Below are positions 1 to 64,000 of a DNA stretch of 64,000 nt, piece after piece (the stretch's first letter is position 1; each line of letters opens with the position of its first letter). Where the stretch lies: positions 434,001-498,000 of the forward strand of contig CAIJRD010000011.1 of assembly GCA_903822975.1 (NCBI GenBank), given 5' to 3'. The notes below the pieces were generated by a model. The model was given only the letters and a program-made list of their open reading frames with translations. It made no database searches and was not told the DNA's origin. Position numbers and translations under genes: made by a program. Source of the stretch: an uncultured Sinobacteraceae bacterium (GTDB lineage Bacteria; Pseudomonadota; Gammaproteobacteria; Nevskiales; Nevskiaceae).

Positions 1-1430
1 CACCGCCGGGCGCCACCAAGGAGCGCACCGAGAAAGTGCTCGCCGAAGTGCGCGACTACTTTCTGCATGACGAGAAAGACGCAGTCGAAGGCGTGTTCAC
101 CGTCGCCGGTTTCAGCTTCGGCGGTCACGGCCAGAGTTCCGGCCTGGTGTTCGTGCGGATGAAGCCCTGGGGCGATCGTCCGGGTGCGAAAAATCGCGTG
201 CAAGCGGTCGCCGCGCGCGCCTCGAAGCGCTTCCGCCAGATCACCGACGCCAAGGCTTTTGCATTCGCACCACCCGCCGTGCTCGAACTCGGCAACGCCA
301 CCGGCTTCGACTTCGAACTGGTTGATCGCGCCAACCAGGGCCACGAGAAGTTGATGGCGGCGCGCAATCAATTGCTCGGCATGGTCGCGCAGGATCACAA
401 CCTGACCCAGGTGCGCGCCAACGGACTCGACGACGAGCCGCAGTACAAGTTCAATGTCGATTGGGAGAAGGCCAGCGCGCTCGGCCTGACCATCACCGAC
501 ATCAACAACACCTTGTCGGCGGCCTGGGGTTCACAGTACGTCAACGACTTCGTCGATCGCGGCCGCGTCAAGCGCGTCTTCATCCAAGGCGATGCGCCGT
601 CACGCATGTTGCCGCAGGACCTCACCGACTGGTACGTGCGCAACGGCGCCGGGCAGATGGTTCCGTTCTCGTCGTTCTCCGATGCCAAGTGGGGTTACGG
701 TTCACCGAAACTGGAACGCTATAACGGCGTGCCATCGGTGGAGATTCTCGGTCAGCCGATCGCCGGCATCAGCACCGGTGCCGCGCTCGATGCGATGGAG
801 GGCTACGCCAAGAAGCTGCCACCGGGCTTCGACTTTGAATGGACCGGCCTGTCGTACGAGGAACGCCTGTCCGGCTCGCAGGCGCCTGCGCTGTACGCGG
901 TCTCGCTGATCGTGGTGTTCCTCTGTCTGGCCGCACTCTACGAAAGCTGGTCGATCCCGGTGGCGGTGATGATGGTGGTGCCGCTGGGCGTGATCGGCGC
1001 GATCCTCGCAACGATGTTCCGCGGACTATCGAACGACGTGTTCTTTCAGGTGGGTCTGCTGACCACGGTGGGACTGTCGGCGAAGAACGCGATTCTGATC
1101 GTCGAGTTTGCCAAGGAGAATCACGAGCGCGGCATGGAACTGGTCGAAGCCACGGTCAGCGCGGCGCGCCAGCGCCTGCGGCCGATTCTGATGACCTCGC
1201 TCGCCTTCATTCTCGGCGTGATGCCGCTGGCGATTTCCAGCGGTGCGGGTTCCGGCGGACAGAATGCCATCGGCACCGGCGTGATCGGCGGCATGCTGTC
1301 GGCAACCGTGCTGGCGATCTTTTTCGTGCCGGTGTTTTTCGTCGCGGTCAAACGAATTTTTCCCGGCGTTCAAAACCAGGCGCCGACCGACAACCGACCG
1401 GCTCACCCCGTGTCGGGACCGGAGCACTGA
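1..1430 (+). CDS. RND multidrug efflux pump, inner-membrane subunit (AcrB/MexB family), 3' part
   Basis: C-terminal part of a proton-driven resistance-nodulation-division pump that takes toxic compounds from the periplasm and inner membrane to an outer-membrane channel. The frame is open from base 3, so the N-terminal half lies outside the window. The visible part begins in the second porter domain ([13 protein letters not shown] matches AcrB there). It continues through the docking region into the last membrane helices: a pair around [15 protein letters not shown] and [16 protein letters not shown], the [16 protein letters not shown] helix, and [22 protein letters not shown]. The C-terminal tail is polar, as in HAE-1 pumps. 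The stop at 1428-1430 is one base before the next start, so the two genes are probably translationally coupled. Substrate cannot be read from the sequence. Confidence 0.95.
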
Positions 1431-1431
1431 T

Positions 1432-3063
1432 ATGTCCATCTCTCATGCCACCTCGCGGCGCGCGCAGTCCCTGCGCCTCGCTATCTTTGGCGTAGCACTG
1501 TCGATGCTCGCCGGCGGCTGTACGCTGACACCGAACTACCAGCGTCCGGATGCGACCATCAGCACGCAATGGCCGGATGGCCCGGCCTTCGCGGGTGCGG
1601 GCAGCGTCGACGCCAGCAATCGCAGCGCGGCAGCGGCGGCCGCTGCCGATATCGGCTGGCGTCAGTTCTTCACCGATGCGCGCTTGCAGCAGCTGATCGC
1701 GCTGGCGCTCGAGCACAATCCGGATGCACGCGTGGCCGCGCTGAATATTGCAGCGGCACGCGCGCAGTATCAGATTCAGCGCGCCGACCTGTTTCCCAGC
1801 ATCAATGCCACCGGTGTCGAGAGCGTCGAGAAATATCCGTCTGGCGTGATCGCCTCGGGTGCCGGTGCGGGTGCCGGCAGCGGCAGCGGCGGGGGCACGG
1901 GCAGCAGCGTGTCGACCGGCGGCAGTATCACGCGCTATTACAGCGTCGGACTCGGCTTCACCTCGTACGAGATCGATCTGTTCGGCCGCATTCGCAGCCT
2001 CGATCAGCAACGCCTGCAGCAGTACCTGGGCTATGTCGAGACGCGTCGCAGCACGCAGATCAGCTTGGTCGCGGAAGTCGCCAACGCCTACCTCACTTTG
2101 CTGGCGGATCAGGAACTGCTGCGTCTCACGCAGAACACGCTGGACAGCCAGCAGGGTTCGTTCAAGCTCACGCAGATGAGCTATGACGGCGGCATCGCCA
2201 CCGGCCTCGATCTGCGTCAGGCGCAGGTGTCGGTCGAAACGGCCCGCGCCAATCTCGCGCAGTACACGCGTCAGGTCGCGCAGGATCAGAACGCCTTGGT
2301 TCAATTGATCGGCGCACCCTTGCCGGCCGACCTGCCGAGCGGCAGCGGTCTGGACGAGCAGCAGCTGCTGGCGGATTTATCGGCCGGTCTGCCATCGGAC
2401 TTGCTGACGCGACGCCCCGACATCCTCGCTGCCGAACACAATCTGCTCGCCGCCAACGCCAGCATTGGTGCGGCACGCGCGGCGTTCTTCCCGAGCATCA
2501 CGCTCACCGGCAGTTATGGCACCGCCAGTTCGCAGTTGTCGGGACTGTTCGATCATGGCTCGACGGCCTGGACCTTCTCGCCTCAAATCAGCGTGCCGAT
2601 CTTCAATGCCGGCGCCAACATCGCCAACCTCGATCTTGCGAATATCGAAAAGAACATCTACATCGCGCAGTATCAGCAGACTATCCAGACCGCGTTTCGC
2701 GAAGTCTCCGATGCGCTCGCCGGACGCGGGACGCTGGATAGCCAGATCGCCGCCGACCAGGCGCTGGTGGATGCCACCAGCGACAGCTACAAGCTTTCCG
2801 ACATGCGCTTTCGCAATGGCGTGGACAACTACCTGAGCGTGCTCGACTCGCAGCGCTCGCTGTACAGCGCGCAACAGACCTTGATCAGCGTGAAGCTGGC
2901 GCGCCTGCAGAATCTGGTCACGCTGTACAAGGCGCTCGGCGGTGGCTGGAGCGAACAGGGCACTGCCGATGCACAGGGCACTGTCGATGCGAAGCACGCG
3001 CGCAACGTCGATCCGACGACACAGGCCGTGGCCGTCGAGGTGGCTGCCCCGCAGCAACCTTGA
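1432..3063 (+). CDS. Outer-membrane efflux lipoprotein (OprM/NodT type, TolC superfamily)
   Basis: Outer-membrane channel of the tripartite RND pump, 543 aa. The signal peptide ends in a lipobox, LAGGC with Cys30, followed by TLTPNYQRP, typical of NodT-family lipoproteins. Two outer-membrane efflux (OEP) repeats follow, including [16 protein letters not shown], and [10 protein letters not shown] and [16 protein letters not shown] segments. One oddity is a Gly/Ser/Ala-rich stretch around residues 142-165 (about 1855-1925), inside the first repeat, which looks like an expanded low-complexity loop. The start is one base after the pump's stop. The tail after about residue 510 is not typical of the channel core and is probably disordered. 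The family assignment is very secure; the substrate is unknown. Confidence 0.95.
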
Positions 3064-3191
3064 CCCGCTAATGCGCGTCAACGTCGATAGCGCAGATGGA
3101 GGTCGATGACAAGCTCTGAACGGTGGTGGCGCCGTCGAGGTGCGAGCGCTACGGTGCGGTCACTGTCCGGTCGTCCGGCCCACTCTAGAGC

Positions 3192-3824
3192 GTGATCGAA
3201 TCCGTCATGCATGCCGTAGCCGCCACCGGTGCGAAGGCCATTCTCGACGCAGCGACGGAGCTATTCGCCGAGGAAGGCTTCGAGGCGGTGTCGGTCGCCT
3301 CGATCGCCGCCCATGCAGGCGTGTGCAAGGCCAATGTCTTCCACCATTTTGCGTCGAAGGAAGCGCTTTATCTGGCGGTGATGCGCGGCGCGAGCGCCGA
3401 GCACGCCGACTACGCCGAGCAGCTTCACCAAGCCGCCGGCAGCTCCGCCGACAAAGTTCGCAAGCTGATCGAGTTCGAACTGCGCCACATGCTCGACAAT
3501 GCACCGCGCACCCGACTGATGCTGCGCGAAAGCTCCAACGACGGACACCTGCAGGCGCGCATGCTGGCGCGGGCAGTGTTCCAGCGCAATTTCACCGCCG
3601 TCGTCCGTTTGTTCGAACAGGGCCGCGACGCGGGTGAATTCCTGCAGACGATCGATCCGGCCGCTGCCGCCATGCTGCTCGCCGGCGCCACCCAATTTTT
3701 CTTCCGTTGCCGCGATGCCTTGCTGGAGTTCAGTGAAGTCGGCACGCTCGAAGCGCCAGAGACCTACGCCGCGCACATCGCTGCACTGATCCTCGGCGGC
3801 GTGACTGCAGGCAAGCCTGAATAA
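3192..3824 (+). CDS. TetR/AcrR family transcriptional regulator
   Basis: 210 aa from a GTG start at 3192, or 205 aa from the ATG at 3207, which is at least as likely. The N-terminal helix-turn-helix is clear: AILDAATELFAEEGFEAVSV, then IAAHAGVCKANVFHHFASKEALYLAVM, the classical TetR recognition-helix pattern. The rest is a helical ligand-binding domain ending AAHIAALILGGVTAG, as in AcrR/NalC-like proteins. It lies 128 bp downstream of the efflux operon on the same strand, so local control of the pump is a reasonable inference. No operator palindrome was identified. Confidence 0.9.
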   Translation: MIESVMHAVAATGAKAILDAATELFAEEGFEAVSVASIAAHAGVCKANVFHHFASKEALYLAVMRGASAEHADYAEQLHQAAGSSADKVRKLIEFELRHMLDNAPRTRLMLRESSNDGHLQARMLARAVFQRNFTAVVRLFEQGRDAGEFLQTIDPAAAAMLLAGATQFFFRCRDALLEFSEVGTLEAPETYAAHIAALILGGVTAGKPE

Positions 3825-4311
3825 TCGCAGTCGCCGGGCGTTGGCCTTCGGCGATTCCGGTCCGTCGCAATCTAGCTTACGTGGCGTCTGACAGCGCACA
3901 CATAGCGATGCATCGACCCAACGCCGATGCCGGACAATCTGAAAGTCGACAACGGACCAGGCGGGCCTGCAATCAGGTCGCTTCGAAATCACGCTGATCC
4001 GATGCGAGCGGTCTCCGCTCGGATTATCCGATTGCATTTTTCGCGCGTCTTCGTTCCACTGCACCGCGGTTCGCCTGGAAAGGGGTATTGCAGAGAAGCG
4101 CTGCGCGCACCCGGCCAAGCTGCATATCTGTGGGTAATTACAACGTCGCTGCCGTTGTTCCCCTGCGCGGTAAGCTGCCACCACTTGTAAATGTAGCGCT
4201 CATTCGCGCGTGCAAGGCCATCGAGCGATTGATTCATCGGCGTGCGGACACGCACCGCTCGATGATCAGTTTCGCTACCACAACAGAAGTAGCTTTAGGG
4301 ACATTTACGTC
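3825..4311. other. Intergenic gap without recognisable gene
   Basis: The 487 bp between the TetR gene and a lipoprotein gene contain only short, overlapping frames on both strands, none with a credible ribosome binding site or protein pattern. No tRNA, repeat array or intrinsic terminator is evident. Confidence 0.5.
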
Positions 4312-5070
4312 ATGCACATTTCGAAAAATCTGGCTGTAACGGCGCTAGCTGTATTGCTCGGCGCCTGCGGTGGCGGCGGCACAAGCTCCGACAGCGGCGG
4401 CGGCTCGACGACGACTGCGACCGCTGAGGGTTTGTGGCAGGGCACCACCTCCGACGGTCGATCGATCGAAGGCGTCGTGCTCGACGATGGCACCTACTGG
4501 TTCGTCTATTCGTCCGCCGGCAACAGCGAAGTGATTGGCGGCGCGGTTCAGGGCAACGGTCGTTCGAATAACGGTAGCTTCACGTCCGCCAACGGAAAGG
4601 ATTTCAACCTCGAAGGACTGGGCGTGAACAATTTCACGCTGGCCGGCAGCTATGTCGAGAAGCACAGCCTGAGCGGCACACTCACCTACGCACCCAGCGG
4701 CTCGAAGACCTTCACCAGCAGTTACGACTCGGACTACGACGCTACGCCGAGTCTGGCTGCGCTGGCGGGCACCTACAACGGGACTGCCGCAACCGCGGCC
4801 GGTGCCGACTCAGTCGGCGCCACGATCGCAAAGTCTGGCGCGTTGACTGGGCATGGCAGCGGCGGCTGTACGTTCAAAGGCACGGTCGCCCCGCACAGCC
4901 ACGGCAACATCTTCGATATCAGCGTGACGTTTGGCGGCGGAACTTGTGCCAACGGCACGAGCACCGTCAACGGAGTTTTGCATTACGACGCAGCGTCCAC
5001 CCAGATCAACGCGTTTGCGCTCAACAGCGATCGGAGCGACGGCTTCATCTTCGTCGGCACCAAGTCCTGA
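4312..5070 (+). CDS. Predicted lipoprotein of unknown function
   Basis: 252 aa from ATG 4312. The frame is open further upstream to 4210, but only the internal ATG gives a proper signal peptide. The N-terminus is a lipobox signal, AVLLGAC with Cys19, followed by a Gly/Ser-rich linker. The body is Gly-, Thr- and Ser-rich with beta character (LWQGTTSDGRSIEGVVLDDG, GTYWFVYSS, SLSGTLTYAPSGSKTFTSSY, ALAGTYNGTA). This resembles small beta-barrel or beta-sandwich lipoproteins of proteobacteria. No catalytic motif is visible, so the product is named by location only. It converges on the gene at 5232, with a strong stem at 5163-5187 between them. Confidence 0.8.
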   Translation: MHISKNLAVTALAVLLGACGGGGTSSDSGGGSTTTATAEGLWQGTTSDGRSIEGVVLDDGTYWFVYSSAGNSEVIGGAVQGNGRSNNGSFTSANGKDFNLEGLGVNNFTLAGSYVEKHSLSGTLTYAPSGSKTFTSSYDSDYDATPSLAALAGTYNGTAATAAGADSVGATIAKSGALTGHGSGGCTFKGTVAPHSHGNIFDISVTFGGGTCANGTSTVNGVLHYDAASTQINAFALNSDRSDGFIFVGTKS

Positions 5071-5162
5071 TTCGAAACGCGCACCGTTGATCGAACGCAA
5101 TTCCTGCGAATCGAACTCAGATTCTCAGGCTGTCCACCGACGGGCTGATCAACGCAGAACCT

Positions 5163-5187
5163 TGCGGCGCCGACGATCGGCGCCGCA
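5163..5187. terminator. Perfect inverted repeat between convergent genes
   Basis: An 11-bp perfect GC-rich stem with a 3-nt loop (CGA at 5174-5176), lying between genes that converge. No T-run follows on either strand, so an intrinsic terminator role is plausible but incomplete. Confidence 0.45.
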
Positions 5188-5231
5188 GGGTGTGAGAGTG
5201 CCGATGCTGCGCACCCGCCCCGAAGTTCGAA

Positions 5232-6551
5232 TCAGGGCAGGCTGAAATAGCGCGCCAGTACCGCGCGACTGCCGACGCCATCGCCGCCCATGCTTTGCCA
5301 GGCCGCGAAGCCGGCGCCGCTCGCACCGATGGTCAGTGTCGGCAGCAGCGCGACATTGGTCGCGGTGGTGGTGTCGAGGGTCTGCACCGCGCCGGTCGCA
5401 ACGCCGGTCGCCGAATAGGTCTGCAAGTAGATTCGATCGCTTTGGCCGGCGATTGCGAAGCGGCCATCCGGACTCATCGCGATGCTCGGTGTGTGCTGCA
5501 GCTGCGTGGCAGCGCCAACCGCGAACTCGGCACTTGCGGCACCGCTTGCCGGGAAGCGCCGCGCGACCACACCCAGTGGATTGAGTCCGGTGTCGAGTGC
5601 TTCCCAGGCGATCACATAGTTGCCGGCGCTGTCGATCGCCACCACCGGCTGATCCACCTGCTTGCTCGCAACCGCGGAATTGGCGGTGAACGCCACGGCC
5701 TTGGCTTTGCCGTCCGCCCCATATTCACGCCCGCGAATGCCGACGCCGAGTCCGGTCGGACTGGAGTTGATCGCACTGTGGCTTTCGCTCTCCCACACCA
5801 CCACCGAATCACCCGCCGCGTCCATCGCGATCTCTGGTGAGCGCAGCGTGTCGAGCGAACTGGCGACGTCGATCGGATCGCCGGCCGCGCTGCCGTCGGC
5901 GTTGTATCGGCGCATTTCGATCAGTGAGTTCTTGGTGAACGAGATGCCGCCGCTGGTGAAGTGCTCGGGCCAGACCACGGCAAACTTGCCGCTCGCATCC
6001 ATGCCGACACCGACGCGAATCGACAGATCGTGCGTCGAGGTATTGACCTTGAATTCGGAACCCATCGGCGCGCCACTGGCGGCGTATAGCTGACCGCGCA
6101 CGCTGACGCCGGCATCATCCTGGCCGCTGCTGTCCCAGACGATGACGAAGGCACCGCTGGCATTGATCGCCACTGCCGGCTGGAACTGCTTGTTGGTGGT
6201 GAAGGTGTTGACGCGGAACTCGGACCCAACGCGCGCGCCGGCGGCGTTGAAACGCTGTGCATAGATGCCGAGCAGGCTGCCGTCTTCGCCGTCGCTCTGC
6301 CAGGCAACCACACAGTTGCCCAGCACATTACAGGCGGCGGCCGGAAACGACTGGTCGCCACTGACATAGGTATTCACGCGAAATGGTGCCGGCACGACTG
6401 TGGCCGCCTGCGCCACCACGGCGCCGGAGAGCAGCGCGCCAGCGAGGGTCAGGCGCGCGATGCCGCGCGCGGCGAATCGTCCGGAGAAGTACCCCTCACC
6501 AAGTCGCGTCAGAGACTGCGTGCTATTCATCGGCTCGATCTCGGTGTTCAT
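5232..6551 (-). CDS. Secreted seven-repeat protein, predicted beta-propeller
   Basis: 439 aa, or 432 aa from the ATG at 6530, which gives the neater signal peptide (LTLAGALLSGAVVAQA). After the signal, the protein consists of about seven repeats of roughly 50 residues built around D-x-x-G-x-F-V-V-x-W: INASGAFVIVWDSSG, MDASGKFAVVWPE, MDAAGDSVVVWES, IDSAGNYVIAWEA, SPDGRFAIAGQ and others. Seven repeats closing with a final strand (ARYFSLP) suggest a seven-bladed beta-propeller; this is inference. Its start overlaps the stop of the upstream esterase (ATGA at 6548-6551), indicating translational coupling. A paralogue is at 30826-32106. Role unknown; probably exported. Confidence 0.8.
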   Translation of the reverse strand: MNTEIEPMNSTQSLTRLGEGYFSGRFAARGIARLTLAGALLSGAVVAQAATVVPAPFRVNTYVSGDQSFPAAACNVLGNCVVAWQSDGEDGSLLGIYAQRFNAAGARVGSEFRVNTFTTNKQFQPAVAINASGAFVIVWDSSGQDDAGVSVRGQLYAASGAPMGSEFKVNTSTHDLSIRVGVGMDASGKFAVVWPEHFTSGGISFTKNSLIEMRRYNADGSAAGDPIDVASSLDTLRSPEIAMDAAGDSVVVWESESHSAINSSPTGLGVGIRGREYGADGKAKAVAFTANSAVASKQVDQPVVAIDSAGNYVIAWEALDTGLNPLGVVARRFPASGAASAEFAVGAATQLQHTPSIAMSPDGRFAIAGQSDRIYLQTYSATGVATGAVQTLDTTTATNVALLPTLTIGASGAGFAAWQSMGGDGVGSRAVLARYFSLP

Positions 6552-7498
6552 GGGCGGGAGTAGCGCAGGAGATACTTCATCAGCAGCGAAGTGGCATCGA
6601 CATCCTGGCTGGTCGGGCCGAGTTCGGGTGAAAACCCGATCGCACCGGGCCAGGTATGGCCGCCGTTGCGCACGGTGTAGAAGTCGACTTCGCCGAGCGC
6701 GGTGCAGCCGCTGTAGGTATCCAGATGGATGGTGGTGCCGTCGGCAATCGTGTCCGGCAGTTCGGAACCCACCGGCGTTTTTGCGCAGCCGTTGATCTGC
6801 GCCCAGAACGCGGCGGTCGCAGGTGCCGACATCGTCAGCGTCACGCCGAAGCTCTTGGTGCCGTCGTAGGTTGAAACCGGATCGGCGTCGCCGTTCATCA
6901 TCAGGAACGGTGTGGGCAGCGTCGGCTTGCAGGCCTTGGCGTCGGACGATCGCATCGTTACGCGGGCGACATTGCCTGCAGCGGCGATCTGCTCGGGATG
7001 GTCGCAGGCGAAGCGCATCGTCATCAGGCCGCCGTTCGAGTAGCCGGCCATGTAGATGCGATGTGGATCGAGCCCGTAGTTCGTGATCGAGGTCTTGATC
7101 AGGTCGCTGAGGAAACTGACATCGTTCGCCAGCGCACTGACACCGCCGATCAAAGATCCGCTGCCGTAATTCCAGTTGCCGGCAATCGCATCCGGCAGCA
7201 GCACCCAGGCGCCAAAGTCGCGCACGATGCGGCTGGCTTCGATCAGATCGGCCATGTCGTCGCCGCGGCCACGCAGGTAGTGCAGCATCACCACGGCCGG
7301 TGGCGGCGTGGTCGCCGCCTTGGTCGGACGCAAATAGAGCGTATGCCGGGTGAATCCGCCGGCCTTTGTATCGATGGTAAAGGCAGTGACGCCTTCAAAC
7401 GGCGTTACATCATGGGCAAATGCAGGCATTTGCAGCACCAGTGCGGCCACGGCCAGCACGCGCGTGACGACGCGACGCAATCCAGCGTCAAACTTCAT
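6548..7498 (-). CDS. Secreted PHB-depolymerase/LpqC-type esterase
   Basis: 316 aa from ATG 7498; the upstream extension to 7528 is poor. A signal peptide (VLAVAALVLQMPAFA) is followed by an alpha/beta-hydrolase of the esterase_PHB/LpqC group: HTLYLRPTKAATTPPPAVVMLHY (oxyanion strand), nucleophile Ser154 in GYSNGG, an acid in NGDADP (Asp204 or Asp206) and the catalytic His281 in NGGHTWPG. The family hydrolyses short polyesters or feruloyl/acetyl esters. The four-Cys content and secretion fit an extracellular or periplasmic enzyme. It is the first gene of a two-gene unit, its stop overlapping the start of the seven-repeat protein. Substrate unknown. Confidence 0.88.
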   Translation of the reverse strand: MKFDAGLRRVVTRVLAVAALVLQMPAFAHDVTPFEGVTAFTIDTKAGGFTRHTLYLRPTKAATTPPPAVVMLHYLRGRGDDMADLIEASRIVRDFGAWVLLPDAIAGNWNYGSGSLIGGVSALANDVSFLSDLIKTSITNYGLDPHRIYMAGYSNGGLMTMRFACDHPEQIAAAGNVARVTMRSSDAKACKPTLPTPFLMMNGDADPVSTYDGTKSFGVTLTMSAPATAAFWAQINGCAKTPVGSELPDTIADGTTIHLDTYSGCTALGEVDFYTVRNGGHTWPGAIGFSPELGPTSQDVDATSLLMKYLLRYSRP

Positions 7499-7604
7499 TG
7501 GTCTATCCCCTGCCTTGTATGCCGGCATTTGGTGAGCCAGCTTTGAACTTTATAGGCGCGCGTGCCATCCGCGGTCAACCAGGGTAGCCGAAATCGCAAT
7601 GCAA

Positions 7605-8210
7605 TCAGCGCGGCGACCAGCGGTGATTCAAGGCGTTGAGTACAAGGAAGGGATAGTCCGGCTTGCCGGTGCTGCCGTTGTAACGCGCCAGTGCGCGCAC
7701 GTAGTTGTCGTGCTCGCGATCCAGATAGAAGCGCAGGATGGTGCAGCCCATGCGCAGATTCGTTCGCGTGTCGAACAGGTTGTCGCCGTTGTGGCCGATC
7801 TCGTCGAGCCAGAACGGCATGATCTGCATGTAGCCCATCGCGCCGGTGGTGGAGATCGCAAGGCGATCGAAACCGCTCTCGATATTGATCACCGCCAGCA
7901 CCAGTTCGGGCGACAGCTTCGCGCGCGCCGCCTCGGCATGCAGCAGGCGCAGAAACTCGAGCCGCTGCTTCGGCTCCGTCAGCGCGCGCGGTGCGTAGCG
8001 ATGCACGCGAGTGGACAGATCGGTGAGCCAGACTTCGGCGTCGTAGCGATCGTCGAACGTGTTGCTGTCGCCGAGCGCCTGCGCCATGCGGTGGCGCAGT
8101 TCGGGCTCCGGTTCGCCGGTGGGTCCGGCGTGGACCGCAGCTGGAAGACTCAAGCCCAGCGCCAATAGCAATGACAGCGGCCCGAATCTGCAGCAAGGGC
8201 GCGCAGGCAT
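7605..8210 (-). CDS. Lytic transglycosylase, SLT domain
   Basis: 201 aa with a signal peptide (LSLLLALGLSLPAAVHA). The C-terminal half is a Slt70-type lysozyme-like fold: ELVLAVINIESGFD with catalytic Glu111, then GAMGYMQIMP, NLFDTRTNLRMGC and RALARYNGSTG. These enzymes cleave peptidoglycan glycan strands to 1,6-anhydro-muropeptides in the periplasm. The N-terminal part (residues 35-95) is a short helical extension. It lies 25 bp downstream of proS on the same strand and may share its transcript. Confidence 0.93.
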   Translation of the reverse strand: MPARPCCRFGPLSLLLALGLSLPAAVHAGPTGEPEPELRHRMAQALGDSNTFDDRYDAEVWLTDLSTRVHRYAPRALTEPKQRLEFLRLLHAEAARAKLSPELVLAVINIESGFDRLAISTTGAMGYMQIMPFWLDEIGHNGDNLFDTRTNLRMGCTILRFYLDREHDNYVRALARYNGSTGKPDYPFLVLNALNHRWSPR

Positions 8211-8235
8211 TGCGATTCAGCCGCGCGCCGCGCGA

Positions 8236-9948
8236 TCAGGCGCGCAGCAGCGCGAGCACGGCCTCGGTGGTCGCGGGAATCATCTGGGCGACGGCAGCGT
8301 CGCGGCGCTTGTATTCGAACTGGTTCTGCGCCAGACCCTTGTCGCCGATGACGACACGGTGCGGAACGCCGATCAGATCGGCATCCGCGAACATCGGCCC
8401 CGGCCGCAGGCCGCGATCATCGAGCAGCACCTCGATCCCGGCGGTGTGAAGCTCGTTGTAGAGTTTCTCGGCGGTGGCCTTCGCGGCTTCCGACTTGTCG
8501 GTGCCGATCGGACAAATCAGCACGCGGAACGGTGCAATCGCATCCGGCCAGACGATGCCCTTGTCGTCGTTGCGCTGCTCGATCACGGCGGCGACGATGC
8601 GGGTCACGCCGATGCCGTAACAGCCCATTTCCGGCGTGACTTCCTTGCCGTCGGCATCGAGCACCGTCATCTTCAGTGCGTTGGTGTACAGCTTGCCGAG
8701 CTGGAAGATGTGGCCGACTTCGATGCCCCGAACCAGTTTGAGAACGCCCTGCCCGTCCGGCGACGGATCGCCGGCGACTGCATTGCGCAGGTCGGCGGTC
8801 TCCGGCTCGGCGGCGTCGCGGCCCCAATTGGCGCCGCGCAGATGAAAGCCGGCGAGGTTCGCGCCACAAACGAAATCGGCCAGCGTTGCCGCCGCGTGAT
8901 CGGCCAGCACCGGCACTGCGTTCGTACCGTCCGCGAATACCGGTCCGAGGAAGCCGGGTTCGCAGCCGAATGCGGCCTGGATTTCGGCGTCGCTCGCCAG
9001 CGTCAGCGGTGCGGCAACGCGCGGATGCTTTTCCGCCTTGACCGTATTCAGCACATGATCGCCGCGGATCGCGAGCGCGATCAGTCCACCTTCGCGCGCC
9101 TTGACGACGATCAGCTTGACCGTGGTCTCCAGCGCAACCTTCAGCAGCGCGGCAACCTCTTCGCAGGTCTTCTGCGTCGGCGTGGCCACGCGTTCGACTG
9201 CGGCCGACGCGGCAGCGCGGGTGCTCAGTGCGCGCGTTTCGGCCGCTTCGATGTTGGCGGCGTAGTTCGACTGATCGGATACCGCCAGCAGGTCTTCGCC
9301 GGAATTCGCCAGCACATGAAATTCTTCGCTGCGGTCGCCGCCGATCGCGCCCGAATCGGCCTTCACCGCACGGAATTCGACGCCGACGCGATTGAAGATG
9401 CGCGTATAGGTTGCGCGCATGTTCTGGTACTCGCGCACCAGATCGGCTTCGTCCATGTGGAAGCTATACGCATCCTTCATCAGGAACTCGCGACCGCGCA
9501 TCACGCCAAACCGCGGGCGGATCTCGTCACGGAACTTGGTCTGGATCTGGTAATAGTTCAGCGGCAGCTGCTTGTAGCTGCGCACATCGCGGCGCGCCAG
9601 ATCGGTGATGACTTCCTCGTGCGTCGGGCCGATGATGAACTCGCGGCCGTGCCGATCCTTGAAGCGCAACAGTTCGGGACCGTACTTGTCCCAACGCCCG
9701 CTCTCCTGCCACAACTCGGCCGGCACTTCCGGCGGCACCAGCACTTCAAAGGCACCAGCGCGGTTCATTTCGGCGCGCACGATCGCCTCGACTTTCTGCA
9801 GCACACGCAGACCCAGCGGCAGCCAGGTATAGAGGCCGCTGCCGAGCTTACGGATCATGCCGGCGCGCAGCATCAGGCGGTGCGACACCACTTCGGCGTC
9901 GGCAGGCGTTTCCTTGGTGGTCGCCAGGGGGAAGCGGGACAAGCGCAT
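8236..9948 (-). CDS. proS: Prolyl-tRNA synthetase, bacterial type
   Basis: 570 aa, the full length of bacterial ProS. It charges tRNA-Pro with proline. Class II motif regions are visible: [23 protein letters not shown] near the N-terminus, [20 protein letters not shown], and [26 protein letters not shown]. An insertion of about 170 residues (roughly 235-400) fits the editing domain that clears alanyl-tRNA-Pro. It is followed by the class II motif 3 region [17 protein letters not shown] and a C-terminal anticodon-binding domain ([21 protein letters not shown] to [13 protein letters not shown]). The long plus-strand frame across it is a codon-bias shadow. Confidence 0.98.
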
Positions 9949-10151
9949 TGAGAGGATTCTTCGGAAGGTCCAGCCGCGCAGTTTAGTCGAAGGCAGCCGC
10001 AGCGCGAGCCTGCGCGCCGCATCTGATCCAAATAAAACGGCGACTTAACGTACCGATGGCGGCTGAAATCAGCGGCCGACGACTCGGCTGGTGCGAGCCG
10101 CGTCAACCGATGAGCCCGATTCGATGAGCTCGGCCTAGCCCTGCGGACGAC

Positions 10152-10883
10152 TCAATAGAACGGAATGCGGACGCCGACCTGGTAGTCGTACATCAGGCCC
10201 GGCAGAAAGTTCTGGAAGGTATCGTCGTTGCCGTGGTTGGCGTGCAGGCGCGTCCAGTCGTACTCGGCGAACAGTTCGATATTCGCCCGGCGCCGGATGA
10301 TATGACCGAGCGGGAAGGCGACACCGCCGCGAAACTGCTGGCCGTGCGAGTCCGACAGCTTCAGATAGCCGCCCTCGCCGTAGAACTGCACCCAGGGCCC
10401 GTTCGTGCGGAAGCCGGCGAAGTACCCGGCGCCGTCGTCGTTGTCGTAAATGCGGCCGACATTGCCGAACTGATCGACCAGATCGCCCGAGCTGAAGCGG
10501 TAGTGCATGTAGTCGGCCTTGGCGTAGATCGTCGTCGGAATCAACGGCAGGTACGCCTGGATACCGCCGCCGACGCGCGCCTGTTCATCGAGGCTGGTGC
10601 CGACAAAAGTGTTCTGACCGACGTTCTCAGAAGGCTGGTCTTCGCCGTTGAACTGAAACTTGCCTTCGACGAACAGGTAATACGGCAGGTTCAGCTGTGC
10701 GCTGAAACCCACACCGCTACCCGATGGGCTGTGGTCAGTTTCCTGAACCTTCTGGTCCGCATAGCTGTACCAGACACTGAGATCGCCGGACGGGCGCCAG
10801 AACACCGGCTGCACATAGTCCTGGGCGAACGCGGCGGGCGCCGCAAGTGTTCCGAATGCCAATCCGAGCAGCGTTTTACGCAT
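10152..10883 (-). CDS. Predicted outer-membrane beta-barrel protein
   Basis: 243 aa from ATG 10883, which has a good ribosome binding site (GAGGGAA) upstream; the frame extends to a GTG at 10898. The signal peptide is KTLLGLAFGTLAAPAAFA. The body alternates short aromatic-rich strands (DLSVWYSYADQKV, LPYYLFVEGKFQF, TIYAKADYMHYRFSS, WVQFYGEGGYLKL, NIELFAEYDWTRLH) and ends in VRIPFY. The terminal aromatic residue is typical of BAM-assembled barrels. This is the pattern of a YfaZ- or OmpW-like small barrel, but no specific family could be fixed. Confidence 0.75.
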   Translation of the reverse strand: MRKTLLGLAFGTLAAPAAFAQDYVQPVFWRPSGDLSVWYSYADQKVQETDHSPSGSGVGFSAQLNLPYYLFVEGKFQFNGEDQPSENVGQNTFVGTSLDEQARVGGGIQAYLPLIPTTIYAKADYMHYRFSSGDLVDQFGNVGRIYDNDDGAGYFAGFRTNGPWVQFYGEGGYLKLSDSHGQQFRGGVAFPLGHIIRRRANIELFAEYDWTRLHANHGNDDTFQNFLPGLMYDYQVGVRIPFY

Positions 10884-11064
10884 GAACGATTCCCTCACAA
10901 AGCGACCCCGTTTGTATCCTGCGACCGGCTGAGGCCTGACCGGTTATGCGTATCAGACGCGGCACCGAATGAATGCTGGCTGAACGCGACTGAATCGATA
11001 CTTACGACCAAGGCTGTCGGCCGCCTTACATCTGCTCCGAACCTTTCTCATACGACGCTTGGCC

Positions 11065-11454
11065 TCAGTCGTCGATTTGCAGTGTGCGCTCCTGCACACG
11101 CCCCTGCTCATCGAGCACCCAGGCGCGCAATTGCAGAACGCCCTTGGTTGCGAGCGACGCCGTCAGACGCAGCGTCTGCGGACGCAAGGCGAAGTCGGCG
11201 GGCGTCGGCGCAGTCGGCTGTCCGGGACGATGCAGATAGATCGCCCACAACGCGCGCGTCGGCGCAGTAAAGCGCACATCCGCCTCGCCGAGCAGCGATT
11301 CGAGCGTCGAGCCTGGTGCCGCGATGAAGTACGCATCCGGCAACACGCCCGTTGCGACTGCGGCAAGAAAGCCCTCGCTGCCGGCGATCTGTGCTTCGTG
11401 CAGCAACTGGATGGCGAAGCGGCGTGGCATCACCAGCGGAAGATTTTGCGACAT
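11065..11454 (-). CDS. MoeB-associated protein, degenerate JAMM/MPN-like domain
   Basis: 129 aa from ATG 11454. The frame also runs up to 11478. Position and pattern suggest a decayed JAB/MPN metalloprotease-like domain, a frequent neighbour of MoeB/ThiF adenylyltransferases. MPRRFAIQLLHEAQIAGSEG fits the start of that fold. LWAIYLHRPGQPTAPTPADF aligns with the metal-binding HxHP(x)nSxxD segment, and LQLRAWVLDEQGRVQERTLQI fits the last strands. The two metal-binding histidines do not align (the HSHP block reads LHRP), so metal-dependent activity is unlikely. The assignment is tentative and rests on pattern matching by eye. It lies 130 bp downstream of moeB, with an 11-bp tandem array in the gap. 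Confidence 0.55.
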   Translation of the reverse strand: MSQNLPLVMPRRFAIQLLHEAQIAGSEGFLAAVATGVLPDAYFIAAPGSTLESLLGEADVRFTAPTRALWAIYLHRPGQPTAPTPADFALRPQTLRLTASLATKGVLQLRAWVLDEQGRVQERTLQIDD

Positions 11455-11486
11455 GGTTGGTTCGGTTCCAGATATCAATGGAAATG

Positions 11487-11541
11487 GGGATTCAGACGGG
11501 ATTCAGACGAGATTCAGACGCGACTCGGACGCGATGCAGAT
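11487..11541. repeat. 11-bp tandem array, about 5 units
   Basis: Consecutive 11-bp units (GGGATTCAGAC, repeated once, then GAGATTCAGAC, GCGACTCGGAC and a decayed fifth) lie in the gap between moeB and the downstream gene. No coding role is apparent. Confidence 0.8.
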
Positions 11542-11584
11542 GTTTCGCGAAGTTGCCGCGGCGATGGCGGAACAGACCCGCGTT

Positions 11585-12331
11585 TCACGGGGCGACCGCG
11601 CCGCCGCACACCGGACAGCCCGGATCGCGCGGCAGCTTGAGCGTGCGCCAGTGCATGCGCAGCGCGTCCCACAGATGCAGATGTCCGCGATCGTCGCCGA
11701 GCCCGAGCAGGCGCTTGAGCGCGACCAAGGCCTGCATCGCGCCGACGGTGCCGACCACCGGACCGAGCACGCCAGCGTCTTCGCAGGTTTCCTGCGCCTC
11801 GCCGGTTTCCGGATAGAGGCAGTGATAGCAGGCGCTGCCGGCTGCGCTATCGAACAGCGCAAGCTGACCTTCGAAGCGAATCGCCGCCGCCGACACCAAG
11901 GGCTTGCGCGCGTCTACGCAGGCACGGTTCAGCGCGAAGCGTGTCGGGAAGTTGTCGCTGCAGTCGAGCACGATATCGGCGGCGTCGATCGCTGCGCGCA
12001 AGGCCGCGCCTTGCAGCGGACCCGGGCGCAGGTCGACTTCGATCTGCGCATTCAGCGCGCGCAGTTGTTCGGCCGACGCCTGCATCTTGTCGCGGCCGAC
12101 ATCGGCCTGGCGGTAGACGATCTGCCGCTGCAGGTTGGACAGTTCGACACGATCGCGATCGCTCAACAGCAAGCGCCCGACACCGGCACCTGCGAGATAC
12201 AGACTGGCAACCGCGCCTAGCCCGCCGACGCCGATCACCAGCGCGGTCGAATCCTGCAGCAACTGCTGACCATTGACGCCGACTTCCGGCAGCACGATCT
12301 GTCGCGAATAGCGGCGCAGGTCGGCGCTCAT
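11585..12331 (-). CDS. moeB: Molybdopterin-synthase adenylyltransferase MoeB/ThiF/HesA family
   Basis: 248 aa, typical of MoeB. It is an E1-like enzyme that adenylates the C-terminal glycine of a small sulfur carrier (MoaD or ThiS). The Rossmann motif is GVGGLG (34-39). DRDRVELSNLQRQ carries the ATP and substrate residues, and CSDNFPTR follows. The structural zinc pairs are Cys168/Cys171 (CYHC) and Cys239/Cys242 (CPVC). Cys183 in ETCEDAGVLGP is conserved in the family. The start overlaps the prmC stop (ATGA at 12328-12331), so it is translationally coupled to prmC. MoeB and ThiF cannot be separated from sequence alone; no moa or thi genes are nearby. Confidence 0.93.
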   Translation of the reverse strand: MSADLRRYSRQIVLPEVGVNGQQLLQDSTALVIGVGGLGAVASLYLAGAGVGRLLLSDRDRVELSNLQRQIVYRQADVGRDKMQASAEQLRALNAQIEVDLRPGPLQGAALRAAIDAADIVLDCSDNFPTRFALNRACVDARKPLVSAAAIRFEGQLALFDSAAGSACYHCLYPETGEAQETCEDAGVLGPVVGTVGAMQALVALKRLLGLGDDRGHLHLWDALRMHWRTLKLPRDPGCPVCGGAVAP

Positions 12332-13191
12332 GCGGCGTTCCAGCGCGCACCGGTGGCGCGTTCAAGTCCGGCGAGATCGCGACGCGTTTCGATATCCGCG
12401 AAGCCGCGCGCCGCCAGCAAGGCTCGCACGCCGGCGGCCTGCGTGGCGCCATGTTCGAGCAACAGCCAGCCACCTGCGCGCAATGCGCGCGGCGCCTGGT
12501 CCACCAGTTGTTTCAGCGCGGCGTAACCATCGACACCGGCGGTCAGTGCGGTGATCGGTTCGTGGCGCAGAGCGGCGAGGTGTTCGTCGCCCTCGGCGAC
12601 ATATGGCGGGTTGGACAGCAGCAGATCGAATGTTTCGTCGGCGAGCGGAACGAGCCAGTCGCCCAGTCGAAATTGAACCTGGCCGAGCTGCAGGGTTTTC
12701 GCATTGCTCTGCGCGACTGCAAGCGCTGCCGCGCTCGCATCGACGGCAACGATCTGCGCATCGCCACGTTCGTGGGCAAGCGCGAGTGCGATCGCGCCGC
12801 TGCCGGTGCCGAGATCGGCAATCGCCGGCGCGGAATTTTCGCGCATACATTCCAGCGCCCATTCGACCAGCAACTCGGTTTCCGGACGCGGCACCAGCAC
12901 CGCCGGCGAGACCGCGAAGCGCAGACTCCAGAACTCCTGTTCGCCGAGGATGTACGCAATCGGTTCACCATTGATGCGGCGTGCGAGCGCATCTGCAAAC
13001 GCGTTCGCCTGCGGCGCGGTCAGCAGCTGTGCGCCGCGCAGCCGCAACTGCGTGCGTGTGACTCCGAGGGTGTGCGCGAGTAACAACTCGGCGTCGAGTC
13101 GCGCGCTGTCTGAAGTCGCCTGCAGTTGCCTGACGGCACTGCCGAGGCAGGCGTCGAGTGTTATTCCGACTGCAGCTGCGGCGGTGTTCAC
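12328..13191 (-). CDS. prmC: Peptide chain release factor N5-glutamine methyltransferase
   Basis: 287 aa. Methylates the glutamine of the GGQ motif of release factors, using S-adenosylmethionine. The SAM motif is [14 protein letters not shown] (126-139), preceded by [14 protein letters not shown]. The catalytic NPPY signature is at residues 194-197. The helical N-terminal domain that recognises RF1/RF2 is present. The gene overlaps its substrate gene prfA upstream (4 bp) and moeB downstream (4 bp), a tightly coupled unit. Confidence 0.97.
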
Positions 13192-14270
13192 GCGGACTCT
13201 GAGGCTTCTGCCAGCAGTTCGGCCTGATGTTCGGCCAACAGCGGCTGAATGATGCTGTCCACGTCGCCCTGGATGATGCGGTCGAGTTGGTACAAAGTCA
13301 GGTTGATGCGGTGATCGGTGACACGACCCTGCGGAAAGTTGTAGGTGCGGATGCGCTCGGAGCGGTCACCGCTGCCGACCAGCTTCTTGCGCGTGGCCGC
13401 GCGCTCGCTGTCTTCCTTGTGGCGTTGTGCGTCCAGCAGACGCGAACCGAGCAGGCTCATCGCCTTCGCGCGGTTCTTGTGCTGACTGCGCTCTTCCTGA
13501 CATTCAACCACCACACCGCTCGGAATATGCGTGATGCGGATCGCCGACTCGGTCTTGTTGACGTGCTGACCGCCGGCGCCGCTCGAACGATAGGTGTCGA
13601 TTTTCAGATCGGCCGGATTGATGTCGATCGCCTGGGTTTCCTCCAGCTCCGGCAGCACCGCGACGGTCGCCGCCGACGTATGGATACGGCCCTGCGCCTC
13701 GGTCTCCGGCACGCGCTGTACCCGATGCGCACCGGATTCGAACTTGAGCCGCGAATACGCACCAAAGCCTTCGATCCGCGAAATGATTTCGCGATAGCCG
13801 CCGTGCTCGCCTTCGTTCTCGCTCAATACCTCGACGGTCCAGCCCTGCAGCTCGGCATAGCGCGAGTACATGCGGAACAAGTCACCGGCAAAAATTGCAG
13901 CTTCGTCGCCACCGGTGCCGGCGCGGATTTCGAGAAACACGTTGTTGCCGTCGAGCGGATCCTTCGGCACCAGGAAGCCTTGTAGCTCGGCTTCGAGTTG
14001 TTGCGCGCGTTGCTGCAGATCGGGTAGCTCGGCTTCGGCCATCGCGCGCATCTCCACATCGCCGCGCAGTTCTTCGAGGCCGGCGATTTCTTTCAGCACG
14101 CCGGCATAGCGCGTGAAGGTTTCGGCCAGCGGTCCAAGCTGCGCGTATTCCTGTGACAGGCGCCGGAACTTGTCGGTATTGCCGAGCACTTCGGGACTCG
14201 ACAGTTCGCGCGCGATTTCGTCGCGGCGTTCCACCATGGTTTCAAGTTTCTGCAGCAGGCTGGCTTTCAT
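13188..14270 (-). CDS. prfA: Peptide chain release factor 1
   Basis: 360 aa, standard for RF1, which reads UAA and UAG. The codon-recognition tripeptide is PET at 188-190 (family PxT) in [15 protein letters not shown], and the GGQ catalytic motif is at 233-235 in [14 protein letters not shown]. The N-terminal coiled coil and C-terminal [20 protein letters not shown] are intact. The ATG at 14270 has only a weak purine tract upstream. It lies 95 bp downstream of hemA, a common arrangement in gammaproteobacteria. Confidence 0.98.
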
Positions 14271-14365
14271 CGGTCTCGATTCGGACCGCTGCGGCTGGAT
14301 TCAAGATTCGGATGGAAACGCAAAACGCGTCGTCCCGCCGCCACCGCAACGCCCCGGCTAAGGGG

Positions 14366-15628
14366 CTAGTTGTCGGTATCGGGCAGATCGAACAGCTTGT
14401 GGGCCGCGTCGATCAGCATCGACTGCTCGACCAGATCGGCCTTGTGCAGGCGTTCGCTCGGTGCGTGCAGCAGCTTGTTGGCGAGCGTGTCGGCGACGAA
14501 CGCCATGACCGCCTCCGGGCTCTCGCCGTTGGCCAGTTTGCGCCGCGCCTTGATCAATACGTCGTCGCGATGCGCGCGTGCACGCGTGCGCAGTCGGCGG
14601 ATGGTGGCGCCGGCGTCGCGACTCTCCATCCAGCGCTCGAAAGTGCGCGCATAGTCTTCCACCAGCACTTCGGCCTGCTGTGCCGAGGCTTCGCGCACTT
14701 TCAGATTGTCGGCGATCACCGCGCGCAGATCGTCGAGCGAGTACAGGTAAACGTCTTCCAGTTGCGCGATTGCCGGATCGAGATCGCGCGGCATCGCCAG
14801 GTCGACCATCAGCACCGGCTTGCGCCGACGACCCTTGATCGCGCGGGCAACGGCGTCGCGCTTGAGGATGTGGTCGCGGCTGGCGGTGCTGGAGATGACG
14901 ACGTCCGCTTCCGGCAGATGGGCGCCCAGATCGCTCAGCGAAATGGCGTAGCCCTGCACCGATTGCGCAAGGATCTGCGCGCGCTCGATGCTGCGGTTGG
15001 CGACGATGATGCGACCGACGCCGCGACCGCGCAGATGGCGCGCCAGCAATTGCACGGTGTCGCCGGCACCGATCAGCAAGGCGGTCTGCTTGCCGAGATC
15101 GGCGAAAATATGTTGCGCGAGTTGCACTGCGGCGTACGCGACGCTGACCGGATGCGCGCCGATCTGCGTGGTGCTGCGAATCAGCTTGGCGACCGAGAAC
15201 GCGTGCTGGAACAACCGCGACAGCACCGGGCCGACCGACTGCACCGACTGCGCCTGCGCGAACGCCTGCTTCATCTGGCCGAGAATCTGCGGCTCGCCGA
15301 GCACCATCGAATCGAGTCCGGCGGCAACGCGCAAGCTGTGCAGCACGCTGCCCTGGTCGCGCAAGGTGTAGGCGTAGCGGTCGAGTTCGGCAGCGTGCGC
15401 CTGGCGCTCGCGACGCCACCATTCCATCACCCGCACGCTGTCTTCGGGTGCGGCGACCGTGAAAATTTCGGTGCGGTTGCAGGTCGACAAGATCGCCGCC
15501 TCGTCGATGCCGGGCAAGGCACGCAGGCGCGCCAGGGCGGCGGGTAGTTCGTCACTGGTGAAGGCCAGCCGCTCCCGCGCGTCGACCGGCGCGGAATGAT
15601 GGCTGAGTCCCAGTGTCAGAAGCGGCAT
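14366..15628 (-). CDS. hemA: Glutamyl-tRNA reductase
   Basis: 420 aa. NADPH-dependent reduction of glutamyl-tRNA to glutamate-1-semialdehyde, the first step of C5 tetrapyrrole synthesis. Active-site Cys50 is in ILSTCNRTE. GLDSMVLGEPQILGQMKQAF is the family signature. The NADPH-binding segment is ALLIGAGDTVQLLARHL, followed by the dimerisation domain. It heads the hemA-prfA-prmC-moeB cluster and is divergent from the TPR lipoprotein at 15726. The long plus-strand frame over it is a shadow. Confidence 0.98.
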   Translation of the reverse strand: MPLLTLGLSHHSAPVDARERLAFTSDELPAALARLRALPGIDEAAILSTCNRTEIFTVAAPEDSVRVMEWWRRERQAHAAELDRYAYTLRDQGSVLHSLRVAAGLDSMVLGEPQILGQMKQAFAQAQSVQSVGPVLSRLFQHAFSVAKLIRSTTQIGAHPVSVAYAAVQLAQHIFADLGKQTALLIGAGDTVQLLARHLRGRGVGRIIVANRSIERAQILAQSVQGYAISLSDLGAHLPEADVVISSTASRDHILKRDAVARAIKGRRRKPVLMVDLAMPRDLDPAIAQLEDVYLYSLDDLRAVIADNLKVREASAQQAEVLVEDYARTFERWMESRDAGATIRRLRTRARAHRDDVLIKARRKLANGESPEAVMAFVADTLANKLLHAPSERLHKADLVEQSMLIDAAHKLFDLPDTDN

Positions 15629-15714
15629 GACGATACCTCGACAACAACCGCTGAATTGTCCGGTATGGCTCCCTGCGGGACAAGTCGCGCCCGCGTCCCG
15701 CCTGCGCTCACGCT

Positions 15715-15720
15715 AGAATA
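15715..15720 (+). promoter_or_regulatory. Candidate -10 element (TAGAAT) for the TPR lipoprotein gene
   Basis: TAGAAT ends five bases before the TTG at 15726. If it is used, transcription would begin at about the TTG, giving a leaderless or near-leaderless message or favouring the downstream GTG start at 15753. No good -35 match was seen. Confidence 0.35.
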
Positions 15721-15725
15721 AGACC

Positions 15726-17489
15726 TTGAAAACTCCAGTCCTCGCCGCCGCCGTGCCGATCGCCAATTCCTACCTGCGCTGTGCGCCCTGTCTGGTGGCG
15801 CTGCTGGCTTTGGTCGGCGGCTGCGCAATGGCGCCGGCCACTGTTGCCGGTGAAACGCCGCACAGCACCAAGGTCGCAGCCGCGGCGGCCGTTGCGCCGC
15901 CCTCGCCGAACGAGCAGACCCAGTACCACATCCTCGCGGGCGAAGTGGCGGCCGGACGACAGCAGCCGCACGTCGCCGCCGAGGAGTTCCTGGCCGCGCT
16001 GGATACGCAGCCCGACAAGGATCTCGCCGCCCGTGCGACCACGTTGGCGGTGCAGTCCGAAGATCCGGAACTGGCGCTGACCGCCGCGCGGCGCTGGCTG
16101 GCGCTGGATTCCACCAGCCTCGAAGCGCGCGAAGTGATCGTGCGGCTGGCGCTGCATCAGGGGCTCGACGAAGAACTGTTCGCGCAGTGCGATCGCATCA
16201 TCAAAGACCATCCAGGCGGCCAGGACGACGGTTTCCATCACGTCGCGCTGCTGATGTCGGGCGAACCCGGCAAAGCCGCCGAAGCGCTGGCGATGATGAA
16301 CCGGCTGGTCGCGGCCTACCCGAAGGAACCCGGCGGTTATCGCGCGCTGAGCCTGTTGGCGCAGCGCTACAACCAGCCGCAGTTGGCCGAGGATGCGGCG
16401 CGAAACGCGCTGAAGCTGCAGCCCGGTTCGAAGGAATCGACTCTGCTGCTGATCGGCGCGCTGGTCAAGCAGGGCAAGATCGGCGAAGCCGATCCCTTGA
16501 TGGATGGCGTCACCCACAACAATCCGGATGCGACCGAACTGCGCCTGAAATACGCGCAACTGCTGCTCGAATCGGATCAGCGCGTGCATGGCCGCGAGCA
16601 GCTCGAACGCCTGCTCAAGGCCGAACCGGACAACGCCGATGCGCGCTACCTGCTCGGCCTGCTGGCGCTCGACGAGCACAAGCCCGACGAAGCGCAGGCG
16701 CAGTTCGAAATCCTGGCGAAGAAGGGCGGCCGCCAGTCCGAGGCGCAGTACTACCTCGGTCGCGTGGCCGAGTACCGCCACGATCCTGCGGCCGCACTGG
16801 CGCACTACGAGAAAGTCGGCAACGGCTCGCAGGGCCTCGATGCGGTGATTCGTCGCGCGGTCATGCTGGGCAAGCTCGGTCGTCTCGACGAAGCCCAGGC
16901 GCTGCTGGAAGAACTGGCCACGCAACTGCCGCAGATGAACGATCGCTTCGTGCTCACCGAAGGCGACATCCTGCTCGACGCCGGCGCCACCGACAAAGCA
17001 ATCGCGGTCTATACCGATGCGCTGGCGAGTACGCCGGACAATGCGGATCTGCTGTACGCGCGCTCACTGGTTTACGAGCGCAGCGGCCGCATTCCGCTGG
17101 CCGAAGCCGATCTGCGGCAGATCCTGGTGAAGTCGCCCGACGACGCCCGCACCCTGAACGCGCTCGGCTACATGCTCACCGTGCACGGCAACAATCTCGC
17201 CGAGGCGCAGCAGTTGATCGATCGCGCGCTGGTGCTGACGCCGGATGAACCTGCCGTGATCGACAGCGCCGGTTGGCTGCGTTTCCGCCAGGGACATCCG
17301 CAGGATGCCTTGCCGCTGCTGCAGAAGGCCTACGCGCAGTTCCCGGACGCCGAAATCGCGGCCCACCTCGGTGAAGTGCTGTGGTCGCTCGGCAACAAGG
17401 ACGAAGCGCGCGCCCTGCTCGCGCGCGCCTCGCACGACGACCCCGACAACGCGGTGCTGCGCGACACCGTCAAACGCATCGCCCCTTAG
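15726..17489 (+). CDS. TPR-repeat outer-membrane lipoprotein, lolB-linked
   Basis: 587 aa from TTG 15726; the in-frame GTG at 15753 is an alternative that keeps the signal peptide. The lipobox is ALVGGC with Cys33, followed by a linker. From about residue 60 the protein is a long run of TPR-like helical pairs (EQTQYHILAGEVAAGRQQPHVAAEEFLAAL, PGGYRALSLLAQRYNQPQLAEDAARNAL, ADARYLLGLLALDEHKPDEAQAQFEIL, ARTLNALGYMLTVHGNNLAEAQQLIDRAL). This is the same gene found between hemA and lolB in pseudomonads and relatives. The role is probably scaffolding in outer-membrane assembly but is not established here. lolB follows after 15 bp. Confidence 0.9.
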   Translation: MKTPVLAAAVPIANSYLRCAPCLVALLALVGGCAMAPATVAGETPHSTKVAAAAAVAPPSPNEQTQYHILAGEVAAGRQQPHVAAEEFLAALDTQPDKDLAARATTLAVQSEDPELALTAARRWLALDSTSLEAREVIVRLALHQGLDEELFAQCDRIIKDHPGGQDDGFHHVALLMSGEPGKAAEALAMMNRLVAAYPKEPGGYRALSLLAQRYNQPQLAEDAARNALKLQPGSKESTLLLIGALVKQGKIGEADPLMDGVTHNNPDATELRLKYAQLLLESDQRVHGREQLERLLKAEPDNADARYLLGLLALDEHKPDEAQAQFEILAKKGGRQSEAQYYLGRVAEYRHDPAAALAHYEKVGNGSQGLDAVIRRAVMLGKLGRLDEAQALLEELATQLPQMNDRFVLTEGDILLDAGATDKAIAVYTDALASTPDNADLLYARSLVYERSGRIPLAEADLRQILVKSPDDARTLNALGYMLTVHGNNLAEAQQLIDRALVLTPDEPAVIDSAGWLRFRQGHPQDALPLLQKAYAQFPDAEIAAHLGEVLWSLGNKDEARALLARASHDDPDNAVLRDTVKRIAP

Positions 17490-17504
17490 CATCGCGATCC
17501 GAAC

Positions 17505-18131
17505 ATGAGCCGACGCGCGTCGCTGCCGCTGTGGATCGCAGCGCTCGCGCTACTGCTCGCCGCCTGCAGCGGCAGCCCGCCCAACGGCGAAGTCGACCAA
17601 CGACAAGCCGGCGTGCTGTGGCAGCACCATCAGGCGCAATTGCGGGCGATTCGGGACTTCGTCCTGTCTGGGCGCATCGCCGAGTTGGGGCTCACCGGCA
17701 ATCGCGCTGATCTGAAGTGGACTCAACAGGCCGCGCATTTCGAGGTTCGCGTATCGGGGCCGCTCGGCGTTGGCGCCTTGCTGCTCAGCGGCGTACCCGA
17801 CGCGGTGACGATCCGCACCAAGGATGGCGTGCTGCAGACGCGCGACCCGAGCGACTTCATGCAGCAGCAACTAGGCTGGAGCCTGCCGGTCGCGCGGCTG
17901 CGCTACTGGGTGCTCGGTCTGCCGGCGCCGGGCAGCGCGCCGAGCCTGCTGCTGGATGCGCAAGGCCGCGCGGCGACGCTGCAGCAGGACGGCTGGAATC
18001 TGCAGTACGTCGAATATCAGACCGTCGGCGCGCTCGCGCTGCCGCGCAAGCTGGAATTGGCTGACGGCACGCACCGCTTCAGGCTGGTGATCGATCAATG
18101 GAGCGACCTCGCCGACGGCGACGGCGCCTGA
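17505..18131 (+). CDS. lolB: Outer-membrane lipoprotein receptor LolB
   Basis: 208 aa. Receives lipoproteins from periplasmic LolA and inserts them into the outer membrane. The lipobox is LLLAAC with Cys21. The body has the LolB pattern: FVLSGRIAELGL, ADLKWTQQAAHFEVRVSGPLGVGALLLSG, FMQQQLGWSLPVARLRYWVLGLPAPG, GWNLQYVEYQ and LPRKLEL near the end. It lies 15 bp downstream of the TPR lipoprotein. In many gammaproteobacteria ispE follows; here it does not. Confidence 0.95.
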   Translation: MSRRASLPLWIAALALLLAACSGSPPNGEVDQRQAGVLWQHHQAQLRAIRDFVLSGRIAELGLTGNRADLKWTQQAAHFEVRVSGPLGVGALLLSGVPDAVTIRTKDGVLQTRDPSDFMQQQLGWSLPVARLRYWVLGLPAPGSAPSLLLDAQGRAATLQQDGWNLQYVEYQTVGALALPRKLELADGTHRFRLVIDQWSDLADGDGA

Positions 18132-18186
18132 AGTTCAAGCAGCGCATCACTCGAAAAATAGCGGTTAAACGGCGGGGACACGCAGC

Positions 18187-18627
18187 ATGCAAGCGACACT
18201 GACGGCACAGCAGGTGAGCGACCTGATCCACCTCGGCTTCGCCGCCAAGCGACCGATGCTGGAGATCGAGGAGATCCGCGACGGCTACGTGCGAACGCGC
18301 CTGCTCTATCGCGACTCGATGCTGCGCCCCGGCAAGGTGCTGTCCGGACCGGCGATGTTCACTGCCGCCGATCTGGCGATGTACGCCTTGGTGCTGTCGC
18401 ACGTCGGCCCGCAGTTGATGGCGGTTACCGCCAACCTCAACATCAACTTCCTCAATAAGGCAGCGCCGGGCGACATCGTCGCCGAAGGTCGACTGTTGAA
18501 GCTCGGCCGGCGTCTGGCGGTGATGGAGGCCTCGCTGTATTCGTCGGCGCAGCCGGATATTTGCGTTGCGCACGTCACCGGTAGCTATGCGCTGCCGATC
18601 AGTCCCGGCGCCGCGCCGCGTCTCTGA
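18187..18627 (+). CDS. PaaI-type (hotdog-fold) thioesterase family protein
   Basis: 146 aa. A hotdog-fold acyl-CoA thioesterase of the PaaI/DUF4442 group: VRTRLLYRDSMLRPGKVLSGPAMFTAADLAMYALVL contains the long central helix and substrate-pocket segment. TANLNINFLNKAAPGDIVAEGRLLKLGRRLAVMEASL is the characteristic strand block. No catalytic residue can be assigned with confidence. It occupies the position between lolB and tRNA-Gln usually held by ispE. The start ATG 18187 is 55 bp past the lolB stop, with only a weak ribosome binding site. Confidence 0.85.
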   Translation: MQATLTAQQVSDLIHLGFAAKRPMLEIEEIRDGYVRTRLLYRDSMLRPGKVLSGPAMFTAADLAMYALVLSHVGPQLMAVTANLNINFLNKAAPGDIVAEGRLLKLGRRLAVMEASLYSSAQPDICVAHVTGSYALPISPGAAPRL

Positions 18628-18684
18628 CGCAGGTTCTCTCGCAGATTCTCTTCGCGCGGGGCTGAATCGCTCGCGCATGGCGGC

Positions 18685-18690
18685 TATAAT
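18685..18690 (+). promoter_or_regulatory. -10 element of tRNA-Gln promoter
   Basis: Consensus TATAAT, 19 bp before the mature tRNA 5' end. The hexamer 17 bp upstream (18662-18667, CTGAAT) is a partial -35 match. Confidence 0.7.
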
Positions 18691-18709
18691 CCGCGCGCAA
18701 CGTGAGTAC

Positions 18710-18784
18710 TGGGGCGTCGCCAAGTGGTAAGGCAACGGGTTTTGATCCCGTCATTCGGTGGTTCGAATCCATCCGCCCCAGCCA
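18710..18784 (+). tRNA. tRNA-Gln (anticodon TTG)
   Basis: A 75-nt cloverleaf. The acceptor arm is TGGGGCG (18710-18716) with CGCCCCA (18774-18780), the discriminator is G, and CCA is encoded at 18782-18784. The anticodon stem is ACGGG/CCCGT, enclosing a loop with TTG. The T arm contains GGTTCGAATCC. A tRNA-Gln just upstream of prs is normal for this gammaproteobacterial cluster. Confidence 0.97.
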
Positions 18785-19092
18785 ACGTGTCCGGAACGGT
18801 CGATCGATCACAAGCCTTTCGCGCAAGCACCGCGCAGGCGCCGAATCGAAGTCCGAGCCGGTGATGCTTCGATACAACGGTTGCTGCCGATGCTGAGTCC
18901 CATCGCGGATTCGACGATCAAGGCAATCGGTTGCACGCCACGCTTTCCACAAGGTCGACGATTTGAAACCGATCCCGCTGTCTCCGGTATCCGCGCCCGA
19001 GCCTTCGACCTAAGGACCAGTCGGTGCGGCATCCGGGCCTGAACAGGACGGACCGCCGCGCTGATGGACTCACTTTCGACTCCATTGATCCC
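18785..19092 (+). other. Leader region between tRNA-Gln and prs
   Basis: 308 bp with no credible gene. The prs frame is open back to a GTG at 19024, but conservation of the protein begins only at ATG 19093. No terminator was seen after the tRNA, so read-through into prs is possible. Confidence 0.5.
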
Positions 19093-20052
19093 ATGACCGA
19101 CTCGACCTCGCAATTGATGCTGTTCACCGGCAACGCCAACCGCGCGCTTGCCGAAGATATCGCCAACTACCTGCACCAGCCGCTCGGCAAGGCGATCGTC
19201 GGCCACTTCTCCGATGGCGAGGTGCAGATCGAAATTCTCGAGAACGTCCGCGGCAAGGACGTCTTCATCATCCAGCCGACCTGCGCGCCGACCAACGAAA
19301 GCGTGATGGAACTGCTGATGATGCTGGACGCCTTCAAGCGCGCCTCGGCTGGGCGCATCACCGCGGTCGTGCCCTACTTCGGCTATGCGCGACAGGATCG
19401 ACGTCCGCGCTCAGCGCGCGTGCCGATCTCGGCCAAGGTGGTCGCCGACATGCTCGGTGAATGCGGCGCCAATCGCGTGCTGACGGTCGATCTGCATGCT
19501 GACCAGATCCAGGGCTTCTTCGACATTCCGGTGGACAACGTCTACGCCAGTCCGGTGCTGCTCGGCGACATCTGGCGCCAGAAGTACGAGAACCTGATCG
19601 TGGTGTCGCCCGATGTCGGCGGCGTGGTGCGCGCCCGCGCGCTGGCCAAGCAGCTCGACGAAGCCGATCTGGCCATCATCGACAAACGTCGCCCGCGCCC
19701 GAACGAGGCCAAGGTGATGAACATCATCGGCGACGTCGAAGGCAAGACCTGCGTGATGGTCGACGATCTGGTCGATACCGCCGGCACGCTGTGCAAGGCC
19801 GCCGAGGCGCTGAAGGAAGCCGGCGCAGTGAAGGTCGTCGCCTACATCACCCACCCGGTGCTGTCTGGCAACGCCATCGCCAACATCAATGGCTCGGTGC
19901 TGGACGCGCTGGTGGTCACCGACACGATTCCGTTGTCGAAGGCCGCGCAGGAGTGCCCGCGCATCCGCCAGCTGTCGATCGCCGGCTTGCTCGCCGAAAC
20001 CATCCGCCGTGTCAGTGCCGAGGAATCGGTCAGCTCGCTGTACGTCGACTAG
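19093..20052 (+). CDS. prs: Ribose-phosphate pyrophosphokinase
   Basis: 319 aa from ATG 19093, the usual length. It makes PRPP from ribose-5-phosphate and ATP for nucleotide, histidine and tryptophan synthesis. Signatures: [16 protein letters not shown] and [23 protein letters not shown] at the N-terminus, [13 protein letters not shown] for ATP binding, [15 protein letters not shown] for the metal site, and the PRPP-binding loop [12 protein letters not shown]. No truncation. Confidence 0.99.
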
Positions 20053-20486
20053 CAACTGCGGTAGAGCACCGTTCGGGAGCGGAACTAGCGGCACGCTCAG
20101 CCTCGCGTCGTCGCAGTCGCAGTCGCCGGGACCACGCCGGACCCGGTAGCACGCATAGCACCGGACCTGAGACCAAGACCGACCGCCGGGTTCTCAGAAT
20201 CGGCGATGCCCGCATTCAGTTGCGGCAGCCGACAGCACTTTGCAGCGATCGGCGGGCACCCGAAAGGGGCCGCAACCGCGCATCAACCGATGCATGGCCG
20301 CGGCGTCACAGAGCGGGCCGAACGACGGTCTGCAGGCGCACATCAGCAGGTGCACGATGCACTCAACCCCATTCGCGGGCCGCGCCCGCGCGGCCTGAAG
20401 CTCGCGTTTTGCCCCCCACATCGCTACAATTCGCGCCCCTCGCGTGGTCGCAACGCTGAGGGTTCACTCACATTTTGGAGTCTCCA
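20053..20486 (+). other. Intergenic region between prs and rplY
   Basis: 434 bp with only overlapping short frames. A promoter -10 for rplY lies near its end. No terminator after prs was identified, and no RNA gene was recognised. Confidence 0.5.
20425..20430 (+). promoter_or_regulatory. Candidate -10 element of rplY promoter (TACAAT)
   Basis: TACAAT 56 bp before the rplY ATG, leaving a leader of about 50 nt. No convincing -35 at standard spacing. Confidence 0.5.
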
Positions 20487-21179
20487 ATGAAAGAAAACTT
20501 CGTCGTTGTCGCCGAAGTCCGCACGTTGCACGGGAAGGGTGCGAGCCGCCGCCTGCGTCGTGAGGGCAAGGTACCCGCCATCATTTATGGCGGCACGGAA
20601 AGCCCGCAGCCGATCCAGGTCAGCCATAACGAGCTGATGAAGCACCTCAAGATCGAGGCGTTTTATTCGCACATTCTGTCGATCGATATCGCCGGCAAGA
20701 CCGAACAGGCGGTCCTCAAGGACCTGCACCGTCATCCCGTGCGCGAAGAAGTCATGCACATGGACTTGCAGCGCGTGCTGGCCAACGTGCTGCTGCGCAT
20801 GCACGTGCCGCTGCACTTCAAGGGCGCGGAAGTCGCACCCGGCGTGAAGACCGGTGGCGGCGTGGTCGAACACCACATGGTCCAGGTTGAAGTCGAGTGC
20901 TTGCCGAAGGATCTGCCGGAGTTCATCGAGGTCGACCTGTCGGCGCTCGAACTGAACGAAGCCGTGCATCTGTCGCAGCTGAAGCTGCCGGAGAATGTCA
21001 CCCCGGTCGAACTCAAGCACGGCAACGACGCCTCGGTCGCCGCGGTGCATCTGCCGCGCGTGGTCGTCGAAGTCGAGCCGACGCCGGCTGCTCCGGCCGA
21101 AGTGCCGGCAACGGCGCAAAAGGTTGCCGATGCCGCCAAGGCCGGCGGCGACGCCAAGAAGGACGACAAGAAGAAGTAA
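20487..21179 (+). CDS. rplY: 50S ribosomal protein L25/general stress protein Ctc
   Basis: 230 aa from ATG 20487, preceded by TTGGAG at 20475-20480. The N-terminal L25 domain (about 1-95) binds 5S rRNA: RTLHGKGASRRLRREGKVPAIIYGG. It is followed by the longer Ctc/TL5 C-terminal domain (LRMHVPLHFKGAEVAPGVKTGG, VECLPKDLPEFIEVDLS) and a Lys-rich tail. This is the long form, unlike the short L25 of E. coli. An intrinsic terminator follows. Confidence 0.97.
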   Translation: MKENFVVVAEVRTLHGKGASRRLRREGKVPAIIYGGTESPQPIQVSHNELMKHLKIEAFYSHILSIDIAGKTEQAVLKDLHRHPVREEVMHMDLQRVLANVLLRMHVPLHFKGAEVAPGVKTGGGVVEHHMVQVEVECLPKDLPEFIEVDLSALELNEAVHLSQLKLPENVTPVELKHGNDASVAAVHLPRVVVEVEPTPAAPAEVPATAQKVADAAKAGGDAKKDDKKK

Positions 21180-21207
21180 GCGACGCGCGCTACTGCGCGA
21201 TTGCAAC

Positions 21208-21247
21208 AACCCCGCCGCACCGGCATTGCCGGTCGGCGGGGTTTTTT
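21208..21247 (+). terminator. Intrinsic terminator after rplY
   Basis: The stem CCCCGCCG (21210-21217) pairs with CGGCGGGG (21234-21241), with an inner CCGGCA/TGCCGG arm, followed by six T at 21242-21247. Confidence 0.9.
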
Positions 21248-21399
21248 ATTGGTCCGACTTTTTATTCAGATGATTGTTGGCTCAATTTTCCGCTGAATTG
21301 TCGCGCCGCTCTTCCTTCGGCCTACGCCCCGATTGTCCCCTCAGTGCCGGCAACGGCAGAATGGCGGCCTTCGTTCCTTTGCCCTCCCCTTAAAGCTCC

Positions 21400-21978
21400 A
21401 TGGCAGACAGCCTGAAAGCCGTGATCGGCGTCGGCAATCCCGGCGCCGAATACGCCCGCACGCGACACAACGCCGGCTTCTGGCTGGCCGACCGCATGGC
21501 CGAGGCGTATCGCGGAAGCTTTCGCGCGGAGTCCAAATTCGCCGGAGAGCTCGCGCGCGTGCGCATCGGCGCACAGGACGTACTGCTGCTGAAGCCCGCC
21601 ACCTTCATGAACCGCAGCGGCGAAGCAGCGCAGAAGCTCGCGCAGTTCTACAAGCTGGCACCGACCGATCTGTTGATTGCGCACGACGAACTCGACCTGC
21701 CCGCCGGTACCGTGCGACTCAAGCGTGGCGGCGGTCACGGCGGCCATAACGGCCTGCGCAGCCTGCACCAGCACGTCGGCGAGGAATACCTGCGCCTGCG
21801 CATCGGCATCGGTCATCCGGGCCATCGCGACCTAGTGCTGAACTATGTGCTGGGCCGCGCCAGCGGTGCGGATCAGCAATTGATCGATGACGCGCTGACG
21901 CGCGCGCAGAGCGCGATCGAACTGTTGTTCAACAAGGGCTTTGAAAAGGCTGCGCAGCAGCTGCATACCGAGGTCTGA
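21400..21978 (+). CDS. pth: Peptidyl-tRNA hydrolase
   Basis: 192 aa. Releases tRNA from peptidyl-tRNAs that drop off the ribosome. KAVIGVGNPGAEYARTRHNAGFW contains catalytic His23; LLKPATFMNRSGEA and DELDLPAGTVRLKRGGGHGGHNGLRS are the other family signatures. The length and end (LLFNKGFEKAAQQL) are intact. Normally pth is followed directly by ychF; here a minus-strand peptidase gene and a repeat region intervene. Confidence 0.98.
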   Translation: MADSLKAVIGVGNPGAEYARTRHNAGFWLADRMAEAYRGSFRAESKFAGELARVRIGAQDVLLLKPATFMNRSGEAAQKLAQFYKLAPTDLLIAHDELDLPAGTVRLKRGGGHGGHNGLRSLHQHVGEEYLRLRIGIGHPGHRDLVLNYVLGRASGADQQLIDDALTRAQSAIELLFNKGFEKAAQQLHTEV

Positions 21979-22026
21979 TCGCAAGCACGCGTTGCCGGTT
22001 TCGCAGAGTCGAGTCCGCTTTGCCGC

Positions 22027-22212
22027 TCGCAAATGTATTGCGACTGCTTCGCCGGCTACGCTCGGATTAAATCAGCTTGGCCGGTCGCGGATGAATTGCG
22101 ATTGCTTTGCCCGCCACGCTCGGGCTGAATCCGCATTGCCTCGCGCGCATTGAGTGTGCGGACTTCGCGGGTCACGCTCGAATCGAGCCTGATTCATTCC
22201 GCGCACGCCGGT
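22027..22212. repeat. Degenerate intergenic repeat, about 3 units of 55-60 bp
   Basis: Three imperfect units of the form TTGCGAyTGCTTyGCC followed by ACGCTCGG and GAATC/AATC lie between pth and the M28 peptidase gene. They are strongly diverged copies with no coding potential seen. Confidence 0.55.
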
Positions 22213-22245
22213 TCTCGATGGACTGGCTCATCGAGCATCGCGGTC

Positions 22246-23811
22246 TCAGCCTCCCGCTGCAGGCACTGCCGCTGGCAGCGGCCGCGCGAACGCGCCGATG
22301 GGTCCGGGAAATTCTACCGGGCTTTCGAAGCCCTCCGCCGACACACTGGCGACACCGAAGAAGTAATCGTCGATTACGAGATTCGCGAGCGATGCGCGGC
22401 TCACCGCACCCACATAGCGCGAATGCGTCCAGGCTGCTTCGGTGGTCTCGCGCCAATAGACGCGGTAGCCGGCACTCTGGCCGGCATCGTTAGCGGCCGG
22501 CTGCCAGCTCAGCGTCGTATCCGGGCTCACTGCGCCTTCCGCCTTCACGGCATCCGGCGGTGCGGGCGCCCAGGCCAAGGATGCAGCGGCGACCAGATTG
22601 CTGGCGGTGACCTTGCACAGATAGCCGAAATCGACGCCGTCAATCGTGTCGCCGTAATGCACGCCGTTCTCCGTGCGCAGATCCTGATGCTGGTGCGTGT
22701 AGTCCTCGCTGCCCTGGGTGAAACGCACTGCCGGCATACCGAGCGCGTTGAACGGCTCGTGATCGCCGCCGCGGCCGAAGCGATCGACGCGGTAGATCAG
22801 GTCCACGCGCCAGTTCGGAATCTGGCTCTCGGCGATACGCTTTATGTAGCGGGCGAGATTGCGCGAAGGTGAGTCCAGCTCGCCGCCTTCCAGACGTCGC
22901 TGCTTCGACTCGGCTGCGGTCTCGGATTCGCGCGTGCCTTCCGAAAACAGGCGCACGCGCGTGTTATCGATCACGCCGTTGGCGCCGCGGATGCCGCCGA
23001 CGATGTCGTTATTCAACTCGGCTTCGACTTTCCAGCCTTGCGCCTGCGCGTATTCGGCCAGCACCTGGCCGCCGTACAGGCCCTGCTCTTCGCCGGCGAC
23101 CACACCGTAGACCAAGGTCGCCGGAAAGCGATAGCGGCTCAGCACGCGTGCGGCCTCAATCACCGCCGCCACACCCGAGCCATCGTCGTTGGCGCCGGGC
23201 GCATCGGCGGTCGCGTTCATCACGTCGGTGACCCGGGAATCGATGTGGCCGGTGAAGATGATGACGCGCGTCGGATCGGTCGTGCCCTTCTGGATCGCCA
23301 CCACGTCCATCACTTCGGTCGGCTGCGGCACGCGCTTGCCGCTAAAGGTCTGCGCCGGCGTTTCGACCTGCAGACAACCGCCGCAATCGCGGCTGATCGC
23401 CGCGAAACGCGATGCCGCCCAGCGCCGCGCGGCACCGATGCCACGCGTGTTCGATTTCGTATCCGACAGCGTATGGCGCGTGCCGAAGCTGACCAGCTTT
23501 TCGATCGTCGCACGCAGTTCGGCTTCGCTCGGCGCAGCGGCGATCTCGTGCAGCACCGGATGATCTTGCGACGGCACCGCGATAATCGGCATCGGCATCG
23601 GCATCGGCATCGACATCGACATCGGCATCGGCATCGGCATCGGCATCGACATTGATTCGTGCGCCGAAGCTGTCGCGGGAGGTGCGCCGCCACTAGCTGC
23701 GGCAGGCAGCGGATCGGCGCGCAGCGCCGCTGGCGCGTCGAGCAGATTCACCGCCATCGAGAAGGCGAACGCGTAAAGCGCCCTTGCGGCGTATTGCAGC
23801 AGACGGTTCAT
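22246..23811 (-). CDS. Secreted M28-family zinc aminopeptidase with fibronectin III-like C-terminus
   Basis: 521 aa from ATG 23811 with GGAG upstream; the frame extends to 23943. A signal peptide is followed by a Met-Pro/Met-Ser run (about 53-76) coded by a hexanucleotide repeat. The M28 domain then carries a two-zinc site: His189 in FTGHIDS, Asp209/210 in GANDDGSG, Glu241/242 in VAGEEQGLYG, Asp269 in LNNDIVGG, and a late His in YTHQHQDLRT. From about residue 420 there is a fibronectin type III-like domain (TLSWQPAAND, GYRVYWRETT). It is probably an exported peptidase. It lies on the opposite strand within the otherwise conserved pth-ychF pair. Confidence 0.9.
   Translation of the reverse strand: MNRLLQYAARALYAFAFSMAVNLLDAPAALRADPLPAAASGGAPPATASAHESMSMPMPMPMPMSMSMPMPMPMPIIAVPSQDHPVLHEIAAAPSEAELRATIEKLVSFGTRHTLSDTKSNTRGIGAARRWAASRFAAISRDCGGCLQVETPAQTFSGKRVPQPTEVMDVVAIQKGTTDPTRVIIFTGHIDSRVTDVMNATADAPGANDDGSGVAAVIEAARVLSRYRFPATLVYGVVAGEEQGLYGGQVLAEYAQAQGWKVEAELNNDIVGGIRGANGVIDNTRVRLFSEGTRESETAAESKQRRLEGGELDSPSRNLARYIKRIAESQIPNWRVDLIYRVDRFGRGGDHEPFNALGMPAVRFTQGSEDYTHQHQDLRTENGVHYGDTIDGVDFGYLCKVTASNLVAAASLAWAPAPPDAVKAEGAVSPDTTLSWQPAANDAGQSAGYRVYWRETTEAAWTHSRYVGAVSRASLANLVIDDYFFGVASVSAEGFESPVEFPGPIGAFARPLPAAVPAAGG
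23579..23652. repeat. In-frame hexanucleotide repeat (GGCATC/GACATC) within the M28 peptidase gene
   Basis: About a dozen copies of a 6-bp unit coding alternating Met-Pro or Met-Ser on the minus strand. Because the unit is 6 bp, gain or loss of units keeps the frame. Confidence 0.9.
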
Positions 23812-23996
23812 CGAACGCTCCTTGTTCGTGGCAAAGGGTTGCCGCAGCAGCAGGATGTCACGCCCGAAGCGCTGAACTCGGACGCCGGCGCTGCGGCGAT
23901 ACGTGATCATGCCGGCTGCGCCGAGGCGGCGGCAAACGGGCAAGGCCGGCGCTACTCGGCTAAGCTACGCCGCCTTTTTTGTCGCTCGGAAATATC

Positions 23997-25088
23997 ATGG
24001 GAATCAAGTGCGGAATCGTCGGTTTGCCGAATGTCGGCAAGTCCACCCTGTTCAACGCACTAACCAAGGCGCAGATCGCCGCCGAGAACTATCCGTTCTG
24101 CACGATCGACCCGAACGTCGGCATCGTGCCGGTGCCCGATCCGCGCCTCGATGCCTTGTCCGCGATCGTCAAGCCCAACCGCGTGCTGCCGGCAACCGTT
24201 GAGTTCGTCGACATCGCCGGCCTGGTCGCCGGCGCCAGCAAGGGCGAAGGCCTCGGCAATCAGTTCCTCGGCCACATTCGCGAAACTGATGCGATCGTGC
24301 ACGTCGTGCGCTGCTTCGCCAATGACGATGTCATCCACGTCGCCGGCCACGTCGATCCGATTCGCGACATCGAAATCATCCACACCGAACTGGCGCTGGC
24401 CGACCTCGACAGCGTGACCAAGGCGACCGAACGCGCCGCCAAGGCGATCAAGAGTGGCGACAAGGCCGCAGTGGCGCGTCACGCGCTGCTGCAGCGCGTG
24501 CAGGCCCATCTCAACGAAGGACATGCGATCCGCGGTCTCGAAATGGACGCCGACGAGCGTGCGTCCCTGCGCGAATTTCACCTGATCACAGCCAAGCCGG
24601 CGCTGTATGTCGCCAACGTCGACGAGGCCGGTCTCGGCGGCAACGAATACGTCGAACGCGTGCAGGCCTACGCCAAAAAAGAAGGCTCCGAAGTAGTGGT
24701 GGTGTGCGCCGCGATCGAAGCCGAAATCGCGCAACTCGACGATGCCGACAAGGAAGCCTTCCTCAGCGACCTCGGCCTCGCCGAACCCGGCCTGAACCGG
24801 GTGATCCGCTCCGGTTACGACCTGCTCGGCCTGCAGACCTACTTCACCGCCGGCGTGCAGGAAGTGCGTGCCTGGACGGTGAAAGTCGGCGCCACCGGTC
24901 CGCAGGCGGCGGGTGTGATCCATACCGATTTCGAGCGCGGCTTCATCCGCGCGGAAGTCATCGCCTATGACGACTTCATCGCCTACAAGGGCGAAGCCGG
25001 CGCCAAGGAAGCCGGACGCTGGCGCCTGGAAGGCAAGGATTACATCGTCAAGGAAGGCGATGTCATGCACTTCCGCTTCAACGTCTAG
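23997..25088 (+). CDS. ychF: Ribosome-binding ATPase YchF/OLA1
   Basis: 363 aa from ATG 23997. An Obg-related P-loop NTPase that prefers ATP. G1 is GLPNVGKST near the N-terminus. [22 protein letters not shown] and [21 protein letters not shown] are family signatures. The C-terminal TGS domain is [19 protein letters not shown] through [12 protein letters not shown]. Full length. A weak purine stretch precedes the start. Confidence 0.98.
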
Positions 25089-25117
25089 GGGCTGGCAAAC
25101 GCGCGCGGGACGCGCCG

Positions 25118-25123
25118 TATAAT
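25118..25123 (+). promoter_or_regulatory. -10 element immediately before the CFA-synthase-like gene
   Basis: Consensus TATAAT ends 7 bases before ATG 25130, so the expected transcription start falls on or next to the A of the ATG. This suggests a leaderless mRNA. No good -35 was found at 16-18 bp. Confidence 0.5.
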
Positions 25124-25129
25124 CCCGCC

Positions 25130-26341
25130 ATGCAAGCTGCATTCGATTGGATAGGACGCCAATTCAAGCAGGGATGCCTGGAGTTCCGCACTCCGGACGG
25201 CGGGGTCTGGACGCTCGGTCGCAGCGAACCCCGCGCGGTCATCCACGCCGATAGCCGCGCCACGCTGCGACGCCTGCTGGTTAATCCACGCCTCGCTTTC
25301 GGCGAGTTGTACATGGATGGCCACTGGCAGCCCGCCGACGGCGATCTGATGGACACGCTGAAAGTCGCGATGACGATGATCGGCTCGGTCGAAACGCCCG
25401 CCTGGATTCGTCGCCCGCGCATCCTGCTGGCAAAACTGCATGAACTGAACTCGCCGCTGCGCGCGCGTCGTCGCGTGAGCCATCACTACGACCTCGACCA
25501 CGCGCTGTACGCCGCCTTCCTCGATCGCGATCTGCACTACTCCTGCGCGTACTTCCACGCACCGGATCTGAGCCTGGAGGCTGCACAGCAAGCCAAGTGC
25601 GCCTACATCGCCGCCAAGCTCGACTTGCGGCCGGGCGCGCGCGTGCTCGACATCGGTTGCGGCTGGGGCAGCCTGGCGCTGTACCTGGCGGAACACCACG
25701 GCGCACAAGTGACCGGCGTGACGTTGTCCACCGAGCAACTCGATGTCGCCAAGATGCGCGCGAAGCAACGCGGTCTGCAGCAGCAGGTGAAGTTCCGGCT
25801 GCAGGACTATCGCAAAGTCGAAGGCGAATTCGATGCAGTGGTCAGCGTGGGTATGTTCGAGCACGTCGGCCGGCCGCAGTATCCGATCTACTTTCGCCAC
25901 ATGCAGCGCCTGCTGACGTCCACCGGCACGGCGCTGCTGCATACCATCGGACGCACCTCGCCGCCCGGCGCGCTGAATCCCTGGATCGACAAGTACATCT
26001 TTCCCGGCGGCTACATCCCCGCCGCGTCGGAAGTGCTCGCCGCCAGCGAACCGAGCCGCCTGATCCTCACCGATTTCGAGGTCTGGCGCCTGCACTATGC
26101 CCACACGCTGGCCGAATGGCGTCGACGCTTCAACCTGCGGCGCGCCGAATTCGAACGCCGCTACGGGGCACGATTCTGCCGCATGTGGGATTTTTACCTC
26201 GCCGTATCCGAAGCCGGGTTTCGCTGGGACGACCTGGTGGTCTTCCACCTGCAGTTCAGCCGCGACCTGCAGCGTCTGCCGCTGACGCGCGACTACCTGT
26301 ATCGCCACAACGAGCCCGACGCGCACCCGGCGCTCGCCTGA
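25130..26341 (+). CDS. Cyclopropane-fatty-acyl-phospholipid synthase family methyltransferase
   Basis: 403 aa. SAM-dependent enzyme that adds a methylene across double bonds of membrane phospholipid acyl chains, or a related modification. An N-terminal SCP2-like region (FGELYMDGHWQPADGDLMDTL) precedes the methyltransferase core: RRVSHHYDLDHALYAAFLD, SCAYFHAPDLSLEAAQQAKC, SAM motif VLDIGCGWGSLALYLAE, VSVGMFEHVGRPQYPIYF, and TIGRTSPPGALNPWIDKYIFPGGYIP. All are CFA synthase signatures. There is no ribosome binding site; a -10 element abuts the start. Exact product not proved. Confidence 0.92.
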   Translation: MQAAFDWIGRQFKQGCLEFRTPDGGVWTLGRSEPRAVIHADSRATLRRLLVNPRLAFGELYMDGHWQPADGDLMDTLKVAMTMIGSVETPAWIRRPRILLAKLHELNSPLRARRRVSHHYDLDHALYAAFLDRDLHYSCAYFHAPDLSLEAAQQAKCAYIAAKLDLRPGARVLDIGCGWGSLALYLAEHHGAQVTGVTLSTEQLDVAKMRAKQRGLQQQVKFRLQDYRKVEGEFDAVVSVGMFEHVGRPQYPIYFRHMQRLLTSTGTALLHTIGRTSPPGALNPWIDKYIFPGGYIPAASEVLAASEPSRLILTDFEVWRLHYAHTLAEWRRRFNLRRAEFERRYGARFCRMWDFYLAVSEAGFRWDDLVVFHLQFSRDLQRLPLTRDYLYRHNEPDAHPALA

Positions 26342-26350
26342 AGCTCCACC

Positions 26351-26427
26351 GCCTGAGGCCTGAGGCCTGAGGCTTGAGTCCTTAGGCCTTAGGCCTTAGG
26401 CCTTAAGACTGAGGCCTGAGGCCCTGA
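26351..26427. repeat. 7-bp tandem array downstream of the CFA-synthase-like gene
   Basis: About eleven units of GCCTGAG and variants (GCTTGAG, GCCTTAG). The first unit matches the final codon plus stop of the upstream gene (GCC TGA at 26336-26341). Confidence 0.85.
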
Positions 26428-26658
26428 CGCCCAGCGCGGCCCGTCGCGCGCTGCTGCCGCGTCGCCCGAGTCGAAGAGCCTTGGCTGCGCGGCCCAACAT
26501 CGGCTCAATCGGAGCGTCGCCGAATCGCTCGAATCTTCAAGCAGCGAGGTCGGACGATCACATCGAAGTCGCGCAGAAATCCACTCAATCGAAAGCCGAT
26601 GACGACCGGTTTGCAGCGCCCCAACCCCGATGCTCTCGACGCGCCGCCCCAGTTTCAC

Positions 26659-26664
26659 TAAACT
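26659..26664 (+). promoter_or_regulatory. Candidate -10 element of tRNA-Met promoter (TAAACT)
   Basis: Lies 17 bp before the tRNA 5' end; no strong -35 partner seen. Confidence 0.35.
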
Positions 26665-26680
26665 TGCGCCCCTCACGCGT

Positions 26681-26757
26681 GGCTAGGTAGCTCAGATGGT
26701 TAGAGCGCGGCACTCATAATGCTGAGGTCGGCGGTTCGATCCCGCCTCTAGCCACCA
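26681..26757 (+). tRNA. tRNA-Met, elongator (anticodon CAT)
   Basis: A 77-nt cloverleaf with acceptor GGCTAGG/TCTAGCC (one G-U), D-arm GCTCAGATGGTTAGAGC, anticodon loop CTCATAA and T arm GCGGTTCGATCCCGC. CCA is encoded at 26755-26757. The pattern matches elongator rather than initiator tRNA-Met because the first pair is a matched G-C. An Ile-tRNA with a modified CAT anticodon is a less likely alternative. Confidence 0.93.
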
Positions 26758-27490
26758 ATTTAATCCTGCAAAACATCTACTTAGAAGCGGCCCGCTGTAG
26801 CGAGGCCGACCGCACCAGAAGCACTGCGGGACTTCTGCGTGACTGGGGGCCGGGATCTTCTCGACCGCCTCGATCAAACTTTCAATTTCAGCGGCAGATT
26901 AGTTACTCGTGATCCGCCCGTTTGTGTCCGAACAAATCCTGCCGATCCGCGAACGACACGCCAGCGGCCTCAGTCGGCGGCCAAACGTGTGCGGTAGCTG
27001 TTGCACGCGATTGCTGCGAAACAGATCAGGACAGGTCCGCTCGAACGTTCTCTCGTAGGCCTCAGCTGCCTTTCTTCGAGCCGTTTTTTACGCGGCGTTG
27101 GAGCGGCGTTGGAGCGGCGTTGGACATGCGTGTTGTCGGCGTGTAGTCCGTTCTTAGAATCTTGCGCTTCTTGATGCGCTTGCCGTCCGGCGTCCGATCA
27201 CGCTCAGGTTTCGCTTAAGTGAAAAGGCTTTCCGAGTGCCTCCCTGGCTGACGCACAGACCCGAATCGAACTTTGGCGTCAGGATTTCAATCATCTTCGT
27301 CCACAAGGGCGCACTCGGCAAACTGACCCCGAGTGAGTTCGCCCAAAGAGGTCAGGTTAATGCCTCAGAAGCGGCTCGGATCTCGTTTTGATCGGTTCGA
27401 AAACCGGGACAACGTCGTGAACAAAACTTGTCAAATGCCGCAACGAGGAGCGAGGCTGGAGCGTCACGACTAATATTTGGAGTGCGCGAA
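26758..27490. other. Gap after tRNA-Met, start of an AT-richer accessory stretch
   Basis: 733 bp without a supported gene; the frames present have no start signal or family pattern. An 11-bp unit (GCGGCGTTGGA) occurs three times at 27092-27124. Base composition becomes visibly more AT-rich towards the AraC gene. No integrase and no repeat of the tRNA 3' end were found. Confidence 0.5.
27092..27124. repeat. 11-bp tandem repeat, 3 units
   Basis: Three perfect consecutive copies of GCGGCGTTGGA in a non-coding gap. Confidence 0.85.
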
Positions 27491-28441
27491 ATGCAGAACT
27501 GGACAACTACATCTCGGCCCTCCCGTGAGCAATACAGCTACTGGCGAGAAGTAATTTGCGAGGCATTTACCGCACTTGATCCCGTCGCTGAAGCAGTAAA
27601 CACATTTGAGAGCTATGTCGAGCAAAAGGATTTCTCAGATGTCACTATTTCAACCGTAAAATCGAGAGCCCAGACTATCGTTCGGGGATTGCCCGAAATT
27701 AAGCGGACGCCGTCCGAATTCTACTTTGCGAATCTGCAGCTCTCTGGAACCTGTGTGGTTACGCAGGATCGACGTGTCGCTCGAATCAAGCCGGGCGACT
27801 TTTACATCGTAGATACGACTCGACCTTACGCGCTTGACTTCGATGAATGGGAAATTGTGTGCATCCGCATTCCGAAGCACATGCTCCTTCCATTACTGCG
27901 AAACCCGGGACAGTCAACTGCGATTCGCCTGCACTCCGATGGAGCGTTAGGAACCATAGCAAGCGAATACATCCAGTCGATAAATCGCTGTTCGGATTCT
28001 ATTGATTCGGGTGCGAAGCAGGTTTTGATATCAAATCTACTCCAACTACTCGCACTTGCCCTTGGTGGTACGGCCGAGACAAAGGAGAATAGCCGCACTG
28101 CCGTCCGTCAAGGAATGCGCGACGCGATCACTCGATACATCGACAACAATCTGGCGAGTCCGAATCTCTGTGTTTCAGACGTGGCCGCACGCTTCAGAAT
28201 TTCGACTCGCTACCTGCATAAGCTGTTTGAGGACGTCGATCAATCGTTCGCGCAGACGATACTTGAAAAGCGTCTCCTTCGTTGTGCTCACGATCTATCG
28301 TTCCGCACCGGCAGGTCTTCTGTCTCCGACGTAGCTTTTAGATGGGGCTTTGGCGACCTTTCGCATTTTTGCCGAATGTTCAAACGGCGGTTTGGCATAA
28401 CGGCAAGCGACTATCGTGCGTGTCGTGAGGCGCGGGATTAG
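27491..28441 (+). CDS. AraC-family transcriptional regulator
   Basis: 316 aa from ATG 27491, with GGAG at 27479-27482 (8 bp spacing); the frame is open to a TTG at 27428. The N-terminal part (about 5-190) fits the AraC_binding_2 (AraC/NphR-like) sensor domain: WTTTSRPSREQYSYWREVICEAF, VVTQDRRVARIKPGDFYIVDTTRPY. The C-terminal two-HTH domain (about 215-312) reads VSDVAARFRISTRYLHKLFE and VSDVAFRWGFGDLSHFCRMFKRRFG. Regulators of this group often control catabolic genes. Codon use is more AT-rich than the flanking housekeeping genes, consistent with horizontal acquisition. It converges with the acyl-CoA dehydrogenase gene. Confidence 0.92.
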   Translation: MQNWTTTSRPSREQYSYWREVICEAFTALDPVAEAVNTFESYVEQKDFSDVTISTVKSRAQTIVRGLPEIKRTPSEFYFANLQLSGTCVVTQDRRVARIKPGDFYIVDTTRPYALDFDEWEIVCIRIPKHMLLPLLRNPGQSTAIRLHSDGALGTIASEYIQSINRCSDSIDSGAKQVLISNLLQLLALALGGTAETKENSRTAVRQGMRDAITRYIDNNLASPNLCVSDVAARFRISTRYLHKLFEDVDQSFAQTILEKRLLRCAHDLSFRTGRSSVSDVAFRWGFGDLSHFCRMFKRRFGITASDYRACREARD

Positions 28442-28739
28442 ACCTCACCTTCAGCGCGGCCTTCACAGTCAGCACGTAATTCCCGCTTACCGTACAAACG
28501 CGGCCCAGATCGATTGCTTCGATGGTTCTAATAGCGCATCCCACAGCGGACTGTCGTAGCGCTACCAACATCTTCCCTCTTTGACGCAATAAACTACGAA
28601 GCGATCCGAAGCAATCCATCGAGACGTGTCCGCTTGGTTGATTGAGCTCCACATTAGAACTAGACCACCTTAGCGCGCTACACCTTTATCGAGCGTTTAT
28701 GCCGGTGGACTGAGAACCTTTCTTCGCGAGGAGGTACTG

Positions 28740-29999
28740 CTATTCACTTGGCACTCGGCTTTCAGCAGCGGCGCGACTGTCGTAGTTTGGCTGCTTGAAC
28801 ATGTTGTGTAGTTGTCGACGGCGCACCCCCATATTCCCGCCGTCATAGAGCGGGAAGCAGAGCGCATCCTGCAATAGCCGAGACAGAGGACAGTCAACCG
28901 AGTAACTGTCGACACCCACTAAGCGCATCGCGTCGTAGACCACCTGAACACAAAGCTCTGAACAATACACTTTGACCATTATTGCCAACTCGTCGCCAGC
29001 GCGATCGGTCTGGTCGAGATAATGACAAGCCTTCCACGTCATATATCGTGCTGCTTCGATCCTCATCTTCATATCCGCCAACATGTATCCAACATTCTGG
29101 TATTCGATGATTGGAACCGGTCCCGATCGCTTGTCCGTCTTCGCGAAATTAAGCGCGTACTCGAAGGCTGTCCGCATAACGCCGGTACACGCCGCACCGA
29201 TGATCGCGGCGGTCCAAGAGAATGTCTTGGGTACGATCTTCATGCCATCACCCGGCACACCGATCATATTGTCGAAAGGGACGCGAACATTCTCGAATTC
29301 GACGCGTGGCGACACGGTCGCGCGGTGCCCAATCGTATCGATGAATCCGGTGATCTTTATTCCAGGCGCATTTCCCGGTACGACGATGACCGCCAACGAC
29401 TCCCGTGGCGGAAGCTTCGGATCGGTTCTGCAGACTACTGAGAACAGGTGAGCACCCTTGCCATCCCATCCCGTGCCATTGGTGGTGTAGTGCTTTGCTC
29501 CGTTTATGACCCAGAAGTCCCCTTCTCTTATTGCAAAGGTCCGCGTTCCTGCGGTCGGATCCTCGGAATCGTAGTTCGCGCCCCCCGTGACTTCAGTGGA
29601 GGCCAGCGCAGCCAACAATTCGCCACCATTTCTGACGAAGTCGGGTAGGAATCTTTGCTTCTGTTCTTCCGAACCGAAACGGACGATGGGTTCTAAACCA
29701 AGTGCGGTAGCCAGCAATGTCGAAGCAACGTTGACGTCGACCGATGCCAGTTCTTCGGCAGCGATCGCAAATTCGAGTGTCGACATCGGAGCCCCACCGA
29801 ATTCAGCAGGTATTAGCGCTTTAACAAAACCGGCGTTTGCCATTTCCTTATAGAACGGCTTCGTTGAGTAAAAGCGGTCTTCGTGCTTGGGATGCTTCGA
29901 AATTACATCGTGCACGCCTCGGAGCACGTTTTCTGCGAATGCACGCGCTCCGGCTTGAAGCTCGCGCTGGGCATCGCTGAGGGTAAAGTCGATCGCCAT
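28740..29999 (-). CDS. Acyl-CoA dehydrogenase family protein
   Basis: 419 aa from ATG 29999 (MAIDFTLSDAQRELQAGARA); the frame extends to 30080. FAD-dependent alpha,beta-desaturation of an acyl-CoA. The three-domain layout is clear: N-terminal helices (FGGAPMSTLEFAIAAEELASVD), the beta domain with ALASTEVTGGANYDSEDP and FWVINGAKHYTTNG, and the C-terminal helices with FSWTAAIIGAACTGVMRTAFEYA and MLADMKMRIEAARYMTWKA. Near the C-terminus the usual YEGT-type segment reads LYDGGNMGVRRRQL, so Asp sits where many families have the catalytic Glu; substrate class is uncertain. Composition is AT-richer than the core genome. It is likely acquired together with the AraC gene. Confidence 0.9.
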   Translation of the reverse strand: MAIDFTLSDAQRELQAGARAFAENVLRGVHDVISKHPKHEDRFYSTKPFYKEMANAGFVKALIPAEFGGAPMSTLEFAIAAEELASVDVNVASTLLATALGLEPIVRFGSEEQKQRFLPDFVRNGGELLAALASTEVTGGANYDSEDPTAGTRTFAIREGDFWVINGAKHYTTNGTGWDGKGAHLFSVVCRTDPKLPPRESLAVIVVPGNAPGIKITGFIDTIGHRATVSPRVEFENVRVPFDNMIGVPGDGMKIVPKTFSWTAAIIGAACTGVMRTAFEYALNFAKTDKRSGPVPIIEYQNVGYMLADMKMRIEAARYMTWKACHYLDQTDRAGDELAIMVKVYCSELCVQVVYDAMRLVGVDSYSVDCPLSRLLQDALCFPLYDGGNMGVRRRQLHNMFKQPNYDSRAAAESRVPSE

Positions 30000-30825
30000 G
30001 TCATCACCATGTTCGCCTACCGATGCAAAATTGCATCTGTCGCAATTATGTTGAGCGTGCGCGCCGCGCACTTGTTGCAACGCGCAGATCGTGTTGGCGT
30101 TTTACGCACCTTATGCTTAGTTCTGAGTTTTGGCACGTTCCGCGCGCTAACATCCTCCGAGAATCGGTTGACACCATCGAGCAAATGGCGACTTCTTCAA
30201 TTCTTTAACGATCTTGGAAGGAAGTCACTCACGACTATTTGCTTGGTGGGAACGTTTTCAGGTCGATGCGCCACGGCGGGCCGCATAGGAACAGTTGGCG
30301 AGATTGCCGATTCCGCCCTCTATTTAGTGATTGCTTAATACACGACTGGGACGATACTTTCAGTGGACGGCGTATCGACAGCTGGCAGCTGGCTGACGTC
30401 ATAGGATTGGCGTCAAATTCGCGTGCGGGCATAGCGCCAACCCGCGCTGATTGCGGACGCAACGAATGCTCAACCTCAGGCAAGTCGAGTCAAGCTGCCA
30501 TTTGTTCGCGTTCGAATAACTCCCGATGGAATCATGCGCGAACAGAGGGCGCAAACCATTAAGGAAATGGCGGAAACACATGCGCGCGTGGTCAACCAGC
30601 GAACAGAACTAGCGCACATCGTGATTAACGTGTGACTCCGGACAACTGTGGCTACCTGGGTATTACGGTCACAGCTGATCCTAATCAGTCGATCAACTGT
30701 TCGAGAAGCGTTCGATCGCCGCGCTGCGAGTTCCGATAAGCCCCGAATCCAATTTCCATTCCTCGCCCAAATGCGGAAGCGCGCACTAACGAATTGACGC
30801 GCGCGGCGAACACTCGCGTGACGGC
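30000..30825. other. Non-coding gap, AT-richer
   Basis: 826 bp upstream of the acyl-CoA dehydrogenase and downstream of a seven-repeat protein gene on the same strand. Short frames on both strands overlap each other and show no family pattern or start signal. No transposase remnant, attachment-site repeat or RNA gene recognised. Confidence 0.45.
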
Positions 30826-32106
30826 TCAATTGCCGGAATAGAGCCTCGCATTGATCGCGCCGCCGGCATTCCACACCAGCACGAAGTTGCCTTGCGCGTC
30901 GGAGGCGGCGGCCGGCTGGCCGATGTTGTCGCCAGGCGTTCCGAGTGTGTTGGTGCCGCGCGCGGTGCCGTTGGCGGCGTACATCTGGAACATCAGGTTC
31001 GACGGTACGCAGCAATAGCTTGGGTTGTTGTCCCAGGCGAGTACGACGTCGCCAGCGGCATCCAGCGCGAGTGCAGCGGCGCTCAACGCGACCTGCGTCG
31101 AAACGCGAACGCCGAAATTTCTCGGCAGGCCTAGATTGCTGTAATGCTTCATGTACACGTCGAAGCCGCTGTAGCTGTTTCTGCCGGACGAGTGATCAGT
31201 GGTCCAGGCAATTACGAAACTGCCATCGGCCGCCATGCGAACGATCGGCGAATCGGCACTCGGCAGATTCGGAAAGTCGACGCGGAACGGCAACCCGAGC
31301 GGCAGACCCGACTTGCCGTAATGGCGCGCATCGACCACCGGCTCACGAAGGAGCCCGCGATCACCCCAGGCGACGACGAAATCACCCTCGGGATCCATAG
31401 CGACGGAAGGCGGCGTAACTTCGTACACGCCAAGCAGCGGTGCCGGATCGGTCAGGCTCAGGCTGACCAGCATCGGCAAGCCCACCGCGCTGCCGTTGCG
31501 CGAATATCGCCGCGCATGCGTGCTGCTGTGGCCAAGCACGAATTCGCTATAGCTGCCGGTCGGCAGCGGCACCGTGACTGATTCGATGTCGGTCCAGGCG
31601 ACGACAAAATCGCCATCCGCATCCATCGCCACCGACTGCGCGCCGTCGCCATTGATTTTCGCAACTTCGATCGGCGCGCCGCTCAGCACGCCCGCAGCGG
31701 TTACCTGTTGCGCGGCAAAATGCTGATAGCCTGCGTTGTCGCGGTAGCGCCAGCCCACAACGAAATCGCCCGCCTCGTCCATCGCCAGCGAGGTCTGCGA
31801 CAGCTCGGCTGACGAAATCGAAAAGGCAGCGCCCTTCGGCGTGCCGTTCGCAAAGTATTGCCTGGCGTATAGATGCGACCCGGAGTTGGCACTGCTGCTG
31901 CCGTCCCACACCACGACAAACTCGCCCGCCGAGTTGCGCGCGACCAGGGGCGAATCGCCGCTTGAGCCCGACGCGGAATCGACGCGGAATGCGGGCGCGA
32001 GTGGTGCACCCGGCGCTGCATCCGCCACTGTGACCACTGCGAGGTTGGTCGCGGCGCCAACCAACAGGGCACCGCACATTTTCTCAGCGCTGTATTTCGC
32101 ACGCAT
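30826..32106 (-). CDS. Secreted seven-repeat protein, predicted beta-propeller (paralogue of 5232-6551)
   Basis: 426 aa from ATG 32106, with AGGGAG upstream. An N-terminal signal (GALLVGAATNLAVVTVADA) is followed by seven repeats of about 50 residues with the core D-x-x-G-[DEN]-F-V-V-x-W: RNSAGEFVVVWDG, MDEAGDFVVGWRY, MDADGDFVVAWTD, MDPEGDFVVAWGD, AADGSFVIAWTT, LDAAGDVVLAWDN and SDAQGNFVLVWNA, ending in ARLYSGN. The repeat number and regular spacing suggest a seven-bladed propeller; this is structural inference. Function unknown. It sits next to the chemoreceptor/porin island but its link to it is not shown. Confidence 0.8.
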   Translation of the reverse strand: MRAKYSAEKMCGALLVGAATNLAVVTVADAAPGAPLAPAFRVDSASGSSGDSPLVARNSAGEFVVVWDGSSSANSGSHLYARQYFANGTPKGAAFSISSAELSQTSLAMDEAGDFVVGWRYRDNAGYQHFAAQQVTAAGVLSGAPIEVAKINGDGAQSVAMDADGDFVVAWTDIESVTVPLPTGSYSEFVLGHSSTHARRYSRNGSAVGLPMLVSLSLTDPAPLLGVYEVTPPSVAMDPEGDFVVAWGDRGLLREPVVDARHYGKSGLPLGLPFRVDFPNLPSADSPIVRMAADGSFVIAWTTDHSSGRNSYSGFDVYMKHYSNLGLPRNFGVRVSTQVALSAAALALDAAGDVVLAWDNNPSYCCVPSNLMFQMYAANGTARGTNTLGTPGDNIGQPAAASDAQGNFVLVWNAGGAINARLYSGN

Positions 32107-32388
32107 GTCGATCTCCCTGAGCCCGCTACATTGGCGCGGCGAACTCGCTGGCTCGCCTGCACTGCAGTTTCGGCATAAGGCGAGCCGCTCGGCAATCGGC
32201 CTTTAGTATGACTGCCTGAGCACGATCGTCTGGCATTCCAATGCGAACGGGAGCGGTCGTTCACCCTCGTCGATGATCGACTGCGATCGTCTGCTATCGA
32301 TTCCTATCGATTCCTATCGACTTCCAACTACGAACGCTCCCGCCAGCGTTCTAAATCGCCGTCACCGAATGTTTCGTCCACTCACCAT

Positions 32389-34569
32389 TCACGCCGCCGC
32401 GCCGCTCAGACGAAACCGCGCCACGATCTGCCGCAATTGCGATGCACGCTCGTTGAGCGATTGGCTCGAGGCAGCGACCTCTTCGACCAGCGCTGCATTC
32501 TGCTGGTTGACGTTTTCGAGCTGGCCGATCGACTCGCTGATCTGCTGCAGGCCGCGCGTCTGCTCGGCGATGGAATCGGCAGCATCCTTTGCAAGCGTTG
32601 CGATGTTGTCGCTCGAACGCGTGATCTCGGCGAGTTGACGCCCGGATTCGGCGATCAGCACGTTGCCCTTGCTGACGCATTCGATTTCGTCCGCAATCAA
32701 GGTGCGGATCTGCCGCGCCGAGTTGCCGGTGCTCTTCGAGAGGTTACGCACTTCGGTGGCCACCACCGCGAAGCCGCGGCCGTGCTCGCCGGCACGAGCG
32801 GCTTCTACAGCGGCATTCAACGACAGCAGGCTGGTCTGGAACGCGACCGAATCGATTACGCCGACGATCTCGCCGATGCTGCGGCTCGAAATCGTGATGG
32901 CCTGCATCGAGGCACCCGCCTGTGCGGCGACATCGGCACCCGCGCGCGCCGTGACCAAGGCCTTGCGCGTGATCTCGCTGGTCTGCCGACTATTTTCGGT
33001 GGCCGCAACGGCGCTGCTGAGCAGTTCGTCGATCGCCGAAGCACTCTTTTCCAATGCGGACGCCTGCTGCTCCGTGCGCTGCGACATATCGGAATTGCCA
33101 CGTGCGATCTCTTCGGCGCCGCCGCTCACATCGTCGGCGGCCGTGGCCACTTCAGTCAGCGCCTCGGCCAGGCTTTCCACGGCGGTATTCAGCGCTTCGG
33201 TCACATCCCGTAGCGATCCGGAAAAGCTGCCGTTGGCGCGGCGCGTGAGATCACCATTGCTGAGTGCGTTGGTGGTTGCGCTGATTTCGCCGATGGCCGT
33301 TTGCAGACTTTCCAATGAGAGATTGAAGCTGCGCTGCAGCTGACCCAGCGCGCCGGGCAGTTTGCCTTGAATGCGCGAGCTGAAGTCGCCGGCGGCGGCG
33401 GCATCCAGCCCCTTGCCGAGGTCCGCGAGTGCGGCTTGCAGCAACTGCATCGCGGTATCGACCTTGGTGCGCGCGGCACCGGCAACATCCTCGCTCATGC
33501 GAGCGCCGAAATTGCCGGCAACCAGCGCATCCATCACGGTATCCAGCGCCAGCATCGTGCGTTGCACGCTGTCCGCACCGGCGTTCACGCCCACTTTCAG
33601 CTGCGCGAGATCGCCGCGCAGCGACGCGGTAATCCGCGCCGTGAAATCTCCACGGGCCACCGCACCCAAAACCGAATTGGTTTCGCCGATCGCCGCATTC
33701 AAATCGGCCAGCAGCGCGTTGAACGCCCGGCACATGGTGGCAATCGCATCGCTGCCATCGCTGTCCACTCGAATGCTGAAATCACCTTGTGCAACTTCGC
33801 TGATCGCGCGATGCAGGCGCTCGATCGGCTGGCGGATCGCCTGGTCCACCAACACCGTGCCCGCCACCAACATCAATGCGGCGAACAGCGCGATCCCGAG
33901 CCCCACCGTCAACGCCGCCGCGTTGTGCTGCCGCGCGGTGGCAATGGCGGTAACAAAGGTCGACGAGCCTTCCGCGCTGAAGCCCTGCAAACCCTTGTGG
34001 ATGGCTTCGAACGCAGACATCTTGGCCTTCGAAATCTGCTGCAGCAGCTGCAAATCGTTGGAGCCGCTGATCTGTCCCTTCACCGCCGACGTGCTGGCTG
34101 CCACGTAGTCGTCCCATAGCTTGAGCAGATCTGCCACGCGTGCGACATAGCGCGGATCGGTTTTCGCGATGGCCGCCAGCGACTCGCGCAGGTGCGCGGC
34201 ATCCTTCTGGGCATCCTCCAGCTCGAACTCGTCTTTCTCACCCAGTGCTTGCGCAAACGAGCCCTGCAGATCGGCGAGGCCGACGTTGATCGTGGCGAGC
34301 TGCGTCATCACCGGCAGGGCGCGCGTCGAGAACTCGTTCAGGTTGTTGGTCGTCACGCGCGCCTGCGCCACGGTGTACAGGCAATAGAACACGAAGATCA
34401 GCAACGCGAGTGCGGGCAGCAGCAGCACCTTGTTGCGAATCGACAGATACCTCAGCGGTCGTGCCGCACGCGCAACGGCATTGCGGCCCCAGTGCTTCAC
34501 CGCACTCAGCCGCGGAGCGGATTTCAGGATTTGATGCGTATGTGTCAAAGCCGTCGCAGGTGTACTCAT
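32389..34569 (-). CDS. Transmembrane methyl-accepting chemotaxis protein with poly-HAMP array
   Basis: 726 aa from ATG 34569 (the frame reaches 34695). Membrane helices lie at about 48-68 and 219-241, enclosing a periplasmic helical sensor of about 150 residues. After TM2 come five HAMP-like units about 46 residues apart, each marked by GDF/GNF/GDL ([45 protein letters not shown]). The signalling hairpin follows, with the conserved tip [40 protein letters not shown]. It relays ligand occupancy to CheA/CheW. It is divergent from the first porin gene (248 bp gap). No CheR-docking pentapeptide at its end (RLSGAAA). Confidence 0.95.
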
Positions 34570-34817
34570 GAGGGTCAATCCGTCGATTAGGAGTCGATAG
34601 CGCAGACACGCGCCAAGTGGCACTCGCTGTAGCGGCGCCGATGTCTCTCGCTTAACCACCGTAAGTGGGCCCATCTGCACCGGCGAGCGGGCCATCGCCT
34701 ACACCCTCTGTTTTGTCTATGCAGCCACGCCGACTCCAGTCGCTAGAGACTCGAAAGCGCCGACCGTGCAAGGGATGTCGGTACCACAGAAACGACAAAA
34801 CATCAGAGGGATCTCTC

Positions 34818-35975
34818 GTGAGAAAATTGCTGCAAGGGCTGCTTTGCGCAGCCGCACTGTTGCCGCTGGGATCGGCCTATGCCGATCTGAGCAACATCCG
34901 TATCAACGGATTTGGACAGGTCGTTGGCGGTACAACCATGTCGAACGATCACGCCGCGCAAGGCTACGGTGCGGATCCGAAATTTGATCAGGAGTCGTTA
35001 TACGCCCTGCAGATTTCGGCGCCGCTCACCAGCAAGATGACGGCGACCGCGCAGCTGCTGGGTCGTGGCACCGAGGATTTCAAACCGAAGTTCGCATGGG
35101 CCTACCTTAAATACCAGATCAGCGATGACTGGTCAGTCAAACTCGGGCGCCAACGGATTCCCATCTTTTACTTTTCCGAAACGCTCGATGTTGGTGTTTC
35201 CTATCCTTGGCTGCGTCCGCCAACCGCCGTTTATGGCTTGGCAGCAGGCGTGACCAATTTCGACGCGATAACGGTCGGATATTCGCATCAGTGGGGAAAA
35301 CTTCGATTCGAACCGGTGCTGTCATACGGACGGTGGAAAGGCGGTATTAACTACGCCGGATCAGAGTCGACATTCACGGGCACGCAAATGGCCGTTATTT
35401 CGCTGACCACAACCTACGACGAATGGATTTCCCTTCATACCAATTACGCCACGTGGAAATCGAGTGTCACGGGTTCTCCCATGGACGGCCTGATCGCCGG
35501 GCTCAACTCGGCGGGCCTGGGTACGGCGGCCAACGATTTAGCGATAAACGGCGATACGCTCGGCATTATCGATCTCGGAGCGGAGATCAATTATGCAAAG
35601 TGGCAGGTCATTGCCGAATACGATGCCGCCCGATCATTCCACAATTTCATACCGCATTCACACGTTGGCTTTCTGACGGTTGGGCGCCACTTCGGCCGCT
35701 TCGAGCCACTGCTTACGTATGTACGATCGAACAATTCAAGTTCGTCACAGGCGTTGAATGAAATCCCGGACACGTCTGGCAATCAGCAGTTTCGCGCCAT
35801 CGTCGGCAGCATATTGAAGTCTCAGCGCACGCGTGAGAACTACTACATATTCGATCTTCGTTACGACCTCGCCAATAACGTTGCGCTCAAGTTCAGCTAT
35901 ACGGCGTTCAACTCATCGATCGCGGGCACCGCGAGCAGCAACCTGCTCTCGGCCGGCGTCGCCTACAGCTTCTGA
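34818..35975 (+). CDS. Outer-membrane porin-like protein, cassette copy 1
   Basis: 385 aa from GTG 34818, with GAGGG at 34806-34810; only this start yields the signal peptide (LLQGLLCAAALLPLGSAYA, cleavage before DLSNI). The mature protein is a beta-barrel with alternating strands, beginning IRINGFGQVVGGTT and GYGADPKFDQESLYALQISA. It ends in GVAYSF, a terminal Phe typical of BAM substrates. Conserved blocks include FKPKFAWAYLKYQ, RQRIPIFYFSETLDVGVSYPWLRPPTA and NNVALKFSYTAFNSS. It belongs with porin-like proteins of marine and soil gammaproteobacteria; substrate unknown. Paralogues start at 39095 and 40948. Its stop is 17 bp before the PstS-like gene. Confidence 0.85.
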   Translation: MRKLLQGLLCAAALLPLGSAYADLSNIRINGFGQVVGGTTMSNDHAAQGYGADPKFDQESLYALQISAPLTSKMTATAQLLGRGTEDFKPKFAWAYLKYQISDDWSVKLGRQRIPIFYFSETLDVGVSYPWLRPPTAVYGLAAGVTNFDAITVGYSHQWGKLRFEPVLSYGRWKGGINYAGSESTFTGTQMAVISLTTTYDEWISLHTNYATWKSSVTGSPMDGLIAGLNSAGLGTAANDLAINGDTLGIIDLGAEINYAKWQVIAEYDAARSFHNFIPHSHVGFLTVGRHFGRFEPLLTYVRSNNSSSSQALNEIPDTSGNQQFRAIVGSILKSQRTRENYYIFDLRYDLANNVALKFSYTAFNSSIAGTASSNLLSAGVAYSF

Positions 35976-35979
35976 GCAT
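35862..35979 (+). repeat. 118-bp block identical to 40142-40259
   Basis: The last part of porin copy 1, its stop and four further bases (GCAT after TGA) match copy 2 without a mismatch as far as can be read. Sequence on both sides diverges. Confidence 0.85.
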
Positions 35980-35992
35980 AAGGAGAACTCAC

Positions 35993-36397
35993 ATGAAACA
36001 ACTCATAGCATTTTCACTGTTCAGCCTGCTCATTGCTCAGGCCCATGCCGGCGCCATCGTCGCCGCCAAAGACTCGCCACTGGAGCCGATGGACGCTGAA
36101 CAGGTCAAAAAGATTTTCCTCGGCCACGAACCGCAGGCCGCTGGCCAGACGCTCGCCGTGCTGTATCAGAAGGACAGCCCGGTGCGGGCCGACTTCGAAA
36201 CCAAGGTGCTCGGCAAAACCGGCGCCGACCTGAGCGGCTATTGGTCGAAGCTGATCTTCACCGGCAAGGCACAGGCACCGGAAGAAGTTTCCGGCGATGC
36301 CGGCGTCAAGGCGAAGATCTCCGGCAGCCCGGCTGCAGTGGGCTACGTTTCCGATAGCGCTGTTGATGCCAACATGAAGCTGCTGTTCAAGTACTAG
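35993..36397 (+). CDS. Short PstS-like periplasmic binding protein, cassette copy 1
   Basis: 134 aa with AGGAGAA at 35980-35986. The signal peptide (MKQLIAFSLFSLLIAQAHA) is followed by a mature protein of 115 aa that resembles one lobe of phosphate ABC transporter substrate-binding proteins: MDAEQVKKIFLGHEPQ, TLAVLYQKDSPVRADFETKVLGKTGADLSGYWSKLIFTGKAQAPEEV, SGSPAAVGYVSDSAVD. Full PstS proteins are more than twice as long and have two lobes, so ligand binding may differ. No pst permease or ATPase genes are nearby, which argues against classical import. Mature copies 1 and 2 differ at only three residues. Confidence 0.85.
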   Translation: MKQLIAFSLFSLLIAQAHAGAIVAAKDSPLEPMDAEQVKKIFLGHEPQAAGQTLAVLYQKDSPVRADFETKVLGKTGADLSGYWSKLIFTGKAQAPEEVSGDAGVKAKISGSPAAVGYVSDSAVDANMKLLFKY

Positions 36398-36425
36398 TAC
36401 TCCTCGCAAGTACTAGTACCTTTCG
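36388..36425 (+). repeat. 19-bp tandem duplication of the gene's 3' end
   Basis: Two copies of a 19-bp unit (CAAGTACTAGTAC followed by six variable/conserved bases). The first contains the last codons and TAG stop of the PstS-like gene; the second follows directly. Confidence 0.85.
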
Positions 36426-36822
36426 CAAGCACTCAGGTCGCCGCGAGCGACTCCGCTCGCTCAAGGCCGCGCATCCACTTTGGGTGCGCGGCCTTTTTCT
36501 ATTTGGAGCCACCGGCAGTGGCCGCCCCGTTGGCGGACCGATTAAGTGGCGATAGTGAGAAGGCAAGGATTTACTGCGAGATGCACGCGCTGGCATGCAG
36601 GGATACATGCCTCAATTTGAGACACGTCACAGTGAGCGCGTGTTGGGGGGAGACTGCCGCGGTGCCTTGAGAGCATCGGCAGGTGACGCAAAGCCCGACT
36701 GCTGCCAACTCGCGTTACGGCAGCTTATTAAACGAAGAATCGAATCGGCTTACGTCAACAATCGGGCACTGCCCGGCTGTGGCGCATTCCTCATTGCAGC
36801 ATCATCCACAGTTGGAGAAGTC
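36398..36822 (+). other. Gap between cassette 1 and hydrolase gene
   Basis: Holds the 3'-end repeat and terminator listed separately. The rest (about 36500-36822) is probably the hydrolase promoter region; the hydrolase frame is open back to 36595 but lacks a signal peptide unless started at 36823. No other gene seen. Confidence 0.5.
36443..36498 (+). terminator. Two-hairpin terminator cassette after PstS-like copy 1
   Basis: Hairpin 1 is GCGAGCG/CGCTCGC (36443-36449 with 36454-36460). It is followed by an intrinsic terminator whose stem GGCCGCGCATCC pairs with GGTGCGCGGCC (36465-36493), then a T-run. The same two-part arrangement recurs at 40703-40761. Confidence 0.85.
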
Positions 36823-38634
36823 ATGACATCGAAAACGTCCGCCGCGCGACGCGGCTTGACCGCGGTCGCAGCGATCCTGCTCGCCGCAACATCCGGCACC
36901 GCCTTGGCGCTAAGTCTGCCGATCAATCCTCCCGTAGGTACGCGTGTGGAAACGCCGGTCGCCAACCTGGCCAACACGCCGAACGTGGTCGAAACACTCG
37001 TCTCGCTGTACAAGCCGCTGCCGATGTCGGCCGGCGTACACCCGAGCGCGTGCGACTGGAATTCCTACGTGCGCTACCGCGACGTCAACGGTCCCGCGAA
37101 ATCGGCTAAGGCCGACGCGGTATTCGCCACGCAATCCGGCTTCGGCGGCGGCCCTTCGGAAGTGGACATTCTCGCGCGCAACCTGGTGATGAGCTCCGCT
37201 GCGGCGGGCAAGCATGTTGAAACCTGGGTACACGTGCATCGCTGGAACTGTCTGATCGATCGCACCGGTCTCGACACCGCCGCGGCAGCGAAGGACTACC
37301 ACATTGCCGTCGACTATTACTTCAATCGCAAGTCGATCAACGGCAAGACCTACCAGCCGGTGAACTGGGCGCAGCAGCACTTCCTCGCCAACTACAGCCT
37401 CGACCAGTTCATGAACGACTGGTACGACATCATGGTGCAAGCGATCCCCGATCCAGCCGCACGCCAGAAGAAGATCTTCTGCGGCGGACATTCCTATGGC
37501 AGCGTCGTCACCAGCGTCTTCGCCGCCTGGGGCTTTGGTAGCGATCCGACCAATCCAATCAATGCCGGCTACAACCAGTGCGCCGCCTTCTGGGGTGTCG
37601 ACGCGATCGAAACCTCCGATGTCGCCGGCCTTGCCAGGAAGCCGGTGCTCGGCAAAGTGGTGGGTGGACTCGCCGATGCGATCCAGACCACGGTGGCTGA
37701 TCTCACCGGCAAGACCAATCTGTTCCCGACGATTGCGGTGGGCGAAGTGCCGGTGTTCTACGGCCTGGAGATCATTGCCATGGCTGCCTTCCTGGAGCCG
37801 ACGCACGAATCCGACTTGCTGAAAATTCTTCCCTCGCAGAATGCAATTCTCGGTGCATTCATGCGGCTCAGCCTGGCGCGCACGTATCAACAGGTCCTCA
37901 CCAACGCGCCGGACTATCGCAGCTTCCGCTACACCAATGAAGCACTGCTCGGCGCGATGTTCGACAACAACTCCAACTTCATCGGCGCCGATGCGCTCGG
38001 TCTCGGCACGCTGGGCGGCGGACCGCTGGGCCCGAAGAACTTCATTGTTCCGCCGGCACTCGACGGCCTGGAAAGTATTCCCATCCTCGGTCCGTTCGTC
38101 GGCAGCCTCGTGGGTGGCGAGTTCACCACGGTTGGCCCCACCGATCCCAACGCGCTGTACACCTGGAACGACTACAAGACCACACCCAGCACGTATCCGG
38201 ATGGCACGGCTTACACCAAGTCCGAATACAAGATGACCGACATCCACCAGTGGGCACGCACGCTGTTCGAAGGTCCGGGTGCGTGGATCGAAGCCTACTA
38301 TCCGCTCAACCTCCTCGTCGGCCTGGGCGCGAGCCTCGCAGAGTCGGGCAGACCGAGCATGCTCGACAAGCACCTGCTGTTTCCGCAGGGTATCGCCACT
38401 AAGCCGCGCTTCCAGGCGTTCGGCACTTCGGGCATTGTCTACACCGCGCTCAATCTGTTCGACGTCTTGCTTCCCGTGATCGGCGCACCGCCGCTGAAGG
38501 TGCCCAACACGGTGGAGATTCCCTGGTACTCGCACTTCGATATGTCGACGGGCGCGTACATCCAGAACAACGGTCAGATTGATCCCGCCAGCCGTGCGGT
38601 GCGCGATTACATGATCCAGCGCATCGGCAGCTAA
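36823..38634 (+). CDS. Secreted alpha/beta-hydrolase, large lipase/esterase-like protein
   Basis: 603 aa from ATG 36823, with TTGGAGAA at 36812-36819. Signal peptide: RRGLTAVAAILLAATSGTALA. The catalytic nucleophile is the Ser of CGGHSYGS, in the context of a strand followed by GHSYG and a helix (VVTSVFAAWGFGS). WYSHFDMSTGAY near the C-terminus is a candidate for the catalytic His. The protein is much longer than compact lipases, with large inserted helical regions. It lies between porin/PstS-like cassettes 1 and 2 on the same strand, with terminators on both sides, so it is probably its own transcription unit. Substrate unknown. Confidence 0.8.
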   Translation: MTSKTSAARRGLTAVAAILLAATSGTALALSLPINPPVGTRVETPVANLANTPNVVETLVSLYKPLPMSAGVHPSACDWNSYVRYRDVNGPAKSAKADAVFATQSGFGGGPSEVDILARNLVMSSAAAGKHVETWVHVHRWNCLIDRTGLDTAAAAKDYHIAVDYYFNRKSINGKTYQPVNWAQQHFLANYSLDQFMNDWYDIMVQAIPDPAARQKKIFCGGHSYGSVVTSVFAAWGFGSDPTNPINAGYNQCAAFWGVDAIETSDVAGLARKPVLGKVVGGLADAIQTTVADLTGKTNLFPTIAVGEVPVFYGLEIIAMAAFLEPTHESDLLKILPSQNAILGAFMRLSLARTYQQVLTNAPDYRSFRYTNEALLGAMFDNNSNFIGADALGLGTLGGGPLGPKNFIVPPALDGLESIPILGPFVGSLVGGEFTTVGPTDPNALYTWNDYKTTPSTYPDGTAYTKSEYKMTDIHQWARTLFEGPGAWIEAYYPLNLLVGLGASLAESGRPSMLDKHLLFPQGIATKPRFQAFGTSGIVYTALNLFDVLLPVIGAPPLKVPNTVEIPWYSHFDMSTGAYIQNNGQIDPASRAVRDYMIQRIGS

Positions 38635-38871
38635 CTCGATCATTCGAAACCCTCGTGCCGGCTAAGCCACAGCGCTTAGCCGGTGCGAACTCGACCGACA
38701 AGGCACTCTGATCAAGCACAGTTCGACGTCTGCAAACGAGAGTGACGACGCCAAAAGCGGGCCACGATCCGAAGAAGACACATCGATGTTCGATACGTTT
38801 TCGATAGCGAGACGGAACTGAACGTCAGGTAGCAGTTTACGTAGAAACCGCGAGCCCATTGGCTTGCAAAA

Positions 38872-38909
38872 GGCCGCACATCAACTTTTGATGCGCGGCT
38901 TTTTTTTTT
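38872..38909 (+). terminator. Intrinsic terminator after hydrolase gene
   Basis: The stem GGCCGCACATCAA pairs imperfectly with TTGATGCGCGGC, followed by a run of T. It is close in sequence to the terminators after PstS-like copies 1 and 2. It lies about 240 bp after the hydrolase stop. Confidence 0.8.
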
Positions 38910-38976
38910 GCGCGGACGACTTCCTCGCACGCGACACGCCGGACGGCGCGTAGTTCTACCGCCGACCGCATCAATT

Positions 38977-39005
38977 AGCCCCGCCGGGCTGGCACGGTCC
39001 TTAGA
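38977..39005 (+). promoter_or_regulatory. Conserved box upstream of porin copy 2 (inverted repeat plus TGGCAC-N5-TTAG)
   Basis: The inverted repeat AGCCC-N4-GGGCT (38977-38990) overlaps TGGCAC-N5-TTAG (38990-39004). The latter resembles a sigma-54 promoter (TGGCAC-N5-TTGC), but the -12 GC is replaced by AG. The same composite occurs before copy 3 at the same distance to the start codon. Regulatory role inferred. Confidence 0.45.
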
Positions 39006-39094
39006 AGCTCGCCGCAGCGCCGCTAGTAGTCAGGCACCGACCGCAAGGTCGTTCACTCCCGAACAACTACACCTAGAACTCCTCGGAGAACTCA

Positions 39095-40255
39095 ATGCGA
39101 ACGCTATTCGCGCGGCTTTTGATCTGCGCACCACTATTCCTGTTGCTGTCGCCAGCCTATGCCGATCTGAGCAACATCCGCATTAACGGATTTGGACAAG
39201 TCGTTGGCGCTACAACGCTATCGAACGACCACTCCGAGCAAGGCTATGGTGCGGATCCGAAGTTCGATCAGGAATCGCTTTACGCATTGCAGATCAGCGC
39301 CCCGCTCACCAGCAAGATGACGGCGACGGCACAGTTGGTCGGCCGCGGCAGCGAGGACTTCAAGCCGAAGTTCGCCTGGGCCTATGTCAATTACCAGTTC
39401 GACGACAATTGGTCCGTCAAGGCCGGGCAACAGCGGATTCCAACGTTCTACTTCTCGGAAACCCTGGATGTCGGCGTGTCCTATCCCTGGCTGCGACCGC
39501 CAACGGCGATCTACGGCCTGGCCTCTGGTGTGAGTAATTTCGACGCGATTACGGTCAGCTATTCAAATCAGTGGGGCAAGCTTCGCATCGAACCGCAGGC
39601 CTCCTACGGCCAGTGGTCGGGCCCGGTCAACTTCGGCGGCAATACCGTCCATCTCACCGATACGCAGTTCACCGTGCTTTCGATGACCGCGACGTACGAT
39701 GATTGGGTGACGTTCCGCACGAACTATCTGTCGTGGAAAGCCTCACTCACCGGCACACCACTCGACGGCCTGGTCGCTGGACTCAACAGTGCCGGGTTGA
39801 ACACTGCGGCAAATGATCTTGCGATCAACAACGATACGTTTTCCGTCATTGAGGTCGGAACGGAGATCAACTACGCGAAATGGCAGGTCATCGCGGAATA
39901 CGATTACGCACGTACGTTTCACAGTTTCTACCCGCAATCCCACGTTGGCTATATCGCCATTGGCCGCCACTTCGGCCGCTTCGAGCCGATGTTTACCTAC
40001 GTACGGTCTAACAACTCCAGCCCCGGCCAGCCAATCAACGACATTCCGAACACACCGGACAATCAACAGTTCCGTGCAATCGTTGGCGGCTTGATCAAGT
40101 CGCAAACGACGGCTGAGAACTACTACATGTTCGATTTGCGCTACGACCTCGCCAATAACGTTGCGCTCAAGTTCAGCTATACGGCGTTCAACTCATCGAT
40201 CGCGGGCACCGCGAGCAGCAACCTGCTCTCGGCCGGCGTCGCCTACAGCTTCTGA
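39095..40255 (+). CDS. Outer-membrane porin-like protein, cassette copy 2
   Basis: 386 aa from ATG 39095 with CGGAGA upstream. Signal peptide: RTLFARLLICAPLFLLLSPAYA. The mature part is closely related to copy 1: IRINGFGQVVGATT, FDQESLYALQISAPLTSKMTATAQL, QQRIPTFYFSETLDVGVSYPWLRPPTA and the C-terminal GVAYSF. The last about 38 codons are identical at DNA level to copy 1, while the middle has diverged (for example NFGGNTVHLTDTQ), consistent with recombination between copies. It is followed 17 bp later by PstS-like copy 2. Confidence 0.85.
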   Translation: MRTLFARLLICAPLFLLLSPAYADLSNIRINGFGQVVGATTLSNDHSEQGYGADPKFDQESLYALQISAPLTSKMTATAQLVGRGSEDFKPKFAWAYVNYQFDDNWSVKAGQQRIPTFYFSETLDVGVSYPWLRPPTAIYGLASGVSNFDAITVSYSNQWGKLRIEPQASYGQWSGPVNFGGNTVHLTDTQFTVLSMTATYDDWVTFRTNYLSWKASLTGTPLDGLVAGLNSAGLNTAANDLAINNDTFSVIEVGTEINYAKWQVIAEYDYARTFHSFYPQSHVGYIAIGRHFGRFEPMFTYVRSNNSSPGQPINDIPNTPDNQQFRAIVGGLIKSQTTAENYYMFDLRYDLANNVALKFSYTAFNSSIAGTASSNLLSAGVAYSF

Positions 40256-40259
40256 GCAT
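40142..40259 (+). repeat. 118-bp block identical to 35862-35979
   Basis: Second copy of the porin 3'-end block. The final 31 or so bases, through the stop, are also shared with porin copy 3. Confidence 0.85.
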
Positions 40260-40272
40260 CTGGAGAACTCCT

Positions 40273-40677
40273 ATGAAACACCTCATTGCAATCGCTTTGT
40301 TTGGCCTCGTTACTGCGCAGGTCCACGCTGGCGCCATCGTCGCCGCCAAAGACTCGCCACTGGAGCCGATGGACGCTGAACAGGTCAAAAAGATTTTCCT
40401 CGGCCACGAACCGCAGGCCGGTGGGCAGACGCTCGCCGTGCTGTATCAGAAAGACAGCCCGGTGCGCGCCGACTTCGAAACCAAAGTACTCGGCAAAACC
40501 GGCGCAGACCTGAGCGGCTATTGGTCGAAGCTGATCTTCACCGGCAAGGCACAGGCACCGGAAGAAGTTTCCGGCGATGCAGGCGTCAAGGCGAAGATCT
40601 CCGGCAGCCCGGCTGCAGTGGGCTACGTTTCGGATAGCGCGGTTGATCCGAACTTGAAGCTGCTGTTCAAGTACTAG
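40273..40677 (+). CDS. Short PstS-like periplasmic binding protein, cassette copy 2
   Basis: 134 aa with TGGAGAA upstream. The signal peptide (MKHLIAIALFGLVTAQVHA) differs from copy 1 at seven of 19 residues, while the mature part differs at only three (Gly for Ala after HEPQA, Pro for Ala and Leu for Met near the C-terminus). It has the same half-length PstS-like pattern as copy 1: KKIFLGHEPQ, VLGKTGADLSGYWSKLIFTGK, AAVGYVSDSAVD. The contrast between signal and mature part points to gene conversion. Likely secreted to the periplasm. Confidence 0.85.
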   Translation: MKHLIAIALFGLVTAQVHAGAIVAAKDSPLEPMDAEQVKKIFLGHEPQAGGQTLAVLYQKDSPVRADFETKVLGKTGADLSGYWSKLIFTGKAQAPEEVSGDAGVKAKISGSPAAVGYVSDSAVDPNLKLLFKY

Positions 40678-40702
40678 AAGCATGCGAGAGTAAGAACGAA
40701 CC

Positions 40703-40761
40703 GCGAGCGATTCCGCTCGCCAAAAGGCCGCACATCCGCTTTGGATGCGCGGCCTTTTTTT
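40703..40761 (+). terminator. Two-hairpin terminator cassette after PstS-like copy 2
   Basis: GCGAGCG/CGCTCGC (40703-40709 with 40714-40720), then the stem GGCCGCACATCC with GGATGCGCGGCC (40726-40754) and seven T. It matches the arrangement after copy 1. Confidence 0.88.
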
Positions 40762-40831
40762 ATCGAACACTCGTCCGCGTTTACCGGACACGCTCCAACG
40801 TCGCGAGTTTCACCGTCGACGCCAATGATCT

Positions 40832-40858
40832 GCCCCGTTGGGCTGGCACTACAGTTAG
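40832..40858 (+). promoter_or_regulatory. Conserved box upstream of porin copy 3 (inverted repeat plus TGGCAC-N5-TTAG)
   Basis: GCCC-N4-GGGC (40832-40843) is followed by TGGCAC-N5-TTAG (40844-40858). The distance from the TTAG to the start codon is the same as for copy 2. It is a possible atypical sigma-54 element or an activator site; no equivalent was recognised before copy 1. Confidence 0.45.
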
Positions 40859-40947
40859 TTTCCGGCACAACTGCCGTTAGCACCCAGGTGCCGGTCGCGA
40901 GTTCGATCGGACCCGCACAAGAACCAAACAAAACCTGGGAGCACACA

Positions 40948-42108
40948 ATGAGAGTCCCCTTTTCGCGGTCACTGATTTGCGCATCGCTGATGCTGACGCT
41001 CGCGCCCGCACACGCCGATCTCAGCAACATTCGGATCAATGGCTTTGGACAGGTCGTCGGCGGCACGACCTTTTCGAACGATCACCCGTCGCAAGGTTAC
41101 GGCGCCGACCCGAAGTTCGACCAAGAGTCCTTGTACGCGCTGCAGATCAGCGCACCGCTCGCCAGCAAGCTCACAGCAACGGCGCAGCTGGTGGGCAAGG
41201 GAACGGAAGACTTCAAACCGAAGTTCGAATGGGCCTACGTCAACTACCAGTTCAACAACGATTGGTCTATAAAAGCAGGCCGCCAGCGCGTGCCGTTTTT
41301 CAGTTACTCGGACACACTCGAAGTCGGCGTGTCCTTGCCATGGCTGCGCACACCCACCAGCGTATACGACGTAACCGGAGGTTTCGGCAACGCGGACGCG
41401 GTTTCGCTGAGTTATTCGCACGCTTTCGGAAATTGGCAAATCGACCCGGAACTTCTGTTCGGCCAATACTCTGGAGGCATAAAGGCGGAGGGTATTGATG
41501 GCTCGCTCGAGCTCAAAAATTTGGCTGGGCTTGCGCTACATGCCGGATACAGTGACTGGCTTTCGCTGCGCGCTGCCTACTTCGTGACTCGATTCGGATT
41601 CCATTCACCGGATTTCGATGGCCTGGTAGGAGCACTCGACCAATCCGGATTTCAGGGCGCTGGCGATGAACTCGCTACGAATGGCGATACCACCACGTTT
41701 CTTGGGTTTGGAGCGGAGATCAACTATGCGCACTGGCAGGTGATCAGCGAATACGTCGAGTTCCGCGCCAACCACAGTTTTATCGGAGACGACCACGCCT
41801 ACTACCTGGCCATAGGACGTCACTTTGGCCGCTTCCTGCCGATGTTTACATTCGGCCGCGCGAACGCCTCATCGCGTTGCACTGCCTTGAGCCAGATTCC
41901 CGACGTACCTCAGACGCAGCCGTTGAGAGAAGCGGTATCGACCGTGATCGCAGCTCAAGTTATCCACGATAGCTACTACCAGTTCGATTTGCGCTATGAC
42001 CTTTCGAACAACGTTGCGCTGAAATTTAACTACACAGGGACTGCATCCTCGGTTGCGTCGAGGCCGAGCAGCAATCTCCTGTCGGCCGGCGTCGCCTACA
42101 GCTTCTGA
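40948..42108 (+). CDS. Outer-membrane porin-like protein, cassette copy 3
   Basis: 386 aa from ATG 40948 with TGGGA upstream; the frame is open to 40741. Signal peptide: RSLICASLMLTLAPAHA. The N-terminal third matches copies 1 and 2 (DLSNIRINGFGQVVGGTT, GYGADPKFDQESLYALQISAPL). The middle is clearly diverged: EVGVSLPWLRTPTSVYDVTGG and an AEGIDGSLELKNLAG segment, so pore loops and specificity may differ. It retains the GVAYSF end. It is the most diverged member of the three and is followed 18 bp later by PstS-like copy 3. Confidence 0.85.
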   Translation: MRVPFSRSLICASLMLTLAPAHADLSNIRINGFGQVVGGTTFSNDHPSQGYGADPKFDQESLYALQISAPLASKLTATAQLVGKGTEDFKPKFEWAYVNYQFNNDWSIKAGRQRVPFFSYSDTLEVGVSLPWLRTPTSVYDVTGGFGNADAVSLSYSHAFGNWQIDPELLFGQYSGGIKAEGIDGSLELKNLAGLALHAGYSDWLSLRAAYFVTRFGFHSPDFDGLVGALDQSGFQGAGDELATNGDTTTFLGFGAEINYAHWQVISEYVEFRANHSFIGDDHAYYLAIGRHFGRFLPMFTFGRANASSRCTALSQIPDVPQTQPLREAVSTVIAAQVIHDSYYQFDLRYDLSNNVALKFNYTGTASSVASRPSSNLLSAGVAYSF

Positions 42109-42126
42109 GCATCAGGAGAAAACATC

Positions 42127-42531
42127 ATGAAACAGATTCTCATTGCTGCTGCGCTCAGCCTGATGGCAACGCAGTCGTTCGCCGGTGCGATCGTTGTCGG
42201 CAAGGACTCACCGATTGCGGCGATCGACGCCGAAGAGGCGAAGAAGATTTTTCTCGGCCACGAACCGCAGATGGGTGGCCAGACGCTCGCCGTGCTGTAT
42301 CAGAAAGACAGCGCCACACGTACAGACTTCGAAACCAAGGTGCTCGGCAAAACCGGTGCGGACCTCAGCGGCTATTGGGCCAAGCTGGTATTCACCGGCA
42401 AAGCTCAGGCACCAGAGGAAGTCTCGGGCGATGCCGGCGTCAAGGCAAAAGTGGCCGGCAGTCCAAGTGCGATCGGCTATGTCTCCGACGCCGGCATCGA
42501 TGCCTCGGTGAAGCTTGTGCTCAAGTATTGA
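42127..42531 (+). CDS. Short PstS-like periplasmic binding protein, cassette copy 3
   Basis: 134 aa with AGGAGAA upstream. Signal peptide: MKQILIAAALSLMATQSFA. The central block KKIFLGHEPQ, GGQTLAVLYQKDS, FETKVLGKTGADLSGYW and FTGKAQAPEEVSGDAGVKAK is shared with copies 1 and 2. The ends differ (VVGKDSPIAAIDAEEA; SAIGYVSDAGIDASVKLVLKY). It lacks the two-hairpin terminator seen after the other copies, so transcription may continue towards the downstream chemoreceptor. Confidence 0.85.
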   Translation: MKQILIAAALSLMATQSFAGAIVVGKDSPIAAIDAEEAKKIFLGHEPQMGGQTLAVLYQKDSATRTDFETKVLGKTGADLSGYWAKLVFTGKAQAPEEVSGDAGVKAKVAGSPSAIGYVSDAGIDASVKLVLKY

Positions 42532-43135
42532 GACGGACTTGTCGTCGCCTCAATAGCATCGCATCAACAAGATCGCGCTCGAAGGTTCTGCCGCTTTCGA
42601 GCCGCTAACCGGATCGCGAACTGCGCGCCCCAGCGGCTGCTCGCCAGCGGATAGGTCGCAGCATGGCTTGCAAATGGATCGCGCCAGATGCGTCCGCGCA
42701 TCGACGGAGATATCGCTCTAAATCAGCCGACACGCATCAGCGAATGCTTGCGGCTGACTCACGAGGTCGGCGCCACGCCGGGGCCAATCTGCAGCCCTGA
42801 AGACTCCGGCCTCAGGAATCGACCATTGCCCCGACAATCACAACCGTCGGTCGAGCGCATCAGCTGCGATGTTCAGAATTCTCCGCCGCAGTCGCTAATC
42901 GATGTGGAACTGCGCATCTTCAGCACTTTCCGGTTCGTTGAGCGCCTCGCCCGCATTCCTGTCTGACGTTCAGGCCAAGGACGCGCACCGAAGGCACCGC
43001 AGCCGGAACGGCTCGAAGGATTCTAGCCGTGGATGTAACGGTTCAGCTGCACGGTCGACCTGCAAGATCGGTCGCCAAACCGTCTGCGGCGCACTACGCC
43101 GCGCGTCCAACTTTTCCATTCATCGGAGCCCGCGC
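42532..43135 (+). other. Gap before soluble chemoreceptor gene
   Basis: 604 bp. The chemoreceptor frame is open back to 42902, but that part looks random and the good start is at 43136. An inverted repeat (GCTCGAA/TTCGAGC) occurs at about 42578-42602 without a T-run. Nothing else recognised. Confidence 0.5.
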
Positions 43136-45031
43136 ATGAGATTTCTAGATCGCTTTCGTTCCGCCAGGCATTCGCAGATGCAGGTGATCACGGATGCTTT
43201 GAACAACGTGACCTCCAACGTCATGATCGCCGACAACGATCGCCGCATCACGTATATGAACAAGTCCGTCATCGAAATGATGACCACGGCAGAAGCCGAT
43301 ATCCGTAGGGACCTGCCGAATTTCGACGTCAAGAAATTGATGGGCGGCAGCATCGATAGCTTCCACAAGAATCCTTTGCACCAGATGGCAATGCTCAGTG
43401 CATTGAAGAAGACACATCGGACGGAAATCAAGGTCGGTGGCCGCACGTTTGGTTTGATCGCCAGCCCGATCACCTCCAGCACCGGAAAGCGCCTTGGCAC
43501 GGTAGTCGAATGGAAGGATCGCAGTGCGGAGGTTCGCCTGGAAACCGAGCTGGCTTCGCATCAGCAGAAGCTGCAAACGATTGCGATCGAGAATCTGCGG
43601 ATTCGCAATGCGCTGGATGTGGGCAACACCAGCACAATGATTGCAGACAACGATCTGCGTATCGTTTATATAAACGAGGCTGTTCAAAAACTGCTGACCG
43701 AAGCCGAGAGCGATATCCGCAAGGATCTGCCAGGTTTTTCGGTAGCCAATCTGCTCGGCTCCAGCATCGACCAGTTCCACGTCAATCCCCAGCATCAACG
43801 CGAGATGCTGGCGCGGCTGACGCAGACGCATCGCGCCAAGATCAAGGTCGGTGGCAGAGACTTCATCCTCACCCTGACGCCGATCGTCGACCATGCGGGC
43901 GTGCGCGCCGGCACCGTGGTCGAGTGGATCGATCGCACCGCCGAATTCAAATCCGAGCAGGAGATCTCCGATGTTGTCGAACGTGCCGGAACGGGCGACT
44001 TCACACCGCGCATCGAGACGACCGGCAAGACGGGCTTCTTCAAGGTAATGGCCGATGGCATCAATCTCTTGATGGAAACGCTGGTCACCATCGTCGACCA
44101 GGTCAAGGATTCGTCTCTGCGCATCAACGGCGCAGCTGGCGACATCGCCGCCGGCAATATCGACCTGGCTTCGCGCACCGAACAGCAGGCAGCGAGTCTG
44201 GAGGAAACCGCAAGCTCGATGGAACAGCTCACCAGTGCGGTCCGCAACAACTCCGAGAGCGCACGGCAAGCCAGCCAGCTCGCGCGCGGCGCGGCCGAGG
44301 TGGCATCGAAAGGCGGGGCCGCAGTCGGCGAGGTAGTGACGGTGATGGGAGCGATCAACGCCTCGTCAAAGAAGATCGTCGACATCATCAGTGTGATCGA
44401 TGGCATCGCTTTCCAGACCAACATTCTCGCGCTGAATGCGGCGGTTGAAGCGGCACGCGCCGGCGAGCAGGGTCGCGGCTTCGCAGTGGTGGCAGCGGAA
44501 GTGCGCAGCCTGGCGCAGCGCTCGGCGAGTGCCGCCAAAGAGATCAAGACGCTGATTGGCGATTCTGTGGAAAAGGTATCCACCGGTTCGCAGTTGGTCG
44601 CACTAGCGGGCGAGACCATGGGCGAGATCGTCGGCAGCGTGAAGCGCGTAACCGACATCATCAACGAGATCAGTGCGGCATCCGATGAACAAAGTCGCGG
44701 CATCGAGCAGGTCAATTCCGCGATCACGCAACTCGACGAAGTCACGCAGAAGAATTCATCGCTGGTGGAAGCCGGCACCACGTCCGCCCGTGCACTTGAA
44801 TCGCAGTCCAGTGAAATGATGCAAGCGGTGGCTCGCTTCAGAACAGGTACGCTCGCCGCGGCGGCTTCCGTGGTGGTGCCGATCAAGCCCAGCGAACGGC
44901 CAGGCGAACGGCCAAGCGAGAAGGCGGCGCGCACGACGACACCGTCGGCGCCGATGAAGCGCAAGGCGTCGGCCACCAAGATGGCCAGCGCTGCACCGTC
45001 TCGCAGCGGCGAGAATTGGTCCGAGTTCTGA
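43136..45031 (+). CDS. Soluble double-PAS methyl-accepting chemotaxis protein with CheR-docking tail
   Basis: 631 aa from ATG 43136, with CGGAG upstream. No membrane segment. Two related PAS domains lie at about 15-130 and 150-265 ([45 protein letters not shown]). A HAMP-like linker ([13 protein letters not shown]) and a full signalling domain follow, with tip [40 protein letters not shown]. The C-terminus is NWSEF, matching the NWETF-type pentapeptide that tethers CheR/CheB in high-abundance receptors. It therefore looks like a cytoplasmic receptor sensing an internal signal such as redox or energy state; no cofactor residue could be assigned. It follows the third porin cassette and precedes cheV/cheA/cheW. 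Confidence 0.95.
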
Positions 45032-45567
45032 GCGGTTGGCTTGCGCCTTGCCGCGCATCGGCCACTGCCGTGAGTGGCGACACACGCCGGGGCCATTGCC
45101 CCGGCGCGTCGCCAGTTTTTCGCTGGGTTCGATCCGCATCGATCGCCGACCGGCGCTGCCCGCTGAACCCGCGCCGGTCGCCGGTCGCCGGTCGCGGAAA
45201 CATGCCGATGAGTGTTGGCGGCTACTCAGCCGCGGCGCGAATATGCGCGGGCGTCTTTGTGGACGATTGCGTTCTTGCAGATCCACGCACATGGAACGAA
45301 TTCAGAGATTGAGAAATGCTGGCGTCACTCGCATTGCGATACGCATAGCGAGTTGTGCTTGGCATTGAGCACAGCGTCTTGCGCGATACGCGCTTCAAGC
45401 AATCGGCGGCACATCGGCAGCACATCGGCAGCACATCGGCGACGAACCCGCAGCGGCCGAACGACCGAGCTTTGGCGCCGCGGCCAGAGCGTTACGCCTT
45501 GGCGATATCAACGCGTCGCATTCGGACACGTCACGGCGCGCAGCGCTTTACGCTGATGCTTCCACAC
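45032..45567. other. Gap between chemoreceptor and cheV
   Basis: 536 bp between convergent genes. It contains an 11-bp array (CACATCGGCAG, three units, 45410-45442) and GC-rich inverted sequences (CGCCGGTCGCCGGTCGCCGG near 45173). No supported gene and no clear T-run terminator. Confidence 0.5.
45410..45442. repeat. 11-bp tandem repeat, 3 units
   Basis: CACATCGGCAG twice, then CACATCGGCGA, in a non-coding gap. Confidence 0.85.
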
Positions 45568-46506
45568 TCAGGCCGCGTGCGCGGCCGCTGCTTGTTCCAA
45601 TCCCTGCAGACATTCGATCACGCAGCCGGCGAGTTCGTCGGCGCTGAACTTTGGAACGAAGCGATTCGCGGCGACTTTGGCCACCATCGCCTGGTTGAAC
45701 ACGCCGGACAGCGAGGTGTGCAGCAGCACATAGAGTCCGCGCAGCCGCACGTCGCGACGGATTTCCGTGGTCAGGGTGTAGCCGTCCATGCGCGGCATCT
45801 CGATATCCGAGATGACCATCAAAAGCTCCTGTTCGATCGGCCCGCGTTGCGCCAGATCCTGCAGGTACTGCAGGGCTTCGAGTCCATCGTTGACCATCAC
45901 GCAGTCGACCCCGATCTGTTTGAGCGTGCGCTCAATCTGGTTGAGCGCGACGCGCGAATCGTCCACCACCAGAATGCGACGACCGACCGACAGCCGCGTT
46001 GCCTGACCCACCAGACGTTCGGACAGATCCGGCGCGTCGCCAATGACTTCGGCGAGCACTTTTTCGACGTCGACGATTTCGATCAGCTCGTCGCCATGAC
46101 GCGTGATTGCGGTGAGGTAACTATTGCTGGCATTGCCCGGCGGACTTTCGACCGCGGCGACATCGACATGCAGAATGCGATCGACCCCATGTACCAGGAA
46201 GCCCTGCACCCGGCGGTTGTACTCGGTGATGATGACGCGCGTCGCCGGCCCTTCGCTCGGCTCGCCGAGTGCGGCCGCCAGATCGATCACAGGGACGATG
46301 CTGCCGCGCAGGTCTGCCACGCCACGCACCAGCGGATGCGCGCTCGGCGTCGTCACCAGCGGCGGGCTCGGAATCACTTCCTGCACCTTGAACACGTTGA
46401 TGCCGAAGATTCGGCCCGAATTCAGCCGGAACAACAGCAGCGCGAGCCGGTTGTGGCCGGCCAGTTGAGTATTGCGGTCGATGCGTTCCAGCAGTCCGGC
46501 GACCAT
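45568..46506 (-). CDS. cheV: Chemotaxis coupling protein CheV (CheW-REC)
   Basis: 312 aa from ATG 46506 with AGGAG upstream. The N-terminal CheW-like domain (about 15-165) reads FRLNSGRIFGINVFKVQEVI, VRGVADLRGSIVPVIDLAAAL and HGDELIEIVDVEKVL. It is fused to a receiver domain (about 175-310): RRILVVDDSRVALNQI, phospho-acceptor Asp in VISDIEMPRMDGYTL, and the conserved Thr and Lys in LLHTSLSG and FVPKFSADEL. It couples receptors to CheA and can act as a phosphate sink. It is divergent from cheA across a 190-bp promoter region. Confidence 0.95.
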   Translation of the reverse strand: MVAGLLERIDRNTQLAGHNRLALLLFRLNSGRIFGINVFKVQEVIPSPPLVTTPSAHPLVRGVADLRGSIVPVIDLAAALGEPSEGPATRVIITEYNRRVQGFLVHGVDRILHVDVAAVESPPGNASNSYLTAITRHGDELIEIVDVEKVLAEVIGDAPDLSERLVGQATRLSVGRRILVVDDSRVALNQIERTLKQIGVDCVMVNDGLEALQYLQDLAQRGPIEQELLMVISDIEMPRMDGYTLTTEIRRDVRLRGLYVLLHTSLSGVFNQAMVAKVAANRFVPKFSADELAGCVIECLQGLEQAAAAHAA

Positions 46507-46696
46507 CGAAGGCTCCTAGGGAATCTTTCTGCTTAGCGGCGCATCTCGCGAAAAGCTTGAGGGCTTATTAAGTCCGTCCGGCTAAAGTCTGCCGCTGCGC
46601 CGCCGATAACACTGCTGCAGCAAGCTTTCGGCCGCGGACTTCGACGTTGCGCTACTCGCAATCGCCGACGCCGCTGCAGACCTTCCGGGACCTGGC

Positions 46697-48520
46697 ATGG
46701 CGATAGACACCGAAGACGAGATTCGCGCCGACTTCCTCGCTGAAGCCGGCGACCTCGTCGAGCGCCTCGGCGAACAGCTGATGCAGCTGGAGCAGAACCC
46801 CGAAGACCGCGAACTGCTGAACGCGGTGTTCCGCGGCTTCCATACGATCAAGGGCGGCGCCGGCTTCCTCGCGCTGACGCCGATGGTGACCTTGTGCCAC
46901 GTCGCCGAAGACATCTTCAACGCCCTGCGTAGCGGCGCACTGGCGATCGTGCCTTCGCTGATGGATGCAGTGCTGGAAGCGCTCGAGTTGCTGCAAACGA
47001 TGTTGCGCGCCACGGGCGCACGCAAGCCCCTGCCCGAGGTGCCCGAAGCCTTGCTGCAGCGCCTGCATCTGGCGGCGCGCGCGAGCGACGTCGGCGCGCC
47101 AGCCGTGCTGGCCGCACCTGCGCTCACGCCAACCGCATCGGCCCACGTCGCCGCCGTGCCCAATACCAACACCATCAGCGACGACGAGTTTGAAGCCCTG
47201 CTCGATCAGTACCAGGGCGCTGCTCCTGCGGCAGTCGCTGCGCCGAGCGCGACTGAGGCCGAGCCTGAGACCGTCGTCGATGCAGCGCCGTCAACGGCAC
47301 GGGCACCGACCAAGCAGCCGGGCGAGCACGCCGCAGTGCCTTCGCAGAACACACCGGAACAGGTCACCCGCGTCGATACCGCCGTGCTCGACGATCTGAT
47401 GAATCTGGTCGGCGAACTGGTGTTGACGCGCAACCGCCTGCTGACGCTGTGCACACGCGGCAGCCAGGAGCCGCACGCCCGCATGATCGGCGAGCTGGAC
47501 CACATCACGCGCGGCCTGCAGGTGATGGTGATGCGCGCGCGCATGCAGCCGATCCGGCGCGTGTTCGCACGCTTCCCGCGGCTGGCGCGCGACATTGCAC
47601 GCGGACTCGGCAAGCAGGTGGAAGTTGAACTGGCCGGTGAAGAAACCGGGCTCGACAAGAACCTGGTCGAAGCACTCGCCGATCCGCTGCTGCACATGGT
47701 GCGCAATAGCGTCGACCACGGCATCGAAGCACCCGAAGTGCGCCGCGCGGCCGGCAAGCCGGCGACCGGCCATCTGCGACTGGCCGCGCAGCAGACCGGT
47801 GATCACATCTTGATTACGGTGTCCGACGATGGCGCCGGCATCGACCCAGAACGCCTGCGTCGCAAGGCGATCGAAAAGGGTCTGCTCGATGCCACCGACA
47901 CCAGCCGCATGTCGGCCAGCGAATGCCTGCAACTGGTGTTCTTGCCGGGGCTCTCGACGCGCGAGCAGGTGAGCGATCTATCCGGTCGTGGCGTCGGCAT
48001 GGATGTGGTGAAGTCCTCGATCACCGCACTCGGCGGCACCGTGCAGATCGAATCGCGCATCGGTGCCGGCACGCAGATTTTGATTCGCGTGCCGCTGACG
48101 CTGGCGATCATGCCGGCCTTGATGGTGGAAGTGGGTCCGCGCACGGTGGCGATGCCGCTGACCGCCGTGCTCGACGTGCTGGTACTCGACCCGACGCGCC
48201 AGCGCCGTCTGGATCGCTGGGATGTGCTGCTCTATGGCGACGCGATGCTGCGGCTGATCGATCTGCACCGCTGGATGGAAACCGCAGCAATCGACCCCGC
48301 GCGTCGGCACGTCGTCGTCGCCAGCGTCGGCGCCGAGCGCTACGGCTTCGTCCTCAGCGCCGTGCACGGGCGGCAGGAAGTCGTCGTCAAACCATTCGGC
48401 GCGCTGCTGCGCGGCCTGCCCGGCCTGTCTGGCGCCACCATCACCGGCGACGGTCGCGTCGCGCTGATTCTGGATCTCGCCGGCATCGTCGATGTCGTGC
48501 TCGGCCGCGCGGGAGACTGA
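46697..48520 (+). CDS. cheA: Chemotaxis histidine kinase CheA
   Basis: 607 aa. The HPt domain carries His49 in FRGFHTIKGGAGF. A long Ala/Pro/Thr linker (about 125-225) replaces a recognisable P2 response-regulator-binding domain. The dimerisation domain is LDDLMNLVGELVLTRNRLL. The ATPase has the N box (LLHMVRNSVDHGIE), G1 (VSDDGAGID) and G2 (SGRGVGMDVVK). The C-terminal CheW-like P5 domain (PALMVEVGPRTVAMPLTAVLDVL) follows. Complete kinase, slightly short for the family because P2 is not evident. cheW follows on the same strand. Confidence 0.96.
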   Translation: MAIDTEDEIRADFLAEAGDLVERLGEQLMQLEQNPEDRELLNAVFRGFHTIKGGAGFLALTPMVTLCHVAEDIFNALRSGALAIVPSLMDAVLEALELLQTMLRATGARKPLPEVPEALLQRLHLAARASDVGAPAVLAAPALTPTASAHVAAVPNTNTISDDEFEALLDQYQGAAPAAVAAPSATEAEPETVVDAAPSTARAPTKQPGEHAAVPSQNTPEQVTRVDTAVLDDLMNLVGELVLTRNRLLTLCTRGSQEPHARMIGELDHITRGLQVMVMRARMQPIRRVFARFPRLARDIARGLGKQVEVELAGEETGLDKNLVEALADPLLHMVRNSVDHGIEAPEVRRAAGKPATGHLRLAAQQTGDHILITVSDDGAGIDPERLRRKAIEKGLLDATDTSRMSASECLQLVFLPGLSTREQVSDLSGRGVGMDVVKSSITALGGTVQIESRIGAGTQILIRVPLTLAIMPALMVEVGPRTVAMPLTAVLDVLVLDPTRQRRLDRWDVLLYGDAMLRLIDLHRWMETAAIDPARRHVVVASVGAERYGFVLSAVHGRQEVVVKPFGALLRGLPGLSGATITGDGRVALILDLAGIVDVVLGRAGD

Positions 48521-48584
48521 GGCTTGCCATGTCAATTCCTATCCGGGCTTCTCATCTTGCGAGACCACTGCGGTCAGCGCCTGC

Positions 48585-49109
48585 ATGTCGGATGTGCCGG
48601 CCGGCTGCAACTCCGAGCAGCCTGCAATGCTGAATCTCTCCGCCAATCCCGCGATGAGTGCTAAGGACAAGGCTGCCGGCGGAGGCTGGGTCGGCTTTGA
48701 ACTGGCCGGCCAGCGCTACGCGCTCGACATCCTCTGCGTGCAGGAAGTGCTGACCAAGGTTGCGATCGAAGCGGTGCCCGGTGCGCCGTCGGCCGTGCTC
48801 GGCGTGATCAATCTGCGCGGCCGCATCGTCAGCGTGGTCGACCTGCGCCAATGCCTCGGCTTGCCGCCCGGCGAAGACACGCCACAAAGCCACATCGTGA
48901 TCGCCGATATCGGCGACGAATTGATGGGCTTGCGCGTCGACGGCATCGCCAAAGCCTGCGTAATCGTCGGCTCCGAAATCAAATCCGTGCCGGCCACCCG
49001 TGGCCGCATCCCGGACCCCTTGGTGCTCGGCATGGTCGGCACCGGCGATCATCTCCTGACGCTACTGAATACGCAGCAGCTGGCGCTGGTCGCCGCCGCT
49101 TTGATGTAA
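48585..49109 (+). CDS. cheW: Chemotaxis coupling protein CheW
   Basis: About 174 aa if ATG 48585 is used. The frame is open back to 48492 inside cheA, and ATGs at 48627 and 48654 are also possible; none has a strong ribosome binding site. The CheW fold is clear: WVGFELAGQRYALDILCVQEVL, VPGAPSAVLGVINLRGRIVSVVDLRQCLGL, IGDELMGLRVDGIAKACVI and MVGTGDHLLTLLNTQQL. It bridges receptors and CheA. No cheY, cheB, cheR or cheZ is in the window. Confidence 0.93.
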   Translation: MSDVPAGCNSEQPAMLNLSANPAMSAKDKAAGGGWVGFELAGQRYALDILCVQEVLTKVAIEAVPGAPSAVLGVINLRGRIVSVVDLRQCLGLPPGEDTPQSHIVIADIGDELMGLRVDGIAKACVIVGSEIKSVPATRGRIPDPLVLGMVGTGDHLLTLLNTQQLALVAAALM

Positions 49110-49623
49110 CGCAAGGAATCAACGTCGGCGGAATCCCCGCTGGCGCGCGGAGCGAGTTCGGTCCGCGGTGATGAACCCGGTTTGATCGATCAGGGGTTAT
49201 CGATTTTGCGATCGATTAAATGTGCCCGATCAGACTTGTCCTATCAGACTTGTCCGATCAGAGTTGCCGGATCAGAGGTTCGATCGAAGGCGTCTGAGCC
49301 GATAGGTTCTGATCGAAGTGTTCGACCCAATGTGCTCGATCCAATGTGTTCGATCCTGCAGTCGGCAGCCAAAAACAGATATGTGGCCGACGTTTCACCG
49401 ACGGCATCGCACATTCGCTGTGCGATGCCGTCGAGATCGGTCAGTTCGCGGCCTCAGTCCAACTCGGCCGCGACGCGGCCCGCGACTGGGCCGCCTGCCC
49501 GACCGCTTTCAAGCGTAGCCGCGACGCAATGCTGCTGCACGTAAACACCTTGGTCTACTGCACGCAACTACGTCGGGCTGCTGCACGTAACGACCTTGGT
49601 CTACTTCACGCAACTACGTCGGG
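49110..49623. other. Repeat-filled gap between cheW and the gene at 49624
   Basis: 514 bp with no gene, consisting largely of the 14-bp arrays and the 46-bp tandem unit listed separately. The genes on either side converge. Confidence 0.6.
49227..49360. repeat. 14-bp tandem arrays
   Basis: Four units of CGATCAGACTTGTC and variants (49227-49282), then three units of TGTTCGATCCAATG and variants (49319-49360). Both have a 14-bp period with different sequences, downstream of cheW. Confidence 0.8.
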
Positions 49624-49640
49624 CTACTGCACGTAGACCG
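49532..49640. repeat. 46-bp tandem repeat, about 2.3 units, reaching into the 3' end of the next gene
   Basis: Units starting CTGCTGCACGTAA and containing TTGGTCTACTTCACG repeat with a 46-bp spacing (TTGGTCTAC at 49550 and 49596). The last partial unit overlaps the stop and final codons of the minus-strand gene at 49624. Confidence 0.85.
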
Positions 49641-50511
49641 GACCGGCCAGCGGCAAGCCCAGCGTCTGTCCGTGCACGCTGACCAGCGCCGGATCGATCG
49701 CGAGCCGGTAACGTCCGGCCGATAGATGCTGGTAAACCATGACACGACGATTCGCGCCACCGGTCCAACTGCCCTGCACGGGTGCACCGTTCGCGTCGAC
49801 CAGTTGCAGCTTCTGCGCGGCGGCATTCCAGCTCGACACCTCGTCGTTGAACACGACCGCGATGCCGCCACCGCCCTCGATTTCGCCAACTGCGGCGACG
49901 CGGAACGCGGAGGTCGCCGTCGGCGGCGCCCACCAGTGATTCAGCACGTCGAGCGCCGGCGGCGGTGCATTCGCGGCCACTTTGGCGGGCGCCTTGTGCT
50001 TGGCCGTGCCACTGCTGGCGTGATGCTGCGGATGTGGCGTCGCGCTGGCCGCAGCACTTTCATCACTGGCCGAGGCGACTGGCGGCGGGCTGGCCGGTTC
50101 AGACGCGGCCGACGGCGCCGATGTGGCGGCGGCGGTTTCGCTCGGTGCGGGTGCTGCGGCTGGCGTTGCGTCGGCGCTGGCCGTTGCGCTGGTGTCGGCC
50201 GAGGTCGGTGACGGGGCCGGGGCCGGGGCCGGGGCCGCAGCGTCGCTTGCCGGCGACGGTACAGCCGGTGCCGCGCTCGCGCTCATGCTCGAATCCGGCG
50301 CTGCCGCTGCATCGCCCGCTGTCGATGCGGTCGTCGCAGCGGCTTTCGAATCGCTGCCGGCATCCGCCGCGGGCTCAGCGGCTGCGGTCTTGGCGTCGGT
50401 CGCGGGGGCAGAACCGCCCGAAGTCGCGAAATAACCGATCGCGCCGAATGCCACCAGAATCGCGCCGAAAATCGCAATTTTCTGAATTCCTGAACCTTCG
50501 CTCTCTAACAT
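49624..50511 (-). CDS. Membrane-anchored protein with Ala/Ser/Pro linker, function unknown
   Basis: 295 aa from ATG 50511, with AGGAGG upstream; the frame reaches 50541. One N-terminal membrane segment (IAIFGAILVAFGAIGYFA) is followed by about 150 residues of low-complexity Ala/Ser/Pro/Asp linker, partly coded by a 6-bp GGGGCC repeat. A compact C-terminal beta-rich domain (about 190-295) follows: ALDVLNHWWAPPTATSAFRVAAVGEIEGGGG, VVFNDEVSSWNAAAQKLQLVD, RRVMVYQHLSAGRYRLAIDP. The layout suggests a periplasmic domain held by a membrane anchor. I do not recognise the family. Confidence 0.75.
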   Translation of the reverse strand: MLESEGSGIQKIAIFGAILVAFGAIGYFATSGGSAPATDAKTAAAEPAADAGSDSKAAATTASTAGDAAAAPDSSMSASAAPAVPSPASDAAAPAPAPAPSPTSADTSATASADATPAAAPAPSETAAATSAPSAASEPASPPPVASASDESAAASATPHPQHHASSGTAKHKAPAKVAANAPPPALDVLNHWWAPPTATSAFRVAAVGEIEGGGGIAVVFNDEVSSWNAAAQKLQLVDANGAPVQGSWTGGANRRVMVYQHLSAGRYRLAIDPALVSVHGQTLGLPLAGPVYVQ

Positions 50512-51040
50512 CTTTGGGCCCTCCTCGAAGAGGTGTTGCAAGTCGCTGAAATGGGTCGATGAAAATGGATTGGTGAACAGAGCGCCTGGCGCGTACCGCC
50601 ATGGCGATGATCATATGGTGCCATACCAGTATGCCGACAGCGGGGGCGGAAATCACCTCGCGCAGCGAAAATCACCTGCGCGAAGCGGAATACCGTTCAG
50701 GTCGGTCGCCCGTTTCGCGCGGAGGCGAGTCGGCTTCGATCTGCACGGACGCTGCGGATCGAACGGGTACCGTGGACCGCACGGACACTTTGGATCTGGC
50801 GGACCCTCCGGAGCCCGAGCCAGCGCCAGCGCCAGCGCCAGAATCACTTCCCGCCTTGCACGTTTCTACTGCCGTTGTTGTGATCGGCAGCGATCGGCAG
50901 CAATCGGCACCTCGAATCAGATCGGCTCGCAAGGTCGCGGCGCGATTCGACCGCGTTCGCAGCCGAGCGCGTGACGACTCCGCGACGACTCCGCGATGAC
51001 TCCGCGATGACTCATTGCGGCGAGCGACGATTCATCAGGT
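50512..51040. other. Gap with short repeats
   Basis: 529 bp without a supported gene. It contains a 6-bp repeat (GCCAGC units, about 50819-50842) and an 11-bp array at 50973-51016. Confidence 0.5.
50973..51016. repeat. 11-bp tandem repeat, 4 units
   Basis: GACGACTCCGC twice, then GATGACTCCGC and GATGACTCATT, just before the end of the minus-strand gene at 51041. Confidence 0.85.
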
Positions 51041-51382
51041 TTAGTTGCCGACGCCGTGCATCATCAGCTGGCATTGCTGCACACGCATGCGATCGTTCGC
51101 ATGCGCTTCGGCGGATGCGGACTGGCCGATCGAACCATCTGGCGGTGCACCGCCGGTGTTCTGCACGAGCGCCTGGCATTCCGCTTGATTGGGCGTACGG
51201 TCGTCGCGGTGCATCGTGCCCGGAGCTTCACTTCCCGGGGCCCGTTGGTTGCCTGGTGAATTCGCAGGCGCGTTGGTGCCCGGCTGGGGATCCGGCTCGC
51301 TCTGCGCGTAAGCGCCCGACCCGACCAGGGCTGCGACGATCACCCCCGCGACGATCACAAATAGTTTGAGCGCGTTGCGCAC
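51041..51382 (-). CDS. Small secreted protein of unknown function
   Basis: 113 aa from GTG 51382, with GAGGAGG six bases upstream; the frame continues upstream without another good start. A signal peptide (ALKLFVIVAGVIVAALVGSGAYAQ) is followed by a polar Pro/Asn/Gly-rich mature part with two cysteines (AECQALVQN, VQQCQLMMHG). No family recognised. The strong ribosome binding site and signal peptide make it a real gene. Confidence 0.7.
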   Translation of the reverse strand: MRNALKLFVIVAGVIVAALVGSGAYAQSEPDPQPGTNAPANSPGNQRAPGSEAPGTMHRDDRTPNQAECQALVQNTGGAPPDGSIGQSASAEAHANDRMRVQQCQLMMHGVGN

Positions 51383-51562
51383 GGGGCCTCCTCGGTTCGT
51401 TATTGGAATGGGCGGCGGCTGCCGCGCAACCGCCGATGGATGATGGATGATGCGACGACTAACGACGCAATCGGGCGGCTTCACTCCTTGCGACTAGGCC
51501 TTTACGGCATAAGTTCCGCGCGCGTCGCGTTTGCCCACCTGCGGACTTCGGCTGTCGCCCAC

Positions 51563-51610
51563 AAAAAAGCCCGCAGCGTCGACGCCAGTGCTGGCGTCGG
51601 CGCTGCGGGC
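51563..51610 (-). terminator. Intrinsic terminator of the gene at 51630
   Basis: On the minus strand, a long stem (GCCCGCAGCG pairs with CGCTGCGGGC, with inner GACGCCAG/CTGGCGTC) is followed by six T. It lies just past the stop of the lipoprotein gene. Confidence 0.9.
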
Positions 51611-51629
51611 GTGAGTGCCGCGCGCGTGC

Positions 51630-52598
51630 TTACTTGATCAAGCCGCCCAACAGGCCGGTGAGCAGTCCGCTCAAGGGCGAGAGCAGCGACGTGAGTGTCG
51701 TCTGCAAGGTGGTCAGCGCCGAGGTCAGCGCGCTGGCGCTGGCGAGCAGCTGGCTCGGCAGCACGCCGAGTTGCGTCGCGCCGTTGGCCGACAGCAGCGT
51801 CGTCAGATCGCTCAATTGCGTCGGCAGTGCGGCGGTCAGGCCACTGCTGTTGAGCGCGCCAAGCTGCGTGAAGATCTGCGAGAGATCGCCGAAGTTGGTG
51901 CCGAGCGCTGCGGTCAGCGCAGTGAGCGCGGTGCTCGAACCACCCGTACCCGGAAGCTGCGGCGCCAAAGTTGCGAGGTCGCTGGCGAGCGTCTGCAACT
52001 GCGTGCTGAGCGAGGTCAGGTCGATCGTGCCGCTCTGCGTTCCATTGGCGAGGCCGCTCAGGCTGCTGAGCAGCGCGGTGATATCCGCACCGGTGGCGCC
52101 GAACGGCGAGCTTGCATCGGTCGGCAGACTGGCCGTGGCCGCAATCGACGTCAGCGTGTTGCTGAGCAGCTGCAGCGAACAGGTCAGCGAGCTGGCACTG
52201 CCGCTCAGGCTGGTGGCGAAGCCGCTGAGATTCGACGTGTTGGTGAGATTCTGCAGTCCGCCGGTGAGCAGGTTGTTGACGTTGAACAGCGACGACAGCA
52301 CCGACGTCAGACCCGCAGCACCACCGCTGGTGCCGCCCGGCAATGCACCGGTCAGCGCCGCCAGCTGCGTCTGCAGCGAACTGGCCGCACCGCTGGTGCT
52401 GATGCAGGCCGTGAGATCCGGGAACGTCGGCAAGGCGCTGGCGCTGGTACCGCCGCTGGTGCCGCCACCGGTGCCGGCGCTGCCGCTGCCGTTATCGCTG
52501 CTGCTGCCGCCACCGCCGCAGGCCGCCAAGCTCGCCGCCATCGCGACCAGCGCGATCGACGTGATTTTCAGGCCGCCTTGCATGACTCGATTGATCAT
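51630..52598 (-). CDS. Low-complexity lipoprotein of unknown function
   Basis: 322 aa from ATG 52598, with GGAGGA upstream. The lipobox is MAASLAAC with Cys27, followed by a Gly/Ser stretch. The body is rich in Leu, Ser, Thr and Ala with repeated short motifs (LSSLSGLANG, LTALTAALGTNFGDL, LLSPLSGLLTGLLGGLIK). This looks like long amphipathic helices or a coiled coil rather than an enzyme. An intrinsic terminator follows. I do not recognise the family; surface or outer-membrane location is likely. Confidence 0.8.
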   Translation of the reverse strand: MINRVMQGGLKITSIALVAMAASLAACGGGGSSSDNGSGSAGTGGGTSGGTSASALPTFPDLTACISTSGAASSLQTQLAALTGALPGGTSGGAAGLTSVLSSLFNVNNLLTGGLQNLTNTSNLSGFATSLSGSASSLTCSLQLLSNTLTSIAATASLPTDASSPFGATGADITALLSSLSGLANGTQSGTIDLTSLSTQLQTLASDLATLAPQLPGTGGSSTALTALTAALGTNFGDLSQIFTQLGALNSSGLTAALPTQLSDLTTLLSANGATQLGVLPSQLLASASALTSALTTLQTTLTSLLSPLSGLLTGLLGGLIK

Positions 52599-53141
52599 AT
52601 TTCCTCCGGATCCTTGTTAGAGACGCCGGTGGCGCGACACTCAAACGATGTCGCGAAGACCGGGCCCGCAAACCGTATGCGCGCACCGGCCTTTGCAAGT
52701 GTTCGTGCTGATCACCGGTAGCAATCGGCATGAGAGATGGTCCGAGCGTCAGCTCAAGTCGAACCGAGCGGTGTGGTTTGAGGGGATGAGCGGTGTGCGC
52801 CGATCCCCGCCGCGCAAGCACGCGGTATCAACACTTGAGCGTCGCGCGACTTTGCATCGCGTTCGGTGCATGCACGTCTGCGTGCAGCGGGTTCTTCACT
52901 ACTGGAGCGTCGCGCGACTCTGAATCGCGATCGGCGCATCCACGTCTGCGTGAAGCAGGTTCTTCGCTTCAGAGCGCTGCGAGGTGGAAGCACCGCGCGC
53001 GCCGGCGCGGTGTTCGCGAGCCGCACGCGACCGCAGTTAGATGAGATTGGCGGCGAGCGGCGCGCGCGGTGTTCGTGAGCCGCGCGCACCCTCGGTCAGA
53101 TAAAGCCGGCGGCACCCGCAGCGTTCGCGTGCCGCCGTCGG
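52599..53141. other. Repeat-bearing gap
   Basis: 543 bp without a supported gene. It contains a tandem unit of about 68 bp (listed separately) and a second pair of about 64 bp with GGTGTTCGCGAGCCGC (about 53010-53115). Confidence 0.55.
52837..52972. repeat. About 68-bp tandem repeat, 2 units
   Basis: Each unit starts GAGCGTCGCGCGACT and contains CACGTCTGCGTG and GGTTCTTC; the starts are at 52837 and 52905, and a third start at 52972 decays at once. CACGTCTGCGTG is itself nearly palindromic. Confidence 0.8.
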
Positions 53142-55574
53142 CTACTCGCCGCGTTCGATCGTCGCCAGCTTCTGCAGATCGATGCCTTCGGCCAGCAGGG
53201 TTTGCTCGCGCGTAACGAAGCGCGGCTTGACGATCCAGATCAACAGCGGCAATACCAATAGCGACAGCAGCATGTTGATACCCATGATGACGATCAGCAG
53301 CAGCCCCATGTCGGCAACGAACTTCAGGCCGGACAACAGATACCAGGGCGCGATGCCGAGCATCATGATGCTGGCGGTGAACATAATCGCCTTGCCGGTG
53401 GTGCTCAGGCTCGCATCGATCGCCGCCGCCCAATCGCGATCGTGCGCGTGGAATTCCTCGCAGATGCGCGACAGCAGATAGATGCCATAGTCGATGCCCA
53501 CACCTACGCCGATCGCGGCAACGATCATCGAATTGACGTCGAGCCCGACGCCGAGCAGATGCATCGCTGCGAGCAGTGCTTCGTTGGCGAGATTCACCGG
53601 TACCAGCAGCAGCAGGCCGGCAACGATCGAGCGATAGGCCAGCGCGCACATCACGAACACCATCAGGTTCACCGCGCCGATCACCCACCACTGGTAGCGC
53701 AGGATCACGCGGTTCACCGCCTCCTGCAGCGCGATGGTGCCGGTGCCGAGCCGCACGCGGAACAGCGGATGATCCACACCCACCTGATCGACTGCGGCCT
53801 GCGCGGCGGCGAGTGCGGCGTCGACCGTTTCCTGGCGGTTGTCCTTGTACCAAAGCGAGACGGTCGCGTTCTGCAGGTCGTCGCTGGCGACGTGACTGAA
53901 GTTCTTCGCGCTGGAACCCATCATCGCGCCGGTGGCAGCGGCGTCGAGCGCGCCTTGGCGCGCATCCAAGGGCATCCACGCAGGAGAGCCGCCGTTGAAC
54001 AAACGATTCGACTCGGACAGATAGTCGGCGAACGACAGCGTCGCGCGCGGCGGCGCGCTTCCCATCTCCATCGCGCTCTGCAGCGCGATCATCGTCATCA
54101 CGGTGTCCGACTGCGTCGCATTCCACTGCGGGCTCTGCGGGTCCTTGCCCTCGAGCACGATCTCGAGTGTGTTGACGCCGGGGAAATTCGCATCGATCGC
54201 GCGTATGCCCTGGTTGTACTCGGAGGTCGGCCACAACAGATTGGTGCCTTCGACCGGGTTGCCGATCTTGATCTGTGCCGCGGTATAGATCACTGCAATG
54301 GAAACCAGCGCGACGATGCCGCCGGTCCAGCGCGCAGCACGGCCGTGCGTGAGCGCGGCGATGCGCATCAGCAGCGCCTGAATGCCGCGATGGAACACCG
54401 ACTGCGTGCCGCGCCCGACCAGCTTGGCGACATTGCCCGGCGGCGGCAGGCTCGCCAGCAGCAGCGAGATCAGCACCACGCCGGTGGGAATCAGCCAGAC
54501 CGCCCACATGCCGCAGAAAATCGCGTGCCGCACCATCGCCGGAATCGGCGCGGCAACCACCACGATGATGCCGAAGATGTCGGTGAGGATGCCGAGCACC
54601 GAGGGCGCCATCATCACACTCATCGTGATTGCAGCGGCCTTGCCGCGATCGCCGACCTCGGCGTAGACCTCGTAGAACCGCTCGGTGAATTGCACGCTGT
54701 GCGAAAACGAGCGCGCGGTCAGCAGCAGCGGCACCACCATCAGCAGCGGCTCGATCGAGATGTTGAGCCAGCCGACGAAGCCGAATGCCCAGATGCCGGC
54801 AGTGGCACTACAAATGATCGGCGTCAGCACGCCGACGACGTTGCGCATGTACAGGGCCAGCGCGACGAGCAGCGCGGCGATGGTCACGCCGAAGATCATC
54901 AGCATCTGCCGCTCGTACTGATACACCCAGCCGATCAGCGCCGGCTGCCCGACCATGTAGACCTCGTGATGCGCGTCGCGTGCATTTTCCACCAGCGCCT
55001 GCAGGTAGCGGAACGTGACGCCGTAGTCGATGCGCTGCTCGATGAAGGTGGCCAGGATCACCGTGGACCGGTCATCGCCGGAAATCAGGAACACGCGCAC
55101 GTTCGGCGCATGATCGACGCGCGTGCGGAATTCGGCGATCTCCTGCGGGGTTGCCGGCGGCGCACCGCCCATCAGCGGCCGCATGTCGATACCGAAGGGC
55201 GTGGCCTCGGAGTAGCGCGCTTTCTCGGTGGTGATCGACAGAATCTGTTCGTGATCGACCGACGGCGCGAGATCGACATCGCGCGTCATCTTCCAGACTT
55301 TCGCCAGCGTTTCGCTGTTGTAAATCGTCGGCTCGCCGACGCCCTCTTTGCGGCGGATCATGATCTCCACCGTCAGCGGGCTGCCGAAGTTCGGATGCGC
55401 CTTGTAGACCTGCACGAACGGATCGTCGGTCGGCAGCAGGTCGGAGAAGATCGTCCGCAGTTGAACGCGCGGCAGGCCGGCGGCGAAAAACACGGTGATC
55501 AATGCGAATGCCAGGAACGAAATGCGACGGTGCGCAAGCACCCAGCGGGCCAATCGGTAGCGCAGCGAGTACAT
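53142..55574 (-). CDS. MMPL-type RND superfamily exporter
   Basis: 810 aa from ATG 55574 with AGGAG upstream; the frame reaches 55628. Large inner-membrane transporter with the twofold RND layout: TM1 (RRISFLAFALITVFFAAGL), a periplasmic loop, a block of helices (QMLMIFGVTIAALLVALALYM, PIICSATAGIWAFGFVGWL, EPLLMVVPLLLTARSFSHSVQF, IFGIIVVVAAPIPAMV), a second loop, and a second helix block (MVFVMCALAYRSIVAGLLLLVPV, VAAIGVGVGIDYGIYLLSRI, FVADMGLLLIVIMGINMLLSLL). GIDYGIYL matches the proton-relay helix. MMPL-group exporters of this type often move lipids or hydrophobic compounds; the substrate here is unknown. Divergent from the TPR gene at 55691. Confidence 0.92.
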   Translation of the reverse strand: MYSLRYRLARWVLAHRRISFLAFALITVFFAAGLPRVQLRTIFSDLLPTDDPFVQVYKAHPNFGSPLTVEIMIRRKEGVGEPTIYNSETLAKVWKMTRDVDLAPSVDHEQILSITTEKARYSEATPFGIDMRPLMGGAPPATPQEIAEFRTRVDHAPNVRVFLISGDDRSTVILATFIEQRIDYGVTFRYLQALVENARDAHHEVYMVGQPALIGWVYQYERQMLMIFGVTIAALLVALALYMRNVVGVLTPIICSATAGIWAFGFVGWLNISIEPLLMVVPLLLTARSFSHSVQFTERFYEVYAEVGDRGKAAAITMSVMMAPSVLGILTDIFGIIVVVAAPIPAMVRHAIFCGMWAVWLIPTGVVLISLLLASLPPPGNVAKLVGRGTQSVFHRGIQALLMRIAALTHGRAARWTGGIVALVSIAVIYTAAQIKIGNPVEGTNLLWPTSEYNQGIRAIDANFPGVNTLEIVLEGKDPQSPQWNATQSDTVMTMIALQSAMEMGSAPPRATLSFADYLSESNRLFNGGSPAWMPLDARQGALDAAATGAMMGSSAKNFSHVASDDLQNATVSLWYKDNRQETVDAALAAAQAAVDQVGVDHPLFRVRLGTGTIALQEAVNRVILRYQWWVIGAVNLMVFVMCALAYRSIVAGLLLLVPVNLANEALLAAMHLLGVGLDVNSMIVAAIGVGVGIDYGIYLLSRICEEFHAHDRDWAAAIDASLSTTGKAIMFTASIMMLGIAPWYLLSGLKFVADMGLLLIVIMGINMLLSLLVLPLLIWIVKPRFVTREQTLLAEGIDLQKLATIERGE

Positions 55575-55690
55575 AGTCTCCTGAACGATTCTTTTTGGTT
55601 TGATCGGATCTTCTGCGCGTGTGCCCACGCTGGCGCGATCTTACCCTGCCGCGCCTGCAGCCGAGGCCAGTCGCAAGACTGGGTTTGCAA

Positions 55691-58168
55691 ATGACCACGC
55701 GCAGTTCAGGATTTTTGGTGCAGCGCGTCGATGATGTTGCACGGCCATTTGGCTACTATCCGTTTCTGCATTATCGAGGCCGTCAAACAAGCGGCCCTAA
55801 TTACGAGACAGCATTGGTGCGACTACTCAGGACCGGCACGGCGCACACGACGTCGCGCAGCAGCACATTCGCAATTGCCACGAGAAATGGCGCATCCGAA
55901 CGGCACCGATGGCCGGCCGCTGTCGTTGTCGCGGCCTTGCTGGTTTGCGCTGCCGCGTCTGCGGATCTGCCCGCCGACGCACCCGCGCCTCTGACGCTCG
56001 CCAATCGCGTACCGCTGAGCGACGACGCCGAAATGCATGCGATCGATACGATCGCCGCGGCCCAACGCGTCGCCGACGATCAAACCTGGCCGCCGGAAAA
56101 CCGGGTCAATTTCTATGTCAGCCAGAACCAGGCGAATGCGCTGATCCAGAGCGTGCGCTTCAGCGTTGACGACGCTGCCGCGATCACGCTCGATTTCAGC
56201 GCGCCGACCGCCTTGGCACTGGCCGACAGCGATGGCCTGCGCCGCATCGCGCGCAGCAGTCTGCCGCAGGGCGGCCACCACCTGCACGCGCATCTGGTCT
56301 ACACCGATCGTTACGCGATGACGCCGCAGCCCGCCGAACTCGATTGGGACGGCGAACTGGTCAAGCAGCCCGGCGAACTGAGCTTCGAACTGCGCCTGGT
56401 GCGCAATCTCGCGGCGACCTCGGCGCGGCTCGATACGCAGCAATGGCAGTTGCTGGCCTTGCCGGAAAACTGGCTCGATCGCGCGGTTCGAAAAATCAAG
56501 CAGCAGCGTTCGCCGATCAGCCTGTTCCATCCGGGCGAACGCAACGATCCGGCTGGCTGTTACGCGCGCTACTTGCTCGCACTCGGTCAACCGGAAGCGG
56601 CGCTGATCGAACTGCGTCGACTCGCCGGCGGCCAGGATGCGCGCAGTTTGCCGGTGGAATTCTGGCGTCAGCTCGCAGCTGCCGAACGCGCGGCCGATCT
56701 GCTCGACGACGCCGCGGCAATTCTTCAGCGCCTGCCGCAACTCGGTGGCGACCGCGCGCAACTCGCACTCGAACGTCTGGCGCTCGGCGAAGCCTATTTC
56801 GGTCGCGGCGATCTGGAGCGCGCAGAGCCGCTGCTACGGGCCGCGCGCGACGACCTTCCACCGACACAGGCGCAACGTTGGCGCTTTGCACAAGCGCAAC
56901 TGTTGATTGCGCGCAATCAGGTGCCGGCCGCGATCAAGCTGCTGAATACCGCAGACAGTGAGGCGGTCGAAGCGCTGCGCTACATGGACCAGTTGGTCGA
57001 TTCGCTGCGCGAGACCGGCTACGGCCGCTACAACCTCGGCGTCGAACTGCTGGCGCATGGCGAAGAACAGCGTGGCTTGAGCTGGCTCGATCTGGTCGGC
57101 CGCAGCAACAGCAACGACGAACAACTGCTGGCGCTGCGCGACAAGGCCAATCTCACGCTCGGCTGGCATTTCCTCGAAGCCAAGCAGGGTCGCACCGCAC
57201 TCGGCGTTCTCGGCCGTGTGCGTGCGGAAGGCCCGTATTCGGATGCCGCATTGCTCGGGATCGGCTGGGCCGAGCTGGTCCCGGCCGGCGACATCCACTG
57301 GCGCAGCAAGCTCAGCAATGAGCCGCAGACCAAGACCGACTACACGATGGATCTGGCGCCGTCGATGCGGCACTCCTTGCTGCAATTGAAAGTGCTGGAG
57401 CCGGAGCTGCACGGCGAGCGCGGTCCGCGCAGCTTCGGTCGCGATGCACCGCCGAAGGATCGCCGCGAAGGATTGCAGCGCGCGCAAGGCCTGTGGCGCA
57501 GCCTGCTCGATCAGCATGGCGACAGTTCGGCGACGCAGGAAGCCGCACTCGCCGTTGCCTATGCCTATGATCAACTCGACGATGTGCCGAACGCGCGAAG
57601 CGCCTACGCCGATGCGATCGCGCAACTGGAAACCGCCCAGCAGCGACTCACCGACAGTATTGCAGCCCTGCGCAACGGCGCGCTCGCGGTGCAGTTGAGT
57701 CAGGCCGCCGATGCCTTCGAGCTGTATCAGACGCTCGCACAGTTCGGGCTGCCGCCGGCATCACTGGAGCGCGGCTTCCTGCGCGAACTGAATCGCTACC
57801 GCGCCAATGCTCAATTAATGGCTGATGCCGATGCGCTCGCGCCGGTGCTGGATCGAAGCTCGCCCAACGGTGGCGGCGGCAGCGGCAGCGGCAGCGGCAG
57901 CGGCAGCGGCGATGGTGCCGCGGATGTCGCAGCCGCCGATTCCAGTGCAGCGGCGTCAACATCGATGCAATCTCTTGCTGGCGATCTCAGGGGCGTTCGC
58001 GCACCGCTCGCCAGCGAACAGCTTGAACTCGGCGCGCGCTTGCGCGACGAAGCGCTGGGCCTGTTGGCGCAGCAACAGGCGCGGTCGCGCGACTATTTAC
58101 GTGCGGCCTATTTCTCGGCGGCGCGGCTGCAGGATCGACGGCCCGCAGGTGATCCGCAAGCGCACTGA
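55691..58168 (+). CDS. TPR-like helical repeat protein, probably periplasmic
   Basis: 825 aa if ATG 55691 is the start. The N-terminus is uncertain: GTG 55817 would place the hydrophobic stretch (WPAAVVVAALLVCAAASA) closer to a normal signal peptide. The body is helical-repeat: GCYARYLLALGQPEAALIELRRLAGG, FWRQLAAAERAADLLDDAAAILQRL, LALGEAYFGRGDLERAEPLL, AALAVAYAYDQLDDVPNARSAY. A Gly/Ser low-complexity insert (GSGSGSGSG) lies near residue 745 (about 57866-57911). Divergent from the MMPL exporter, possibly sharing control. Function not recognised. Confidence 0.8.
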   Translation: MTTRSSGFLVQRVDDVARPFGYYPFLHYRGRQTSGPNYETALVRLLRTGTAHTTSRSSTFAIATRNGASERHRWPAAVVVAALLVCAAASADLPADAPAPLTLANRVPLSDDAEMHAIDTIAAAQRVADDQTWPPENRVNFYVSQNQANALIQSVRFSVDDAAAITLDFSAPTALALADSDGLRRIARSSLPQGGHHLHAHLVYTDRYAMTPQPAELDWDGELVKQPGELSFELRLVRNLAATSARLDTQQWQLLALPENWLDRAVRKIKQQRSPISLFHPGERNDPAGCYARYLLALGQPEAALIELRRLAGGQDARSLPVEFWRQLAAAERAADLLDDAAAILQRLPQLGGDRAQLALERLALGEAYFGRGDLERAEPLLRAARDDLPPTQAQRWRFAQAQLLIARNQVPAAIKLLNTADSEAVEALRYMDQLVDSLRETGYGRYNLGVELLAHGEEQRGLSWLDLVGRSNSNDEQLLALRDKANLTLGWHFLEAKQGRTALGVLGRVRAEGPYSDAALLGIGWAELVPAGDIHWRSKLSNEPQTKTDYTMDLAPSMRHSLLQLKVLEPELHGERGPRSFGRDAPPKDRREGLQRAQGLWRSLLDQHGDSSATQEAALAVAYAYDQLDDVPNARSAYADAIAQLETAQQRLTDSIAALRNGALAVQLSQAADAFELYQTLAQFGLPPASLERGFLRELNRYRANAQLMADADALAPVLDRSSPNGGGGSGSGSGSGSGDGAADVAAADSSAAASTSMQSLAGDLRGVRAPLASEQLELGARLRDEALGLLAQQQARSRDYLRAAYFSAARLQDRRPAGDPQAH

Positions 58169-58202
58169 GCGCTTGCGAACGCCGCGCGGCCTTGCTGCAG
58201 AA

Positions 58203-58254
58203 GCTTGCAGGAGACGCTTGCAGGGGACACTCGCAGGGGACACTTGCAGGGGAC
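58203..58254. repeat. 13-bp tandem array, 4 units
   Basis: CTTGCAGGAGACG, CTTGCAGGGGACA, CTCGCAGGGGACA and CTTGCAGGGGACC follow one another. Confidence 0.9.
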
Positions 58255-58292
58255 CGAACAAGAAGACTTCGGAATCGGCGCACGGCCGAGAA

Positions 58293-58360
58293 GGCCACTA
58301 CGGCCGCTAGGGCCATTGGGGCCACTGGGGCCACTGGGGCCACTAGGGCCGAAACGGCCG
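58293..58360. repeat. 9-bp tandem array, about 8 units
   Basis: Units of the form GGCCACTGG/GGCCACTAG/GGCCGCTAG repeat, decaying at both ends. Confidence 0.85.
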
Positions 58361-58567
58361 CAAGGCCTGCGATGACCGCGACAACCGCCATGACCGCAAC
58401 GGGTCAGGCAAACGCTGCTTTGGAAATTCGGGGTTTGGCTTGAAGCGCTGGGTCGGTCATCGCGCGATGCGCGTTAACACCTAGACCGCCCACTTCTGAT
58501 CCGCAGTGAGGCACCGCGGCTGCAGATGCGGTGGCCGCGCAAGCGGCACACCGCATCCGCGGGCGTA

Positions 58568-58939
58568 TCAGGCTGCGGCGTCCTTCAACTTCTTCAGCGG
58601 ACGCACTTTCACCTTGGTGGTGGCCGGCTTCGCCGCGAACCACTGTTCTTCCTTGGTGAACGGATTGATGCCCTTGCGCTTCGGCTTCGCCGGCACGCTG
58701 ACGGCGGTGATCTTCAGCAGACCCGGCAGCGTGAACGAACCCGCACCCTTCTTGCTCAACGAACCTGCCACGGCGTGTTCCAGCGCGCCCAGCACGGCGC
58801 GCACGTCTTTCGCTGCGACGCTGCTGGCTTCCACGAGGTGCGCCACCAGACCCGACTTGCTCAGCGCGGCCTTGATGACCGGCGGCTTGGCGGCAACCTT
58901 CGCTGCAGCTTTCTTCGCAACTTTCTTCGTCTTCGTCAT
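58568..58939 (-). CDS. HU/IHF-family DNA-binding protein with Lys/Ala-rich N-terminal tail
   Basis: 123 aa from ATG 58939; the longer frame to 59041 is not credible. Residues 1-20 are Lys/Ala-rich (MTKTKKVAKKAAAKVAAK), like histone H1-type tails. The HU fold follows: LSKSGLVAHLVEASSVAAKDVRAVLGALEHAVAGSL, KKGAGSFTLPGLLKITAVSVPAKPKRKGINPFT, matching the HU beta-arm signature GxFxLPGxLK and the NPFT motif. It is likely a nucleoid-associated protein that bends DNA. The family's DNA-intercalating Pro would be in the RKGINPFT segment. Confidence 0.9.
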   Translation of the reverse strand: MTKTKKVAKKAAAKVAAKPPVIKAALSKSGLVAHLVEASSVAAKDVRAVLGALEHAVAGSLSKKGAGSFTLPGLLKITAVSVPAKPKRKGINPFTKEEQWFAAKPATTKVKVRPLKKLKDAAA

Positions 58940-59209
58940 ATATATCCCAGTGCTTACGTTGGATGGAAAAATTGCCCGGGAATCCCCCTCGGCAGATGGA
59001 ATGTAGGCGAAGCGAGACGCTACGCCAAGCCCGGCGCTCAATATCGATGCGGCTCCACATCGAAATCAGGCCAGCGCGAGACGCGGGGGCACACCACCGA
59101 ACTTGCACACAAGAGCCGGCGCATCGTTTCAATCGATCTCGCTGTACACGTCGAAACCCCTGCAAAACAAGGGTTTTTTGCGACTTTTCGAAAAAGTCTG
59201 ACGTCGCCG

Positions 59210-60253
59210 TCAGCCGCTCACAGGCGACGCAACGGCGACGCTGCGCGGCTTGCGCAGCCAGCGTTCGATGGTCTCCTGCGACCAGTTCCGAGTGATGAAA
59301 ACAATGCGCGTGCGATGGTCATCACTGGGCCACTGCGCAAGCTTGGTGACCGGATGCAAGACGTATTGCACCGCATGAATCACCAGTGGCCCGCTGAAAC
59401 CTTGCAGATTGACCAGGCCCTTCATGCGCAGCAGATCCGCACCGCAGACGCCGCGCACCTGTTCCTGCCATTCGAAAAACGCGCGCGGCTCCAGCGGCTC
59501 GTCGACCGTCATGCAGAAACTGCGAATCGCGGGGTCGTGCGGCGCTTCGGCCGACACCGGCGGAAGCACTCCGTGTGTGCCGAGCGCTTCAACACCGAGC
59601 CACGGCAGCACGTCGAATTCCTGTGCGCGCGGATTGTGGCGCCCACCGCAGAAAAGCAAGGATTGCGCGCAATCCCCGGGTGCGAGCACGACCTGCTCGG
59701 CTTGCGGATTCAGTGCGCGCAATTCGGCGCGCAGGGACTCGAGTGCCGCCGCGCTCGCCAGTTCGCGTTTGCTGATCAGCAGACGATCGGCCGCGGCGAT
59801 TTGTTGTACCGCTTCGCGATGATGCGCCAGCGTACTGCTGCCGTTGACCGCATCGACCAGGGTGACGACGCTGTCGACCACGAAGCGCTCGGACAAGAGC
59901 GGATCCTTCTCGAAATCGCGCACCACCGGTGCCGGATTGGCCAGCCCGGTGGTTTCGATGACCACGCGCACGAACGGCGGAATCTCACCGGCCGCAGCGC
60001 GCGCCAGCAGGCGATCCATGCACTCCGGCAAGGCACCGCGAACGGTATGACAGATGCAGCCGCCTTCGAGCAGCACCGGTGCATTGTCGAGTGGCGTATC
60101 CAGCAGCAGGTGATCGATGCCGACCTCGCCGACCTCGTTGATGATCACCGCCGTATTGGCCATCTCGGGGCGCTTCAGCATCGCGTTCAGCAGCGTGGTC
60201 TTGCCTGCGCCGAGAAAACCGGTCAGCACTGTCACGGGAATCTTGAGCGTCAT
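59210..60253 (-). CDS. COG0523 (CobW/YjiA-type) GTPase with CxCH in place of CxCC
   Basis: 347 aa. G3E-family GTPase; members act as metal chaperones. Walker A is GFLGAGKTT (12-20), VIINEVGEVGIDHLLL follows, and the Walker B/G3 region is VIETTGLANPAPVV. The family's metal motif GCxCC reads GGCICH (64-69), with His69 replacing the second of the adjacent cysteines. The base-recognition segment reads SKRE rather than the usual [NS]KxD. The C-terminal CobW_C domain is present (FCMTVDEPLEPRAFFEWQEQV, LLRMKGLVNLQGFSGPLVIHAVQYVLHP). Metal partner unknown; no Zur site or metal gene adjacent. Confidence 0.92.
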   Translation of the reverse strand: MTLKIPVTVLTGFLGAGKTTLLNAMLKRPEMANTAVIINEVGEVGIDHLLLDTPLDNAPVLLEGGCICHTVRGALPECMDRLLARAAAGEIPPFVRVVIETTGLANPAPVVRDFEKDPLLSERFVVDSVVTLVDAVNGSSTLAHHREAVQQIAAADRLLISKRELASAAALESLRAELRALNPQAEQVVLAPGDCAQSLLFCGGRHNPRAQEFDVLPWLGVEALGTHGVLPPVSAEAPHDPAIRSFCMTVDEPLEPRAFFEWQEQVRGVCGADLLRMKGLVNLQGFSGPLVIHAVQYVLHPVTKLAQWPSDDHRTRIVFITRNWSQETIERWLRKPRSVAVASPVSG

Positions 60254-60786
60254 GCGGCCGGGTCTCCTTCAGCGCCGTGTTCTGTCGTTATGCCTTCGAG
60301 TCTAGCGCAGCGCCGTGTGGCGAAGTCGCGGCCAGATGCGCGCTACCCGTCGAGGTAGGCGCAGGCGATCGCGCGCTCGATTTCCGGCTTTTTGTATTTG
60401 CGCAGTGCCGAATCGCGACCGTACGCACGGATGCGCAATGCGGCCATCTGCGTGCCTGTACTCGATGGCACAACGCGGCCGCGTTGCCGCAGTTGTGCCA
60501 CTGCGCGACTGTGACGTTGCCGCCGTTCTATCGTTGTTCCGTTGTTCCGTTGTTCCGTTGTGCCGTTGTGCCGCTACGGCGTTACACCGTTAAGCCGTTA
60601 AGCCGTTAAGCCGTTAAGCGAAGGTGCATTTGCGCATTTGCGCATTCGTGCACTCATGCATTGGTGCATTCGTGCATTCGTGCATTCGCGCATTCATGAA
60701 CTCGTGAACTCGTGACTTTACGCATTTCCGCTTCCGCGGCACGGACGCGGACATTGCACTGCGACCGCCACAACATCCATCGCTTC
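60254..60786. other. Repeat-filled gap between the COG0523 GTPase and mrdA
   Basis: 533 bp with no supported gene; its second half is an octameric tandem array (60532-60720). Confidence 0.6.
60532..60720. repeat. 8-bp tandem arrays, about 23 units in two phases
   Basis: Units of CGTTGTTC, then CGTTGTGC, then CGTTAAGC (60532-60619), followed by TGCGCATT and CGTGCATT units (60625-60720). The 8-bp period persists while the unit sequence drifts. Confidence 0.9.
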
Positions 60787-62859
60787 TCAGTTCGCCGGCA
60801 CCGCCGGTGCGTCCTGCGGAATCGAAGGCGGTGCCGCATCCGGCGCGGCGTCGCTGTCGTCGTTGTCGCTGCCGTCGGTCTCGTCGCTGGGCGGTGGTGG
60901 CGCCGGCAGCTTCGCTTGCGGCGCGTGGTAGAGCACCTTGCCGAGCAGGTACTGATCCATCATCTGACGCGCGATCGGTGCCGCCGAGGTTGCACCCCAA
61001 CCGGCGTGCTCGGCGACCACGGCCACCGCGATCTGCGGATCGTCGACCGGTGCAAAGGCGATGAACAGCGCGTGATCGCGCAGTTGCTTCGGCACGCTGT
61101 CGAGTTTCGGCGCGTAGGTTTCGTCCTGTTTGAGGCCGGCGACCTGCGCGGTGCCGGTTTTGCCGGCGGCGATATACGGCGCGTCCTTGAACACCGCATA
61201 GGCGGTGCCGGTGGTGCTTTGCGTCACCATCGTCATGCCCTTGATCACGCGCTGGTAGTCGGCATCGGCGATGTCGGGCATGCGCGGCAAGGCTTCGGGT
61301 GCAACCGCGCTGGTGTCGCCGCTGAGCGCATCGCGCAAGGCGTGCACGAGGTGCGGCCGGAAGCCGGCGCCGTGCATCGCCAGTCGCGCGGTGGCCGCGG
61401 CCAGTTCAACCGGTGTCACCGTGAAATAACCCTGGCCGACACCCATGTTGACGGTCTCGCCGAGATACCAGCCCTGCTTGTACACGCGGCGCTTCCACTC
61501 GCGCGACGGCAGGATGCCGGCTTTCTCGTTCGGAATATCGATGCCGCTGAGATGGCCGAAACCGAACGCGGCGAGGATGTCGTCGATGTGGTCGATGCCG
61601 AGATTCAGCGCGGCTTCGTAGAAATAGACATCGCAGGATTGCGCGATTGCCTGATCGAGCGCGATCCAGCCGTGGCCGGTGCGCTTGTCGCAGCGATACT
61701 TGCGCGCCACGCCAGGCAATTGGAAGTAGCCGGGATCGAACACCGGCTTGTCCGGATTGATCGTGTTGTAGTGCAGACCGCCCACCGCGAGAAACGGCTT
61801 GATCGTCGAACCCGAGGGATACGTGCCCAGCAGCGCGCGGTTGTACAGCGGACGATCCGGGTCTTCCAGCAGGGCGTGATAGCTGGCGTTGTCGATGCCT
61901 TCGACGAACGGCGCCGGCGCGAAGCCGGGCTTGCTGACCAGCGCCAGCACCTCGCCGGTTTTCGGATTGATCGCGACCGCGGCACCATCGAGATCGCCGA
62001 ACGCATCCTGCGCAACCGACTGCAGGTGCGCGTCGATCGACAGGTACAGATCCTTGCCCGGTGCGCCGGCGTGATAGTCGAGATCGCGCAGCGGTCGACC
62101 ACCGGCATTGGCTTCGACGATCTTGTTGCCGGGCGTTCCGCGCAGATCGTTTTCGTGACTGCGCTCGATGCCGGACTTGCCGATCTGCGTCAGGCCTTGA
62201 TAGAGATTTTCGTCGAGCGTTGCGTAGTCGGCATCGGAAATGCCGCCGACATAACCGATCAGGTGCGAGGTGGACTCGGCCAGCGGATAGTCGCGCGCCA
62301 ACTGTGCGGACACGTCGACCCCGGCGAAGTCGTAGCGGTTGATCTCGTAGCGCGCCACTTCCTCCATCGACAGATTGGTTCGCAACGGCACCGCGCGGTA
62401 GCGCTGCGTGCGTCGCATGCGCTCGCGGAAGCGGGTGATGTCGCCGTCGGTGACGCGCACGACGTCGGCCAGACGAGCCAGGGTGTTGTCGAGGTTGTCG
62501 ACATTTTCCGGCGTCAGCGTCAGCACGTAGTTCGGCTGGTTCTGCGCCAGGAGTACGCCGTTGCGGTCGTAAATCAGACCGCGCACCGGTGCCACCGGCA
62601 CCACGCGCATGCGGTTTTCGTCGGCACGCGTGAGGTAGTAGCTGTGATCGACCAACTGGATTTCGCTGAGCCGCATGACCAGCAGGCCAGTGAGCACGAC
62701 CACCAGCATGCCGGCAATCCAGATGCGCTGAGTGAAGGTTCGCTTTTCTTCGAAAACGTCCTTCACCGCGTCGAAGGTGTCGGACAGGCCGATGCGGCGC
62801 GACGCCGAGCTGCCGAGTGTTGCGGCCTGCCGACGGCGTGGCGGCATGCGCGTGTTCAT
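60787..62859 (-). CDS. mrdA: Penicillin-binding protein 2 (elongation transpeptidase)
   Basis: 690 aa. Class B PBP of the rod-elongation complex. It has an N-terminal membrane anchor (RIWIAGMLVVVLTGLLVM, about 45-62), a PBP dimerisation domain (VRGLIYDRNGVLLAQN) and a transpeptidase domain. The active-site motifs are SxxK at 351-354 (Ser351 in SGSTIKP), SxN as Ser408-Cys-Asp410 (QSCD) and KTG at 567-569. The C-terminal Pro/Asp-rich tail is long. mreC/mreD and rodA, the usual neighbours, are not adjacent. Confidence 0.97.
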   Translation of the reverse strand: MNTRMPPRRRQAATLGSSASRRIGLSDTFDAVKDVFEEKRTFTQRIWIAGMLVVVLTGLLVMRLSEIQLVDHSYYLTRADENRMRVVPVAPVRGLIYDRNGVLLAQNQPNYVLTLTPENVDNLDNTLARLADVVRVTDGDITRFRERMRRTQRYRAVPLRTNLSMEEVARYEINRYDFAGVDVSAQLARDYPLAESTSHLIGYVGGISDADYATLDENLYQGLTQIGKSGIERSHENDLRGTPGNKIVEANAGGRPLRDLDYHAGAPGKDLYLSIDAHLQSVAQDAFGDLDGAAVAINPKTGEVLALVSKPGFAPAPFVEGIDNASYHALLEDPDRPLYNRALLGTYPSGSTIKPFLAVGGLHYNTINPDKPVFDPGYFQLPGVARKYRCDKRTGHGWIALDQAIAQSCDVYFYEAALNLGIDHIDDILAAFGFGHLSGIDIPNEKAGILPSREWKRRVYKQGWYLGETVNMGVGQGYFTVTPVELAAATARLAMHGAGFRPHLVHALRDALSGDTSAVAPEALPRMPDIADADYQRVIKGMTMVTQSTTGTAYAVFKDAPYIAAGKTGTAQVAGLKQDETYAPKLDSVPKQLRDHALFIAFAPVDDPQIAVAVVAEHAGWGATSAAPIARQMMDQYLLGKVLYHAPQAKLPAPPPPSDETDGSDNDDSDAAPDAAPPSIPQDAPAVPAN

Positions 62860-63540
62860 GCTGGTGCGTATCCCGGCGCACTCGCCAACATCACGGTCAC
62901 GCGCGACCCGATGCGGCGCACTTCACCAGCCGGGCGATTGCGGCACCGCGCACGCGCCGCATGCCCTGAGGTTTGTCGTTCACTCGACAACTGCACACGC
63001 TCCATTCAAAAACAATTCACAACACCTTTGGTGAACGCAGGCGCCGCACGCGAACGGCACGCGCACCACTCCGCATTCAAGCCGGAACTGGCGAGGCTGC
63101 GGTAGACGCGGCGCGCGGCGCGATTCGAACCGCACGGACCAGCGCAGACTCGCAGCACCGCAGGCGCTCACGCCAGGCGCCGGCTCGTATGCGACGAATT
63201 CGGCGTAACCGCGGCCGCGCCAAGCCGAATCACCAGTTTGCAGCGGACTTCAGCGACTTCAGCGACATCGGCGCTGGCGAGCACTGTACAAAACTTATCG
63301 CAATGCGTGCCGACGCGGCGTGTAAAGTCGTGTCTCGCGTCGATCGATTTCGGCTCTGATTCGCAGCTTGCAGGCCTGCGCCTGCATGCCGCGCTGCGGC
63401 CGCTGCGTGCGATCGTCGGAGTCGCAATCGACACGCGCTCGCGTCCGTTTCTCGCAATGAAACGCGCGATGGCTCTCCCAAGGCTGCCGGAACCTGCCAA
63501 AGTGCAGGAAATTAGCAGCGAGCCTTACAGGATGTCTTCG
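62860..63540. other. Gap between mrdA and the rhomboid gene
   Basis: 681 bp with only overlapping short frames. A small inverted repeat TTGTCG/CGACAA occurs at 62973-62990. No mreD, mreC or other recognisable gene; nothing else seen. Confidence 0.5.
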
Positions 63541-64000
63541 ATGAGCCCGGTTACTTATGCGCTGCTGATTGCCAACATCGCCATCTTCGGGCTCGAATCG
63601 GCCCTCGGCGATGCTGTGGTCCAGAATTTCGCGCTGTGGCCGGTGGGCGCGGGATTCGAGCCCTGGCAAATCGTCAGCAGCGCCTTCCTGCACGCCAACC
63701 TCACACACCTGGGCAGCAATATGTTCGGCCTGTGGATGTTCGGGCGCCAGGTGGAAGCCGCACTCGGCAGCGCGCGTTTCCTGCTGCTGTATCTGCTCAG
63801 CGTGCTGACCGCGAGTGCCGCTCAGTTGGCGGTGTGCAGTGCGCTCGGCGAACTGCAGCCGACGCTGGGGGCCTCCGGCGGATTGTTCGGCGTGCTGGCC
63901 GCGTTTGCGTTGCTGTTTCCGCGCCAGCGAATCATCCTGCTGTTTCCACCGATCCCGATGCCGGCGCGCGTGTTCGTATTGCTCTACGCAGCGTTCGAAC
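63541..64000 (+). CDS. Rhomboid family intramembrane serine protease, 5' part
   Basis: Open to the window end (153 complete codons); ATG 63541 has AGGA eight bases upstream, and ATG 63532 is the alternative. The rhomboid pattern is clear: membrane segment TYALLIANIAIFGLES, then HLGSNMFGLWMFG with His56 and Asn60 (the HxxxN region that forms the oxyanion site). The catalytic Ser112 is in GASGGLFGVLAAFALLF. The catalytic His helix lies beyond the window. These enzymes cleave membrane proteins within the bilayer; substrate unknown. Confidence 0.9.
   Translation, partial: MSPVTYALLIANIAIFGLESALGDAVVQNFALWPVGAGFEPWQIVSSAFLHANLTHLGSNMFGLWMFGRQVEAALGSARFLLLYLLSVLTASAAQLAVCSALGELQPTLGASGGLFGVLAAFALLFPRQRIILLFPPIPMPARVFVLLYAAFE

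Follow-up and report, generated by a model that had tools for sequence, protein, structure and literature searches.

The window, the 64,000-nucleotide stretch of DNA from an uncultured Sinobacteraceae bacterium that was analysed here, contains three tandem cassettes, each made up of a porin gene and a gene for a 134-amino-acid relative of one half of PstS (half-PBP), located between two chemoreceptor (MCP) genes and the chemotaxis genes cheV, cheA and cheW:

32389-34695, minus strand: transmembrane MCP with HAMP repeats (PF00015, PF00672, PF18947; two predicted transmembrane helices), candidate receptor of the module
33850-34428, minus strand: periplasmic ectodomain and two transmembrane helices of this MCP, family A6 (clustering with PBP-linked MCP ectodomains; alignment A6)
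34818-35975, plus strand: porin (OMP) 1, putative GTG start; 74% identity to porin 2
35993-36397, plus strand: half-PBP 1, 134 aa long, with PstS domain II behind a signal-like N terminus
36463-36495, plus strand: hairpin resembling a terminator downstream of cassette 1, with a 15-pair stem and a T-rich tail (terminator scan)
36823-38634, plus strand: secreted putative hydrolase, probably outside the module
38870-38909, plus strand: hairpin of similar form with a T run, in the gap separating the hydrolase from cassette 2 (by-eye comparison)
39095-40255, plus strand: porin (OMP) 2, the modelled copy (pLDDT 93.6)
40273-40677, plus strand: half-PBP 2, 93% identical to copy 1
40724-40760, plus strand: hairpin with a T run, again similar, behind cassette 2 (read by eye)
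40948-42108, plus strand: porin (OMP) 3, related to porin 1, with a weak Porin_O_P match under the cut-off
42127-42531, plus strand: half-PBP 3, the modelled copy (pLDDT 91.3), PstS domain II
43136-45031, plus strand: soluble double-PAS MCP (PF00015 and PAS; no transmembrane helix predicted), probably a member of the che cluster
45568-46506, minus strand: cheV (PF01584 and PF00072)
46697-48520, plus strand: cheA (NCBIfam CheA models, under their cut-offs)
about 48585-49109, plus strand: cheW, start uncertain (CheW model, under its cut-off)

Every gene named for this arrangement in the original prediction is present, and the absence of an ABC gene that it reported was borne out when the listed open reading frame translations from 28 to 54 kb were read by eye. 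Both receptors exceed the MCPsignal cut-off of 34.6 bits, with 119.1 bits for 32389-34695 and 190.6 bits for 43136-45031. The porin and half-PBP genes of the three cassettes, all on the plus strand, are separated by 17, 17 and 18 bp. A genome search located three half-PBP copies, all in the window, and six MCPs, two of which flank the cassettes. Identity to copy 1 is 93% and 72% for half-PBPs 2 and 3, and 74% and 53% for porins 2 and 3. The terminator scan returned fewer terminator-like sites than in shuffled sequence, and the cassette 1 hairpin rests on its long stem. Within the window, the element GGCTGGCAC-N5-TTAG is confined to the sequences preceding porins 2 and 3; sigma-54 promoters usually carry GC at -12, and this element was rejected as a sigma-54 promoter for want of it.

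The porin 2 model has 16 strands, counted from the model's list, and a C-terminal phenylalanine is found in 182 of 191 OMPs of the family, so that the 16-stranded barrel and C-terminal aromatic residue by which Gram-negative porins are recognised are both found. The top structural matches of the model were the phosphate porins OprO (Z 26.1) and OprP (Z 25.9), a likeness qualified by 11% identity and by a nearly equal match to the general porin PorB (Z 24.8). Porin 3 scored 17.7 against the Porin_O_P (PF07396) cut-off of 20.9 and porins 1 and 2 gave no match, with matches at E<=0.01 in 7/60 members of the OMP family. A conserved L3 motif was rejected as a signature of the porin family, as its regular expression occurs in 32/191 OMPs.

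The small protein corresponds to a single lobe of the PstS fold, domain II, and lacks the phosphate-binding loop. The model of half-PBP 3 has the PstS domain II fold, with its best structural match (Z 14.7) to residues 102-218 of chain 1twy_F over 105 aligned residues at an rmsd of 1.8. A phosphate loop of the RxDGSGT type, taken as any [GS]SG[TS], was found in just 2/199 half-PBPs, and phosphate was rejected as a classical ligand on this count; the genome's own full-length PstS carries RSDGSGT. Public annotation calls such proteins "phosphate ABC transporter substrate-binding protein", and a role as a phosphate importer subunit would account for the PstS fold and for the weak matches of the window copies to PF12849 (14.7-19 bits against a cut-off of 27, covering only positions 95-190 of 267) and TIGR02136 (21.5-24.8 bits against 206.6). 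A PstB model match was also found within 5 kb at 15/186 loci, in a model that can catch other ABC ATPases. We nevertheless regard an importer subunit as very unlikely, given a single lobe, the loop in 2/199 and 186 loci at which no half-PBP has a PstC or PstA model match within 5 kb; the sole PstC/PstA matches fall in the pst operon of the genome itself, which lies on a different contig. This agrees with the expectation that receptors, and not a phosphate permease, would accompany the porin/half-PstS unit.

A half-PBP is present in 100 of 370 sampled Gammaproteobacteria genomes, and its pairing with a porin is constant. A porin-type OMP was found within 3 kb at all 80 loci of the class sample, which drew one locus per genome from 80 of the 100 positive genomes and left out the window's own genome, one genome of the family set, matches near contig ends and matches ranking below those listed. 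All 189 measurable pairs (of 199 half-PBPs) are co-oriented, with a median gap of 17 bp, and the porin and half-PstS thus hold up as a unit. Models for OMP, sensor and PBP were derived from the sequences of this analysis and not from Pfam, set A3 omits two half-PBPs (L033, a fragment, and L049, a near-duplicate of L048), and counts use stop-to-stop open reading frames because one gene caller misframed some high-GC loci. Half-PBP matches on plasmids comprised 21 records; the four examined all have a chemoreceptor or chemotaxis gene by the pair (L220, MCP-porin-PBP; L219, porin-PBP with a facing MCP; L222, porin-PBP with a divergent MCP; L221, chemotaxis protein/OMP/PBP/EAL). Lysobacter relatives have an isolated pair, flanked by accA-like and tilS-like genes (named by eye). 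Nothing in the viral library matched at E<=0.001, and in the open-licence PMC literature no title or abstract opening was found that describes a porin/half-PBP module.

A sensor protein lies within 3 kb of the half-PBP at 60/80 class-sample loci, against 13% expected from flanking density, and MCP density near half-PBPs is 25-fold above the flanks, with the caveat that the loci share ancestry, so that the computed association probabilities overstate their independence. The sensor is an MCP at 22 of these 60 loci and a GGDEF/EAL protein or histidine kinase at the other 38. Scored by output, the 80 loci are nearly exclusive: 26 GGDEF-EAL, 20 MCP, 10 histidine kinase, 4 mixed and 20 with none. 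The proposed tie between the pair and chemotaxis therefore stands in part: sensors are common nearby, and a role in chemotaxis only does not fit an MCP within 3 kb at 22/80 loci. Taken literally, the pair occurs mostly away from chemotaxis genes, the outcome that the original prediction had set against itself; pairs lie mostly near other sensors, which changes the sensory reading and does not remove it. The pair might instead capture nutrients, as a porin with a periplasmic protein that speeds diffusion, and the sensors might only regulate it or be co-inherited. Sensor-less pairs are indeed common (20/80 class-sample loci and 41/80 loci of a second, named set, in which histidine kinases and GGDEF proteins are not enriched, at ratios of 0.6 and 0.8), and divergent histidine kinase and response-regulator genes could control transcription of the pair. 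Such a role would not explain MCP and GGDEF/EAL outputs, which lack direct control of transcription, nor would it predict a receptor ectodomain specific to these loci, and we judge it improbable.

An ectodomain of this kind was found. Among 145 sensors near half-PBPs, 117 had a transmembrane pair and hence an ectodomain, including 52 of 58 MCPs; 50 of these 52 MCP ectodomains, that of the window's transmembrane receptor included, fall into family A6, against 0/26 unlinked control MCPs, in a first clustering that cut the linked ectodomains with narrower transmembrane spacing than the controls. With one uniform cutting rule for both groups, 50/54 linked MCPs and no controls joined the family, and without any cutting 51/58 linked MCPs matched the A6 profile. 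The other seven comprise two short fragments, the window's soluble MCP and four MCPs whose N-terminal parts are of other kinds (dCache_1 in one, L216). Controls came from 36 MCPs (the genome's own six and 30 drawn from the 66 matches of three other genomes), of which three proved to be linked and seven had no transmembrane pair; 14 of the remaining 26 are as short as A6 members. Among these 36 MCPs from four genomes, only the three by half-PBPs match the profile. In the reverse direction, the 370 genomes gave 41 ectodomain matches at E<=1e-20, 32 of them no more than 4 kb from a listed half-PBP; the proportion is 33/52 when weak matches are included and 17/26 when genomes supplying A6 rows are removed, with the same caveat of shared ancestry. 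Nine of the 41 have no listed half-PBP nearby; one of these is beside a family OMP and some are at contig ends. The A6 ectodomain also occurs on two hybrid histidine kinases and one GGDEF protein beside porin/half-PBP pairs. The kinase-type ectodomain family is less specific, with five control MCP ectodomains joining at E<1e-4 and none at 1e-6. The window's transmembrane MCP, proposed earlier as the receptor, accordingly has an ectodomain typical of porin/half-PBP loci, and such an ectodomain combined with gene linkage of receptor and half-PBP would be expected of an SBP-stimulated receptor system.

The outer parts of the neighbourhood fared differently. The original prediction had included the secreted hydrolase, the soluble PAS receptor and the cheV-cheA-cheW neighbourhood. 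The hydrolase matched neither Pfam nor NCBIfam and owes its name to by-eye recognition of a GHSYG motif and a signal-like N terminus; no homologue was found in other half-PBP loci, and among 60 other relatives only one (G009) has homologues, on contigs other than those of its cassettes. It is thus probably not part of the module, and its candidacy as the ligand source was rejected on the same two grounds. Locus L219 does carry, immediately upstream of the porin, a gene annotated as an alpha/beta hydrolase, and L085 a hydrolase-like open reading frame beside its PBP (by eye), neither of them a homologue of the window's; because they are unrelated to it, some hydrolase may still have a general role at such loci. 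The soluble PAS MCP does not match the A6 ectodomain, and a strong homologue lies inside the che cluster of a relative (L277), which points to its probable membership of the che cluster rather than the module. The proximity of che genes is a local trait: in G009 the cassettes have none next to them. The whole locus could in principle be a local accident, a tandem duplication that happens to adjoin che genes, to which the 93% identity of half-PBPs 1 and 2, the similar hairpins behind both and the G009 cassettes would all be suited. We give this almost no credence, as sensor association recurs across the class, an ortholog of the HAMP-repeat MCP (E 4e-265) accompanies two cassettes in G009, and in Pseudoxanthomonas, too, related MCPs stay by cassettes.

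NspS-MbaA and YfiBNR likewise place a c-di-GMP enzyme of the membrane under the control of a periplasmic protein; those systems involve other protein families and are not known to include a porin of this type. Stimulation by SBPs is reported for chemoreceptors, sensor kinases and diguanylate cyclases/phosphodiesterases (PMC9602780); in that text the word "porin" occurs 0 times, and no half-length SBP appears in the available passages. A close likeness is to Pseudomonas aeruginosa, where full-length PstS, with a phosphate affinity of 7 nM and common to the ABC importer, is reported to stimulate the MCP CtpL, whose ectodomain does not itself bind ligand (PMC4926252). Both cases bring a periplasmic PstS-fold protein together with an MCP ectodomain, an interaction known there and predicted here, where the protein is a single lobe without the loop, has its own porin and has no phosphate permease nearby.

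In total, the computed results are the pairing, the predicted fold, a phosphate loop that has been lost, an enrichment of sensors nearby and an ectodomain common to several outputs, and together they make it reasonably probable, in our view, that OMP, half-PBP and receptor ectodomain form a sensory module with a swappable output, of which chemotaxis is one option. Each cassette encodes a dedicated porin, predicted to be 16-stranded, along with a secreted PstS relative of one lobe; together these would be one half of a trans-envelope module whose other half would be an inner-membrane receptor. The half-PBP most likely acts as a periplasmic relay that binds a solute entering through, or occupying, its porin; once loaded, it would dock on the receptor ectodomain and, presumably in this direction, drive the output domain, which may be that of an MCP, a hybrid or ordinary histidine kinase, or a GGDEF/EAL protein. 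Here the receptor would be the divergently encoded HAMP-repeat MCP, so that the output would be chemotaxis, and three cassettes might provide a wider solute range or a higher dose. More tentatively, the one-lobe PBP could be completed only by docking on a matching ectodomain that supplies the missing surface; equally speculative is the detail that the porin hands on the solute or its occupancy state, with outputs swapped and cassettes varying the input. RcsF with OMPs, and YfiR in YfiBNR, are precedents for envelope-surveillance adaptors, and the half-PBP could be one of these, sensing the assembly, occupancy or damage of its porin by contact and reporting to the receptor. A single lobe allows no clam-shell closure, the phosphate loop is gone and the porin is the most constant partner (80/80), all consistent with an adaptor; several divergent porins per locus and MCP outputs would fit solute sensing better, and we consider surveillance rather unlikely.

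The sensory module remains the preferred reading. As the half-PBP travels with varied sensors, its "phosphate transport" label more likely denotes a part of a signalling relay, and in about a quarter of the sampled Gammaproteobacteria genomes a "phosphate-transport" gene is probably part of a sensory module. If so, porin choice, chemotaxis, phosphorelays and c-di-GMP would be linked through one periplasmic adaptor family, which would offer a handle on receptors with unknown ligands and make the outer-membrane channel, as the front end of a receptor, a testable proposition.

In the window, three cassettes, each a porin and a secreted 134-aa protein, had been predicted between two chemoreceptors (MCPs) followed by cheV-cheA-cheW, and this gene layout was found in full:

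32389-34695, transmembrane HAMP-repeat MCP on one flank of the three pairs, divergent from the cassettes
34818-42531, three porin/134-aa pairs, all co-oriented, with within-pair gaps of 17, 17 and 18 bp
43136-45031, soluble double-PAS MCP on the other flank of the three pairs
after the soluble MCP, cheV, cheA and cheW, in this order

The 134-aa proteins (half-PBPs) have 72-93% identity to copy 1, and a search of the whole 4.46-Mb assembly found only these three. The MCPs found in the genome number six, including the two on either side of the cassettes. The same cassettes are present in the same-genus genome G009. Another contig of the genome (locus L057) carries an apparent complete pstS-pstC-pstA-pstB set, recognized from a PF12849 match, two permease-type matches and gene order, with pstB assigned by eye; the half-PBPs are therefore not substitutes for an absent PstS. 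A second long PstS-like protein of this genome (L058:9253-10755, 500 aa) adjoins a very large open frame, with 3012 codons inside the stretch.

The AlphaFold model of the half-PBP (pLDDT 91.3, 70-row alignment) has the predicted fold of PstS domain II, matching residues 102-218 of 1twy_F (Z 14.7, rmsd 1.8, 105 aligned) and residues 77-208 of PstS in the E. coli PstSCAB structure 9k3x (Z 11.0). The window copies fall below both the Pfam and NCBIfam cut-offs for PstS, and TIGR02136 gives a match at E<=0.01 for 53 of 70 proteins in the family (best 1e-11). The phosphate-binding loop, RSDGSGT in the genome's own full PstS, is absent from the half-PBPs, with even a loose version in just 2 of 199; at the stretch equivalent by hand alignment the family prefers P-[VI]-[DN]-Q, plus a downstream Arg. 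The family is a real one by its conserved residues: W84 is present in 100%, and F68, F89, G91, P96, G117 and Y118 in more than 90% each. One 581-aa open frame (L215:7191-8933, + strand) joins an apparent DnaJ-type domain and TM segment to a half-PBP and adjoins a porin, and similarly long open frames are matched in G400:C31 and G332:C244.

The porin model (pLDDT 93.6, 60 rows), with 16 strands counted from the listed elements, matched OprO (Z 26.1) and OprP (25.9) best, and the nearby score of PorB (24.8) means that OprP-like specificity is not established. Among 60 members, Pfam matches at E<=0.01 were to Porin_4 (25), OMP_b-brl (7) and Porin_O_P (7), and 182 of 191 porins end in F.

A profile built from 26 half-PBPs was run against 370 Gammaproteobacteria-class genomes and detected the family in 100. 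Neighborhoods were examined in 80 of these (one locus each; the class sample), at 25 relatives' loci and at 80 loci from named genomes, the best 80 of 587 confirmed. Porin and half-PBP lay on the same strand in all 189 measurable pairs, out of 199 half-PBPs. Within 3 kb of the half-PBP, all 80 class-sample loci had the porin and 60 had a sensor (MCP 22, GGDEF 28, EAL 23, histidine kinase 14), with 13% of such intervals expected to hold one from the sensor density more than 4.5 kb away; MCPs were 25-fold and GGDEF proteins 7-fold denser than in the flanks, and output types were seldom mixed inside one locus. A sensor adjoined the pair at 24 of 25 relatives' loci. In the best 80 of 587 named loci the counts were 79 for the porin, 39 for any sensor and 29 for MCPs (5.6-fold), with no enrichment of kinases or GGDEF proteins. 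On plasmids, 4 of 4 records examined, of 21 with a match (P. aeruginosa, two Pseudoalteromonas, one Caballeronia), had a gene for a receptor or for c-di-GMP signaling only a few genes away. No PstC or PstA match lay near the half-PBP in any of 186 loci; in 15 there was a match within 5 kb to the PstB model, which is less specific.

Receptor ectodomains, taken as the segment that two predicted TM helices enclose, were grouped by phmmer (E<1e-6). One family holds 50 of 52 half-PBP-linked MCPs, including the window MCP at 32389-34695. Its other members are two hybrid kinases (L100, L125) and a GGDEF protein (L213), each adjoining a porin/half-PBP pair. The 26 ectodomains of unlinked MCPs, from this genome and three others, all fall outside it, and no linked MCP matched a control at E<1e-4. 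A single cutting rule for both groups placed 50 of 54 linked MCPs, and no control, in the family. Uncut, 51 of 58 linked MCPs match the ectodomain profile, many being themselves in it. Seven do not: two are fragments, four have N-terminal parts of another kind (dCache_1 in one), and the last is the soluble MCP of the window. The profile matches just three of 36 uncut MCPs of four genomes, all beside half-PBPs. Pfam scans of five proteins with this ectodomain (the window MCP, three further MCPs and a hybrid kinase) gave no match inside it. A second family is common to 21 GGDEF/EAL proteins and 9 hybrid kinases, and a third to 15 kinases and 1 GGDEF/EAL protein, with five control MCPs joining the third at E<1e-4 and none at 1e-6; one GGDEF/EAL protein scanned (L141) matched dCache_3.

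With the MCP-type ectodomain as query, 370 genomes gave 41 matches at E<=1e-20; for 32 of them a listed half-PBP is no more than 4 kb away (33 of 52 with weak matches added). With row-supplying genomes excluded, 17 of 26 matches, in 22 genomes, were near a half-PBP (chance about 0.4%), with rows from other named genomes still in the profile and related genomes among those searched not independent. The surroundings of twelve matches without a listed half-PBP were fetched (nine at E<=1e-20), and none has a half-PBP in the fetched stretch; one adjoins a family porin, some lie at contig ends and some are truly solitary. At L263:7621-9891 (+), this ectodomain and a CheA-type kinase share a single frame. 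Its neighbors are a CheY-like gene and an ORF resembling a soluble MCP, with no half-PBP match within the stretch.

A cheA match occurs in 27 other genomes; in the six relatives fetched from among them, the ortholog lies inside a flagellar cluster with apparent flhA-flhF-flhG-fliA-cheY-cheZ and motCD (names read by eye, except CheA, CheW and CheV). The corresponding cluster here (L275) lacks cheA, and cheA and cheW adjoin the cassettes instead (46697-49109); judged against these relatives, they seem to have been relocated. In G009, the cassettes and MCP share a contig without a cheA match. The conserved cassette neighbor is thus the MCP, not the che core, which is a local feature. In the same-genus genome G001, a cheV-like gene (L055:11960-13183), which matches the window CheV at E 8e-133 and precedes apparent flagellar rod genes, is close to a porin/half-PBP/hybrid-kinase locus.

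Among 60 other relatives, only G009 has homologs of the window hydrolase; they lie on contigs C194 and C159, whereas its cassettes are on C191. The other loci have none. An annotated alpha/beta hydrolase on a Pseudoalteromonas plasmid (L219:3558-4559), just upstream of a porin/half-PBP/MCP locus, is unrelated to it by phmmer. Hairpins that resemble one another stand behind cassette 1, between the hydrolase and cassette 2, and behind cassette 2, a pattern that duplication of cassettes together with their terminators would produce, in a scan that overall gave fewer terminator-like sites than its shuffles. The element GGCTGGCAC-N5-TTAG occurs upstream of porins 2 and 3 (38987-39004 and 40841-40858), and none was found upstream of porin 1.

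What the computation itself gives is the pairing, the predicted fold, the loss of the loop, the enrichment of sensors and the shared ectodomain. They are probably, in our moderately confident judgment, best read as a porin/half-PBP/receptor module with swappable output, against which stand the many pairs without a nearby sensor. Receptors stimulated by solute-binding proteins (SBPs) are an established kind of system (PMC9602780), PstS-CtpL being one example (PMC4926252). The open-access papers searched yielded no description of an SBP that has a single lobe and its own porin, and this combination is apparently a new variation on these known systems. By analogy with them, the half-PBP would capture a ligand, dock on the receptor and pass the signal on.
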